A stretch of 64,000 nt of DNA from Buxus sempervirens (taxonomy: Eukaryota; Streptophyta; Magnoliopsida; Buxales; Buxaceae), in assembly GCA_947561395.2 (NCBI GenBank), contig OX387190.1:11650858-11714857 (forward strand), written 5' to 3'. Positions 1 through 64,000 of the stretch are shown here, one piece after another. Below the pieces are notes generated by a model. It did not search any database and had not been told where the DNA came from. It was given only the letters and a program-made list of their open reading frames with translations. Position 1 is the first letter of the stretch. Each line of letters opens with the position of its first letter. The position numbers and the translations under genes are program-made.

Positions 1-710
1 GCACACCGGGCGCACTTTTCGTGCGTGCCTCGGGACATTCGGAGTCGCCACTGCCTGAGAGGTGCAGGCAGACATGGTGTTTGCCCTATCCGGGTCTAAG
101 TCTGGTCTGCGGCTTATTAGAGATCTAGCTAAGTCCTCGGTTACGTCCGGGGAAGCCCTAAGACACCCCAGCCCGCCCCGTCGGTTTGACGGGTCCCTCG
201 GGTCTCCCTGGTTTTTGAGTCAGTCTCACCCTTCCTAGACCAACATGCTGTCCATTGGGTCTGGCGGGGCCCTCTGAAGGTGTGGGTCCCCTTTAGCTTG
301 ATTTTATCTTTTTATTTAGTGAAGTGGGTCGGATTCGGGTCCCATTGGAAGACCCGTGGGTTGCCATGATTGGGCCTTGGGCCCAATTGGGTTATTGGAT
401 AACCCATTTGGTTATTTATTGAAGCTTTATTTATTTACAATTCATTTGGGCTTAAAGGGCTTGGAATGGGCCCATTAGCCAAGGGTCAAGGGGCCTGGGC
501 CTGTTTATTGAAAACAGGCCTGGTTTGGGCTGGTCTAAGGTGGACCACTCATGTGGGCCAAAAGGGGGTCTTGGTGGGCCCATTTGGGCCCACGGTCCAA
601 TGATGGGCTTAAGATAGCCCAAACAGTTTAAGGAATTGGTTCGGGCCAGTTCGGGTCGGAATAGATCCAACCGGGCCGAAAAATTACATTTTTTATGTTA
701 CTTTACATGT

Positions 711-790
711 GCCCGTATTTTCTATACGGTCCACCCTTGCCCGTGAATGGAATCCGGTTTGGGCTTGCCCGTGAAGCAAACATGGTCCAG
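711..790. repeat. Downstream dyad cluster of LTR A1
   Basis: Inverted motifs with the core GCCCGTA/TACGG, including 711-732, and shorter GCCCGTG half-sites near 739 and 770. It lies about 0.8-0.9 kb downstream of the A1 TATA box and repeats the core used by the upstream cluster. Confidence 0.65.
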
Positions 791-1600
791 ACTGGACCGT
801 TCTGAGTTTACGGGCGCCTCCAGTTTTGCATATTTGGTGCCGGCTCTTCCTGGGATCAGTTCCGTGGCCTCTTTGGAACTTTCTGCAACTTCAGTGGTAG
901 TTCTGGTGCCTTCAATCACAGCACATTTGCTTCATTTGCCTCTTCGAGTCTTCTTTTGGTCCTTAATATCTTGTAATGAAACAAAGTTCCCTTCTTCATT
1001 TTTGCTGATTCATCTTTTAGTTACTTTCAATGAAAAGGGAGGGTGAGATGAAGATTACATGGGATAAGTTTGTGGGGACATATTCCCCTTTATATTGGCA
1101 AGTGAAACCAAATGAAATATGTTGGTTTCCATATTCTTTGGTTCGATTCACTTCTCTATTCTCCTTCTTTTTCATAAAGAAACTTTCATTCATATAAAAG
1201 AACTTCAACAAAAGTGAAGCAAATGGGTTAGTAGCAAAGTAATGAGAAAAATTGTTTAAAGGAGACAATTCACATGTATATATATTGAAAAAGAAGATGT
1301 TAAAAGGGTTACCACAATGTTACTCCTTTAATTTGATGATGTAGTGGTTCTCGGAAGATTCCGGCAGCGCTTCCGCGTCCTTCAAATTTTGTTAGGACGA
1401 AATGGGAAGAGGTGGGGAAGGTAGTTTATGCATGGAGGTAGGAAATGAAGAGTTTTAAGCATACAAGGGCATTTTGGGTACTAAAGGAGGCTTGGGTATT
1501 GGGATGGCAGTAATTTGGCAGGGGTTAGCCGTGGTTAACATACAGACAGAGAGGGGAGAGGCCAAGGAGAAGGCTTGTCTCAAATGGGGGGGAGGCCTCT

Positions 1601-1610
1601 CTATTTATAG
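1601..1610 (-). promoter_or_regulatory. TATA box of LTR A1
   Basis: The minus strand reads CTATAAATAG followed by AGAGAGGCC. The same block occurs in the intact family A LTRs at 29146-29155 and 39346-39355. Confidence 0.7.
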
Positions 1611-1624
1611 GCAAAAAGGGGCGT

Positions 1625-1838
1625 GCCCGTATTTGAAGTACGGGCGTGCCTTGCCCGTTCTTCAAGTACGGGCGTGCCTTGCCCGTAATTCAAATACGGG
1701 CGAAAAACGCACATTTGCAAATCTCGCAGAATCAGCCGTACGGGATGCGTGTCTCGCCGTACAGCAACGCGTGTCTTCTTCCAGAAGCTTGCCCGTATTT
1801 GAAATACGGGCATGCCGTGCCCGTAATTGAAATACGGT
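1625..1838. repeat. Upstream dyad cluster of LTR A1
   Basis: Five 20-21 bp inverted repeats with arms of the type GCCCGTATTT/AAATACGGGC at 1625-1645, 1653-1673, 1681-1701, 1791-1811 and 1819-1838. The centres read GAA or CAA. The cluster starts about 15 bp upstream of the TATA box. Confidence 0.8.
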
Positions 1839-2387
1839 CCAGCACGTTTTTAAAATGTTCGGATTTCAAACCTTTATTCAATTTGGTTTTTTTGCAAGAT
1901 TTCGTCCGATTTCTTTGATTATTTTATTGAAAAGCGAGATTCCTTTTATTAAAATATTATTAAACACATTTATCTTATTTATTTTATTGGTTTATTGCAT
2001 TTTTGCTGCCTTTTTGCCACATGGGCAGTTTTCTGAAATTTCAACTGCTCACAACTTCTTCGTCCGGTGTCCGATTTCAGCAAACTTAATGTCGTTGGAA
2101 CCGGCTCGGAATCACCTATCCACTGGGATCAAGTTTGGCAGTTGAATTGGGGTCGAGCAAAAAGTCAACTTTTCGCTCCCCAAAAGTTTGACCAGCTCAT
2201 AACTTTCTCATCCGGACTCCGATTCCAACAAATTCAGTTGCATTGGAACCGTGTCGAAATGCTCTTTTCAATGAGATGAAGTTTGATGGCCAAATTTACT
2301 TGAATCAAAAAGTCAATTTTTTGACCCCCGCAGGGTTTGACTTTTCATTTTTCTTTATTTTGGGGGTGCAAAAATCAGGTGTCTACA

Positions 2388-2642
2388 CTGGGCTTTGTCC
2401 GATTCCACTGTCTCATCCCTGATCAGTATAGGTTCAGGGGTGGGTTCATAGATGGGTTCAGGAATAGTTTGAATTGGAGGTGGAATGTTGGTTTGAGGTG
2501 GAGGTGCTTGGTTCTAGGCTTGCACTTGTTGGGCCTGCACCGACAGTATGTTTTCTAGCATTCGGGCTAGTCCTGCCACTTGCTCCTGTAGCAAGACAAT
2601 ATCTGGGTGAGGAGCATCAACTTCAGTCTCAATGGGATTCAT
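2388..2642 (-). pseudogene. Tat/Ogre-type gag, N-terminal fragment
   Basis: Minus-strand frame starting at ATG 2642 (MNPIETEVDAPH...), with a Leu-rich helix (VAGLARMLENIL) and then a proline-rich stretch (APPPQTNIPPP). The same order, a short acidic start, a helix and then a Pro-rich linker, opens the intact gag at 33656. One in-frame TAG near 2511-2513 breaks it, and it is cut at 2388 by LTR A1. The sequence just 5' of the ATG resembles the segment before the 33656 ATG, including a pyrimidine-rich CTTTTTGCCAAG that could be a splice acceptor. The rest of gag, if present, lies left of the window. Confidence 0.65.
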
Positions 2643-2894
2643 GGCGCAAGCTCTTGATCTGGTTACAGGAGCTATGATTGCAATTGTATTAGTACTTGGC
2701 AAAAAGATAAAGGAAAAATATCAGTGTCCATTTAATCTCATTCACATGCCTAGGAATGCCTATGTGCAGGCTGGGTGAACACGAGTTTGGATTTTGTTTC
2801 TTTATTTGCTTCTTTATTTATTTATTTATTTTTTTTAGAATTGTTGGAATATTCTATGGCTTCCAATAGGTTCCACAAAAAGAGAAAAGGATCT

Positions 2895-3245
2895 GAAATT
2901 CAAAGGCTTTCAGAGGCCCAAGGAAAAATCTGAAATATAAAGGCTTTCAGAGGCCCAAAGGAAAAAGATCTGAAATTCAAAGGCTTTCAGAGGCCCGAGG
3001 ATTTTTGATAAAAAGTCTGAAATTCAAAGGCTTTCAGAGGCCCAAGGAGTTTTGAGAAAAAGTCTGAAATTCAAAGGCTTTCAAAGGCCCAAGGAGTTTT
3101 GAGAAAAAGTTTGAATTTCAAAGGCTTTCAGAGGCCCAAAGGATTTTTGAGGAGAAGTCTGAAATTCAAAGGCTTTCAGAGGCCCAAAGGATTTTTGAGG
3201 AAAAGTCTGAAATTCAAAGGCTTTTAGAGGCCTAAAGGATTTTTT
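2895..3245 (-). repeat. Leader tandem array, eight copies of about 47 bp
   Basis: Eight copies of AGGCTTTCAGAGGCC (slightly varied) begin near 2903, 2941, 2981, 3028, 3075, 3122, 3169 and 3218, separated by TCTGAAATTCAA and A/G-rich spacers. On the minus strand each unit can pair CTGAAA with TTTCAG around a loop of about nine bases. The array lies just upstream of gag, as does the unrelated array at 32695-33420. Confidence 0.85.
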
Positions 3246-3990
3246 CTCACATATTTATTTATTTATTTATTTTTTGAAGCATTTTATTCAAACTCATTTC
3301 CCTTTATTACTATTTAAGGTTAAAGGAACAAGATTTAGTGGGAAAAACTGATTAAAATTGAATTTTCTGCTAAGACTGCATACACAGTACGGTCCAGCCC
3401 TTCCCGTATTCAAATTACGAGCAAGCCGTGACCGTATGGAAAACACGGGCGAGCCCAGCCCGTATAACCAATACGGGTGAGCCCAGCCCATGTACTAAAT
3501 GCGGTTTTACGGAGCTCTTTTATGTTTTCCCAGTTTTTACATGATTTGATCACTTTGATTGCTCATCCAAACATACGGTTCACCCATTGCAAAGCTTCTA
3601 AACTGTCCCAAAGTGGACTTTGGCCTATTTGCAAAAATACATATTTAGGGGGGCACAAGTACCCTCCAAATTGACACCATATTCAGGGGTATAGTACCCT
3701 TGGGTTGCCTCTTGTATGAACATTGGGTAGGATTGATTCTAAACAGAGGTAGAAACTCTTCCTATGGGCTACACAAATTTTAGAAAACATGCATATTTGG
3801 GACCAATTTTACCCCAAATGATGGACACCATGACACCCCCATGACATGAAAATAATGCAAAAATTAAGGTTACCTTGTTACCTTCAATATGGCATCCGCA
3901 TTATGCCTTGGCTTGCGAACCATGCAAACGGCCTTCCCACAATTACAAACCCATATCCCCACGTAATTGTGTACTTTAGCCAAAAACGTG
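3246..3990 (-). other. Element leader, gag-proximal segment, with dyads
   Basis: Non-coding leader of the minus-strand element. A dyad cluster at about 3388-3490 has CCCGTA/TACGG cores like those at 9148-9255 in this element's own LTR. Nothing else is recognisable. It ends in ACGTG, the TSD of solo LTR A2. Confidence 0.55.
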
Positions 3991-5010
3991 TGTGCGCACC
4001 CGATTTCGGTCGCACGACGAGGCGCACGCAAAGCGATGCGTGCCTCGGGATTTGTTTGGAGTCGCCACTGCCTGATGGGGTGCAAGCAGACACCTGGGTG
4101 CCTAAGTTTATCTATTTGGTCTGCGGCTTTGAGATTCTAAGTAGATTCTCGGTTGCGGTCTGGGGAAGTCCGTAGACACCCCAGTCCACCCCGTCACGTG
4201 ACGGGTCCCATAAGTTTCCTTGGTTTGAGTCAACTTTGGTCTCTCACTCACCCGATTCCTATTCCAGCATGTGATTTGATTAAGTCTGGCAGGACCGCCA
4301 AAGTGGTGTGGGTCCCTTTACTTAGTTTTATCTTTCCTAGCTTAAAGTGGTGTGAGTCTGATTGGGCGGGCCCCGTTGGAAGGCCCGCGGATTCCTTGGT
4401 GGGCTTGGTTGCACCCACGTGTCCCTTGGTGAGCCTCAGTCTAGCCTGAGAGGCCCTTTGGGCTTCGGTTCAAGTGAATTGATTTTATTTAAATTCCAAG
4501 TTTGATTAAATTTGATTTCCATGAAAAAGATGAGTCTGGGTTGCTTTGTGGGCCCGTGAGTGGGCCACACAGGGGGTTGCCAAGTGATTTCAGATTATCT
4601 TGATTAGCCTTTGCAAAAATGGGCCAAGCATTGGGCTTGAAAGCCCAAGACTTCTTGGGTTAGGGTTTTGACACCCTAACCTTGGTTTAATGGGCTTAGT
4701 GGGCCTGACAGGCCCTGCCCGTGGTCTCGGCCAAACCACAACCTACTTTTGAGCATGCATGGCCCAAACAGGGCTTGGGTGGGCCTCAAATGGTCCGGCC
4801 CACTCAAATCTTTCATTTATCTTAGTTAAGCATGAATGAGTTGGTCGGCCCTGTTGGAAGGCCCACCGGGAATCAATTTGGACCGGGTCGGTCCATGGCC
4901 CATTTTGGGTTTTCGGGTGACCCGGAAACCCTACTGGTTCGCCCAGAGTTGATCAAACAAACCAAAATATTGCACAAAATCATAAAAATGGCAAAAAAAG
5001 AATTCTGGCA

Positions 5011-5117
5011 GTGTAGCCGGCCTGAGATACCGGTTACACACAGGTCTCTGTGTATCCGACATCTATTACCGGCTACACAGGAGCTTCAGTTGATCCGGCC
5101 TGAGTTGCCGGATCAAC
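5011..5117. repeat. Downstream dyad cluster of LTR A2
   Basis: Three dyads: 5011-5039 (GTGTAGCCGG / CCGGTTACAC), 5050-5078 (GTGTATCCG... / CCGGCTACAC) and 5089-5117 (GTTGATCCGG / CCGGATCAAC, perfect 10-bp arms, loop CCTGAGTTG). The core ATCCGG and the loop match the upstream cluster at 6021-6267, not the CCCGTA core of other family A copies. Confidence 0.8.
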
Positions 5118-6000
5118 CTGCAGAAACCAAATTTTCGGATTTCTGCAAAGGGGTTGGGTTTTTAAGCCTCCCAGGGTGTTCCAGAGGTTGTGTGGGCTCC
5201 TGTGTGAGCCCACATTGGTTCGGGTGATGAGGAATCACCTCATCTTGGTCACTCTTCGAGGTTCCTTAACAAGGACAAAGGGGAAAATGGAGGGGGCTTC
5301 CCCCTTTGATCATTCCCTTGGGTAGAAACCAGCAGGGGAACAGAGGTCATGTGCCTCTGTTCCGGTTGTTCACGGCCACAAACGGCAACCCAACATGCAT
5401 GGTCACAACAATGCTCATGTACACGAAAGTAAAAAAAAGAAACAAATGCATCACATGCTGCTCAAACCACAGCCATGCAAGACCGAATCACGCCTAGCTA
5501 AAAAAAGGTGTCTACAGAAGGGAATAGGGGGGTTACATGGGATCATAACATGAGGAAACATGCTTCCTCTTAAGATACCAAACACATGTCAAAACAGTGG
5601 CAAGAAGAGAATAACACATGCTAACATACCATGAAGACAAATTTATGCTAAGGAAGAAAGCAAGCTGGGCAAACTCTTTAGAAAATTCTCATTTTAATAT
5701 ATGTACAATAAAATGTGAGGAGGAATCTTACCTGGGGGTTCTTGAACCCCGGAGTTGTGTAGAGAACTTCCTTGAAGCCGGAATAGTTGCTGGAACAGTC
5801 CCTCCAAGCACCAACAGCAAACTCTCCTTCTTCCCTTGAGGTTTAAAGTGGACAAGATGAGGGAGAAGGTCAAGGATGGTTTTTAGGTTTGAGGGAGCAA
5901 GAGAAGGTTAAAGTGGGAGATTTCGGTCCAGGTGCAGTGGGGAAGGAAGGGTGGAAACCAAGCAAAATCAATCCAACCCCGGAAATGAGCTGCTGGTTTG

Positions 6001-6010
6001 CTATTTATAG
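6001..6010 (-). promoter_or_regulatory. TATA box of LTR A2
   Basis: Minus strand CTATAAATAG, placed between the upstream dyad cluster and the splice-donor-like site as in the other family A LTRs. Confidence 0.65.
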
Positions 6011-6020
6011 AAAACTTAAT

Positions 6021-6267
6021 GTATCCGGCAACTCAGGCCGGATACACTAAGAACTTCCCTTATCCAGCCTTCATGGCCGGATATACTAAGGCTCTTTTGT
6101 ATCCGGTCTCCAAGTCCGGATACAAAACATAATCATTTGAAAATTAAATGCCGCTGCGAATTTGTCGGGCGATCGGCGCGGATCTCGCGCGAAAATCTTC
6201 TTGTATCCAGTCTTCAAGTCCGGTCATGAAGGGTAGCTAGTGTATCCGGTATATTTGACCGGATACA
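6021..6267. repeat. Upstream dyad cluster of LTR A2
   Basis: Dyads at 6021-6045 (GTATCCGG / CCGGATAC, spacer CAACTCAGG), 6061-6085 (decayed), 6097-6125 (TTGTATCCGG / CCGGATACAA), about 6201-6230 (decayed) and 6241-6267 (TGTATCCGGT / ACCGGATACA). The cluster starts about 10 bp upstream of the TATA box. Confidence 0.82.
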
Positions 6268-6818
6268 AATCGAAAAATTACGGATTTGCCCTTCGACTTG
6301 ATCGATTCGACCGATTTGACACTTTTGGATATCTACGGATCGCCCGTACGAATTTTTGATATTTAAGATTTAGTCCCTGAGATATTTTGCTGCGTTGGCT
6401 GCCACGTGTGCAGTTACTGCGCCACGCGTGCAGTTTCTGGTTTTTGCTACTCGGAAACTTCGACAGATCATATCTCCTTCATCCGGACTCCGATTTGAGC
6501 AAACTCAATTGCGTTAGGCTCGTATCGGAGCCATCTATCCAATGACATTGGGCTAAGCACTTGGCACGGGGTTCGAGGAAAAGTCAACTTTCGGCTCATC
6601 CTCAAGTTTGACCGGCCCGCAGAACCTTCATCCGAACTCCGATTCCAGCAAACTCAGTTGCGTTGGACTCGTGTCGGGATTCTCTATACAATGGGATAAA
6701 TCAAGGTGGCCCATTATCACTTGGTCAAAAGGTCAAATTTCGACCCCTCAGGGTTTGACTTTTTAGCTGGGTTTTACATTTTCAGCACTTCCAGGGGTGC
6801 AAAAATAAGGTGCTTACA

Positions 6819-7535
6819 ACGTGTATCTCCACCTTTAAGCGTAGGGGTTTTGGGTTTGGCTTAATGGCAACTTAGCACTCAAGCCTAGTGATGACCAGAA
6901 TCGAATCACAGATCCACGTTATCATCACATCATTGGCCCAAAGTTCTAAGGTGAATGTTTTCACTTTCGCTTTCCGAAGTATCGACCTCGTTACGCCAAG
7001 CTACACACATTCGGGTTCAAATTCCTATAGGTTATGGGTAGGCTGTGTAAAAAATAAAATGTGCACAGTGCATTGTAAAAATTGGGTGCATTCACAACGT
7101 CCCAAACCGTTGCCACTCTTTTCGTAGCCATGCATATACAAACTAAGGCATAATAGGAAAGCATATATAAAGTAAACAAATACACAAAGTAGTCCCTATA
7201 GCACCTAAAACATGCTCATAAAAATCATCCAATCATGCAAACATCTGATCATGTTATACACCAAAAAATCACCATGGAGATCATGCTGAAAATTAAAACA
7301 TGCTATTATAAAAATATAGCAAGAAATAAACATGGTTCAGCAAAACGAACCTCCCCTACGCATGTTTCTAGAAACAATCCTATAAATCAAAATTAAGCAT
7401 GTTTCTACCCCCATGAATTCTTAAGCAATAATTCAGATTTAAAACATACCAAGCATGCTCAAGATCACAAAATAGCAAGCAAATCCAAAAATATCAAAAA
7501 CATGAACTAAAACACCAAAAGGCTCAAATCCTCAA
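6819..7535 (-). other. Element leader, PBS-proximal segment
   Basis: Continuation of the minus-strand leader across the A2 insertion. AT-rich, without a coding frame I can support. Confidence 0.5.
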
Positions 7536-7556
7536 GTCCCCAGCGGAGTCGCCAGT
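7536..7556 (-). promoter_or_regulatory. tRNA primer-binding site
   Basis: Minus strand TGGCGACTCCGCTGGGGACT, separated from the LTR end by two bases. It closely matches TGGCGACTCTGCTGGGGA at 30834-30851. A TGGCGACTC... PBS is typical of Tat/Ogre elements; the exact tRNA (often given as Arg) is from memory. Confidence 0.75.
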
Positions 7557-9354
7557 TGTGAGACATGGGAAAAAATCAATTCATTGACTGACTGATCATC
7601 ACGCGGGATTGGTTAAAAACACTAGAGTCCCCACCATTCTGTTTAGGTGTGAATGGGCACCAAAATATCAAATAAGCTCAAAAAGGCAAATTTAGGGTAA
7701 AAATAACCCTCCTAAAAAAACAACCAGAGATGGGTAAGGGGATTAGGTTATGAATAGGGGAAGGTGTTAGGCACCCCTATTCATCCACACAAGGTGGTTG
7801 CCAGGCATTGTTCATGTTAAAATAAAGGAAAAAGGCTTGCTATAAAAATCATGAAAAATCACAAAAAAAGACAAAAATGTATGGTTTTTTCATACGAATA
7901 GCCTGATTGATCCAGAACTTTCAAATATGATCATACCATTCCTAGGGTTTCATGATTAAAACAAAATTGAGATAAAATCAATTTAAAGTGAAAACTTCAA
8001 AATCTGGTTTCAAGTTAAATTCTAGAAATCTAGAAAAATATGATTTTTATAAAATATTGCAAAATTAAACTCGAACATTCTAGGACATAGATATAGCCCA
8101 AATTTCACATTAAATCAAAAAATCAAAACCAAAAATACCCACATTGATGAAGAACATCAAAAGGGGGGAACTTAGACCGTAGGTCTTCTCTCAATAATGA
8201 AAAACGATTTAAAATTCATATCATGAAACCCTAGAAGTTATTTTCAGGCTTCTGGATCCAGATCTACCATATTGATCATGATAAATCTAGGATCTTAGCC
8301 TAATATCACAAACATCACGAAAACAGTGCTGTAGGTGCAAAAGTGGTGAAAATCTCAATTTTTGGAGAAAAAGAGGATTTCATGCTATAAACATCATAAT
8401 CATCATAGATTCATTCATATTCAACATAAAAACCATTAAACATGATCAGGATATCCAAAGCAGCCATATCTCACAAATTAAAGCACATTGGGGTCTACCC
8501 TACGGATCCACCTGTTCTCGTTTCCCCTAGCTCTCTCTTTACGTTTTATGGCTAGAGAGGATTCTTGAGGTACTTGGAGATAGGTTTGGTGATACAAATA
8601 CAATCAGAGGCCTTATTCTAGAAAAAAAGGAGAAAAACAGATATAGGGTTCTATTCTAGGGATCCACCTGTTCCCCTTTCCCCTAGCTCTCTCTTCACGT
8701 TTTACGGCTAGAGAGACTCTTGAGGTACTTAGAGACAAGTTTAGGAATACAGGTACAAAAGATGGCCTTATTCTACAACAATAGAGAAGATCCTATTACT
8801 TCTAGAATTGAAGACAGAAAATAAAAAGGGAAAAGGGACTTACCTGGATTGAGCAAGCAGAGCAGCAGAGATTCCTTTCTTCTCTTGGAGCTCCTTGGAC
8901 TTCAAATTTTCGTGGCCTTTTGCTTGAGGAAAGGCCCTCTATTTATAGGCAAACACAGGGGTATGGTTGGTCCAAGGTTTGGCAAGATAGAGTTTCAGTT
9001 TGAGTTAAACACAAGATCATGCCAATCCTTTATCCACAAAGATATTTCGAACGAATAAAAGATATAATTCACTCATTTAAAGGGATATTGGACTAAAGAT
9101 AAGGCTCAGAAATCAAGAGAAGAATAAAACTCGCACGATTCTAATGTGCCCGTAAATGATTTACGGTCCAATGGTGTCCGTATATGTATTACGGGCGTTG
9201 TGTGCCCGTATATAAAATTCGGGCGCGCTTAGCCTGTAGATACAATACGGGCAAGGCTTAAATTATTGATTTTCATGCATTTTTGGCCTGTTTTAAATTC
9301 CAATTACATGTTTTCATAATTTTCTCATTTTTAGTGCAATTTGGGGTGTCTACA
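7557..9354 (-). mobile_element. 5' LTR of the minus-strand Tat/Ogre-like element
   Basis: Plus-strand termini TGTGAGACATGG...GGGGTGTCTACA, adjacent to a PBS. On the minus strand: CCCGTA-type dyads at 9148-9255, a TATA box at 8941-8948 (CTATAAAT), a leader of about 100 bp and a strong donor CCAG|GTAAGT at 8842-8843. A tandem duplication of about 155 bp (about 8494-8640 and 8650-8790, each with GGATCCACCTGTTC and CTAGCTCTCTCTT) lies in the putative intron. It is 1.8 kb long, shorter than the other family A LTRs. Confidence 0.82.
9148..9255. repeat. Upstream dyad cluster of the 7557-9354 LTR
   Basis: Four decayed GCCCGTA.../...TACGGGC dyads, about 200-310 bp upstream of the minus-strand TATA box at 8941-8948. 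Confidence 0.65.
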
Positions 9355-10671
9355 CATGCACATAAAAAATATCAGCACTTGAAACATTAGTATAAGAACC
9401 TAATAAAACAGAAAAAGACAAACATTAGGTTATTAATCATGCTAATGAAAGAGGAAGTTTACATGAGTTTTGGAAAACCCAAAAGTCCAAGTAAAATGGC
9501 TTTCAGCAATATCAAGCAATGATCAACTACCGGGAGCACAAGCAGGGTTTCATTCAACCAATCCCAATATGAATTTGTGGGCAAAATTTTGTTCTGCCAC
9601 AGTAAGATAGCAAAAGGGTGCGTAAAGTGGGTGCCAAGACGGTGGATGTGTGCAAAGGCTCAGACACAATAAAATAGAAACTTTTATTTCATCCATCCAA
9701 AGCTTCAATGAAGACTTGAGCTGAAAGATAAAGGAAAGAGGCAATACAGTTGATGCCCAGCCATGCTCCCACATGTAAGTTGAAAATTTTAGAACCCATG
9801 GTGTCGCCTCTTCCACATTCAACCCCGCCCCAAGGTGTCATATACATGCCTTTCTCATTTGCATCAATCTCTCACCCCAACCCATCCCAAAAATACCATA
9901 ACATACATCCTCATGATTACAAATAATTTAAAAAGTAGAATTAGTGCACAATGCATCAAAATAATATTATTTAATGAATTAAAAAACACATTGAAGAAGG
10001 AATTGAGTGGGTACTATTAACACAAGACATGCCCAGAAAATGGGGTTTCAGCCACTTCTTTTAGGATTTTTGATAATTTTTAGTGGGTGCAAAAATTAGG
10101 TGCTTACAATGTTCTTTGCATGAGGTGCAACAACAGGAGCATGATCTCATCAAGAAAACAAAAACAGAAAGAAAACAAAGACTCAATAATGCTATAACTT
10201 TTGAGGTGCTAATATGTAATTACTATGTATGTGCAGTAAATTATGACACCAGAAAGGAGAAGTGTCAGAAACATGCATCTGAAAGGTTCCTTGCCTTTGA
10301 TTTTAATATGGAAGCTTAGAAACAATTTCCCCGGTATGAAAGACACTATGCTATGGTCTGATGACCCAATGATAATGTCTGACAAGTCATCTCCAAAATC
10401 ACAAATCCTTCACAAATTGTAACATCTTACATATGATAGAAAAATATGTTGATCAACCACGTGATGGACAAATCCCTAATATCTGTCATCCAATCACACT
10501 TGATGAGATATATATTCCTCTTTTCCTTTCTATTTTTTATTTATTTAATTTTTTAGAATTAATATTTCTTCCAATATCTTCAACATATTTATAGTTAGGA
10601 CAGCCCATTTCACATTTGAATCTCCGATCTAAACATCTTAGCGATTAGAAACAAATTTAGCCCGAAATGTT

Positions 10672-10909
10672 TTTATTTTATTTTGGAACTCAAGATATCT
10701 AAGCCCATTTACGCTCAACATACAAATCCCTGAGGGCCCATGCAAGACCCTGCAAGTCACATGGTCCAGGTAAGTCTAAAGCCCATAGACCTTATGCAGG
10801 TGGTCCTAGGAGATTTGCCCAAGAGAGTCCGAACTTGAGACCTTAGAGGGAGCATACCTCCGGGCCCTGGTCTTGACCAGCAGGCCAACCCGCTGGAGTT
10901 AAACTTAAC
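10672..10909 (-). mobile_element. tRNA-derived SINE, copy 1
   Basis: On the minus strand a Pol III-like A box (GTTGGCCTGCTGGTC) precedes a B box (AGTTCGGACTC), then a tail shared with copy 2 at 12397-12636 (GGTCTATGGGCTTTAGACTT, TCTTGCATGGGCCCTC), ending in an A-rich run. Flanks CCGAAATGTTTT and CCCAAATATTGTTTT look like a decayed TSD. Confidence 0.7.
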
Positions 10910-11409
10910 CCCAAATATTGTTTTCCTCTACTCGTTTATTTTTCTCTAGTTCTTAGCTCAAAACATAGAGGCAAGCAAGCAATAACTACTTGGTTGATTA
11001 AAGCTTGGAGGAGATTCAAGCTTTACGGTGGAGTTACCTGTGACTTGGATTTGAGTTCCCACGTTGATAAAGAGAAACAACAAATAAAAATATAAAAAGA
11101 ATAAGAAGAAAAATCTGCTAGGTCATCACAATTAACGCCTCTACAATAAGCTTTTTACACTTTCCAGTTTGGAGGTAGTCTGGAATCCAATCAACATGAA
11201 GGTAATGATTATATTCTTTATAATAAGGATGGAGAAAAACTCATCAATTTATTCACTGATCGATGGTTAATGTAAAGTTTCTTCTCGTCCAACTCTCCCC
11301 GGTCTCAATCCAAAAGGTTTTACCCAAAGTAGCTTAGGTTAGGGGTTCTGAATAAGTAATGAAAGAATTAAAATCAACAACTTCCACCAATCTACTTTCA
11401 TTTAGAAAA

Positions 11410-11810
11410 AGGTAAATTACACTTACCTCCCTTGAGGTATGCTATAATTACACTTACCTCCCTTGAGGTTTCTGAAATAACACTTTCCCCCTTGAGATTT
11501 GTGTATGGATCAAAATAACACTCTTTCATTGAAGTTTCCATCAAAACAGTAGTGATAGTTAGTAAAAGAATTTGAATTGAACAAGATTACCCCCATTTAA
11601 GTTAAATGATAGCTATGCCTTAGGCCATTAAAATTTTTGTTCTCATCTTTATGAAGGGGTAATCTTGTCCAGTTCAAATTATTTTACTAACTATCACTAC
11701 TGTTTTGACAAAAACTTTAATGAAAGAGTGTTATTTTGACCAATACACAAATATCAAGGGGGGAAAAGTGTTATTTCAAAAACCTCAAGGGAGGTAAGTG
11801 TAATTTACCC
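11410..11810. mobile_element. Foldback MITE, Mutator-like, 401 bp
   Basis: Arms of roughly 190 bp are inverted copies of each other: left GGTAAATTACACTTACCTCC, right GGAGGTAAGTGTAATTTACC. The 9-bp TSD TTTAGAAAA is perfect (11401-11409 and 11811-11819), the size expected for Mutator-like elements. The left arm has a 35-38 bp internal duplication of TTACACTTACCTCCCTTGAG. No transposase. Confidence 0.88.
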
Positions 11811-12396
11811 TTTAGAAAATCTATCAATCATGATTTGATGACTCTATCAAGGTAATTATTCTAGAAAGATTTAAATTTTTAACACTGATGCCACACCTCA
11901 TTCTAGGTTTTTGTTTCAGTCAAGAATTTGTTTGATACAAACAAACAATTTTAGTTCCTCTGTAACAGCTTTGATTCTATTAAGAGTTGCAATAACCTTA
12001 AGGAAGGCGTCCAAATGTTTTTTCTTGACAAAGCAATATTCCAGCCAACATCAAATTCCTATCATGCCCTTGTTCCTTTAGTGTGCGCCTATCTTTAGAA
12101 GAAAAGTAGACTACTTGATACCAATATGAAATTCATTGATAAATCAAAAGTCAATCCCAACCCAAAACCAAAGAATGTTGTGTAATAGAAGGCCCTGATA
12201 TTTCAAGAACATACAGGACTCTTACAGTAGTGGGCCAAAATAACATCTACTACGTGAGCCACATGCCATTGGGTAGATCTCCAAAATTAATGATTCTGTC
12301 AAGATAGTAAAAAAATCAAGAAGTGCCACTCTAGCATTTAGCTTCAACAAAGAAAATGTTCCTTCAACAGGGTCCCATCCCACCTTTGAAAGGTTT

Positions 12397-12636
12397 TTTT
12401 TTTCCCTTGGAACTCAGGGTATCCGGACCCACTTACGCTCAAGTGACCAATTCCCGAGGGCCCATGCAAGACCCTACAACCCACATGGCTCAGGTAAGTC
12501 TAAGGCCCATAGACCTTATGCAGGTGGTCTCGGGAGATTGTGCCAAAGAGAGTAGAGCATACCTCTAGGTCCTAGGTATTGACCACTAGGCCAACCCGAT
12601 AGGGTTAGCTTTTTTTTTTTACCACCAGGCCAAACG
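12397..12636 (-). mobile_element. tRNA-derived SINE, copy 2, with duplicated head
   Basis: Flanked by a perfect 12-bp TSD TTTGAAAGGTTT (12385-12396 and 12637-12648). On the minus strand it ends in poly(A). The A-box-like head occurs twice: TTTGGCCTGGTGGT, an A run, then GTTGGCCTAGTGGTC. The B-box segment of copy 1 is missing here. The tail matches copy 1. Confidence 0.82.
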
Positions 12637-13850
12637 TTTGAAAGGTTTGCATGCATATCTGTTACGCCCTATATCCGAGTTACGTAGTGAAAACCGTAAC
12701 TCATCTCTGAAGGTTAATTTTTTCACACAAGATTAATATATCAGAGTGAAGGAAAACATGAATAAAGCAATAACTATATAATCAGATTCAACTAAAACCC
12801 AACTCAATATAGAATTACATATCTTCAATCTGAAACTCACATGATCAAAGTATCTACCCTTATGTATCGTCCTCTCCAAGAGCAGCTGAAAACAAAAAAC
12901 AAAATAAAACGGAATGAGATACGAATATCCCAGTAACCAGCACATGCATGCTCAAATACATTTTTCATAGTTATAAAACATGTATCGGACATAAAACATG
13001 TAACGGTAGTGATAACAAGATTAATCCGAATAATCCCACAATAATTCAGCAAGCAAATATAATATAACTCATGAAGTCCATTGTAAGCACCTTATTTTTG
13101 CACCCCTGGAATTGCTGAAAATGAAAACCCTGGCAGAAAGTCAAACCCCGAGGGGACAAAAAGTTGACTTTTTCATTAAGTGATATTTGGCCACCTTGCT
13201 TTATATCAATGGATAGAGAATCCCGACACGAGTCTAGCGCAACTGAGTTTGTTGGAATCGGAGTCCGGATGAAGGTTCGGCGGGCAGTCAAACTTAAGGG
13301 AGAGCGAAAGTTGACTTTTTCTTGAATTCCGTGCCAAGTGCTTAGCCCCATATCATTGGATAGAGAATCTCGACACGGTTCCAACGCCACTGAGTTTGCG
13401 GGAATCGGGGTCCGGATGAAGGTTCTGCAGGCGGTCAAACTTGCGCGGAGCCAAAAGTTGACTTTCTGCTAAAATCCGATCCGGAGGCCTACCCCTAGGT
13501 CATGGGATGGAGGGCTCCGATACGATTCTAATGAAACTAAGTTTGCCCAGATCGGAGCCCGGATGAAGAAAATATGAGCTGGCGAAGTTCCCGAGCAGCA
13601 AAACCGGCGAACTGCGCACGTGGCAAAAAGCTGCACACGTGGCGAGTTGCGCAGAAAAATATCTCGGGGATCAAATCCATAAATATCCAAACATTCAAAA
13701 TATCCCAGGGACTAAATCTGTGAAAATCCGAGAATATCGGATTAAATTGAAAATAACCAGGGACTAAATCCGAAAATTCGGATTTTCCGACCAAACGAGC
13801 GGCCGCATTAATGGTTTTTTAATCATTCGGTCGCTCGCGCGAACGTGGCA

Positions 13851-13905
13851 GGGGGTATGCGCTCACCTCGAGGTGGGTGCCAAGCTCGGCGGATACCCTC
13901 TGTCC
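13851..13905. repeat. Upstream dyad of LTR A3
   Basis: Outer arms GGGTAT / ATACCC enclose the perfect palindrome CACCTCGAGGTG (13864-13875) and AGCTCGGCGG. It ends about 10 bp upstream of the TATA box. The core differs from the other family A copies but returns downstream at 14650-14927. Confidence 0.65.
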
Positions 13906-14404
13906 TATCCTATATAAGCCGCGCGACCTTCTCGCGTAAGGGGTTGGAAAATTTGGTTCGGAAATTTTCTGGCTGGGCTATCTCTGGTTTTGGCCATTCT
14001 AGGGTTCGGACTTTTGGGGGTTCGGAAGTTGTGGAGGCTGGATTTAAGGGTTTGCTGTTTTTCGGCATTCAAAGGAGAAGGAGGAGCTTGCCGAGTGAGC
14101 CCAAAGGAGGAGAGTTCCGCCGCTGCTGGAGCTTCAAAGGGGGAGCCTATCCACCCACTTCGGAGAGGTGTTGAAACACCCAGGTAATGTTCCCGATGGC
14201 CTCTGGCCCAAAATAAATGAGTTCATTGCTATATTCTCTTTTCTGTTATTTCATTTAGTGCTTGTGTGATTCGAATGGGGAGCATGTTCTCCTGGAGCCT
14301 TGCATCTCTTGTATCCAGATAACCCCCTGTTCCCTTCTTCATAATCGTCATGTTCTGTTAAGTTAGGGTTTTGATTTCCGAAGTTTACGCATGTTCTGTT
14401 AATA

Positions 14405-14500
14405 TTTTGTTTCGGGTTTATAAGTTTCCAGAGAGATTTTGTTTCGGGTTTATAAGTTTCCAGAGAGATTTTGTTTCGGATTTATAAGTTTCCAGAGAGA
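14405..14500 (+). repeat. 32-bp tandem repeat, three copies
   Basis: Units begin at 14405, 14437 and 14469 (TTTTGTTTCGGGTTTATAAG followed by TTTCCAGAGAGA), nearly identical. Located in LTR A3, downstream of the donor-like site. Confidence 0.9.
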
Positions 14501-14649
14501 TTTGAGTGAAGAGTGGTGAGGATGTGTTAGGTTAGATTAATTTCCATTTGTGTTTAGAGGTCTTCTGGGGTTCCAAGGATCCCCAGAAAGTGCTTACGGA
14601 GCTCGAAAACAGTCGGAAATGGAGTTTGGAGAGAAAAAAACAGAGAGTC

Positions 14650-14927
14650 GGGGTCTGCGCTGAGCTCACGCTCACCTAACTTGGGTCCGCCCACCTGGCG
14701 CCCAGCTCGCGCCCACCTTTTTTGGGTGCGCCGAGCTCGCGCCCACCTGGCGCCGAGCTCGCGCCCACCTTTTTTGGGTGCGCTGAGCTCGCGCCCACCT
14801 GGCGCCTAGCTTGCGCCCACCTGGCGCCCACCTCGCGCCCACCTCATTTTTACGCGGTTTTTCGCTGTTTTGGTCCGCCCGGCCCGCGCCGACCTCGCGC
14901 CTAGGGCCCGAGGTCGGCGCATACCCC
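14650..14927. repeat. Downstream dyad and tandem cluster of LTR A3
   Basis: Repeats of GAGCTCGCGCCCACCT and TTTTTTGGGTGCGC, ending at 14906-14927, which on the minus strand reads GGGGTATGCGCCGACCTCGG. Compare GGGGTATGCGCTCACCTCGA upstream of the TATA box. GC- and CpG-rich within an AT-richer LTR. Confidence 0.75.
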
Positions 14928-15620
14928 TAAAAAATGCCAAATTGGTATATTTTTTGAAAAATTCCACAGGGCCCCCGGGTACCTCCCCTTGGACCCAGCA
15001 CAATGAGCCAATTTTTTCTTGATAGGGTGTCAATTTTGTGCATTTTCTTATGTGATTATTGCTGAATGTGGGCTTTATTTCCAAACCGAACCGGATGAAC
15101 CAATAGGGTTCCCGGGTCACCCGGAAACCCAAGATGGGCCTTGGACACCCGGTCCAAATTGATTCCCGGTGGGCCTTCCAACGGGGTCCACCAAGCCTGA
15201 CAAACTCCTTTTGTTAAATAAAGATAAAATCAATCCATTTGAGTGGGCCACATCAGTGGAGGCCCACCCAAGCCCAATTTTGAAGCATGTTGATCTAGAC
15301 TTAGGCATGGTTTGGCCGAGACCATGGGCAGGGCCTGTCGGGCCCACTAAGCCCATTAAACCAAACAAGTGTAGGGTTTCCAAACCCTATCTCAGAAAGT
15401 CTTGGGCTTTCAAGCCCGAGCCCAGGTAAAGGGCCCCAAGCCCAATGCTTGGCCCATTTTGGCACAGATAAGAAAGATAATCAAAACTACTTGGTAACCA
15501 ACTGTGTGGCCCGCTCAAGGGCCCACAAACAGTCCCGGCCCACTTGTGCATAGAAATCACTTAAATAGCCAAACTGAACTTCAAAGTAAAATCAATTCAA
15601 AATGGGCCAAAGTCCAAAGG

Positions 15621-15704
15621 GCCACACTTGGCCCACCAAGGAACATGTGAGCCACACTTGGCCCACCAAGGAACATGTGAGCCACACTTGGCCCACCAAG
15701 GGAT
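15621..15704 (+). repeat. 30-bp tandem repeat, nearly three copies
   Basis: Units of GCCACACTTGGCCCACCAAG plus GAACATGTGA begin at 15621, 15651 and 15681. In the U5 of LTR A3. Confidence 0.9.
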
Positions 15705-16418
15705 ACCGTGGGCCTTCCAATGGGGCCCACCCCACCAGGCCCAAATCATCTTAAATTAAAAAGATAAAATCAAGTAAAGGGACCCACACCACTTTGGCGG
15801 TCCCGCCAGACTTAATCAAAATTGCATGCTGGAATAGGAATCGGGTGAGTGAAAGACCAAAGTTGACTCAAACCAGGGAAATTTATGGGACCCGTCAATT
15901 GATGGGGTGGACTGGGGTGTCTACGGACTTCCCCAGACCGCAACCGAGAACCTACTTAGAATCTCAAAGCCGCAGAACAAAAGCCTTAGTAGAAGAACTT
16001 AGGCACCCAGGTGTCTGCCTGCACCCCATCAGGCAGTGGCGACTCCAAACAAAACCCCGAGGCACGCGTCGTTACGCGTGCGCCTCGTCGTGCGACCGAA
16101 ATCGGGTGCGCACATCCATCATATAAGTCAAATCCATAGCATCAATATCAAATTGCGCGAATAACATGAAACCTAATATAACCGTGTAACCACATGTTGA
16201 TGAAACCAAATTTTCCAAAACAACCCAATAGATATAACTCAAATCAAAAGAAGTGTCACATTAGAGGAATCCACATCATAATCAAGTCCACTACTCCATG
16301 TGTGTATCTAGCCTACTCAGGTTTTCGGATATTGAAATGACGGCTTACTCAGGGTTTCGTTATCCAATGCCGGCCTACTCCGAGTTTTAGCATTGACAAC
16401 ACCGAACCTGTAACGCCC

Positions 16419-18741
16419 CGAACCCGGGTCAATGCAAACCGACACCCAACCCGAACCCGATTCGCTACTGTAACAACTCGAATTCAGTTCAACAACCAAA
16501 TCCGAGGTGTTACTGGCCCATATCAAATATACATCAAGAATATACCAGAATAAATCCATTCACTTTATTATACCATCAGAGTGCGGAAACAAGTATGTGC
16601 AGAAGTGTAGTCTAAAATCCTCAATTAAACATTAAAGTTAATCATCAATCATTAATATCAAAGTCTGGTAAAATAAAATGGTTACTATATCTCTCATCTC
16701 TCTAGTACATCAAATCCAAATGAATAATAGTCTATCAAATATAACTAAGTCTAAACAATCCTCCACCTCAAACAAGATCCGGATAAAAGTAATTCTCCGG
16801 TGAATACTCAGCTACCTCTCCCTGGAAATCACTAAGATCCCCCTCTCGCGTATCAGCTGAAAAATGAAATAAAAGTAGGGTGAGATACGAATCTCCCAGT
16901 AGGTAACACATGCATGATTAAACAGTTAATATAAGTAAAGTAACAGTTCATGCACGATTAAGCAATATCGACTAATCAGGCTCATATAATCATTCGTATC
17001 ATTCATGAATACAAAATAGTATGAAAAACAGTTTTAGAGATGAATTCCAGCAAGTTCTAATATAAGAATCCAATATCAAAATCATTAACATAATTCATGC
17101 TTTGCTAGGGTGCACTAAACAGCCACATCCGATTAATATCTCAATCACATGCCTCCAGCATGTATACAATAATAATAACAAGTGTTTGTGATTTCAGTGT
17201 CATTGTAGGACTCACAAAGATAGATAAATCTTTTGAGATGATTCTCAACCAATCGCTATACCACCGTGAAGCTTAGGAGCAATGCTACTAATGATACTCA
17301 AGTCCCATGCAGCGCAGCTTAGACAAGAGCTGTAGTCACTGACTTATTGCACACGTACCCATTAGAGTTGGCATGTATCACCAGCATGCAGCACCAGAAT
17401 CAATACATGGAGATGGTCGCTTATCCACATGTACAGGAAATCACCAGCGGCTCCCCGGGGTGTCCTTCCAGACATAGCACCTTCTCAGACAAACTAACTT
17501 GCAAAGGAAGTGCGTCGCACAAGGGAGAAACTCAACCCAAATGACATATCCCTCAGCTATCTAGCAACAACTATGGATCCATAACCAGCTATGCCCACTA
17601 GACTCCAAAATTCCCTAAAATATAATGCTTCTATAGGGGTTGGTGCCTAGCGGCATATAAAGGTTAAATTTGTCAATTACTTCAATATTCGGTCATCTGA
17701 GTTCTGAATTCTCTTTATAAAGTTTTCTGGTTTATAGTGTCATTTAGAGTTGTTTTGATAATCAAATAATAGTTAGGTTTTCCAAAAACTAGATTTCTCA
17801 ATTACTTTCAAAGTTTGGCAACTAAAGTCCTAAATATCTTCCTAATTTATTTTTCTGTAAAACAGGGAATTAGATAATTTATTTTGGTCTTAAAACATCT
17901 TAATTAATCATTAAAATTGTCTAAAAATAGTTTGGAATTGAATCAGGGTTTGAAATTATGAAAATATGCAAAATCTGAACAGAGCGCCTAGGATCGCTCA
18001 GGATAGCCTTAGCGGTCTGTGGTTGGCGGTAGTTCAAAATATGAAGCCGACGATACGTCTTCCAGCGGTCTACGATTTATAACTAGCGCCGAGGATCGCC
18101 GAGTACAGTTGAGGTCGGCGGTCATCCAAAAACGAACATAAATAGTTCTAAATCGTGATTTTTCTCGTCTAACCTCATTCTATCATACATATAACATTGA
18201 TACTAAACTAAATACATTAATAGATCATATAAAAACATGCTCTTGCTATTAAACGAATGTAAATACCAAAAACGAACGAAAACAATGTCACCTACCTCTT
18301 GAACGTGCATGCTTCTCCTTCTTCTCCAACAAACTACACTCACAGACGTGAGATAACCCCTGGATGATGAAGAACACCAAAACCCAGACCTTTCCTCCTC
18401 CTCTTTCTTCCTCCTCAGTCGCTCGGTCATTCAAACTTGGCTTGTCACTTGCAGCTGAAGCATACGAACGAAAATAGAAACGTGTATGTGTTTAGGTTAT
18501 TTAATTGGTATTTGTACTCATTGATCCCATGTAGCGCACATGCAACCTTTCCTATACACACTGCCCAATCAGAACACGTACCTCAATATCTCATGATCGG
18601 ACGGTCAGATCTACGTCTAACTCTGGAGCTCCACTAATTAGATCACCTCCTACAATAATAAAATATTCCCATCAATTATAACTCTCAAGAATATTATTTA
18701 TTAATTTATTTTATTATTTAAGGAAAATTCGGGGTTTTACA
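16419..18741 (-). mobile_element. Family B solo LTR B2
   Basis: Plus-strand termini TGTAACGCCCCGAACCCGGG...ATTCGGGGTTTTACA. TSD GAACC is perfect (16414-16418, 18742-18746). In minus orientation: donor-like AAGAG|GTAGGTGAC at 18294-18295, acceptor-like TTTTTCAG at 16857-16858 (intron about 1.44 kb), and right after it a frame reading ADTREGDLSDFQGEVAEY and on to a stop. A GCGCC/CGCTC-rich patch lies at about 17985-18125 in the intron. Confidence 0.93.
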
Positions 18742-18950
18742 GAACCACTCAGGGTTGCAATGCTGCTCTACATTGGCGGTGGAGAATACCAATACCAATG
18801 AACCACATACGATGAAATAACAAATACCCATGACCAGCGGATAAAACATCTCATGTCAAATCAAGTCCCAATAGAGGTCAATGTCATGTAATTTGCTTAG
18901 ATTGAGTAATCAACATGCTAGAGCAACATCCACACCTCCATGTACAAAGT

Positions 18951-19090
18951 TCCGGCCTACTCAGGGTTTCGGAACTCTGAAATGACGGCCTATTCAGGGT
19001 TTCATCATCCAATGCCGGCCTACTCCAGGTTTTAGCATTGACAAACCGGCCTACTCAGGGTTTCAGGCTGCTCTACACCGGTCGTGGCAA
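18951..19090. repeat. CGGCCTACTCAGGG repeat array
   Basis: Four units of about 30 bp around CCGGCCTACTCAGGGTTTC begin near 18952, 18986, 19015 and 19046. A second copy of the same block is at about 16308-16413 and is split by LTR B2, with its end after 18746. Both belong to LTR B1. Confidence 0.75.
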
Positions 19091-19547
19091 CACTCATGGC
19101 CATGCCATTACACCAATGAAACAAATAAATTACATTACTAAGTTTAGACATGGATCCAGGACAAGCTAAACCAGCAATTAGAATCAAATCCAACACTTTT
19201 AAGCAATAAGTAAATTAGCATGAAAAACCAACATATTATGCAACAACGGCCAAATGCTATCACTGTTCATCATGGGTCACTCAAGACCAGATCATTCCAA
19301 ATAATAACTCAACATTTAAAATAACTCATTCGTGAATTAAGTCCATGCATTCAAATCAGTTCCAACACCTTCAGCTTAAGTAATTTCAGCAATAAGAAAA
19401 GATACAACAAATCTGGGATTTCAGAGGTTAAAACATGTCTGTACAGAAAAGAAGTCAAACCAGCAAAGAAATCTCCGATTAAATGTAAAACAGAATATGT
19501 TGCTAATTTATTCATTTCATCAATTCCTAACCTTCTCTTAAACATTT

Positions 19548-22500
19548 TGTAAAATCCCAAATTTTTAATGAAATTAAAAATTATTAGTTTGGTAATTAAT
19601 TTAAGGCTAATTAAAATTTCATAGAGGAAGGAGATCAAGGATTTAAACCGGGGACTCTTGGTCGAACCGGATGGGATAACTATAAATAAATAGATATGAG
19701 AAATTGCTGGAAATTATTGTTGGATTGTCAAGCAAGGGTAATTTGGGAACTTTGGAAAATTCAGTTTATATGAATTAAGGGTAAGTGATGTTATATTTTA
19801 GTTTCAATATTAAATAAATATTATGAAAAAGAAAATATAGAGTTGGAAACAAATAATAATATAAGTGTGTTGTTGGTTAGGATTGTAAATCAAATGATCA
19901 ATGGTCAAAAAAAGGGGGTTGGTGTAGGCATTTGGTGGAGTTGTGCAACAGCAAATCATGAAGAAGTTGAAGGGTTAGGTTGCTGGAGAGTTAGACCTTT
20001 GGGTTTCTAAAAATTTCTGGAGAGTTAGAGTTAGATCCTTGGGATTCTAAAACTGCTGGAGAATTAAACTCTTAGGTCTAGACTCTTGGGTTGCTGAAAT
20101 TAAACCTTTAGATTGTTGAAAACGTAGAGGAGAAAGAAAGTTAGACTTTTGGGGATTGCTGAAAACGTGGTAGAGCTGAAGAAGAAGAAAGAAGAAGAAG
20201 AAGAAAGAAGAAGAAGAAGAAAGAAGAAAGAAGAAAGAAGAAGAGGAAAGGGGGGGGGGTGGATTTCTCAAAACAAGTAAGTTAGCCCTTCAACTTGCAT
20301 AAATATCTGTGTTCAGATTATTCGATCGACATAACTTGATGGATAGAATTCATGTAGCCATATGAATTATGACTTATGAATTATGTTTCACAATTACTTT
20401 TAAGATGATTTGAAATGGATTTTGATAAATTTTATCATTAATTTGAAGTTGAACACGTTAGAACTTTGAAAGGATAGGAAAATACTTAAAACCCAGATTT
20501 TGCAGAAAATTTCAGAAAGATGGAATTTTTAGACTGATTTAGAGATATATTTAGGTTTCGGTTTCTGAATGAAAGTTGTTCCATTATTTCTCTATTTTCA
20601 CTGAAAAATATATTCTAGGATAAAAACCTATGATTTAGTAATGTTAATTGAATTATTACAGCTGTTGGTCTGTACAGGATTTTGAATTAAAGTAGATTTT
20701 GAAAACTTATAATTAATTAACAAAGAGGAATTTTCCAAAACTGCTATAGGTTATTTTAGTGTATTGAGTTAGAAGTCTAACAAACCAGATTTCATGTTAT
20801 TTTGTTAAGAAATGAATGAGTTATGGGGATTTGTTTCTTACTAGGTCAGAAAACTCAGAATAGATATAGATATGATTAAAATTCAATAGAAAATAAATAG
20901 ATTATAATTTATGATGGATTTAGGTTTGTTTTATATTCTGAAAATTCCCAGATTAATAAGAGGGTAGATTTTAAGGTATTTTTACATCCTGGAGAGTTTA
21001 AGTTTAGAGGTTGTTGAAATGTTTGTTTTGGGCTAAACTGGAGAGTATATTTCATATAAATTGTTTGAGCAATTCAATTAAATCCAAACTTGTGCAAAAA
21101 CACTATTTAGAGGATTAGAATTAAGTTAGAAAAAGTTTGAATAAGAAATTTTAGATCAGTCCATGTGAATTTTGAATTCTAAGTTTAGAGGTTGCTGAAA
21201 TGTCTGTTTTGGGACTGCACCCACTTTTTCACAAAAGTGAATTTTTGTAGGTATCAAACGACGGATTTGGGTAAGATGGTCTTCATGAGAATTGTAGGGT
21301 TTTGGGTCTAGATTCATTTAAAAATATATATTTAATATAAGTTCACTGTTTGGTAATTTAAAATACATTTTTATTGTGCACTTGTCTGCACAGATTTTTC
21401 TGGAAAGTCTAGTTTGTTTAGACATAATTTTCTAACCATAGTAGTTTTGTAGAAACTGTTATTAGGTGACGTAATAGGGTGAGTGAGGAAACTAACTAAC
21501 AATATTTTAGAGGATTTGGTCTAAAATTGATTCAGTTTTGGGATTGAATAGTACTAATGCATATGTGGCAGATCTGGAATTTAAGTAAACCTTTATACTT
21601 TTTAATATTTCAGATTATGTCCATTCTCTTAGTTGCTTAAATTGATTTGTTCAAGTTCTAAACAAGGTTTCCAAAACTAATAGAACCCTACGAAAAGTAA
21701 ATTTGACCATAAATTTGGAGAGATTATGTTGGAAATATGTAAAAGAAATTTTGCTAATCGGAGAGTTCTTGACCTGATTATAATATTATTAAATTTGCTG
21801 TTCTCTATTTGTGACCTGATTAAAAATTGGTTATGTTTTCTTCGAAAGATTTCTGGTTTCTAATTTTGGTTAATTTATAAAGTACTTTTACCGGTTGTGT
21901 CAAATTATGGAGATTTCCATTGTTGAGAATTCTAGTGGATTGTTGAGCTGAATTTGGTAGTGTTAATGACTCCATTTGCTTGAGCAATATTTTGGTTTGA
22001 ATCGAAGTCCTTGCTTTAATGGTTGGTTTAATCATTTAAACTATTTAGGGCATAGCACGTTATGGATCCATAATTTAGCTAGTAAGTGAAGTCTGTCTAA
22101 TTTGTTTGGCTAAAGTCTAGCTTCCTTCATGCGTTTCCTTTATGTAGAGAGGCCTTCCATGAGGGAAGTGCTGCGAACTAAGAGGGATTTATTTTACGCG
22201 TTTCCTCTATATAAAGAGGCCTTCCATGAGGGATGTGCTGCATCAGCTTCGTTTCCACCCCATGAGGGGGTGAGGTCTATTATTGGCAGCAGTTATGACA
22301 GTGGTTCTCAGACTGGATTGATATCCGTTTCCACCCTTGAGGAGGGTGAGGTCTTGTGATTTCCACCAAGAGACGATATATTGGAATCAGTTTACAGAGG
22401 TATCAGATTTGGCAGAGGTTCTCAGACTGGAACTGTTTGGAGCTAGAACTTAACCTTACAAAGCGGTCAAATTTCACGAATCCCATCTTATTATGTGATT

Positions 22501-22862
22501 TGATATTGTTTTGCCGGATTAGTCGGATTAATCGATTTATTTGTGGTTAGTCGTTGAGTATATTTTATTCGTGCATGTTTTAGAAATTAAATTAAATTAA
22601 ATATGTTTGAGCATGCATTGTTACTTGCTGAGATAGTCGTATCTCATTCCTTTTGTTTTGTTTTGTTTTCAGATTTCAGAGAGGACGATACAGGCGGGTT
22701 TATGATTGGTTCAGGTGAGTTGGGGAAACTTTTAGTTGACTCTGATTTTGTGATTGCCATTTCATGTTTTCCTTACTCTGATATAGAGATCTTGTGTATA
22801 AAAGTAACCCTTGGGGAACGAGTTACGGTTTTTACTATGTAACCCGGTTCCGGGGTGTTACA
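19548..22862 (+). mobile_element. Family B solo LTR B3
   Basis: Starts TGTAAAATCCCAAATTTTTA, ends CCGGTTCCGGGGTGTTACA. Flanks CATTT (19543-19547) and CTTTT (22863-22867) form an imperfect TSD, so this is probably an older insertion. A (GAA)n leader is at 20177-20259, a donor-like AACAA|GTAAGT at 20277-20278 and an acceptor TTTGTTTTGTTTTCAG at 22671-22672. After the acceptor the frame begins with acidic residues (FREDDTGG). Confidence 0.8.
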
Positions 22863-24157
22863 CTTTTTAATCCACCCACACATATGCTTGTATAGAGTCT
22901 TAAACTAATAACTACCACGAAATATCACCAATCCTTAGTTAGGTCTCATAGGATAGTATTGAGGAATTAAAACCCGAAAATTACCTCTCTATGGAATCAG
23001 CTACACCTAGCTGGAAAATAGATGCTGGGCACCTAGTGGTCACCTAGGCACCCCCTAGGTGGCCCCATTAATTTTTCACAGTTGCCTACCTATTGCAGTA
23101 GGTGCTCAGTAGGCGCCCATGCATTACAATTACAGAACACGACTGACTCTCTGTAAACTCAATTCCAATATGACTGAACTTAAATTTACTCCTAACCACG
23201 CTGAATTTCTACTCTTCTATCTCTCAAATGCATGTTCAACAATAATTGAAATTAATTTAAACATGATTCGACCAAATTCAAAGAATTATGCACATGAATG
23301 TACAGTCGCTGAAAACACAATCTCAATTAGATTAAACCACTATTAATTCTCCAAAATTCATATGCAAATCCAAGTAAACCGAGTGCTACTTACCTGTTCC
23401 AGATTAGATCCAACGCCTACAGCAACTAGGAAGTAGATCTGGAGTTTCCACGACCAATCCTCTCTTCAGAACTCTTGTAATTTACGTAATTAATCTTTTT
23501 ATCAACAGATCTGGATCACTGCTTGCTCCTATCCATTTCTAATTGAAATAATCTCTCAATTCATGATTCTAGACACCTTACCTGATCTGCAGATGATCTA
23601 GACGAACCTCATAGCCACTCAATCTTCTAAAATCTCCAGTTTACTTCAAAACTTCTGCAATGCAAAATCAGCCACTTGAACAATTCTCCTCCGCTCAAAC
23701 TAGTCTCTTCTCTCCCTCAAGTGATCTGGTTCATCCACTGCTCCTTGACTCTTCTAGCACCAATTCAACCAAACATTCTTGAAAGAATAGCGATCCATTT
23801 ATAGGCTATCGTTGTCGCCCAACCAATTTAATTCACGATTTGCTGATGCTCGCCCATCTAATTTCCCTACATAATCAATCTCTCTTAATTATACTAATCC
23901 AGTGTTTGCCTCTATACTGAGATGTTACAGTAGCACCTTAAATAGATTTATTTAATTCAATTATATTATTTATTAAGTGTTCATGCTATAAAATATAGCC
24001 ACCACTTACCAATCATATTTCCTCTCTTCAAATGACCTTTGAAATTATCAAAATACCCTTGCTCTTCCTTTCCTGATATTTTCACCAATAATAATAATTA
24101 ATATTACTAAAATAATTCCCAAATTCATTAATAAAAAGTTTGGGGTTTTACAATATC

Positions 24158-24694
24158 AGCTAACAAAGCAATAGTTTGGGTCCCATCATCTAGTTTTCTC
24201 CTTTGACCACATTGATGATTTGGGTAACCAAGTGTATAATTGCCCTTTTTTTTGTAATTTTCAATTAAATGGCTCCCATAGATCCCAAGATGCAAACAAG
24301 ATTATTTCAAGAAGCTCTATAGTCCCTTCATTGGAAAGATAATTTCCCAACATGTTCATTGTCAAATTGCAAATACGAGAACATGGCTACTTGTATCTTC
24401 CTCAGCACTATGCTATTCCAATTACCTTTACTATAGTTAGATCTGTCACATTTTGGTTACCACATTTTGAACCATGTAATTAGTGGCTCCCAAATCTATA
24501 ATAAAATCCACCATTTTTTATTACCCATCATCCAATTAGAATGCTTCCAAAAACAAAAATACACCAACAAGCCCTTAAGGAAGAAATTTTGGGGCAACCA
24601 AAGAACTATAGTGTAAGAAAGTAGTACTAACCCTTTTAAGGAAAAAAAATGGTCATTTATAATTTTTTTTGCCACATTAAGAACTGATCCTATT
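24158..24694. other. Host DNA, no gene seen
   Basis: AT-rich. No domain, splice structure or repeat boundary that I can support. It ends in the TSD CTATT. Confidence 0.4.
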
Positions 24695-26482
24695 TGTAAC
24701 GCCCCGGATCCAGGTTTATTTAACCACATAAACCCAAATCTGGTTCGTTAGGGAAAATGGCCTGAACAACTATTCCAGACTTAAACAAATTCATTTATTA
24801 TATCAGAGTGCGGAAATAAAAACATCTTTCAAGAAGCGTGGAATTAAACCACCAAAATAATCCATTAATATTTCATCTATAAATTCTGAAAAGGGTTCAA
24901 CTAAATAACATCCACCAAATACAGAACCTTATTTGTATAACCAAATCCGCCCATGCGGGGAAACAATAAATCAGGCACCAGCCTTGTCATACCAGTGACC
25001 CAAAACCAGAACAAAATGCACCAAGTCATATGTCCAAAACTCCAGGTTTCAACAGGCCAATATGTCTCGAATGTGTATCGACTCCATCGATGCACAAAAT
25101 ACCTTCATATCACCCAAATACAAGTGTATGAACTCACAAAACCAATCTTGGTTAAAAGTAAAATCTTTTGGAACAATGAAATCAAGTAAAAGTGCCTCTT
25201 TAAAAACATCTACCCAAAATCTTTATAAAATTGAATTTTAAACATTCGCCAGTACCAAAAATTCCCAAATACCCCAATCTTGATGGTACATAGGTTAAAA
25301 TTGGATAAAAACACTTTTGTAGTGAAAAACTAAGTTGAAAAGCAAATTTCCAAAAATCTGACAGACTGGTCGCTTGAGCGGCCAAGGGCGCTCGATCAAC
25401 CTTCACAAAAGGTTGTTTCAGGGGAGTTCGCTCAAGTGACTGTTCTAGCGACAATTCAATCTAGGAGAAATTGCTCTCGGGTTTTGAATAAATACATAGG
25501 GCGCTTGAGCGACTGCTCAGGCGACCCGATACGTGAAAAATCATTAACTTTGTGAAATTCAACAAAAATTCCACAACTCAATATTCAATACATCAAAACC
25601 ATTCTAAATCATTCTAAAACACTTTATAAGCATGCTAGAACAATTCCCAACAATTAAAACATCATAAATAACAAAAACAACGCATCAAATCACCGATTAA
25701 CCATGTATATCGTCTAAACACGAATTTGTATTTTATGCAAGCATCAAAGGGACTACTTACCTGTTTCTAGGACTTAAACTTTCTCTAAACGCTCTCCAAA
25801 ATCACTCAAATGAATGCCTATTCGATCACATCAAGCCTCTCTCAATTTTGGATCAAAATCATGTCTTTAAGAACCAAAACACATCTAAACTTCCAAAACA
25901 GAAACCTTCTTATAGTTTGTTCTTACCTGGGCTTTTATGCACGAAAATCTCCTTCTTCCTCCTTTAAAAACTGCTTCTACAAGTTGCCTAGGGTTAGGTT
26001 TGATCTCTAGGAAAAAGAGAGAGAAGTATAGAGGGAATAGAAATGGGCGTGCGGCTGCTTCTATTTTCCTGTTTTGCTCTTAACTAGAATAACCCATGCA
26101 TGGTCTAGGTTTATTTAATTTATTTAAAGTCTTTTACCAATTTACCCCCTTCACTAAGCCAAACCAATTAAACCATGAAGCCTCAACCCAATTAAACCTT
26201 TGGGTCAACCCACTCTCTTTGGGTTCGACCAACTCCTTTAATTCCTTATTGTTTATCTTTTATTTTATTTCTAATTAGTTCTTACTAATATAAATCATAA
26301 CACAAATAATTATTATATTAAAATAATACTTAGTCCATAATCATGAACTCACCTTATATAGGCTCTCCTATCATCTCTGGTTCATCTTGGACTCCTCCGA
26401 GTTAAACCAAAATCTCATCTCCTGCATATTATTAACCAATTAGTCTATTTATTTATTTATTATTAAAATCTGGGATTTTACA
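24695..26482 (-). mobile_element. Family B solo LTR B4
   Basis: Plus-strand termini TGTAACGCCCCGGATCCAGG...AATCTGGGATTTTACA. TSD CTATT is perfect (24690-24694, 26483-26487). The minus-strand donor-like AACAG|GTAAGTAG is at 25759-25760; I could not place an acceptor. A CpG-rich patch with GCGCTTGAGCGAC / GTCGCTTGAGCGG motifs lies at about 25370-25535. At 1.8 kb it is the shortest family B copy here. Confidence 0.9.
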
Positions 26483-26487
26483 CTATT

Positions 26488-27243
26488 GACTTATTCAATT
26501 CCAAGACATCTGGATGTCCAAAAAATAATTTCCAACCTCCCCATTAAAATTTCAAGGTATCCAAATGGTCCACAATCTAAATTGTGAATGTATTTGTGGT
26601 CTCCGCTTAAATTCTTAGATTGTCAACATTTATTAGCTTGTTGGTACAGCTGCAAATTTAGAATCCAAAATACTACTGGATGTAGAAAATCATGACAAAT
26701 TATTTTCTTTTGAAGAGTACTAAGCATTCTGTTATACATTCAGATAGGATACCTTATGAATTTCACATTTGCCAACAAACAAGCTAGAATTTATGTAAGA
26801 AGGTAATATTAAAACTACTTTCTATTATCAAAAGGGGAAAATTTTCTTGATCAATAAATTTCAAATTTTCTCATTTAGGAATGGATAAAAAGTAAAACAA
26901 ATCTAAAGTATTATACTAAAATTGTTGGAGTATAAACTTATTATAAACTTTTAGTGTAGTATAACAATGAATGCATGAGTGAAATAGGGTAGGTCATTCC
27001 TTCAAAAATCCTTCTATCAAAAAAGATATCCATTAAAGTAGCTGATAACATCCTATTAAATCTAAAACACCTAGAGATGAACATTAATTTAACAATTATT
27101 TTCATATTAGAATGCTATTTTTTGCAAGTATGCACGGTGAGTTTACAAGAGCTAATATGAGCACTGATGAACATATGAACCCAAGGTTGCAGTACTAACT
27201 GGTTTTCTTACCATTTGTTGATTGGACTAAGGGATATTGAATT
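26488..27243. other. Host DNA, no gene seen
   Basis: AT-rich sequence between LTRs B4 and B5. No supported feature. Confidence 0.4.
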
Positions 27244-28972
27244 TGTAACGCCCCAAACCCGGGTCAGTGCAAAACCGGCACCCAGCCCGAATCTGGTTTG
27301 TTACTGTAACAACCCGAGTCTAGTTCAACAACCAAACCTGAGATGCTACTGAAAATTTGGGGTTAGAACCAAACTAAGATTAACAAGGAATTTTAAATTT
27401 AAATATCTTTATCAGAGATTTGGTGGAAATAAAACAATTCTTTATTCAATTTAATCAAATTAGTTTACAAAAATATTTGTCTATTCAGAAAAAGGAGAAT
27501 AATATCATTTACAATTCTACCCATAAAGTTCTACCCCATCTTCACGATCTCTCCAAGCAATACCTAAAAAATAGGTGAAAACGGAGTGAGATTTACATCT
27601 TAGCAAGTAGCAGGTGCATGCAAATAAAAACAATCTAAATTTAAGGAAACAGTTATGAGGTATTCGATTAATCCACGCTAAAGCAATAAATCCAAGTTAA
27701 CCAGAGATAATTCCAAATAAAACGATAAAATATGCAAGCATACGTAACATACCAGCAATAAGATGTTATTGATAAAATAAATCGATAAAAGCGATAAAAC
27801 AATTGTGTCACTGTAGGACTCGCAAAGATGATAAGTTTTTGAGAAGACACTCGACCAAATGCTATACCACCGTGTGACTTAAGGGCGAAGCTACTAAGAC
27901 ACTCAAACCCGAGACATCTCCTTAGATAAGAGTCGTAGTAATCAACTTATCGCGCAAGAACTCAACAGAGTTAGTGTAACGCCCCGAACCCGGGTCAGTG
28001 CAAATCGGCACCCGACCCGAACCCGGTTCGTTACTGTAACAACCCGAATTCAGTTCAACAACCAAATCCGAGGTGTTACTGGCCCATATCAAATATACAT
28101 CAAGAATATACCAGACTAAAGAATTAAAAATCCATTCAATTAATTAAACTATCTGTAAGTGTGAAAACTCACACTCCTTATATGGCAAATGTTTGACAAA
28201 TTATATCCTCTAATAATCTTCAAGATGTGCAGAATCAAAATATAAGTTCTATGAATTTTGTAAAGAGGAAAGTGAGGCTACCACACAGCTACCATGCCGC
28301 TGGTAGCTCAAGGAAATCTAAAAGAAGAACATTTCGTAAAGGCACTTGCAATGAAGAATGCCGCTGCCACTCCGCTGGCAGCGCATAAGTTGTTAGCACC
28401 TGATTTTTGCACCCCCAAAAAATGCAAAAAATGAAATTTTAATTAAAAAGTCAAACCCTGAGGGGGCCAAAATTTGACTTTTTGATCCAAAGAAAATTGG
28501 CCATCAAACTTCCTCTCATTGAAAAGAGCATTTCGACACGGTTCTAACGCAACTGAGTTTGCCAGAATCGGAGTCCGGATGAGGAAGTTATGAGCCGGTC
28601 AAACTTTTGGGGGAGCAGAAGTTGACTTTTTGCTCGACCTCAATTCAACTGTCCAATTTGATCTCAGTGGATAGTGGGTTCCGAGCCGATTCCAACAACA
28701 CCAAATTTGCTGAAATCGGACATCGGACGGAAGAGTTATGGACAGTTGAAATTTCAAAGAAAGCTGCCCATGTGGCAAAACAGCAGCAAAAAGCAGAATA
28801 AATGAATTAAATAAAAAAAATAATCATTTAATAAAAATATCTTTATTTTTTAATAATATTTTAGTAAAAGAATCTCGTTTTTATAATAAAATAATCAAAA
28901 AATCGGATAAAAATCTTTAAATAAATCAAATTTAATAAAGCATTTGAAATCCAACATTTTAAAAACGTGCTG

Positions 28973-29132
28973 GACCGTATTTGAAGTACGGGCGAGGCAT
29001 GCCCGTATTTCAAATACGGGCAAGCTTCTAGAAGGGGACGCGTGTCGCTGTACGGCGGGACACGCGTCCCGTACGGCCGATTTTGCGAGATTTGAAAAAT
29101 GTGCGTTTTTCGCCCGTATTTGAATTACGGGC
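28973..29132. repeat. Upstream dyad cluster of LTR A4
   Basis: Contains 28975-28993 (decayed), a perfect palindrome with arms GCCCGTATTT/AAATACGGGC at 29001-29021, a 12-bp-arm inverted repeat GGGACGCGTGTC/GACACGCGTCCC (29035-29046, 29059-29070) and 29112-29132. It ends 14 bp before the TATA box. Confidence 0.88.
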
Positions 29133-29145
29133 ACGAAAATTTTGC

Positions 29146-29155
29146 CTATAAATAG
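29146..29155 (+). promoter_or_regulatory. TATA box of LTR A4
   Basis: CTATAAATAG followed by AGAGGCC; identical in the 3' LTR at 39346-39355. Confidence 0.75.
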
Positions 29156-29933
29156 AGAGGCCACCCCCCTCATTTGAACAAGCTAGTCCCCCATATGCCC
29201 CCACTCTCCGGTTTTGCTTTCTCCCACGTCCGAAACCCTGTCCAGATACACTCTCATTCCCAAGCTTAATTTTATCCCCAACATACCCCCATTCTACTTA
29301 AACCATGCCTAATCCCTCTCTCTTAGCCTTCATTCAATTCCACCTCAACAAACCTCTTTCAAAATCATCCTAGGAAAACCCGGAGGACGCGGAAGCGCTG
29401 CCGAAATCACCCGGAGAATCAACACTTGTCAGAAACAAGAAGGTAATAGTAAAGGAGTATTTCTGGTAATGTAATATCCAACATATTTTAAACTTGACTT
29501 TATTCTCGAATTCCCTTTATTTGCTATTTGCTTTATTATGTATCTCTCACTTGTTTGCTCTTATTAAGCATGGCATTGAGTCTCCCATGGTGAAGGTACC
29601 CAACTAAAAGGCGAAATGAGAATTCTATTGAGGATTTATCAAAGAAGCAGTTATTTAAAATAACATATCCTTAATTCTTGTAAAATGATATGCCTAATGT
29701 ACAAATCATCCTCTCCTCAACTTCATCCTCTCATGGTTCTCCTTCAAAGGAAGGCCACATGAAGATTAAAAGAAGGAAAAGGTGAAGAGTTGAAGAAGAA
29801 GATGATCAAGAAAAGGGCATTTAAGTTGCTGTGAAGACACTGTGAATCACCACCGAAGTCACCATAGCACCCCAGAAGACCTACCGGAGTGATCTCAATC
29901 GAAGTCGGAGCAAAACGGCGAAGTTGAACAAAA

Positions 29934-30041
29934 ACCGTATACTCAGAGCGGTCCAGGCGTGCCCGTAGTTAACCTACGGTCTGGCCTAAACAGTATTAAA
30001 ATTACGGTTCAGCCTAGACCATGATTGAAATACGGTCAAAC
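29934..30041. repeat. Downstream dyad cluster of LTR A4
   Basis: CCGTA/TACGG half-sites, including the dyad CCCGTAG/CTACGGT at about 29961-29980 with centre TTAAC. Same core as the upstream cluster, about 0.8-0.9 kb downstream of the TATA box. Confidence 0.7.
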
Positions 30042-30833
30042 CTGTAAATATCTTAAAAATCTATTTTTTGGACCCGGTTGGACCCAATCCAACCCATTTT
30101 TGTATAATCCGAACCAATGGGACTTCTTGGAATTTTCCAGGCCCATTTTGAGACTGTGGGCCTAAGTGGGCCCACCAAGGCTTCGTGGGCCCTTCAATGG
30201 TGCCCACATCCCGACTAGCCTAACCAAAGCCCGTTTTGATAAACGGACTAAAGGCCACATGATTAATTGCCCATGGGTCAAATCCAAGCCCATTGGGCCC
30301 TAAAAGACATCAATCCACTAACTTTGTAAATATAAATAAATCTTTAAACCAAATAGCCATAATCCAATAAGGGTTACCCAATAACCCGAACTGGGCCTTG
30401 GGCTTGACTTAAGCTCAATTTGGAATCCACTGGGCCTTCCAACGGGGCCCATACCAGACCCACTTCATTAACTTAATAAAAAGATAAAATCAAATAAAAA
30501 GGGGACCCACACCATCAACGGCCCCCACTAGACCAAATAAGTGTGCATGCTAGCTTAGGAATTGGGTGAAAACTAAGTTGACTCAGACCAAGGAGACCCA
30601 CGGGACCTGTCAATCGACGGGGCGGGCTAGGGTGTCTTCGGACTTCCCTAGACGTAACCGAGAACTTGCTCAGAACTCTAATAAGCCGCAGACCAGAATA
30701 ATTAGGCCCGAATAGGTGCCCCTTTTGTGTCTGCCTGCACCTTTCAGGCAGTGGCGACTCCAAAACAGTCCCGAGGCGAGCATCACGTCGCATGCGCCTC
30801 GTCGTACGGCCCGAAATCGGGGTGCGCACAGCT

Positions 30834-30851
30834 TGGCGACTCTGCTGGGGA
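30834..30851 (+). promoter_or_regulatory. tRNA primer-binding site of the gypsy element
   Basis: TGGCGACTCTGCTGGGGA three bases after the LTR end, matching the minus-strand PBS at 7536-7556. Typical of Tat/Ogre elements. Confidence 0.82.
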
Positions 30852-32694
30852 CCCCTCAGCCCAATTGGACCTTGGTCAGGAAATGAGTCAACATAGGGGG
30901 ATATGAGCAGATTTAGGAAGTACTTTTTGTCCAACCTTAGTAAGGTATGGAACTCTTGCAATTATTTGATATTGGGGATCCTGTCAAAAGGACGAGATAA
31001 TTGCCTAAGGAAAGTGGAATTTAAGCGGTTCCCTGTGACCCTCCACTTACCTGGGGATCCACCCAGACATCGTATTGCATGTTGTTCTGCACTCTCACTA
31101 TAAAAGTGACATTAAGGAACCCTTTATTAGCTCATTATTCGAGAATCACCCAAATAGACACTGCACTTTGCTCCACTGCACACATGAGCACTTCACCACA
31201 CCGTGAATGATCTTTTAACTGCATGGGGTGACATGCACGAGGGGGTCTACATGAATGATCCGCTTTGAATGACTTGATGAAATGCTGCTCTTTTTCACCA
31301 AAACATAGATCTCTCTAGCAGCCACCATTCTCAAACGATTTACTTTTGGGATGGTATTAGCCCTACACTCCCGTGGCTTGCCGGGGAAAGCAGGGTAAAC
31401 CCATCTCCCCAGGTTTCTGGATTCCTTAGCGCCACTGGCTTCATGCTGTGGTACGCAAGGGTCTAGTACTTGGCTCAGACCCTTGTAGACGAATGTCTCG
31501 GGCTGGGTACCCTTTCCCCACCTATCGTTTCTGATAAACCACGGCTTTGTGAATGCAACATGGATATGGATGTGGATGTGAATATTGGAAAATAAAATCA
31601 ATTTAAAATCCAAGAGTCCATCAGGGGCAGTCCTCCGTTCTTTTGCATTAAATTGAGTGAACCCTAGATCTTGGGCTGCCTTAGCCCTAATTTAGGAAGC
31701 CAACCAAATTTTGATCAGGGGAGCTACCCCAGATCCATGCATTAAGTCCTGTGAACCATGGGCCTTGACCCATTGAGTCCGCAGGGAGCACTCTGAGTAC
31801 AGGTCGACCTTTTGAGCAGATGAAAGCCGACAAGATCAGAAAATCCGGCAGAAATAGGCCAGATCAGAACAGGGGCATACAACCCTAGATCCAGGATTCC
31901 GGCCTACCTGACTTGAAGCAAATTTGTATCCTTCTTTTGGGTTCCCAAAAGCCCTTAAGATGAAAATTTTCAGATTTTGAATATCATGTAATTTTAGCCC
32001 TTTTCGGCAAATTATTAATTCTTTTGGTCTGACACCTGAAAGCAAAGACAGACGAAAGAACAGACAAAAGAAGGCTGATCTGGATTCAGACGTGCTTCCA
32101 TGTCTAGAAGTCATGCCTCGAGGGGCACCAACCTTTTTAGGACTATGCACACACTTTTTAATTATGCAAAATGGTAATGTTGGTTCTAATTTTGTGTACG
32201 CATCTTCATGCATTAAGTGCACACACTTCAAGATCATCTGCATATGCATGCCTGATTAAATCATTTCAAAAAAAAAAAAAACAAACAAACGAAACAAACA
32301 AAAAAAAAATTTTTCAAAGATTTAAATTGCCTCTAAGTGTACATTAAATTTGCTTTAGGGCAAACAATGGTTTCAATCCCCTGTGCTTAATCCAAGTTTC
32401 AATTGGCTGTGAAACAGCCCAAAATAAGGAAGTGAAAAAAAAAAAGAAAAAAGAAAAAGGGTTCAAGGAAAAAGTCTGATTTTTGTCGATGGCCATTGGA
32501 CAAAAAAAAAATCTTAAGAAAATCAATCAAATTGGGAAATCAACTTTTGTAGTTTCCCCAAATCCTGATAAAGATCAATACTTTGTGTTCCTACCATTCC
32601 AAACCCCTTATCATTCCTTGGAATTCTCCAAACTGATCCATTTCCAAAATCAAAATCAGCTCTTGTGGTTTCCAAACCCAGAGATTATTTCCTT
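30852..32694 (+). other. Gypsy leader, non-coding
   Basis: Long leader between PBS and tandem array, with poly(A)-rich stretches (about 32269-32312, 32435-32458). Short frames on the minus strand have no recognisable domain. It would lie inside a predicted intron from the LTR donor (29443) to an acceptor-like site just before gag (about 33596; TACTAAT, then a T-rich run, then GAAG). Confidence 0.55.
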
Positions 32695-33420
32695 ACCTCC
32701 GAAGTGGTGGTCAACCTCCGAAGTGGTGGTTGAAGGAAATCATTTTCAGAAATTTTCTTTCCTTACCTCCGAAGTGGAGGTCAACCTCCGAAGTGGCGGT
32801 TGAAGGAAACCTTTTCCAAGGATTATTCCCTTACCTCCGAAGTGGCGGTTGAAGGAAATAATTTCCAAGGATCTTCTCTCCCTTTACCTCCGAAGTGGCG
32901 GTTAAAAAGGATCTTTCCTCCGAAGTGGAGGCTAACCTCCGATGTGGTAGTCCTTTTCCTTACCTCCGAAGTGGAGGTCAACCTCTGAAGTGGCGGTTGA
33001 AGGAAACCTTTTCCAAGGATTATTTCCTTACCTCCGAGGTGGCGGTCAACCTCCGAAGTGGCGGTTGAAGGAAATAATTTCCAAGGATCTTCTCTCCCTT
33101 TACCTCCGAAGTGGCGGTCAAAAGGGATCTTTCCTCCGAAGTGGAGGCTAACCTCCGAAGTGGAGGTCAACCTCCGAAGTGGCGGTTGAAGGAAATCATT
33201 TTCAAAAATCTTCTTTCCTTACCTCCGAAGTGGCGGTTGAAGGAAATCATTTTCAGAAATCTTATTTCCTTACCTCCGAAGTGGCGGTCAACCTCCGAAG
33301 TGGAGGTTGAAGGAAATCATTTTCAGAAATCTTCTTTCCTTACCTCCGAAGTGGCGGTGAAAAGGAGATTGTTCTCAGGGATTCTCCCCTTGTCTCCGAA
33401 TGGCGGCTAAAAAGAGATCA
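32695..33420 (+). repeat. Leader hairpin array, about 20 CCTCCGAAGTGG units
   Basis: Roughly twenty cores CCTCCGAAGTGG(A/C)GGT, some as adjacent pairs, separated by GAAGGAAATCATTTTCAGAA-like spacers. Units such as ACCTCC/GGAGGT fold around loop GAAGT; others have GGCGGT with one mismatch. Spacing is about 17 bp within pairs and about 50 bp between them. Confidence 0.92.
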
Positions 33421-33655
33421 AATTATCCTCCTTGGTTGTTGAATAAAAGTTTCAAAACAAAAGAAAGAAATCATCAACTAAGTGAAAATCAATCAAATCA
33501 AAGAGTCTTGACTAATCTGCATTGGCATGCATCAACATGCATTATGTTTTGATATAATATGAATTCTCTATACTAATTTGTGTCTTTTTGTTGAAGAAGG
33601 TACCAAGATTGCGTATCGCAGCCCGTACCTCCTACGGTCAAGAAGAAAACTCCAA

Positions 33656-36046
33656 ATGGATCCTGCTGAAGGACTTGAACAAGCACTCCCTCCACCTCCT
33701 CAGGAGCAAGAAAAGTTGGAAGATCATCCAGTAATCACAGGAATTAACCAGCAAATGGCTCACATGACGGCCATGATGGCAAACATGATGCAGAGAATGG
33801 AAAGGCTGCAAGTACCTCCCCAGTTTGCACAACCGCAGCAGCAGTTGCCGATACCTCCACAACAGCCGGTACCTCCCCAGGAGCCACCAGTACCACCACC
33901 ACAGCCATTGGCACCTCAACCACTGCCAGTGATGCCAGAGCAGCCACCACCTGCCATTCCACAGATGAACTTGCATCCGCCAGAGCAGCCAGTTCCTCAA
34001 CCACTACCTGTCCAGCCGGAACAATTAAGGATTCCGGCACCCCCTGTTATTCCACAACAACAAGTGATGGGAATGGGGCACGAAGCAGAAGATTGGTATC
34101 AGGCACAAGAATCGATGCAAGCTGATGTGCAGGCCTTAAAAGAACATGTACGGAATGCGAACCGAAGTTCTGTGCCAAAGGAAGCCTCACTGGATAGGCT
34201 AGGGTTCTTCCCTGATTTACAGCTTCCACCAAAGTTTAAATGTCCAGATCTCGTAAAATTTGATGGAAGTGGTGATCCGCTGTTACATCTTAGATCGTAC
34301 TATGGAGACATGTGCCAGTATGCGTATGATGAGAGGATCATGATCCAATTCTTCCAACGCTCACTGACGGGATCAGCACAAAAATGGTTCGCCAGTCTAG
34401 ACAGGAGTCGAATCAGGACTTGGGATGACTTGGCAAGTACTTTCCTAGAGCACTTCAAGTTCAACACCGAAGTCTTGCCCACTCGGATGGAACTACAAAA
34501 GATGGTCAAGAAAAGCACGGAGTCCATTCGTGAGTATGCTAAGAGATGGCGAGAGATGGCTGCGATGGTTCAACCACCCATGCTGGAAAAAGAGATGGTA
34601 ACCCTGTTCATCTCAACATTGGGGCAACCATACTATACACTGCTGCTGGGACAGTTTGCTGCGAGTTTCGCAGACCTGGTGGTTGTGGCAGACAGGATAG
34701 AAGATGGAGTTAAGTCTGGTAGAGTTACAGGATTCCTTGAGCAGAGAAGAGGCCCTATTAGTGGGAGAGGTCCGGAAAAAAAGAAAGAGGACGAGAGTGT
34801 TAACTACATCCAGCAAAACAGATCTTACCACTTTTTAGCACCTAATAACCAGAACCCTGGACAGGAGACACAAGCTACAAGAAGGCCAAGATTGACCAGA
34901 GAGGAACACCAAGCAAGAATGACCAGAGTGTTTACTCCTCTCCCTTACTCAGTATCAGAATTGCTACCAACCTTGTTGAAAAAGGGATATTTGCAGAAAA
35001 AGGAGCCAACCCACCAGCCGACTAATAGTCGCAATTACAATCCTAATGTGCGCTGCGAATATCACATGGGAGCTCCTGGTCATCATACTAACTATTGCTG
35101 GGATTTGAGGCATAATATACAAGATTTGATCGACAATAAGCAAATTTCCGTCGATCCCCCAGCAACAACTCCTGCAGTAGGGATACAGACTAATCCCCTT
35201 CCGGACCATAACAAGGCATCTACTAGTGGGCCAGTAAACCTTGTGAGCAATTGTGACAAAAGCCAGGGGCAATTTGACCCGTCAGTGCTGATTGGACAGC
35301 CAGGTCAGAAAGTAAGGGTGTATCTTCGGGAAGGAACCAAATCATTGGCTGCGGTTGTTATCTTGAAAGGAGATAATGGAGACATGCAATTTACTCCCAT
35401 TAAGGAATCTAAGACTGAAAAGGGCCTGGATGCCTACATCTGTGCGCTTGAGGATGATCCTCAAAGTAGTGAAGAGGTCACGGGACCACAAGGCCAAAAC
35501 AACTATGGATGGATTAGTGACTCCCCATCACCTCCGGCCAGAGAAGGAGCGGGCAGCTCTGCAGGGTTCTGGTATCAGGGAAGATCATCTGCCCAAGATT
35601 CATCGGTGGATAGCTCATGGGTACCCCCTCAGAGGTCTGTTGAAAGGCCTCCTGACTGTATGTCTGCCACCTTGGGGCCGAATCTTTACTCCCTTACAGA
35701 TCCATTGTCACCCGAATCTGAGCCGGAATCTATCTCGTCTGAGATGCGTCTGTGGCTTGGCCTCCCTTGTATCACGGTAGAAGGAGTGCCACCATCTACC
35801 CCTGAGCTCCTGAATCTGCCTGACCCATATGAAAGCCAAGGTGAGGATTCAGATGATACTTCATCAGAGGAGGAGGATCCGGATGAAGACATGGAAAATG
35901 TAGCAGCGTCAGATGAAAGTGATCCAGACGAATCCGTCAATATGATCACGATTGGTGGAACTGAACCGGAGGAGGTGGTTGAAGTCAAGACACCGCTCAG
36001 GAACTGGAGCGCTGTGCCCATTGCAATCCGCAAGGCCAGCCTTTGA
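33656..36046 (+). CDS. gag: Gag of a Tat/Ogre-like gypsy element, intact, 796 aa
   Basis: Structural capsid protein that packages element RNA in cytoplasmic particles. I start at ATG 33656 (MDPAEGLEQ); the frame opens 78 bp earlier but without ATG. Order: helix (about 30-55), long Pro/Gln linker (about 55-135), retrotransposon-gag domain (about 190-360; KWFASLDRSRIRTWDDLAST, then IREYAKRWREMAAMVQPP), linker, then a zinc-knuckle-like CEYHMGAPGHHTNYC (about 465-480, variant spacing), then a tail of about 310 aa with a strongly acidic run (DSDDTSSEEEDPDEDME) ending IAIRKASL. Many Tat/Ogre elements continue into protease; here a stop follows and no pol exists. No in-frame stops or frameshifts, although the Sirevirus host is broken. 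The acidic C-terminus may be a replacement or a pre-protease linker. Confidence 0.9.
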   Translation: MDPAEGLEQALPPPPQEQEKLEDHPVITGINQQMAHMTAMMANMMQRMERLQVPPQFAQPQQQLPIPPQQPVPPQEPPVPPPQPLAPQPLPVMPEQPPPAIPQMNLHPPEQPVPQPLPVQPEQLRIPAPPVIPQQQVMGMGHEAEDWYQAQESMQADVQALKEHVRNANRSSVPKEASLDRLGFFPDLQLPPKFKCPDLVKFDGSGDPLLHLRSYYGDMCQYAYDERIMIQFFQRSLTGSAQKWFASLDRSRIRTWDDLASTFLEHFKFNTEVLPTRMELQKMVKKSTESIREYAKRWREMAAMVQPPMLEKEMVTLFISTLGQPYYTLLLGQFAASFADLVVVADRIEDGVKSGRVTGFLEQRRGPISGRGPEKKKEDESVNYIQQNRSYHFLAPNNQNPGQETQATRRPRLTREEHQARMTRVFTPLPYSVSELLPTLLKKGYLQKKEPTHQPTNSRNYNPNVRCEYHMGAPGHHTNYCWDLRHNIQDLIDNKQISVDPPATTPAVGIQTNPLPDHNKASTSGPVNLVSNCDKSQGQFDPSVLIGQPGQKVRVYLREGTKSLAAVVILKGDNGDMQFTPIKESKTEKGLDAYICALEDDPQSSEEVTGPQGQNNYGWISDSPSPPAREGAGSSAGFWYQGRSSAQDSSVDSSWVPPQRSVERPPDCMSATLGPNLYSLTDPLSPESEPESISSEMRLWLGLPCITVEGVPPSTPELLNLPDPYESQGEDSDDTSSEEEDPDEDMENVAASDESDPDESVNMITIGGTEPEEVVEVKTPLRNWSAVPIAIRKASL

Positions 36047-38535
36047 AGGGAGGTTTAATTTACTTTAATGCTTTTTGATGTAAATACCTTTTAATTCTGC
36101 ATAATAAATAAATAAGAAAAAAAAATGTGCAAGTGTTTGGTCGGTGATGACATTGTTCTGAGACCATACCCTTTTGGCAGGACTATGATCATGGAAAAAT
36201 GCCAAGTAGCTCAAAGGTGTTTTCAGCTGGGTGCAGGATACTGTCCAATGAGAACCTTGATTGAGCCAAAGGCAGTCCTTTCCTGATCTATGCTTTGATT
36301 TTTCTTCCAAACCCATCCTTGCATTGGGACGGAACGACCCTAGAGAGAAAAGAGAAAAAGAGAAAGTGTTTAAACCAGCTAAGGGCCGTGGCCGACTTTA
36401 ACATCATGTCTTTAAGAAAGTATGAGAGGCCATCCTTCGTGCATCCTTAAGCATAAGAACCTCTAGTCAAAACACTTTGAGCATGATCGTATTATTTAAA
36501 TACCCGTGTTGTGCCTAGCCACCCTACACTGGGGCAAAGCTGAAAAAGAAGTAAAAAGGATGAATCAGATTCTTGAATGAATTTGCATGAAACAAGCCAA
36601 TCAAGTTGTCATAACTTTTGTAAAAGGATGAAAGGCCATCTTTGATTTGCGTCCCAAATTTCCCTAAATCATACCCTTAGTCAAACCCCCTTGAGCCTAA
36701 CAATTTTCTTTCTTAACCCACTGAGTCAGATACCCCGAATGTGGTACTGGACAAAGAAGAAATGAGGCAAGTATGCAAAAAACAAAGAAAAGAGAAAAAA
36801 TCAGAATGCACACTGGGGCGTGCCAAGCAAATCAAAAAGCAAAAATCGGCCCCCAGGCAAAAGAAGCAGACATTTTCAAAGTCCAAGGGTAGAATATGAC
36901 TCAACCCATTCAATAAAAAAAAAAAAACTTTGAGCCATAGTTCCTTTCTTTCATAAACCAAAACCTCGGCCTTCATTTCGTCCCATTAGAAAGTCCTTTC
37001 TGATTACAGAAGATGTGGCAATCAGATTTGTGCAGATTTGTGATGAAGGAATCTAAAGAAGAAGAACGAGCTTCGGCGAAGACACAAAGTGAAACCTGAA
37101 AATGGAAGGACAAAAGCTTGAGCCTTATAACCTTTCATTTCTCAGACTTAAAACCAAGCTGACGTTTCGTCCTAATTTCAAGACCTCTTTGATCTGTAAG
37201 ACATGATGCGCAAAAGTTGGCCAAGAACCCTCATGCTGGAATAGACACTAACCCAGGAAAGAACCCTCAATTGCCAAATCCTGAAACTTCCTTCAAAAAG
37301 GAGAAAATGAGAGAAACCGAAACCTGGGAAAGGGGGGACATTCCTTGAAATACCTCTCAGATTTTAAACCCTTGCTGGCCTAAGTCAAGAATTTCATGGG
37401 AATACGTGTCGAGCACACTGTCCCAAAACACTTCGAGCTAATAAGGCAAATCTCTGTGGTCATTGGTCTTGCCTTTTCTTTTGAGATCACTTGCAAAAAA
37501 AAAAATGACCTATTCTACTTATCTTCTTGATTTCAAATGCCTCACCGCTTTGTGAGATCTTTGCAGGCCATCAAGAAACGCCTTGAAGACAGAAAAAAGA
37601 ACAAACCAGAAAAAAGCCAAGCAGAGGCAAGGGGAATTTCAAAAAAGATCTCTCGTCCCCAGTGGATTCTATTCCCCAACAAAGGTCCTTTAATCCCCAC
37701 AGAGTGCCCATACTCAACAGAAGCTCCTAACCAAGTAAAAGAAGCAAAATGCGGTAGAGGCTCCCACCAATCCCCAGTAAAGTCATTCCAAACCAGGAAA
37801 CCTCTACCTTATCACGAGAGAAGCTGATGGAGGAACTCTTCCCCAAGCTGAGAAGGCTATGCCGTGAAAAAGGAGCAGTGAAGTCCTCAAGACTTGAAGA
37901 AGAAAGCAGAATAAAGAAGTTCTGGGCAAATGGGCCCTTTTGTAATTTTGATTTACCACTTTTGTAAATAGAATAGGTCAGGTGTGCGAGGTTCTCCGGA
38001 TGACAGACAGCAGCAAGGCAGCCTCCTCCCGACTCCTTCGTTCCTGAACCACCATCATCAACCCTCATCTAGCCTCTAACCTCTAAAAAAAAAAAACTCT
38101 AAATCTGCTGAAAGATAAAAGAAAGCCACAGATTGGAAATCACCTAAAAGCTTTAATGGAACAAACAAGAAGAAAAGAACATTGTTGAGCATCTTGCATC
38201 GATGCCGAAACAGGTTGGTGAGCTTAAGTCCAATCCCATCCCTTTTAAATCTAAATTAAAATCAAGAAATTGCTCCCAAAAACCCGCGAAGTGTGGGTGA
38301 GCAAGCTTCGAGATCCAAGTGGAAACCAATCAGGGGTTGCTCCAGGAAGCCCGCGAAGTGTGGGTGAGCAAACTCCAAAAAACTTAGTGGAAACCGTTTC
38401 GTGTTTCCGCTGCTTTGAAAAATCAAGAGGACTTAAGCTCGTTGATCATGTCGACCGAAATGCAAGGTGCAAAAATAAGGTTCTTTTTCTTCTTTGCCGT
38501 TCATCCCCAAGGTGACTCCGGCAAAGACGGGCAGC
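36047..38535 (+). other. Gypsy 3' non-coding region
   Basis: About 2.5 kb between gag and the 3' LTR, with no pol motifs in any frame. One ATG frame at 37537-37827 (96 aa, very basic, MPHRFVRSLQAIKKRLEDRK at its start) is unrecognised and may be chance. A partial tandem duplication around CCCGCGAAGTGTGGGTGAGC is at about 38283-38400. The end, GGCAAAGACGGGCAGC, is the likely PPT. Confidence 0.6.
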
Positions 38536-41030
38536 TGTTAGCACCTGATTTTTGCACCCCCAAAAAATGCAAAAAATGAAATTTTAATTAAAAAGTCAAA
38601 CCCTGAGGGGGCCAAAATTTGACTTTTTGATCGAAAGAAAATTGGCCATCAAACTTCCTCTCATTGAAAATAGCATTTCGACACGGTTCTAACGCAACTG
38701 AGTTTGCCAGAATCGGAGTCCGGATGAGGAAGTTATGAGCCGGTCAAACTTTTGGGGGAGCGGAAGTTGACTTTTTGCTCCACCTCAATTCAACTGCCCA
38801 ATTTGATCCCAGTGGATAGTGGGTTCCGAGCCGATTCCAACAACACCAAATTTGCTGAAATCGGACATCGGACGGAAGAGTTATGGGCAGTTGAAATTTC
38901 AAAGAAAGCTGCCCATGTGGCAAAACAGCAGCAAAAAGCAGAATAAATGAATTAAATAAAAAAAATAATCATTTAATAAAAATATCTTTATTTTTTAATA
39001 ATATTTTAATAAAAGAATCTCGTTTTTATAATAAAATAATCAAAAAATCGGATAAAAATCTTTAAATAAATCAAATTTAATAAAGCATTTGAAATCCAAC
39101 ATTTTAAAAACGTGCTGGACCGTATTTGAAGTACGGGCGAGGCATGCCCGTATTTGAAGTACGGGCAAGCTTCTAGAAGGGGACGCGTGTCGCTGTACGG
39201 CGGGACACGCGTCCCGTACGGCCGATTTTGCGAGATTTGAAAAATGTGCGTTTTTCGCCCGTATTTGAATTACGGGCAAGGCACGCCCGTACTTGAAGTA
39301 CGGGCAAGCATGCCCGTACTTCAAGTACGGGCACGAAAATTTTGCCTATAAATAGAGAGGCCACCCCCCTCATTTGAACAAGCTGGTCCCCCATATGCCC
39401 CCACTCTCCGGTTTTGCTTTCTCCCACGTCCGAAACCCTGTCCAGATACACTCTCATTCCCAAGCTTAATTTTATCACCAAAATACCCCCATCCTACTTA
39501 AACCATGCCTAATCCCTCTCTCTTAGCCTTCATTCAATTCCACCTCAACAAACCTCTTTCAAAATCATCCTAGGAAAACCCGGAGGACGCGGAAGCACTA
39601 CCGAAATCACCCGGAGAATCAACACTTGTCAGAAACAAGAAGGTAATAGTAAAGGAGTATTTCTGGTAATGTAATATCCAACATATTTTAAACTTGACTT
39701 TATTCTCGAATTCCCTTTATTTGCTATTTGCTTTATTATGTATCTCTCACTTGTTTGCTCTTATTAAGCATGGCATTGAGTCTCCCATGGTGAAGGTACC
39801 CAACTAAAAGGCGAAATGAGAACTCTATTGAGGATTTATCAAAGAAGCAGTTATTTAAAATAACATATCCTTAATTCTTGTAAAATGATATGCCTAATGT
39901 ACAAATCATCCTCTCCTCAACTTCATCCTCTCATGGTTCTCCTTCAAAGGAAGGCCACATGAAGATTAAAAGAAGGAAAAGGTGAAGAGTTGAAGAAGAA
40001 GATGATCAAGAAAAGGGCATTTAAGTTGCTGTGAAGACACTGTGAATCACCACCGAAGTCACCATAGCACCCCAGAAGACCTACCGGAGTGATCTCAATC
40101 GAAGTCGGAGCAAAATGGCGAAGTTGAACAAAAACCGTATACTCAGAGCGGTCCAGGCGTGCCCGTAGTTAACCTACGGTCTGGCCTGAACAGTATTAAA
40201 ATTACGGTTCAGCCTAGACCATGATTGAAATACGGTCAAACCTGTAAATATCTTAAAAATCTATTTTTTGGACCCGGTTGGACCCAATCCGACCCATTGT
40301 TGTATAATCCAAACCAATGGGACTTTTTGGAATTTTCCAGGCCCATTTTGAGACTGTGGGCCTAAGTGGGCCCACCAAGGCTTCGTGGGCCCTTCAATGG
40401 TGCCCACATCCCGACTAGCCTAACCAAAGCCCGTTTTGATAAACGGACTAAAGGCCACATGATTAATTGCCCATGGGTCAAATCCAAGCCCATTGGGCCC
40501 TAAAAGACATCAAGCCACTAACTTTGTAAATATAAATAAATCTTTAAACCAAATAGCCATAATCCAATAAGGGTTACCCAATAACCCGGACTGGGCCTTG
40601 GGCTTGACTTAAGCTCAATTTGGAATCCACTGGGCCTTCCAACGGGGCCCATACCAGACCCACTTCATTAACTTAATAAAAAGATAAAATCAAATAAAAA
40701 GGGGACCCACACCATCAACGGCCCCCACTAGACCAAATAAGTGTGCATGCTAGCTTAGGAATTGGGTGAAAACTAAGTTGACTCAGACCAAGGAGACCCA
40801 CGGGACCTGTCAATCGACGGGGCGGGCTAGGGTGTCTTCGGACTTCCCTAGACGTAACCGAGAACTTGCTCAGAACTCTAATAAGCCGCAAACCAGAATA
40901 ATTAGGCCCGAATAGGTGCCCCTTTTGTGTCTGCCTGCACCTTTCAGGCAGTGGCGACTCCAAAACAGTCCCGAGGCGAGCATCATGTCGCATGCGCCTC
41001 GTCGTACGGCCCGAAATCGGGGTGCGCACA
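38536..41030 (+). repeat. 3' LTR of the gag-only gypsy element
   Basis: 2,495 bp, nearly identical to 28391-30830. It is longer by exactly 55 bp, accounted for by 39278-39332: two additional perfect palindromes (39285-39305, 39312-39332; arms GCCCGTACTT/AAGTACGGGC). Confidence 0.95.
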
Positions 41031-41290
41031 TAAGTGAGATAGCACTTTGAAAGTAAAGCACGCGTACCAGCTTCGTAAGGCGACGCCGACACGCCGCTGG
41101 TAGCGCAGAGCAAGATTGAAGATCTACAAATCGGCTGTGCACATGCCGCGTTCCCTCCCGCTAGCAGCTCGCTGGCAGCGCACCCTTAACTGGGTCTTTT
41201 GGATTTGAGCGGGATTTGAGTTCGCTTCTAGCCGTCTACCCCGATCGCGCCACGACGCCACTAGCGCTCGACGCGATCTGAGATTTCTTC

Positions 41291-41300
41291 TTTAAATAAA
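41291..41300 (+). promoter_or_regulatory. TATA box of the copia 5' LTR
   Basis: TTTAAATAAA; the 3' LTR has TTTAAATAGA at 50378-50387. It lies just after the dyad-rich block 41065-41280 (GCTGGTAGC, GCTAGCAGC, GCTGGCAGCG). TATA assignment by position and composition. Confidence 0.5.
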
Positions 41301-41426
41301 CGAGCTGTATTCTTTTTGAAATGACTTTTTCTTTTGATTAATCTGTTGTGGATCTTGAGGTGTTCGAGATTCATTCAATTGATCTTTAGAGAGTCGGTGA
41401 TCGAGTGAGGGGGAGATTTGAGAGAG

Positions 41427-41783
41427 ATCACCTGGAATTGGAGATAGAGGATTCTTCTTCGGTTCAGAACTTCACTTGATCGTGAGATCTCCTGGATTGG
41501 TGATCGACCTTGTTTGATGCATAGGTGGATTCCTATTGCATTGGATCGTCTCAGTGGACTCTGAGGTGATTGTCACGATCTGGATTGATCGTGAGTTGCA
41601 GCTTGTGGATTCAAGCTGTGTTGCAGTTCGTGGATTCGAACTGTGGATCTGGATTGATCGTCTCTTGCAGCTTGTGGATTCAAGCTGTGTTGCAGTTCGT
41701 GGATTCGAGCTGTGGATCTGGATAGATCATGATTTGCAGCCTGTGGATTCCGGTTGTGCTACAGTTCGTGGATTCGAGCTGTG
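41427..41783 (+). repeat. Hairpin array with constant TGGATT loop, copia 5' LTR
   Basis: Three 69-bp units at 41577-41645, 41646-41714 and 41715-41783, preceded by three single hairpins. Loop TGGATT sits between stems GCTTG/CAAGC (41601-41616), AGTTCG/CGAACT (41625-41642), ATAGG/CCTAT (41521-41536) and GATCTCC/GGTGATC (41486-41505, one mismatch). A TGGAATT variant has stem ATCACC/GGAGAT (41427-41445). Downstream of the likely TATA box, so in the RNA leader. Confidence 0.88.
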
Positions 41784-42012
41784 GATTGCTGTTGAGTGAG
41801 TTCAATTGTAAAGGTTAAGTGTGTTTCCCTTTGTAATTGACTTTCATTCAATAGTGGAATTTCTAAGGGTTAGTTGCCTCATATAGACTCGAGGTTTTTC
41901 CTGGATCTGGATTCAGGTTTCCTCGTATAATCTCTGTGTGTTGCTTTCGCATTGCTAAGTTTTTAATTGTTGTAGATCGTGGACCTTTAGAGTAGTCCTC
42001 TACTCTTTCAAT

Positions 42013-42024
42013 TGGTATCAGAGC
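42013..42024 (+). promoter_or_regulatory. Initiator-Met tRNA primer-binding site
   Basis: TGGTATCAGAGC two bases after the LTR end; the standard copia PBS, complementary to the 3' end of plant initiator tRNA-Met. Confidence 0.93.
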
Positions 42025-42070
42025 CTATTCACTTTGAATTGCTATACAAAGTGTGATCTAGATCTATAGC

Positions 42071-45000
42071 ATGGACTTTGGAAAAGAAGGAGGATCTGCC
42101 TCTAGACCTCCATTATTCGAAGGTAACAATTATTCTTATTGGAAAGCAAGAATGAGAGCTTACCTAAAATCTATCGATGAGCGTGTCTGGCTCTCGGTTT
42201 GTAATGGTTATCATCCACCTGAAATCACAACAGAAGGAGGTGTTGTGATACCTAAACCTCATGATCGTAGAGTAAAGCTGAATCTGATCTATGTGGATGG
42301 AACAACAAGGCAATGAATGCCTTATTTTGTGCTGTTAGTGTTGAGGAATTCAGGAGAATTTCCTCATGTGAAGTCGGTAAGGAAGCTTGGGACATTCTTG
42401 AGGTTACTCATGAAGGAACCTCAGCTGTCAAGCTGTCTAGACTTCAAAGACTTACAACATCTTTCGAAACTCTATACATGAAAGATGATGAGTCTTTTGA
42501 TGAATTTTATGCTAGACTGTCTGATATTGTTAATTCGAGTTTTAACCTTGGAGAAAAGATCTCTACATCTAAGGTTGTTAGAAAAATCTTGAGATCTTTG
42601 CCTAAAAAATTCAGACCAAAAGTTATTGCCATTCAAGAGGCAAAAGATGTGGATACCATGAGAATTGAAGATCTGGTAGGATCTTTACAGACTTATGAGC
42701 TAGATCTGAATATTCCAAAAAGGAGTAAAGGAATAGCTCTAAAATCTGTAAATACTGAAGAATCAGATAATTCTGAAGTAGATATGGATGAATTAGTTCT
42801 CTTAGCTAAAAAGTTTAAGAGAATGTTTAAAAAGAGACAATCTAATCCTTCTTCATCCATGGACAGATCTAATAGGAGATCTGATAAGAAAATTTCTGAT
42901 CTAAGAAAGGAGAAGAAATTTTCTCAGAATGATGAAGTTCAATGTTACAAATGTAGAGGATTTGGACATGTTGCTTCTGATTGTCCCTCAAAGGATAAAA
43001 AGAAAAAGACAAATTATCAGGTTACTTGGGATGACAGTAATACTGATAATTCTTCACAATCAGATGAAGATATTTCTGCTAATTTTACTGCTTTCAATTC
43101 CTTTTACTCATCTTCTTCTGGTAGTTCAATCTCTGGCATTGCAGGAGATAATAAAGAGACTTTATCAGATGATGAAGAAGAATTACAAGAAGCCTACAAT
43201 CAGCTCTATAAGGAATTCAATAGAGCTCAGAAGAAAGTCAAGAAACTGAGTAAAAAATTGAAGGAATCAGAAACAGAGAAAAATAAAGCTCTTGCAGAAA
43301 TAGATTCAATAAACAAGACGTTACTTGAAAGACATGCCAAAGAAAATTTTCTGGTAACTTCTTTGACTGAAAAAAATGAAAAATTAAAAGAAAAGGAAGC
43401 TCAGATTTCTGCACTTCAAGGTAAAGTTATTGAACTTGAGAAAGTTTCAAATTCAATTCAATTTAATGCTTCAAATTTTTCTACAGGAAATCATCAAATT
43501 GATGAGGAATCAACTTCAAAAGAAGTTCCTGAAAGCTCAAATTCTGCTGAAAAGAGAATGAGTGTAAGTAATCAAAATAAGGAATCTTCACAGAAAAATT
43601 CTGCTGGAGAAGTAAGCTCAACAGGTAAATCTTCAAAATCTGAAAAATCTAAATCTGTACAGGTTAGAAAGACTGTTAAATCTGGAAATTTTGAGTCTTC
43701 TGAATATAGGTTCATACCTGTGTGCCATCATTGCAATAAAAAGGGTCATATAAGACCAAAGTGTTATGTTTTGCATGGTTTTCCCAAGGGAGATTTTGAC
43801 AGTAAGAGGAAAATAAATCAAAGTCAGTCCTTGGATTTATATAACAGATTTGATTCCTTGTTGAAATTGACTGAATCATTAAATAAGGAAGTTACAAATC
43901 TGTCAAAGAAACTTCCTTCAAAATCTCAAGTTGTTGATGAAGGGACTTCTCAGAAAACTCATGAAAAACAGATTTGGGTTAGAAAAGATTCCTTAGTTGC
44001 AAATGTGGTTCATATAGCTTTGAAAGCTCATGATGTCAACATGTGGTACTTGGATAGTGGTTGTTCAAGACATATGTGTGGACATAAGTCTATGTTTAGT
44101 ACCTTTGAAGAATATTTTGGTGGAAGTGTAACATTTGGTGATGGAAGCACTTCTCAAGTCAAAGGTAGAGAAACAGTAACTGGTCCTAATGAAGTTTGTC
44201 TAAAAAATGTTTTATTTGTCTCTGGTTTGAAGGCAAACTTAATCAGTATTAGCCAGTTATGTGATTCAAGATTGTTTGTAAATTTTACCAGAAAAGAATG
44301 TAAAATTTTGGATAATTCTGGTTGAACTGTTCTTATAGGTGTAAGAACAAGTGACAATTGTTATGGAATCATTGGAAACAATGAAAAATCTTTAAAATCT
44401 TCTGTATGCAATGAAATTGATTTGTGGCATAGAAGACTTGGTCACATTATCTATAGAGATTTGTCAAAAATCTCTAAATCTGAACTGGTTAGAGGAATTC
44501 CCAAGTTTGGGAACAATAAAAAGAAAGGAATGTGTGGTCCTTGTAATCAAGGAAAGCAAATCAAAGCCACACACAAGAAAACCAACATTGTAGGAACCTC
44601 TAGACCATTAGAACTGATTCATATGGACTTGATGGGACCTACAAAGACTGAAAGTCTTGGAGGAAAGAGGTATATCTTTGTTGCTGTAGATGACTACAGT
44701 AGATACACCTGGGTAAATTTTCTATGAGAAAAATCTGAATGTTTTGATTGCTTTAAACAATTGTGCTGTCAAATTCAAGTTGAAAAGAACTTGCAAATAG
44801 GGAGGATTGTTAGAATAAGATCTGATCATGGGACAGAATTTGAAAATCAGATGTTTTCCAAGTTCTGTGAAGAAGAAGGAATTAAACATGAATTTTCTGC
44901 TCCTAAGACTCCACAACAAAATGGAGTTGTGGAAAGGAAGAATAGAGTTCTGCAAGAGATGGCTAGAACCATGATGATAGCCAAGAAAGTGTCAACAAAA

Positions 45001-47024
45001 TTCTGGGCTGAAGCTATAAATACTGCCTGTTATATAAGTAACAGAGTTTATGTCAGATCTGGGTGGAAACAAACTCCTTATGAAATCTGGAAAGGAAAAC
45101 AGTCAAATTTGAAATATTTTAGAGTTTTTGGAAGTAAATGTTATATCTTAAGGGACAGAGAAAATCTAGGAAAATTTGATTCTAGAAGTGATGAAGGAAT
45201 TTTTTTAGGATATTCTTCTTCAAGTAGAGCTTACAGAGTTTTTAACTTGCAAAAATCTGTTGTAATGGAGTCTATTAATGTGTTAATAGATGATGAAGGA
45301 ATTGACTGTGAATTTTTGCAGGTTGTAGATGAAGAGGATGAAATCAGAGATGCTTCCTCAAGAAATGAAATTGTTCCTCTGACAAAAACTCTCAAAGATC
45401 ACCCAACTGAGCAAATTGTTGGAAATATTTCAGATGGAATAAGAACAAGACATCAATTACATAATGAGGTAAGATTTTCCTCTTATCTATCTCAATTTGA
45501 GCCAAAATCTTATAAAGATGCCTTGTTAGATGAATCTTGGTTAAATGCTATGCATGAAGAACTAAACCAATTTACTAGAAATAATGTATGGGAATTGGTT
45601 GAAAGACCCTCTAATCTGAATGTGATAGGAACCAAATGGATTTTTAAGAACAAATCTGATGAAAATGGAGTTGTAACCAGAAATAAAGCTAGGCTTGTTG
45701 CTCAGGGATACACTCAAGTAGAAGGAATAGATTTTGATGAAACCTTTGCTCCTGTAGCTAGGTTAGAGTCAATCAGATTACTTTTGTTTATTGCATGCTA
45801 TTTGAAGTTTAAACTGTTTCAAATGGATGTTAAGAGTGCATTCTTGAATGGATATCTGAATGAAGAGGTTTATGTAGAGCAACCTAAAGGATTTGAGGAC
45901 TCAAATCATCCTAAACATGTTTATAAGCTGAACAAAGCCTTGTATGGACTCAAACAAGCTCCTAGAGCTTGGTATGAGAGACTCACCTCATTCTTACTTG
46001 AATCTGGATTTATGAGAGGAAATGTAGATAAAACTCTGTTTATTCAAAGAGAGTCCAAGCATATTTTAATTGCTCAAATCTATGTTGATGACATAGTGTT
46101 TGGATCCACTTCTGAAAATCATGCTCACTCTTTTGGAGACTTAATGAAGAGTGAATTTGAGATGAGTATGATGGGTGAACTGAATTTTTTCTTAGGACTT
46201 CAGATTTATCAATCTCAACAAGGGATTTTTTTTCTCAAGCGAAATATGCTAGAAATCTAGTCAAGAGATTCAGTTTAACTCATGCAAAACATGCTAGGAC
46301 TTCTATGAGTACTAGCTTAAAGCTTGGAAAAGATGAATCTGGGAAGGATATAGACCCTACCTTGTACAGAGGAATGATTGGAAGTCTTCTGTACTTAACA
46401 GCAAGTAGACCTGATGTAAGTTTTAGTGTTGGAGTTTGTGCAAGATATCAGGCTAATCCTAAAGAATCTCATCTAAATGCTGTGAAAAGGATTATAAAGT
46501 ATGTTAATAGAACTGTTGATCTGGGAATTTGGTTCTCCAAAGAGACTAACCCATATCTTACTAGATACACTGATGTTGATTGGGCTGGGTGTATGGATGA
46601 TAGAAAAAGCACCTCTGGTGGTTGCTTTTATATGGGTAATAACCTCATTGCTTGGTTAAGCAAAAAGCAAAACTCAGTTTTACTGAGTACAGCTGAAGCA
46701 GAGTACATTGCTGCAGGAAGCAGTTGTACTCAACTAATTTGGATGAAACATATGTTATCTGATTATGGTTTAGATCAGGACGAAATGATTCTCTTCTGTG
46801 ACAATCAAAGTGCCATAAACATTTCCAAAAATCCTGTTCAACACTCAAGGACTAAACATATAGACATCAGGCATCACTTTATAAGAGAGTTAATTGAAGA
46901 CAAAACTGTTATGATTGAATATATATCTACTGAAAAACAGTTAGCTGATATTTTCACTAAACCTTTAGATCAGAACAGATTTGAAACTCTTAGGAAATCC
47001 CTAGGAGTATGCTCTCAAAACTGA
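42071..47024 (+). pseudogene. Sirevirus gag-pol polyprotein, disabled
   Basis: Gag starts MDFGKEGGSASRPP with WKARMRAYLKSIDERVW, followed by two zinc knuckles (CX2CX4HX4C, bases 42943-42984 and 43723-43764) with a coiled-coil-like region between. Protease DSG at 44053-44061; integrase zinc motif (LWHRRLGH...CGPC) from about 44420; integrase core to about 45250; RT with YVDD at 46081-46092; RNase H with TDVDWAG and TAEAEY from about 46570; end DIFTKPLDQ...LGVC. Four breaks: a 1-bp frameshift near 42300, TGA at 44323-44325, TGA at 44725-44727, and a frameshift in a T run near 46225. Apart from these the frame is well kept, so loss of function is recent. It normally supplies Gag, protease, integrase, RT and RNase H for copying and insertion. 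Confidence 0.95.
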
Positions 47025-47969
47025 AAATCAGGTTCTGTTTTGAGTTAATTTAGATGTAAAATGATTTACATGTCTGTTCAAAATGAATTTATGTGTTCTT
47101 GATACTAAAATCTAAATTCAGGAAGCTTGAGTCTATGCATATTGACAGAAATGTTGTGTTCTCAACTATCACTTTTGTCTTAAACACCTTTGTGTATTGA
47201 AGTTTATTATGTGTTGAAGCTTGGGATCTATAGGCTATCACCTTTATGAAAAGAAAAGTTTTTGAAATGGCTGCCATAGAGTTTAGAGTGAAAGCCACTG
47301 TAAATCTCAAAAAGAAAAAGAGAAAGAAGGTATATTCTTGGAATGAACTGTAAACTCAGGTTTTTTAAGGGTCAATGCCTTCTACAAAAAGAAAAGAAAA
47401 AGAGATCAGAAAAGGCTACCTATCTCTGATTTGCGAAAGCCACCAAAATGAAGTTTGGGGTATGTCTATACTTTCCAAGTATGATTACACTAAAATAGCC
47501 TTCCATATGTATAAAGTGTAACAGTCAAAAATACTTCACACACTACACAAGCAATGTTTCATTAATATGCGTGTGTGCTCAATATCTTGAAGAAAATTTA
47601 TAGTATGAGAAACCATGAAGGAAATTTTGGTCATAGATATGAAATGTGTCACATCTGAATTAACCTTGATAGGTTCTTCAAGATCAGTTTTGTGATAAGT
47701 ACTTCTTAGATTGAATAAAAGTTGATTATCTGAATGATTTTTAGTTTAGTTAAAATCTTAGCTTTGTGTTTAGAGGTATGAGTTTTTCATGAAGAATGGT
47801 TCAAACTCTTTTTATAAATTTTTGCCTTGTGAGTGTGTTTTTTTCTTGTTTGTGCATGTGCACCTTCTACGTCGCTAGAAGCGTGCCGGTAGCCTTCTCC
47901 TTTCTTCATGCTTTGGCACCTGCCCTGTTAGACGTCACTGGATGCACGCTAGCAGCGTGTTCTGTTTGT
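47025..47969 (+). other. Copia spacer between pol and extra ORF
   Basis: No supported coding frame. The last 110 bp carry dyads CGCTAGAAGCG (47873-47883) and ACGCTAGCAGCGT (47946-47958), resembling GCTAGCAGC and GCTGGCAGCG motifs of the element's own LTR promoter. Confidence 0.6.
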
Positions 47970-47979
47970 CTATAAAAAG
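47970..47979 (+). promoter_or_regulatory. Candidate internal TATA box for the extra ORF
   Basis: CTATAAAAAG 12 bp after the GCTAGCAGC dyad and about 310 bp before the ORF start. A donor-like TTCAG|GTAAAAA is at about 48100. No transcript evidence. Confidence 0.5.
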
Positions 47980-48277
47980 TGAAAATCTGTTTCACTTTTT
48001 ACCTTTGTTTTTTTTTCTTGTCTGCCGTGCTTCTCGCTCCTCGTGTCGTGCTCATTCTGTGCCTCCGTGCTTACCTTCCTTCACCGTGTCCACTGTTCAG
48101 GTAAAAATTTTTTTTACTGTCTTCGTCTTGCTTTTTCATTTTTTTTCTTCCTATTTCTATGTTCTTCTCTCGTTCTTCTTAGTTAGGGTTTGGAAGTTTG
48201 TTCTGCCATTAGGGCATTGTCGAGCTTTGCTTGTGTTCTTCTCTCTCGTCTATTTTTTTTTCTGTTTTTGTTTCATC

Positions 48278-49552
48278 ATGCCTCCCAAGAAGAAGTCTAG
48301 AACTGATTCTCCTTCCACCTCTTCTCCACTAGTAAGAACCTCACCGGTTGTCTCTTCTGCACCGGTGAGACCCCCTTCCCCTTCTCATTCCTCTGAACCA
48401 TTCATTGGAAATGGTTTATCTGATTTTAATGAGTTCTTCAAGCACAGGCCACTCCTTCTGGAAAGGGCCATTAAGCTTGATTCCTTTTCTGAATCTCCTC
48501 TCTTCTCATTGTTTTCGGAAAATGGTTGGAAAAAATTTGCTTTGATAAGTGGTTTTGCATATCCTGACCTGGTTCGAGAATTCTATTTGAACCTCCACCA
48601 TCTTCATCTGGCCAATCAAGGCTTTGTCAAAGCATATGTCAGGGGCATCTCTTTCAACTTCTCGAAAGAGCTTATCTCATCTCTTCTAGAACTGCCCCTT
48701 GTTGATTCTCCCTCCTTTGACTTCTTTGATTCTCACTCTGATCCTCCCATGGAGTCCATCATTCCTTCCCTTATTGTTCAGGGTGCTCCCACCTCCATAA
48801 AAAATAAGCCCAACTATCTTCCTCATGGTTCTCTTCAAGATCTTCTCCGGATCTTGAATCTGTTTATCTGTGCTTCTTTGGTTCCCTCATATCATCATTC
48901 TGAGATTTCTCACTCTAGAGCTAGACTCATTCATGCTATCTGGAACAGAGACAGTGTCTGTCTTCCGTCAATCATCTTCAATCAAATCCTTCAGTCTCGG
49001 AATTTAAAATCCAAGACTGCTGCTCTTCCATTTGGGATTTTTATCTCATTCTTGTGCATTCATCAGGGGGTCCTCCCTGATCCTGTAGAAATGGTTCTTC
49101 ATCCTAAACCTCCCATTGATGACTCCACTCTCACCCGAAGCAAACAAGCAAATCCTTTTCGGTTGGCTTCTTCAGAGCCTTCCTCTTCTCTCTCCTCCTT
49201 GTCCGGTTCGGATGCTAAGGCAATCCTGGACAAGTTGAACTCCATGCAAGCCTCCCAGGAGGCTTTCAATTCTGAGGTTAGGGCTCACATGCTGATGAGC
49301 ATGTTCAAATCAGAGACCCAGGAGAAGCTTGCAAAGGATGTTGACTTTGCTTGTGGCGAGGTGCAAAGGGATGTTGCTGCTCATAAACAAATGCAAAACG
49401 AAGCTGATCATTTTCTAGGCAGCATTCGAAGAACTCAGCTGGAGATGGATCACAAGCTCTGTTGGTTGCACTCCCGGTCCCAAGATGCTTATCGGCATTA
49501 CTCCAAAACTTGGGATCCGAAACCTCCTTCCAGAAAGGGGGAGTCATTTTGA
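48278..49552 (+). CDS. Extra ORF in env position, plant transposon-protein-like, 424 aa
   Basis: Start ATG 48278 gives MPPKKKSRTD, a basic nuclear-signal-like start. The frame is open back to 47942, but that part is T-rich and reads as repeated hydrophobic stretches, so I treat it as leader. Ser/Pro-rich to about residue 45. Residues about 50-260 (HRPLLLERAIKLDSF, PDLVREFYLNLHHLH, YVRGISFNFSKELISSLLEL) resemble the 'putative plant transposon protein' domain (Pfam Transposase_32 type, from memory). The C-terminal 120 residues look like coiled coil (LDKLNSMQASQEAF...), with no membrane segment. Intact while pol is broken. Sireviruses often carry an env-like ORF here, but this one lacks envelope features. 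Role unknown; nuclear or RNA/DNA-binding is a guess. Confidence 0.75.
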   Translation: MPPKKKSRTDSPSTSSPLVRTSPVVSSAPVRPPSPSHSSEPFIGNGLSDFNEFFKHRPLLLERAIKLDSFSESPLFSLFSENGWKKFALISGFAYPDLVREFYLNLHHLHLANQGFVKAYVRGISFNFSKELISSLLELPLVDSPSFDFFDSHSDPPMESIIPSLIVQGAPTSIKNKPNYLPHGSLQDLLRILNLFICASLVPSYHHSEISHSRARLIHAIWNRDSVCLPSIIFNQILQSRNLKSKTAALPFGIFISFLCIHQGVLPDPVEMVLHPKPPIDDSTLTRSKQANPFRLASSEPSSSLSSLSGSDAKAILDKLNSMQASQEAFNSEVRAHMLMSMFKSETQEKLAKDVDFACGEVQRDVAAHKQMQNEADHFLGSIRRTQLEMDHKLCWLHSRSQDAYRHYSKTWDPKPPSRKGESF

Positions 49553-49871
49553 TGATGTTGCTGCTGGTGCTGGTTGCTGGTTGATGGTTGCTGGTTGAGG
49601 ATCATCAAGTTGTTTTTTGTTGTTTGTTCTGTTGGTCTGTGTTTTTTTTGGTTGGTCTTTGGGGTTTCTGGACGTAGGTTTATGGGGGAGTTTTTTGTTT
49701 GGCTGAATGTGTATATATTTGCTGAACACTGTATATTTCGTCTGAATACTGTATATTTTCTCTGAACATGAATGAAATTCTGAATTCTCTCTTATCATGG
49801 TGTTTTGAATGTTTAAATGGAATTCTGAATTTGATAACAAGAACTGTTGTAAGTTTGTTGTCAGGAATTTG
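49553..49871 (+). other. Copia 3' untranslated region
   Basis: No coding frame. T/G-rich. Confidence 0.5.
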
Positions 49872-49884
49872 CCAAGGGGGAGAT
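49872..49884 (+). promoter_or_regulatory. Polypurine tract of the copia element
   Basis: CCAAGGGGGAGAT directly before the 3' LTR; the usual copia plus-strand primer form. Confidence 0.9.
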
Positions 49885-51165
49885 TGTAAGTGTGAAAACT
49901 CACACTCCTTATATGGCAAATGTTTGACAAATTATATCCTCTAATAATCTTCAAGATGTGCAGAATCAAAATATAAATTCTATGAATTTTGTAAAGAGGA
50001 AAGTGAGGCTGCCACACAGCTACCACGCCGCTGGTAGCTCAAGGAAATCTAAAAGAAGAACATTTCGTAAAGGCACTTGCAATGAAGAACGCCTCTGCCA
50101 CTCCGCTGGCAGCGCATAAGTGAGATAGCACTTTGAAAGTAAAGCACGCGTACCAGCTTCGTAAGGCGACGCCGACACGCTGCTGGTAGCGCAGAGCAAG
50201 ATTGAAGATCTACAAATCAGCTGTGCACATGCCGCGTTCCCTCCCGCTAGCAGCTCGCTGGCAGCGCGCCCTTAACTGGGTCTTTTGGATTTGAGCGGGA
50301 TTTGAGTTCGCTACCAGCCGTCTACTCCGATCGCACCACGACGCCACCAGCGCTCGACGCGATCTGAGATTTCTTCTTTAAATAGACGAGCTGTATTCTT
50401 TTTGAAATGACTTTTTCTTTTGATTAATCTGTTGTGGATCTTGAGGTGTTCGAGATTCATTCAATTGATCTTTAGAGAGTCGGTGATCGAGTGAGGGGCA
50501 GATCTGAGAGAGATCACCTGGAATTGGAGATAGAGGATTCTTCTTCGGTTCAGAACTTCACTTGATCGTGAGATCTCCTGGATTGGTGATCGACCTTGTT
50601 TGATGCATAGGTGGATTCCTATTGCATTGGATCGTCTCAGTGGACTCTGAGGTGATTGTCACGATCTGGATTGATCGTGAGTTGCAGCTTGTGGATTCAA
50701 GCTGTGTTGCAGTTCGTGGATTCGAACTGTGGATCTGGATTGATCGTCTCTTGCAGCTTGTGGATTCAAGCTGTGTTGCAGTTCGTGGATTCGAACTGTG
50801 GATCTGGATTGATCGTCTCTTGCAGCTTGTGGATTCAAGCTGTGTTGCAGTTCGTGGATTCGAGCTGTGGATCTGGATAGATCGTGATTTGCAACCTGTG
50901 GATTCAGGTTGTGCTACAGTTCATGGATTCGAGCTGTGGATTGCTGTTGAGTGAGTTCAATTGTAAAGGTTAAGTGTGTTTCCCTTTGTAATTGACTTTC
51001 ATTCAATAGTGGAGTTTCTAAGGGTTAGTCGCCTCATATAGACTCGAGGTTTTTCCTGGATCTGGATTCAGGTTTCCTCGTATAATCTCTGTGTATTGCT
51101 TCCGCATTGCTAAGTTTTTAATTGTTGTAGATCGTGGACCTTTAGAGTAGTCCTCTACTCTTTCA
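49885..51165 (+). repeat. Copia 3' LTR
   Basis: 1,281 bp, TGTAAGTGTG...CTCTTTCA. It exceeds the net 5' LTR by 69 bp, which is one hairpin repeat unit. Likely TATA box TTTAAATAGA at 50378-50387. Confidence 0.96.
50663..50938 (+). repeat. 69-bp hairpin units, four copies, copia 3' LTR
   Basis: Units at 50663, 50732, 50801 and 50870. Each has two TGGATT-loop hairpins. In the last unit the first stem changes to AACCTG/CAGGTT, a paired substitution. The in-frame 23-residue peptide repeat is a by-product of the unit length, not evidence of a gene. Confidence 0.93.
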
Positions 51166-51905
51166 CTATCAGAGTGCGGAAACAAGTATGTGCAGAAGTA
51201 TAGTCTAAAATCCTCAAATATACATTAAAGTTAATCATCAATCATTAATATCAAAGTCTGGCAAAATAAAATGGTTACTATCTCTCTCATCTCTCTAGTA
51301 CATCAAATCCAAATGAATAATAGTCTAATCAAAAGTACTAAGTCTATATCAATCATCCACCTCAGACAATATCCGGGTAAAAGTAATCCTCCGGTGTATA
51401 CTCAGCTACCTCTCCCTAGAAATCACTAAGATCCCCTTCTCGCGTATCAGCTAAAAAATGAAATAAAAGTAGGGTGAGATACGAATATCCCAGTAGGTAA
51501 CACATGCATGATTAAACAGTTAATATAAGTAAAGTAACAGTTCATGCACGACTAAGCAATATCGACTAATCAGGCTCGTATAATCATTCGTATCATTCAT
51601 GAATACAAAACAGTATAAGAAACAGTTCTAGAGATGAATTCCAGCAAGTTTTAATATAAGAATCCAATATCAAAATCAATAACATAATTCATACTTTGCT
51701 AGGATGTACTAAACAGTCACATTCGATCAATATCTCAATCACATGCCTCCAGCATGTATTCAATAATAAGAACAAGTGTTTGTAATTTCAGTGTCATTGT
51801 AGGACTCACAAAGATAGATAAACCTTTGAGATGATTCTCAACCAATCGCTATACCACCGTGCAGCTTAGACAAGAGCCGTAGTCACTGACTTATTGCACA
51901 GTACC

Positions 51906-54237
51906 TGTAAAACCCCGAATTTTCCTTAAATAATAAATTAAATTAGTAAATAATATTATTGAGAGTTAGGATTGATGGAAATATTTTATTATTGTAGGGG
52001 GTGATCAATTTAGCGGAGATCCAGAATTAGATGCAGATCTGACCGTCCGATCATGAGATATCGAGGTATGTATTCTAATTGGGCAAGGTGTATAGGAGAG
52101 TTTGCATGGGAGATGCATGGGATCAGAAAGTATATATAGGTATAAAATAACCTAAATCGTATACCTTGTATTGTCGCTCGTATCATTCAGCCGCAAGCGA
52201 CGAACATTGAACGACCAAGAAGAGAAGAAGAAGAAGAAGGGAGGAAGACCAGGTTACCTTGCTCTGAGTGTTGCTTTGCAACTGTAGAGAGATTGGAGGG
52301 TTGCTATTCAGAAGAGAAGGAGAGGAACGCACGAATAAGAGGTAGGTGACACCGTTTTGCTTTCAGAAATTGGATTTTCCTTCGTTTAATCGCAAACGCA
52401 TGTTTCTATTATATGTATTGGTGTATTTAGCTAGATAAGCATGTTATAAATACATTAGAATGAGTTTAGACGAGAAAAATCATGATTTAGAACTGTTTCT
52501 GCTTGATTTTGTATGACCGCCGATCTCGACTGTACTCGGTGATCATCGGCGCTAGTTATAAAATTTAGGATGCCGAAAACCGCGAAACGACGGACCGCGG
52601 GCGCTCGAAATTGAACTGCCGCTGACTAGGGACCGCCAAGGCGATCTTGAGCGATCCTAGGCGCTCTAAGCAGAAATTCCAGATTTTCATAATTTCAAAC
52701 CTAAATCAATTCTAAACTATTTTTAGACAATTTTAATGATTAATTAAGGTATTTTAAGACCAAAATAAACTATCTAAATCCCTGTTTTACAGAAAAATAA
52801 ATTAGGGAGATATTTAGGACATTAGTTGCCAAGTTTCAAAGGTAATTGAGAAATGTGATTTTGGAAAAGCCTAACTACACTTTGATTATCAAAACACCTC
52901 TAAATGACATTATAAACCAGAATACATTCTAAAGAGAATTCAGAATTCAGATGAATGAATATTAAAGTAAATGTACAAATATAATCATTATATGCCGCTA
53001 GGCACCAAACCTTATAGAAATATGATACTTTAGGGAATTCTTGGAGTCTAGTGGGCATAGCTGGTTATGGATCCATAGTCGTGGCTAGAGAGCTGAGGGA
53101 TATGTCATTTGGGTTGAGTTACTCCTATATGCGACGTGCTTCCTTTGCAAGTTAGTTTGTCTGGGAAGGTCCTATGTCTGGAGGGACACCCCGGTGAGCC
53201 GCTGGTGATTCCCTGTACATGTGGATAAGCGACCATCTCCATGTATTGATTCTGGTGCTGCATGCTGGTGGTACATGCCAACTCTGATGGGTACGTGTGC
53301 AATAAGTCGGTGACTACGGCTCTTGTCTAAGCTGCACTGCATGGGACTTGAGTATTATTAGTAGCATTGCTCCTAAGTCGCACGGTGGTATAGCAATTGG
53401 TTGAGAATCATCTCAAAAGGTTTATCTATCTTTGTGAGTCCTACAATGACACTGAAATCATAACACATGGTATTATTATTGTATACATGCGGAAGGCATG
53501 TGATTGAGATATTGGTCGGATGTGACTGCTTAGTACATCCTGGCAATGTGTGAATTATGTTACTGATTTGACTATTGTATTCTCATATTAAACTTGCTGA
53601 AGTTCATTTCTAGAATTGTTTATCAAACTGTTTTGTGTTCATGAATAGTATAAATGATTATGCGAGCCTGATTAGTCGATGTTGCTTAATCGTGCATGAA
53701 CTGTTACTTTACTTATATTAACTGTTTAATCATGCATGTGTTACCTATTGGGATATTCGTATCTCACCCTATTTTTATTCCATTTTTCCAGCTGATACGC
53801 GAGAGGGGGATCTCTTAGACTTCCAGGGAGAGATAGCTGAGTATTCACCGGAGGATTACTATTATCCAGATCTTGTCTGAGGTGGATTATTGCTATAGAC
53901 TTAGTACATTTGATTGGACTATTATTATGTATTGAGAGATGAGAGAGATAGTACCCAGTTATTTTACCAGACTTTGATATTCCTGATTGATGGTCAAGTT
54001 TTATGTTCAGTTGAGGATTTTGATCTACACTTCCGCACATACTTGTTTCCGCAACTCTGATAGTATAATAAGAGAATGGATTTTAAATTCTTTGGTCTGG
54101 TATGTTATTGATGTTGTATTTGATATGGGCCAGTAACACCTCGGATTTGGTTGTTGAACTAAATAGGGGTTGTTACAGTAGTGATCCGGGTTCGGGTTGG
54201 GTGCCGGTTTGCACTGACCCGGGTTCGGGGCGTTACA
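51906..54237 (+). mobile_element. Family B solo LTR B7
   Basis: Starts TGTAAAACCCCGAATTTTCC, ends CCGGGTTCGGGGCGTTACA. TSD GTACC is perfect (51901-51905, 54238-54242). TATA TATATATAGG at 52131-52140, A/G-rich leader at about 52215-52245, donor-like AGAG|GTAGGTGAC at 52342-52343, CpG-rich patch at about 52515-52670, acceptor CATTTTTCCAG at 53790-53791 (intron 1,450 bp), then a frame ADTREGDLLDFQGEIAEY ending at TGA 53878-53880. Best-preserved family B copy here. Confidence 0.94.
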
Positions 54238-56204
54238 GTACCCATCAGAGTTGGCATGTATCACCAGCATGCAGTACCAGAATCAATACATGGAGATGGT
54301 CGCTTATCCACATGTACAGGGAATCACCAGCGGCTCATCGGGGTATCCCTCCAGACATAGGACCTTCCCAGACAAACTAACTTGCAAAGGAAGCGCGTCG
54401 CACAAGAGAGAAACTCAACCCAAATGACATATCCCTCAGCTATCTAGCAACAACTATGGATCCATAACCAGCTATGCCCACTACACTCCAAAATTCCCTA
54501 AAATATAATATTTCTATAAGGGTTGGTGCCTAGCGGCATATAAAGGTTAAATCTGTCAATTACTTCAATATTCGGTCATCTGAGTTCTGAATTCTCTTTA
54601 TAAAGTTTTCTGGTTTATAGTGTCATTTAGAGTTGTTTTGATAATCAAATAATAGTTAGGTTTTCCAAAAACTAGATTTCTTAATTACTTTCAAAGTTTG
54701 GCAACTAATGTCCTAAATATCCTCCTAATTTATTTTTCTGTAAAACAGGGTATTAGATAATTTATTTTGGTCTTAAAACATCTTAATTAATCATTAAAAT
54801 TGTCTAAAAATAGTTTAGAATTGAATTAGGGTTTGAAATTACGAAAATCTGCAAAATCTGAACAGAGCGCCTAGGATTGCTCAGAATCGCCCCAGCGGTC
54901 TGTGGTCGGCGGTAGTTCAAAATAGGACGCCGATGGTATGTCTTCCAGCGATCTTCGGTGGTCTGAGATTTTTAACTAGCGCCGAGGATCGCCAATGATC
55001 GCCGAGTACAGTTGAGGTCGACGGTCATACAAAAACGAATAGAAATAGTTCTAAATCGTGATTTTTCTCGTTCAATCTCATTCTATCATACATATAACAT
55101 TGTTACTAAACAAAATACATCAATAGATCATATAAAAACATGCTCTTGAGATTAAACGAACGTAAATACCAAAAACAAACGAAAACAATGTCACCTACCT
55201 CTTTCGTGCGTATTTCTCCTTCTCTTCTCCAACCAACTATACTCACAAACGTGAGATAATCCCTGGACGATGAAGAACACCAAAAACCAGACCTTTCCTC
55301 CTCCTCCTTCTTCCTCCTCAATCGCTCGGCTTGGTTGTTGCTTGTGGCTATTCAATACGAGTGAAAATACAAAACGTGTAAGATTTAGGTTATGTAATTG
55401 ATATATATACTTCTTGATCCCATGCATCTCACATGCAAACTCTCCTATACACTCTGCCCAATCAGAACACATACTTCGTGTAGCACCCCGGAACCAGGTC
55501 CACCCTTATTTGTTTATAGTGGTTCCTGAGCGCTAGCTTAGGGCCCAAAGTGGGTGAAAATTAACTTAACAACTAACCAGACACAAAAATAACATCCCAA
55601 AATTTTTTCAGAAAAACGGCTATATAACGCCTGTACATACGAGTATGGGCTAAGCCCTCAAACCACAAAAAATCACCTGATAAACACAGTTTATATATCC
55701 ATTAAAAAAACTAAACCATTCGGATATACAACCAAATAAGCTTACTAAGATCACACCCTTTCACTCTCTCATTTACAACATATACAATACCCAAAAATAA
55801 GATCTACAACTATAAAAAATTTGCCTTCTATGGGTCTAGCCGGGGTAGAAATAGTCCTCTGGCCTATATTCGGGATAACCTTCAGCTTCTCCCCCGCTAC
55901 GCGTCTCACTTGCCAGATCTGAAAACAAAACCGGTAAATACAAAAACTCGTGTCAGACAATTGTCTCAGTAAGTAGCATCATGCATGCTAGAAGCAGTTT
56001 TATGCAATTTCAAATATAAATAACATGCTCAATTACAACACGATCAAATCTCATCAATTTCATGCTGAAAATAATTCAAACACAAAGACGCAGTTCATTT
56101 TCAATTAAATCAATATTTCACTATTCAAGATCATACTATTAAACAAATAAAAAGCAGATCAATCCAATTTACAAGATAATCACCCTTTACCCTCTAACCA
56201 AGAT

Positions 56205-56395
56205 TCAAGGTCTAGTGGAGTGATTCTCTACGCTTCCTGACAAATCAAAATAAGCGGAGTGCCCTCTACGCGACCTAACGAATCCAGGTTAACGGAGTGC
56301 CTCTCTACGCTGCCCGATGAAGCAAGGCTAAGCGGAGTGCCCCTCAACGCTACCTATTTATACCAAGTGGAATTCCCTTCCACTTCCCAAATCAT
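56205..56395. repeat. AGCGGAGTG hairpin repeats in LTR B8
   Basis: About five units of (A)GCGGAGTGCCCCTCTACGC type, the last changing to AAGTGG/CCACTT around AATTCCCTT. Stems around GAGTG...CTC loops, variably preserved. Confidence 0.65.
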
Positions 56396-56479
56396 ACGAA
56401 GAACAATTCCATACAAATAAAATAAACTCATACAAATCAATTACTGATAAACAATTTCACAGTTCTGAGCTTCTGGGGT

Positions 56480-56815
56480 GAATTTAGGTTCACGATCCAC
56501 AATGCCTCAAAGCACGTGGTGAACTTAGTTCACGATCCCCATAACTCATATTTGTGGTGGATGGTTCACGATCCCCCTATTAGGGTGAACAACAATCCAC
56601 GATCCACAAATATCCAGATTTGTGGTGGATGCATGTTCACGATCCCCCGCTAGGGTGAACAACAGTTCACGATCCCCAACTGAGGTGAATAGCAATCCCA
56701 GTCCACAGATACCCATGTTTGTGGTGGATGCAGATTCACGATCCCTCGCTATGGTGAACACTAGTTCACGATCCCCAGTCGAGGTGAACAACAATCCCAG
56801 TCCACATAACATTCA
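56480..56815. repeat. GTTCAC...GTGAAC hairpin repeats in LTR B8
   Basis: Repeated GTTCACGATCCCC followed 5-10 bases later by GGTGAAC, interleaved with TTTGTGGTGGATG and ATCCCAGTCCACA blocks. Stem GTTCAC/GTGAAC around GATCCCC-containing loops in about six units. Confidence 0.75.
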
Positions 56816-56949
56816 ACCATAGGCCCTCGGCCCTTTTTCAAACTAACAGGAAGCCTCAGCTTCATAATTAAAACACCATCAGTCACAACTAAAGTTAAAG
56901 AATCCACCACACAAATTTTCATTATCAATATAAAACCCCTTTTGCATTA

Positions 56950-57680
56950 CTGCCACTAACAGTTATTAACAGCAACTAATCTCGGCGTCTTCTTGCAACC
57001 AATTACTAACAGTTATTAACAACAATTCATTTTCAAGTTACTAACAACAATTAATCTAGGCATCATATTGCAACCGATTACTAACAATTACTAACAGTAA
57101 TTCATTAAAAGTAATTACTAACAGTGAATTAACCAATTACCAACAGTCTTACCCCAACGGAGTTACCAATTCCTAACAGCAATTCCTAACAGTTACCAAT
57201 TCCTAACAGCAATGAAGTTACTAATTCCTAATAGCAATTAACCAATGAAATTACCAATTCCTAACAGCAATTTCCAACAGAAATTCCTAATAGCAATGGA
57301 GTTGCCAATTCCTAACAGTTACCAATTCCTAACAGCAATGGAGTTACTAATTCCTAATAGCAATTAACCAATGAAATTTCCAATTTCTAACAGCAATTTC
57401 CAATAGAAATTCCAAATAGCAATGGAGTTACCCATTACCAACAGTCCTACAATCAGTTACTAACAGTTGTTTACCAACAATAATTTAATAACAATAATTT
57501 ACTCATTACCAACAATCCTACACCGATGGAGTTACCAATTCCTAACAGAAATTACTTTCCTAATCAATTCTTACACCATCAACAACTAATTACCTCAACA
57601 GCAACTAATTACTAACAATTACTTTACCAATTACACCAACAGCAACTACCTTGGTATTTTCCTACAATCAGTTGCTAACA
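56950..57680. repeat. Degenerate CTAACAG minisatellite in LTR B8
   Basis: Dozens of variants of TTACCAATTCCTAACAGCAA of varying length. Low complexity, no coding frame. Confidence 0.75.
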
Positions 57681-59461
57681 GATTCGAATAACCAATATTA
57701 TCAATTAATGCTTCACAGATCAGAGGGCATACAAGAGAGGACCTGAGCTCTCTATCAGGAAACAAGATACTCTGATAGGGGAAAATAAGTAAACAGCCAA
57801 CACAAACTAAACTGTATAACCGTTTCATAACTCAAATTTTCTGATTTATATAACCAAATTCGACTCATGCTAAACCCCTATCGAAAAACAACAGCAATAA
57901 ATTAACATAACCTCGTACTCAACCAACTGAAACCATTATCATGCTCAAACCACAGCAATCGAGTTCTCAACCAGGGAAACCCCCTACGCCTAGCGACTGA
58001 TGCTTTTGGTTGCTCAGACCAAACGACCCAAACACCTTTAGCAAATAACCAGAAATTTACAGTTGTAACTCAGGTGTAAAATAAAATCTAAACCTACACT
58101 TTAAAGCAATTCGAAATCAGCTGATGGTGTTAATTTGGAGTTGCTGCCAGATTTACTTACGGTGTAAAATCTAATTAACTATTAGCACCAACTAAAATAC
58201 ACCTGATATGGCAACCTCCGATTGGACTTTTCTTTTGCAACAGAGAAATAACAACAGAAATTAGAAATCCCTCGAAACCCCAACAATAAGCGATTGAGCA
58301 ACCAGAAAATCATCGAAACCCCAACAGAAATAGACCAAGACAGAAATCCATCGAAACCCAACAGAAATAGACCAAGACAGAAATCCATCTAAACCCCAAC
58401 AGAATCAATCAACTCATGCTCAATCGACCAATATCAATCAACCAACAGTAGTCAACCCAATTTCGAAAGCAACCAACAGCAATTGATAGACAAACAGAAA
58501 TAATTAGAAAACAATAACAATCAATCAAATAGAGGAAACCGTGCTACTTACCTGGAATCAAACAATCCACACGCCCAAACAGACCCAGTCGCCCAAAACA
58601 GAACCCTTCTCCTCTTCTTCTCTTCTCCTTTTCTTCTCCTTTCCTCTTCTTCTTCTTCCTCTTTTTTTTTTTCTTTCTCCTCTGCGGCTAAACCCCTAAC
58701 GAATTGCTTCCCTTCTTCTTCTTCTTCCTCTCTTCCTTCTCCTCCGTCCCCCTTGTTTCGTTCCTTCTAACCCTAACGAACCCAAACAAAAACCCCCCAA
58801 TTGACAAAAACGAGATTGGCTTTTGTTTTGTTTTGTTTTTTTTTTTTACTTGAACCATGAACCATTGGTCCATTGAACCAAAACCCCTTTAACCCACTAA
58901 TCGAACCAACCAATTAAACCAAATGGTTTGATTCAAATTTAATTCTCTATAGTTTTTTTCCTAAACCTATTAATTAATTTTAATTTTAATTTAATTTTTT
59001 TTTCAAAATTCAATGGTCTTACACTTCGATATCTCATGATCGGACGGTCAGATCTGCGTCTAATTCTGGATTTCCACTAATTAGATCATCCCCTACAATA
59101 ATAAAATATTTCCATCAATTATAACTCTCAAGAATATTATTTATTAATTTATTTTATTATTTAAGGAAAATTCGGGGTTTTACAGTTAGTAAGTACCATC
59201 AGCATGCAGCACCGAAATCAATACATGGAGTGATCACTTATCCACATGTACAAGAAATCACCAGACATAGGACCTTCCAGAGCAAACTAACTTGCAAAGG
59301 AAGTGTGCTCGCGCCAGGGAGTAACTCAACCCAAAAGAAATACCCCTTAGCTGTCTAGCATATCCTATGGATCCATATTCAGCTATGCCCACTAGACAAT
59401 ACCACGAGAAACCAACACACAGGAGGGCACAACTACTGTATGAGGCATACACACCTTTACT

Positions 59462-59528
59462 GTAAAGGATTACACATCTTTACGTAGAGGATTACACATC
59501 TCTACAACAGAGGATTACCCATCTCTGT
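59462..59528. repeat. Three hairpins with constant loop in LTR B5
   Basis: Loop GATTACACAT (third: GATTACCCAT) in stems GTAAAG/CTTTAC (59462-59483), GTAGAG/CTCTAC (59484-59505) and ACAGAG/CTCTGT (59507-59528). All stems are perfect 6-bp pairs of different sequence. Confidence 0.9.
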
Positions 59529-61476
59529 CGTAAAGGATAGTATCAACTCAACCACAGGAAGCAGTATCACTCAACCGTAAAAGAAAACCGAATAACATCA
59601 TACCACAATCCAATCCATAAACATATCCAAAAATTCATGTCATAATCAACATATCAGGTTTCCATGTGAAAATCCAAGACTCAATTTCCATAACCAAAAT
59701 AAAGCCTTTTGCGAGGTAACATATGCAATTTCTCAAAATGTATCCAAATTAGAATTTTAAACTTAACTCATTGGAAAACAGAATTATTAGAATTCTAGGA
59801 AATTAGCATTCACATTTCTAAGCACAAGCACAATTCTTCATGTCTTGTCTAAAGATTCCTTAAGTATCTGCTTATTAAATTCCAAGTTCCCATAATTAAT
59901 ACCTAAGATGGCAACTATTCCAATTTTCTGTATTTTTAATTTCCAGCACATTCCACAGATCCAAAAACATAGTTTAGAAGATGATTTTAACACATGAATA
60001 CAAGTTGGTATTATCCATAAGCACTGTTTACTATATTTTGGCCTTTTTATACGCTCACCTATATTTATGATTTCAAATTAATTGGTTTATTTCCAATTTA
60101 AATTTAGTAAATTTCTACTCCTCAATTTAGTTCTTATAAAGGTATTAGAATAATTATATTACTAGAAAAATTATCAAACATCTTTCCGCATTTGAAAAAT
60201 CCTAATTTTTGGGTTTTTTGAGTATGGGCGCCTACCTCAGATCACCTAGGCGCCCCTAAGCGCTAGTGTAATTCCGGATAATTTTTCCCAGACATAACAA
60301 GTTCTAATTTTTGGGCTTTTTCTTTGGGTTTAATTGATCTAAATTAATTCCCTAACATCCTAAATCATGCCTACAATACTCAAGATTATTTTGCACCAAT
60401 TATTTACCATCCTATAATTATCTACATGATCAAATCTAGATTTCTTCAATACTTTTGTGAAATTCTTCAAGAATACAAAACTCTATGAATAAGATCAAAT
60501 GATTCCTTGTAAATTCATTATCGCCTAATCAGATCAAACCATATTAAATCACAAAAACCAAAACCATGTAATTCCTCCAGTTTTCAAGGATTGCTACTTG
60601 CCTTATACGCTAAATCCATCTTCTTTTTTTTAGAATCCGAATCTGGGCTGAACTTATGCTCCTGTTCGCATCAAGTTAGAGTTCTCCAAACCAGATCTCT
60701 ACCGTTCAGATTGTAGTTCTACCAGTCGTGAATCAAACCTCCAAATTTGAGGACATTCCAACGGCTGGATTTTCCCCGGTTATCGTTTGAAGGTGGCTGG
60801 TCGGACATCTCTGCAACAGCCTTTTTCTCCTCTTCCATCTCACTTTTCTCTCATTCTATTTCACACGAAATTTCTCTCTCTTAAGCCCTTCCTCTAATAT
60901 TTATACTAAACTGGAAAAGTCCTAAACTAATCCCTAATAAGCTCTTTTAATTGGGCTAACCCTAGAGTGGTCTAATTAAAGTCTAACACCTTCTAATTAA
61001 TTCCTACTTTTTCTCCACCTTCTAATTTTCTACCAATACTATACTAATTAAATTTCTTACTATATAAACTCGTCCTTTTAACTTATTCTCATGCATATCA
61101 CTCACTTAATTCCTAAATATCACCCAGCACCCAATTAAGTTGCTTTTTCTCCCAATTAAGGCCCGTAATTACCTAATTACCCATTTTCTTCTTTTATGCT
61201 TTAATTATCACTATTTTATTTCTAATTTGCCTTAATAAATTATTTCCTTATATTTTCTAATTCTAATTATTATTTAATAACTTATTTCATAAATTACCCT
61301 TTCTGAAAATTACCAAAATACCCTTTTAGTTTAATTCCCTTAAAAATTCTCCTTTATTTACTAATTATTATTTATTTGAATTACTAATCCTATAAATTTT
61401 ACTTTTTATTTTAATTATAATTTAAACTCATATTTTTCTTTTATTTATTTATTTTGTGAAAATTTGGGGTCTTACA

Positions 61477-63091
61477 TCCTACCCGCCTAATAAAAATTTT
61501 GACCTCGAAATTTAAAACAACCTTCTTTAATGTTCAGTTCAGAACAAAATTCCAACAATTCAAAATAATTCAAAATTTCCCTCATTTCAATTTCATTTCT
61601 CAAAATATAATTTAACTTAAAAAATACTGTAGAAGAAGTCCACAAATCTCCTATCATCAATCTGTACATATAAACGCGTCCGCTTATATGCAAGTTTGAG
61701 AAGAAAATTGCAGATTCCTTCTAGTTTAACTTGTATCAAAATACCGTATTCACAATACATATTTACACACGCCCTTTTCATACTAATATATATCCCATAT
61801 TGCATAAAGATTTACACTCAGGTGCAGTTCCACATTGTACATTGCTTCACCACACCTTGGGCATGCCCTAATGCAATTGGTTCAACAAGCAACAACCAAT
61901 ACTAAACAATAATAATTTATTTATGCATCCATCCTTAGACATAAATATAAGATCAAATATATCACCATATATAATTCACCAATTAATTCAAATCATGCAT
62001 CTGTGAATAGTTAGTTTTATCAAAACAAACGGTGTGCACTTCGGAAATTTCTTGAATTGTCTTTTACTAATCTTATTTTATTATTCCTGATAAAATTTAA
62101 ATTTTTCCTATACTTTTTACTTCACAATTAATAAAGCCTAAATTTGCGTATACTATATATATATATATATATATATATTTTCTTGTTATTATAACCTGCC
62201 TAGGCTATTTTACAATATTTATTTCTATCATCCATGTATTATTATTCGATTTGCTTTTTATTATTTTCTAAACAAAACTGGTCGCTCAACACCCTGACCA
62301 GAGGGCGCTTAGGTGACTGTCCTGGGTTTAAAACCCAAGTCATGTGCTAACTAGGGTCGAATAGGCGCTCACTTATAAAGTTTTAGAAAAATTCATTTAA
62401 ACGCATGCTCAAACTCATTTTCCACTTGCGCTCACTTCCTCTTGCTAGTGCTCGGTCATCCTCACCTACGCTCACCCACGCTCACCTCTCTTCTTCTCGA
62501 CATTCTCCTATTCATCCTCAGTCGATCATCACTCACAGGTATGTCTCTCCTCTTCTACTCATCTCTTGTAGTAGCACAAATTTTTTTTCTCCATTGTAGG
62601 TCGACGGCTAGGTCTTGATTTCTCAAAATTTTTGATTTAAAGCTCAAATCTTTGGGCATTTTGTTAAAGTTTGTTTCTTCACCTTCTAAATACTTCATAT
62701 TGTTAATTTGAACTAGTTTTTGTTGAAGCTTTGGCCAGTTTTTGCATTTGTGTTAAGCTTCCCAAATCTGGTCGCGGCAGGCAAAAGGGCGCCAACCTAA
62801 TTGGCCTAAGTGGCTTTGAGCGTCCATGGACGCTGGCCTGATTTTTTTCAATTTTTGTTTCCCCTTTTTATTTCTTCCAAATGGTTTTCCATTTAGGGTT
62901 TATTTTAGCATTTTTCTAGTCTATTATTGCACACTTTTACCCTAGTTTATGTTTCTTAAATTTTGTTAATTATATTGGTCGATATGCATACTTAATTGCT
63001 AACCTATTCTTTGTTTATTTTGTGTGTTTTCTTATTTTCCTTTTTATTTTCTTTATTCTATATTCTCATTCCTTTTTATTCCAAATCCTAG
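61477..63091. other. Internal 3' region of the minus-strand family B element
   Basis: Starts with the presumed PPT (61477-61488). No gag-pol reading frame is detectable on the minus strand. Plus-strand signals point to an antisense gene: CpG-rich motif patches at about 62280-62370 and 62770-62835, TATA CTTATAAAG at 62372-62380, donor-like CACAG|GTATGTC near 62537 and acceptor-like AATCCTAG at 63090-63091 immediately before an ATG. Confidence 0.5.
62154..62179. repeat. (AT)n microsatellite
   Basis: Thirteen or so AT dinucleotides in a row. Confidence 0.95.
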
Positions 63092-63405
63092 ATGGCTAGG
63101 ACTTCTGTTGGTAATCCCTCTAAGAGGGCTAGGGTTGATCTTAGGGATGTCAGATTTTACTCTGACAAAGAGGAGTTATATGAAGAGCATTTCAGTGGTA
63201 GGACGATCCTCTTAGAGAGGAGCGTTAGATTTGAGGACTTTGCTTCTTCCACCCAGAGTCTTTTTTAGGAGAGAGGGTGGCTATCCCTCTTTAGTGACTT
63301 TGCTCCCACCTACGAGGATCTGGTTAGAGAGTTCTATAGTAATGTTCATGAGATCTCCCCCGACCGTACTTCATTCCATGTATACATCAGGGGCACTAGG
63401 TTTTT
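63092..63405 (+). pseudogene. Extra-ORF fragment related to the copia 48278 ORF
   Basis: ATG 63092 gives MARTSVGNPSKRARVD, then GRTILLERSVRFEDF, an in-frame TAG at 63266-63268, then EDLVREFYSNVHE and VYIRGTRFFV before a new LTR cuts the frame at 63406. ILLER, DLVREFY and RG match the order and spacing of PLLLER, DLVREFY and VRG in the copia ORF, so both carry the same domain. It is antisense to the surrounding minus-strand element, an arrangement known for extra ORFs of some plant Ty3/gypsy elements. Confidence 0.72.
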
Positions 63406-64000
63406 TGTCATGCCCCAGAACAAGGTCTGCCCTTCCAAGGCACAACCCGTTCTAGACCGTGGCAAGTGGGTCATTCTACTTGATAAAATACGAAGGAATT
63501 AAAACTCTTTCCTAACAAGTGCAAGTGATAAGAAAATTCATGTTGTACATATCAAAAGTGTTTTCTATATATAAAAGAAATGTAATAAAACACAAGTTTG
63601 ATTACAAAATGATGGGTGACTACATCACTCATCTCAAAATACAAGGTGTACAATTCAAAATAAACTATACATGTACAAATAAGAAATAAACCTAAGGCCT
63701 ATAGACATCTGCCTTTCAACACCCAAAGGCTTTCCCTTCGCCTCTATTCCCTATCCCGGTCCTTCACACCGGACGATGATGGATCTGAAAAACAAGATAA
63801 AAAGCAACTGTGAGACGAATGTCTGAGTAAGCAACACATGTGGCTAGTTGAAATATTGCAAAAACAACAGCAACATAGTGTCATTTAACAAGTGCATGCA
63901 TGTGCCTATGTGTACAGGTCAGCTATTCATAACAAGCATATATCATTTGTTCATTATACTTGACCTCTTAGATTTCCAAGCTTGTACGTGGGATGCTAGT
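63406..64000 (-). mobile_element. Family B-like LTR, partial at window edge
   Basis: Plus-strand start TGTCATGCCCCAGAACAAGG, interrupting the extra ORF. Acceptor-like GTTTTTCAG on the minus strand at 63785-63786 and GTGAGACGAATGTCTGAGTA, resembling GTGAGATACGAATATCCCAG near the same place in B2 and B6. The right end is outside the window. Confidence 0.65.

Follow-up and report, generated by a model that had tools for sequence, protein, structure and literature searches.

Lineage-specific half-site arrays in the LTRs and antisense plant-mobile-domain gene promoters of Tat/Ogre-type retrotransposons in Buxus sempervirens

The window, i.e., the whole stretch of 64,000 nt from Buxus sempervirens that was analyzed (OX387190.1, GCA_947561395.2) and to which all coordinates refer, carries the solo LTRs A1, A2, and A3, the element A4 and the 5' part of a fifth element, B, which was missed by the initial annotation (Table 1). 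The A4 element is nested in a copia LTR, and no long pol frame was seen in it. Element B is interrupted by A1 and A2 and extends below the window (L069, L070), where the final 30 bases of the A1 LTR also fall (seen from L069 9971). The minus strand of L069 (5901-3340, two open frames) encodes RVT_1, RNase H-like and rve domains in Ty3/gypsy order, and this pol is assigned to B because A1 is a solo LTR whose two flanks both consist of B sequence. The 3' LTR of B was read at its start only, where L070 3-218 matches 9140-9354 of the window at 95.4%. Element B is a pol-bearing Tat/Ogre-type element, named by its features alone.

Table 1. Retrotransposon features and half-site arrays located in the window.
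Feature	Position	Strand	Description
A1 solo LTR	1..2387	-	inserted in gag of element B; target duplication CTGGG
A1 downstream array	690..830	-	core as in A1 upstream array; first unit loop AACTCAG
A1 upstream array	1625..1838	-	GCCCGTA-N7-TACGGGC units, 28-bp period; TATA box 1601-1610
B 5' part	2388..9354	-	5' LTR 7557-9354, PBS-like 7537-7554, leader, gag start ~2641
B leader array	3374..3520	-	GMCCGTA core, between PBS and gag
A2 solo LTR	3991..6818	-	in leader of B; target duplication CACGT/ACGTG
A2 downstream array	5011..5117	-	8-7-8-16 geometry as in A2 upstream array; first unit loop AACTCAG
A2 upstream array	6012..6267	-	TATCCGG; 39-bp period in TATA-proximal units; TATA box 6001
B LTR upstream array	9149..9253	-	GMCCGTA core; upstream of TATA box 8939
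A3 solo LTR	13082..16114	+	target duplication TCCAT
A3 upstream site	13851..13905	+	inverted pair GCGCTCACCTC/GAGGTGGGTGC-like and a GCCAAGCTC-like copy
A3 downstream array	14650..14927	+	GCGCYCACCTC / GCGCCGAGCTC 11-mers, largely direct
A4 element	28391..41030	+	LTRs 28391-30830 and 38536-41030, 96.7% identical; target duplication TAAGT
A4 5' LTR upstream array	28973..29132	+	GMCCGTA core; 3' LTR copy 39118-39326
A4 5' LTR downstream array	29934..30041	+	GMCCGTA core; 3' LTR copy 40133-40231
A4 PBS-like	30834-30851	+	
A4 gag ORF	33563-36046	+	

Inverted-repeat clusters on both sides of the TATA box had been annotated in A1, A2, A3, and A4. They are present with a core common to both sides in A1, A2, and A4, while A3 differs in kind. 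The LTRs of A1 and A4 form one family (83% identity across shared parts), whose core is the GMCCGTA half-site at a pitch of 14 bp; the core of A2 is a TATCCGG palindrome with a 39-bp period. Dyads with a 7-nt loop were counted in each cluster and compared with 400 dinucleotide shuffles of the same cluster. The counts in the upstream arrays of A1 (8 dyads), A2 (4 dyads) and the A4 5' LTR (5 dyads, 4 of which are the motif) were reached by 0/400 shuffles. By dyads alone, the downstream arrays of A1 (1 dyad, 50/400 shuffles), A2 (1 dyad, 76/400) and the A4 5' LTR (2 dyads, 4/400) are weak, as are the leader array of B and the upstream site of A3; what sets these five apart is their core. The upstream array of the A4 3' LTR has two units more than the 5' LTR copy. 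In the A1 and A2 families, the loop AACTCAG of the first downstream unit is kept at 0.99 and the arms differ; in A2, it is the reverse complement of the loop CTGAGTT in the proximal upstream unit. In six LTRs, the 300 bp before the TATA box have a CpG observed/expected ratio of 1.1-2.3, compared with 0.18-1.01 elsewhere.

The upstream site of A3 precedes TATATAAG at 13912 and has 0 dyads with a 7-nt loop (400/400 shuffles), and the downstream array has 7 dyads (0/400 shuffles). A3 had been annotated with clusters of inverted repeats like the others, but GGTATGCGC is present in the window a single time on each strand, and the downstream array consists mostly of direct 11-mers. No gene matching the A3 core was found. 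The LTR A5 has a RACCGCA-type core, with a cluster downstream and none upstream. Between the sister copies L062 and L064, the loop is inverted.

Element B has the GMCCGTA core at four kinds of place, namely the LTR, the leader and the promoters of two antisense genes, aORF1 and aORF2. The LTR array has 6 dyads (0/400 shuffles) and the leader array 2 dyads (6/400). Similarity between the B and A1 LTRs is absent in the self-comparison, yet they have a common core. When a core cluster was called as at least 5 GMCCGTA half-sites (1 mismatch tolerated) within 160 bp, 15 clusters were obtained in 116.5 kb, compared with 0 in 20 block shuffles, and 14 of the 15 sit at LTR, leader, aORF1 or aORF2 promoter positions. 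Among three further copies of B, L116 has the LTR array and the aORF2-type promoter without the usual aORF1 promoter; the stretches of L117 and L118, which begin within the aORF2 promoter or beyond it, are uninformative. Neither dyad clusters nor a core cluster were found in the internal stretches L072-L075 (A1, A2, and A3 families). A domain search, confined to L072 and L073, found pol domains and no plant mobile domain (PMD): neither a PMD gene nor an internal array was seen in two pol-bearing A1-family stretches.

The core had further been taken as specific to each copy. LTR families were gathered by similarity to A1, A2, and A3, and families of 17-22 LTRs keep their core, A1 and A4 belonging to the same one. 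The main pairing test covered 60 LTRs of three families, with both A4 LTRs entered as two. It left out L016, L029, L033, L042, and L043, in which the TATA string is absent, as well as L001-L008, of which L001-L004 and L008 are the same LTRs as the A1 of the window and L009-L012, and L005-L007 also lay outside the set. Upstream and downstream clusters match by family (0/5000 free permutations), but same-copy pairs match no better than other pairs of the family: the observed same-copy similarity was reached by 2801, 3048, and 3792 of 5000 permutations. An earlier run used 50 LTRs, with 13 or 14 of 20 A2 copies excluded because the exact TATA string or sufficient length was lacking. Co-evolution at the level of the copy was rejected in both tests.

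Firmer evidence comes from beyond the LTRs: the same cores precede DUF7745/PMD genes. The two antisense genes of B, located between pol and the 3' LTR, match plant-mobile-domain models. The best model for aORF1 is DUF7745 (PF24924, 6.2e-21, 75.3 bits with a cut-off of 26), followed by PF10536 (3.9e-13, 49.7 bits with a cut-off of 34.9). The aORF2 of the B relative L118 is over the PF10536 cut-off (9.9e-17, 61.6 bits), and the aORF2 pieces found in B and L117 fall short of that value. The C-terminal stretch of aORF1 is coiled-coil-like by eye, with weak Pfam support. Among 489 candidates from the homologue search with the aORF1 protein, 0 reached E<=0.001, and two solved-structure matches (E 0.24 and 0.55) were rejected as not credible. 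A core array of 5-9 half-sites lies upstream of aORF1 in 20/20 copies read out of 148 scored matches; in B itself, nine half-sites follow an exact 14-bp pitch.

Eight more divergent DUF7745 genes, out of 118 such matches, were read for 421 bp each, a scope outside which lie their surroundings (retrotransposon, antisense to pol). One of them (L123) has an upstream CCCGTA array, one (L120) an ATCCGG array, and five an AACCGCA array, and in one (L126) an array is absent from the 421 bp. The array of L120 has a 39-bp period and 9 half-sites in 421 bp, compared with a shuffle maximum of 4, and matches the proximal unit of the A2 LTR in 28/31 bases, including the CTGAGTT loop; the link of ATCCGG to a gene is this single locus. 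The five RACCGCA promoters have the core of LTR A5, the string TATA[AT]A is absent from these stretches, and the weak array of L124 does not exceed the best of its shuffles. The RACCGCA core closely resembles GMCCGTA. Other PMD (PF10536) genes were rejected as array bearers, as a dyad array within 750 bp was present in 0/20 read out of 117 matches; half-site matches near these genes are dispersed, with at most 7 in 771 bp (raw counts, no shuffle control).

The clusters may be cis-regulatory half-site arrays for a trans-acting factor that varies with the Tat/Ogre-type lineage, and the most likely candidate is the DUF7745/plant-mobile-domain protein that B encodes on the antisense strand in the region from pol to the 3' LTR. 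Recognition of the half-sites would fall to its N-terminal domain and dimerisation to the coiled-coil-like C-terminal stretch; the protein is probably a dimer, which would suit the inverted orientation and fixed pitch of the half-sites. The protein may act on its own promoter, the second antisense gene, the LTR promoter and the leader, and in different lineages the core would have shifted jointly in gene promoter and LTRs (CCCGTA, ATCCGG, ACCGCA). Judged from sequence, we lean slightly towards the view that each lineage has a DUF7745 protein that recognizes the half-sites of that lineage and regulates its gene and LTRs. The A1/A4 and A2 families, in which no such gene was seen, retain sites belonging to one lineage, to whose factor they could therefore be responsive. 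Activation or anti-silencing appears slightly favoured over autorepression, given the CpG richness of the upstream clusters and their proximity to TATA boxes.

Host transcription factors of differing specificity could instead bind the arrays, with lineages having recruited different ones and reused them at several promoters. The position of arrays directly before TATA boxes is consistent with this, as is the single core of the otherwise dissimilar B and A1 LTRs, but the cores track element lineage, DUF7745 gene promoters included, and we consider host factors rather unlikely. We know of no plant factor with a CCCGTA-N7-TACGGG site.

The clusters could also be RNA signals, i.e., U3 and U5/leader hairpins for packaging, dimerisation or 5'-3' pairing, whose stems co-evolve round a conserved loop. 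The retention of AACTCAG between differing arms and the complementary CTGAGTT of A2 would be explained in this way, and compensated pairs number 58, compared with 33 expected for any double change (seven positions, including U5 dyads outside clusters). Paired RNA structure, which the initial annotation had put forward, is nevertheless disfavoured by half-site position 2, where one arm has A and the other C in 85 of 226 units and A stands on both arms in 2, an uncompensated excess among related copies and not independent events. The exact 14-bp pitch and the arrays that precede genes in the opposite orientation further make RNA signals improbable. We give equally little credence to palindromes without function, generated by template switching and tandem duplication, with the two clusters matching through copying inside the element. 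Such copying would fit the different array lengths of the two A4 LTRs, the inverted loop of L062 and L064 and the reverse-complementary A2 loops, and in the downstream arrays conservation of the arms (0.81-0.98) does not clearly exceed that of neighbouring sequence (loops 0.66-0.99, spacers 0.70-0.90, flanks 0.81 and 0.96). It does not account for the recurrence of 14/15 clusters at LTRs, leader or gene promoters at varying TATA distance, for clusters in unrelated LTRs and gene promoters, or for a register held over nine half-sites.

The lineage-specific core in LTRs and element-borne gene promoters suggests a private self-recognition system. Its full form would be an LTR retrotransposon operator system, in which an antisense DUF7745/PMD dimer binds palindromic arrays in the LTR, the leader and the promoter of its own gene, protein and half-site co-diversify, and gene-less families persist displaying the sites of one lineage; we regard this VANC-like system of independent origin as evenly poised. 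VANDALs are DNA transposons. Their noncoding parts contain short tandem motifs that differ between related families and are recognized by the element-encoded factor VANC, whose sites co-evolve, and the unrelated element AT9TSD1, which has the motif, is also affected, according to the available parts of two reports (PMC5735166, PMC10398659). Motif arrays in noncoding regions differ between related families here too. In the part available, VANC21 motifs have the same orientation, whereas half-sites alternate in inverted orientation in A1, A2, and B, A3 being mostly direct; moreover, the candidate protein here is DUF7745/PMD, named from the association of gene and promoter. Of the VANC parallel drawn earlier, a diversifying factor with its own sites remains what we take as the best reading, with the family and not the copy as the unit.

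In Ogre elements, the PMD was reported in 57% (PMC6317226, available part), and B likewise has PMD genes, the RT-RNaseH-integrase order and a PBS-like site. The same part of that source mentions neither promoter arrays nor motif turnover for these ORFs. The sources considered here leave open what such extra ORFs do in the element; matched operator arrays would give them a testable role. In Retand, antisense ORFs encoding TRP28 lie between pol and the 3' LTR, as do the genes of B, with predicted DNA binding and a proposed regulatory role (PMC11963269, available part). However, the domain is TRP28 (PF04195) there and DUF7745 in B, and the available text reports tandem repeats in the region from pol to the 3' LTR, with no operator-like sites. 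In Arabidopsis, MAIN and MAIL1 are transposon-derived PMD proteins whose dependent genes share the DOWN promoter motif, although these are host genes and of the PMD-C type (PMC7156037, PMC9899485, available parts). Among the titles and abstract openings listed from an open-licence library for repeats in plant LTRs and for PMD and promoters in Ogre, none describes such arrays. New is element B, with the A1/A4 core at its LTR, its leader and its two antisense PMD-like genes.

If the operator reading is true, family-specific regulatory codes are a means by which retrotransposons can label themselves, and the reading would help to predict which gene-less family answers to which gene-bearing one. 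Among viral contigs, the array pattern was unmatched and a relative of the A4 gag was absent. Furthermore, 2 of 17 A2 LTRs additionally reach 4 GMCCGTA half-sites upstream.

The window holds Tat-type LTR elements and belongs to an assembly of 676.5 Mb in 247 contigs, which its repeats suggest to be that of a plant. The family A element A4 is flanked by TAAGT and sits inside a copia LTR, and no long pol frame is found among the ORFs listed in it. The invaded copia element has a 557-aa ORF (window 47879-49552) with PF20167, a putative plant transposon protein, located after its pol ORFs and before its 3′ LTR. A fifth element, the Tat/Ogre-type B, was absent from the finding of the initial annotation; it is broken up by the LTRs A1 and A2 and extends below the window into the loci L069 and L070, where its RT, RNase H and integrase domains were found. 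The L069 pol is assigned to B, since A1 is a solo LTR; the start of the B 3′ LTR is 95.4% identical to the 5′ LTR.

Positions of elements, antisense genes and CpG-rich regions (window coordinates unless a locus is named)
Feature	Position	Description
A4 element	28391-41030	two LTRs (28391-30830, 38536-41030), 96.7% alike; gag ORF (PF03732)
A1 solo LTR		5-bp target duplication CTGGG
A2 solo LTR		5-bp target duplication CACGT
A3 solo LTR		5-bp target duplication TCCAT
B 5′ LTR	7557-9354	
B PBS-like site	7537-7554	
B gag	start near 2641	
B aORF1	L069 from ~327	antisense to pol; DUF7745 6.2e-21, PMD 3.9e-13
B aORF2	L070	antisense to pol; interrupted by LTRs; array at 568-761
LTR A5	L070 2636-5232	nested in B
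CpG-rich upstream regions	1601-1838, 6001-6290, 8939-9253 and others	in otherwise CpG-poor LTRs

In A1 and A4, GCCCGTA-N7-TACGGGC-N7 units with a 28-bp period lie upstream of the TATA box and again about 0.8-0.9 kb downstream, and both clusters of A2 consist of TATCCGG palindromes in an 8-7-8-16 layout with a 39-bp period. In A3 the upstream site is an inverted pair and the downstream array consists of 11-mers mostly in direct orientation, and the A1/A4 core recurs in B, upstream of the TATA box and in the leader. By dyad count alone, five of the ten clusters are strong (upstream in A1, A4, A2 and B, downstream in A3; 0/400 shuffles each) and five are not (downstream in A1, 50/400; A2, 76/400; A4, 4/400; B leader, 6/400; A3 upstream, 400/400). 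Half-site clustering with the GMCCGTA core gave 15 clusters in 116.5 kb vs none in 20 shuffled sets, and 14 of them sit at LTRs, the leader or antisense-gene promoters, A5 (own core ACCGCA) being counted through the allowed mismatch. The remaining cluster, five GMCCGTA-like half-sites at window 10710-10859, is outside any assigned LTR.

The initial annotation held that the core differs from copy to copy and is shared by the two clusters of one LTR. With 40 more LTRs from two genome searches and 20 from a third, the tested LTRs comprised 22 of the A1 family, 17 of the A2 family and 21 of the A3 family, a sample that was not blind and holds few independent families (three, plus B and A5). At least four own-core half-sites occur upstream and downstream in 22/22 and 22/22 A1-family LTRs, in 17/17 and 16/17 of the A2 family, and, for the 11-mer core, in 0/21 and 21/21 of the A3 family. 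The two clusters have on average 21-26 7-mers in common within families vs 6-15 between families. Free permutation of the pairings reached the observed total in 0/5000 trials, whereas permutation inside families reached it in 2801, 3048 and 3792 of 5000; by the refuting test that the initial annotation proposed, the matching of cores therefore stands for the family and fails for the individual copy.

The dyads are better read as DNA sites than as RNA stems. At half-site position 2, 85 of the 226 A1-family units, which come from related copies so that these are not 85 events, combine A in one arm with C in the other, and 2 have A in both; this looks like half-site degeneracy rather than pairing. 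Compensated pairs over all positions number 58 vs 33 expected, a count that takes in dyads outside the clusters, and this excess is not decisive. In their first downstream unit, the A1 and A2 families have differing arms around an almost unchanging loop, AACTCAG (0.99), and in the A3 family an AGCTCAG loop lies between other arms; the one explanation we offer is a conserved centre of the site. The CpG o/e is 1.1-2.3 in the 300 bp upstream of TATA boxes vs 0.18-1.01 elsewhere in LTRs, which would fit a locally unmethylated site but may be a mere effect of the CpG in every core.

The element B carries two opposite-strand genes, aORF1 and aORF2, between pol and the 3′ LTR. Just before the aORF1 TATA box, nine GMCCGTA half-sites form an array with an exact 14-bp pitch. 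Against PMD (plant mobile domain), the aORF2 piece of B scored below the cut-off (1.2e-6), and aORF2 of its relative L118 reached 9.9e-17. By eye, and with weak Pfam support, the C-terminal parts appear coiled-coil-like. The 148 aORF1 relatives scored, of 6455 candidates, are all 89-100% alike; the array is present in 20/20 read, with 5-9 half-sites each, counted without a shuffle control. Two loci, L077 and L116, seem to have an aORF2-type promoter before aORF1.

Three cores are common to LTRs and the upstream regions of DUF7745 genes of other lineages, eight genes out of 118 scored matches being known here from 421 bp upstream each. At L123, seven CCCGTA half-sites at 14-bp pitch precede a TATA box. 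At L120, the one locus linking the ATCCGG core to a gene, nine TATCCGG half-sites with a 39-bp period precede a TATA box, and the proximal unit matches the A2 LTR unit at 28/31 bases, with the same CTGAGTT loop. RACCGCA, the core of A5 (downstream cluster only), has 7 half-sites at L119, 8 at L121, 9 at L122, 5 at L124 and 8 at L125, where the maxima in 200 shuffles were 5, 6, 7, 5 and 6; no TATA[AT]A string occurs in these five 421-bp stretches. L126 has no array in its 421 bp. None of 20 other PMD genes has a dyad array within 750 bp, so the arrays are not typical of PMD genes at large. Several near-equal PMD gene pairs with long open frames, about 3.4 kb apart (e.g., C11:29210190-29214687 of the assembly), are another PMD-bearing repeat, and the upstream pieces read have no dyad arrays.

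Operator-like arrays common to LTRs and extra-ORF promoters are not described in the consulted portions of four related reports, according to which VANC21 binds tandem, directly repeated copies of a short motif (PMC5735166), 57% of Ogre elements carry PMD (PMC6317226), antisense TRP28 proteins of Retand are predicted to bind DNA (PMC11963269) and MAIN/MAIL1-dependent genes have the DOWN motif in common (PMC7156037). We propose that the DUF7745 protein of each lineage would bind the half-sites of that lineage, presumably as a dimer, and would thereby control, in one sense or the other, the LTR and both antisense genes, its own among them. The clients of this protein would be the families A1/A4 and A2: neither a PMD gene nor an internal array was seen in the pol-bearing A1-family stretches L072 and L073, and no long pol frame in A4 or, judged from open frames, in the A2-family stretch L074.

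The two A4 LTRs differ by two upstream-array units, so array length is altered in the course of insertion or later. Just upstream of the TATA box, the sister A3-family LTRs L062 and L064 share one long palindrome whose 7-nt loop is inverted between them (TCCTGTC/GACAGGA), as template switching would leave. Five A2-family LTR matches at C6:22754750-22801665 of the assembly are regularly spaced by 11.4 kb, as tandemly repeated units of LTR plus internal region would be.
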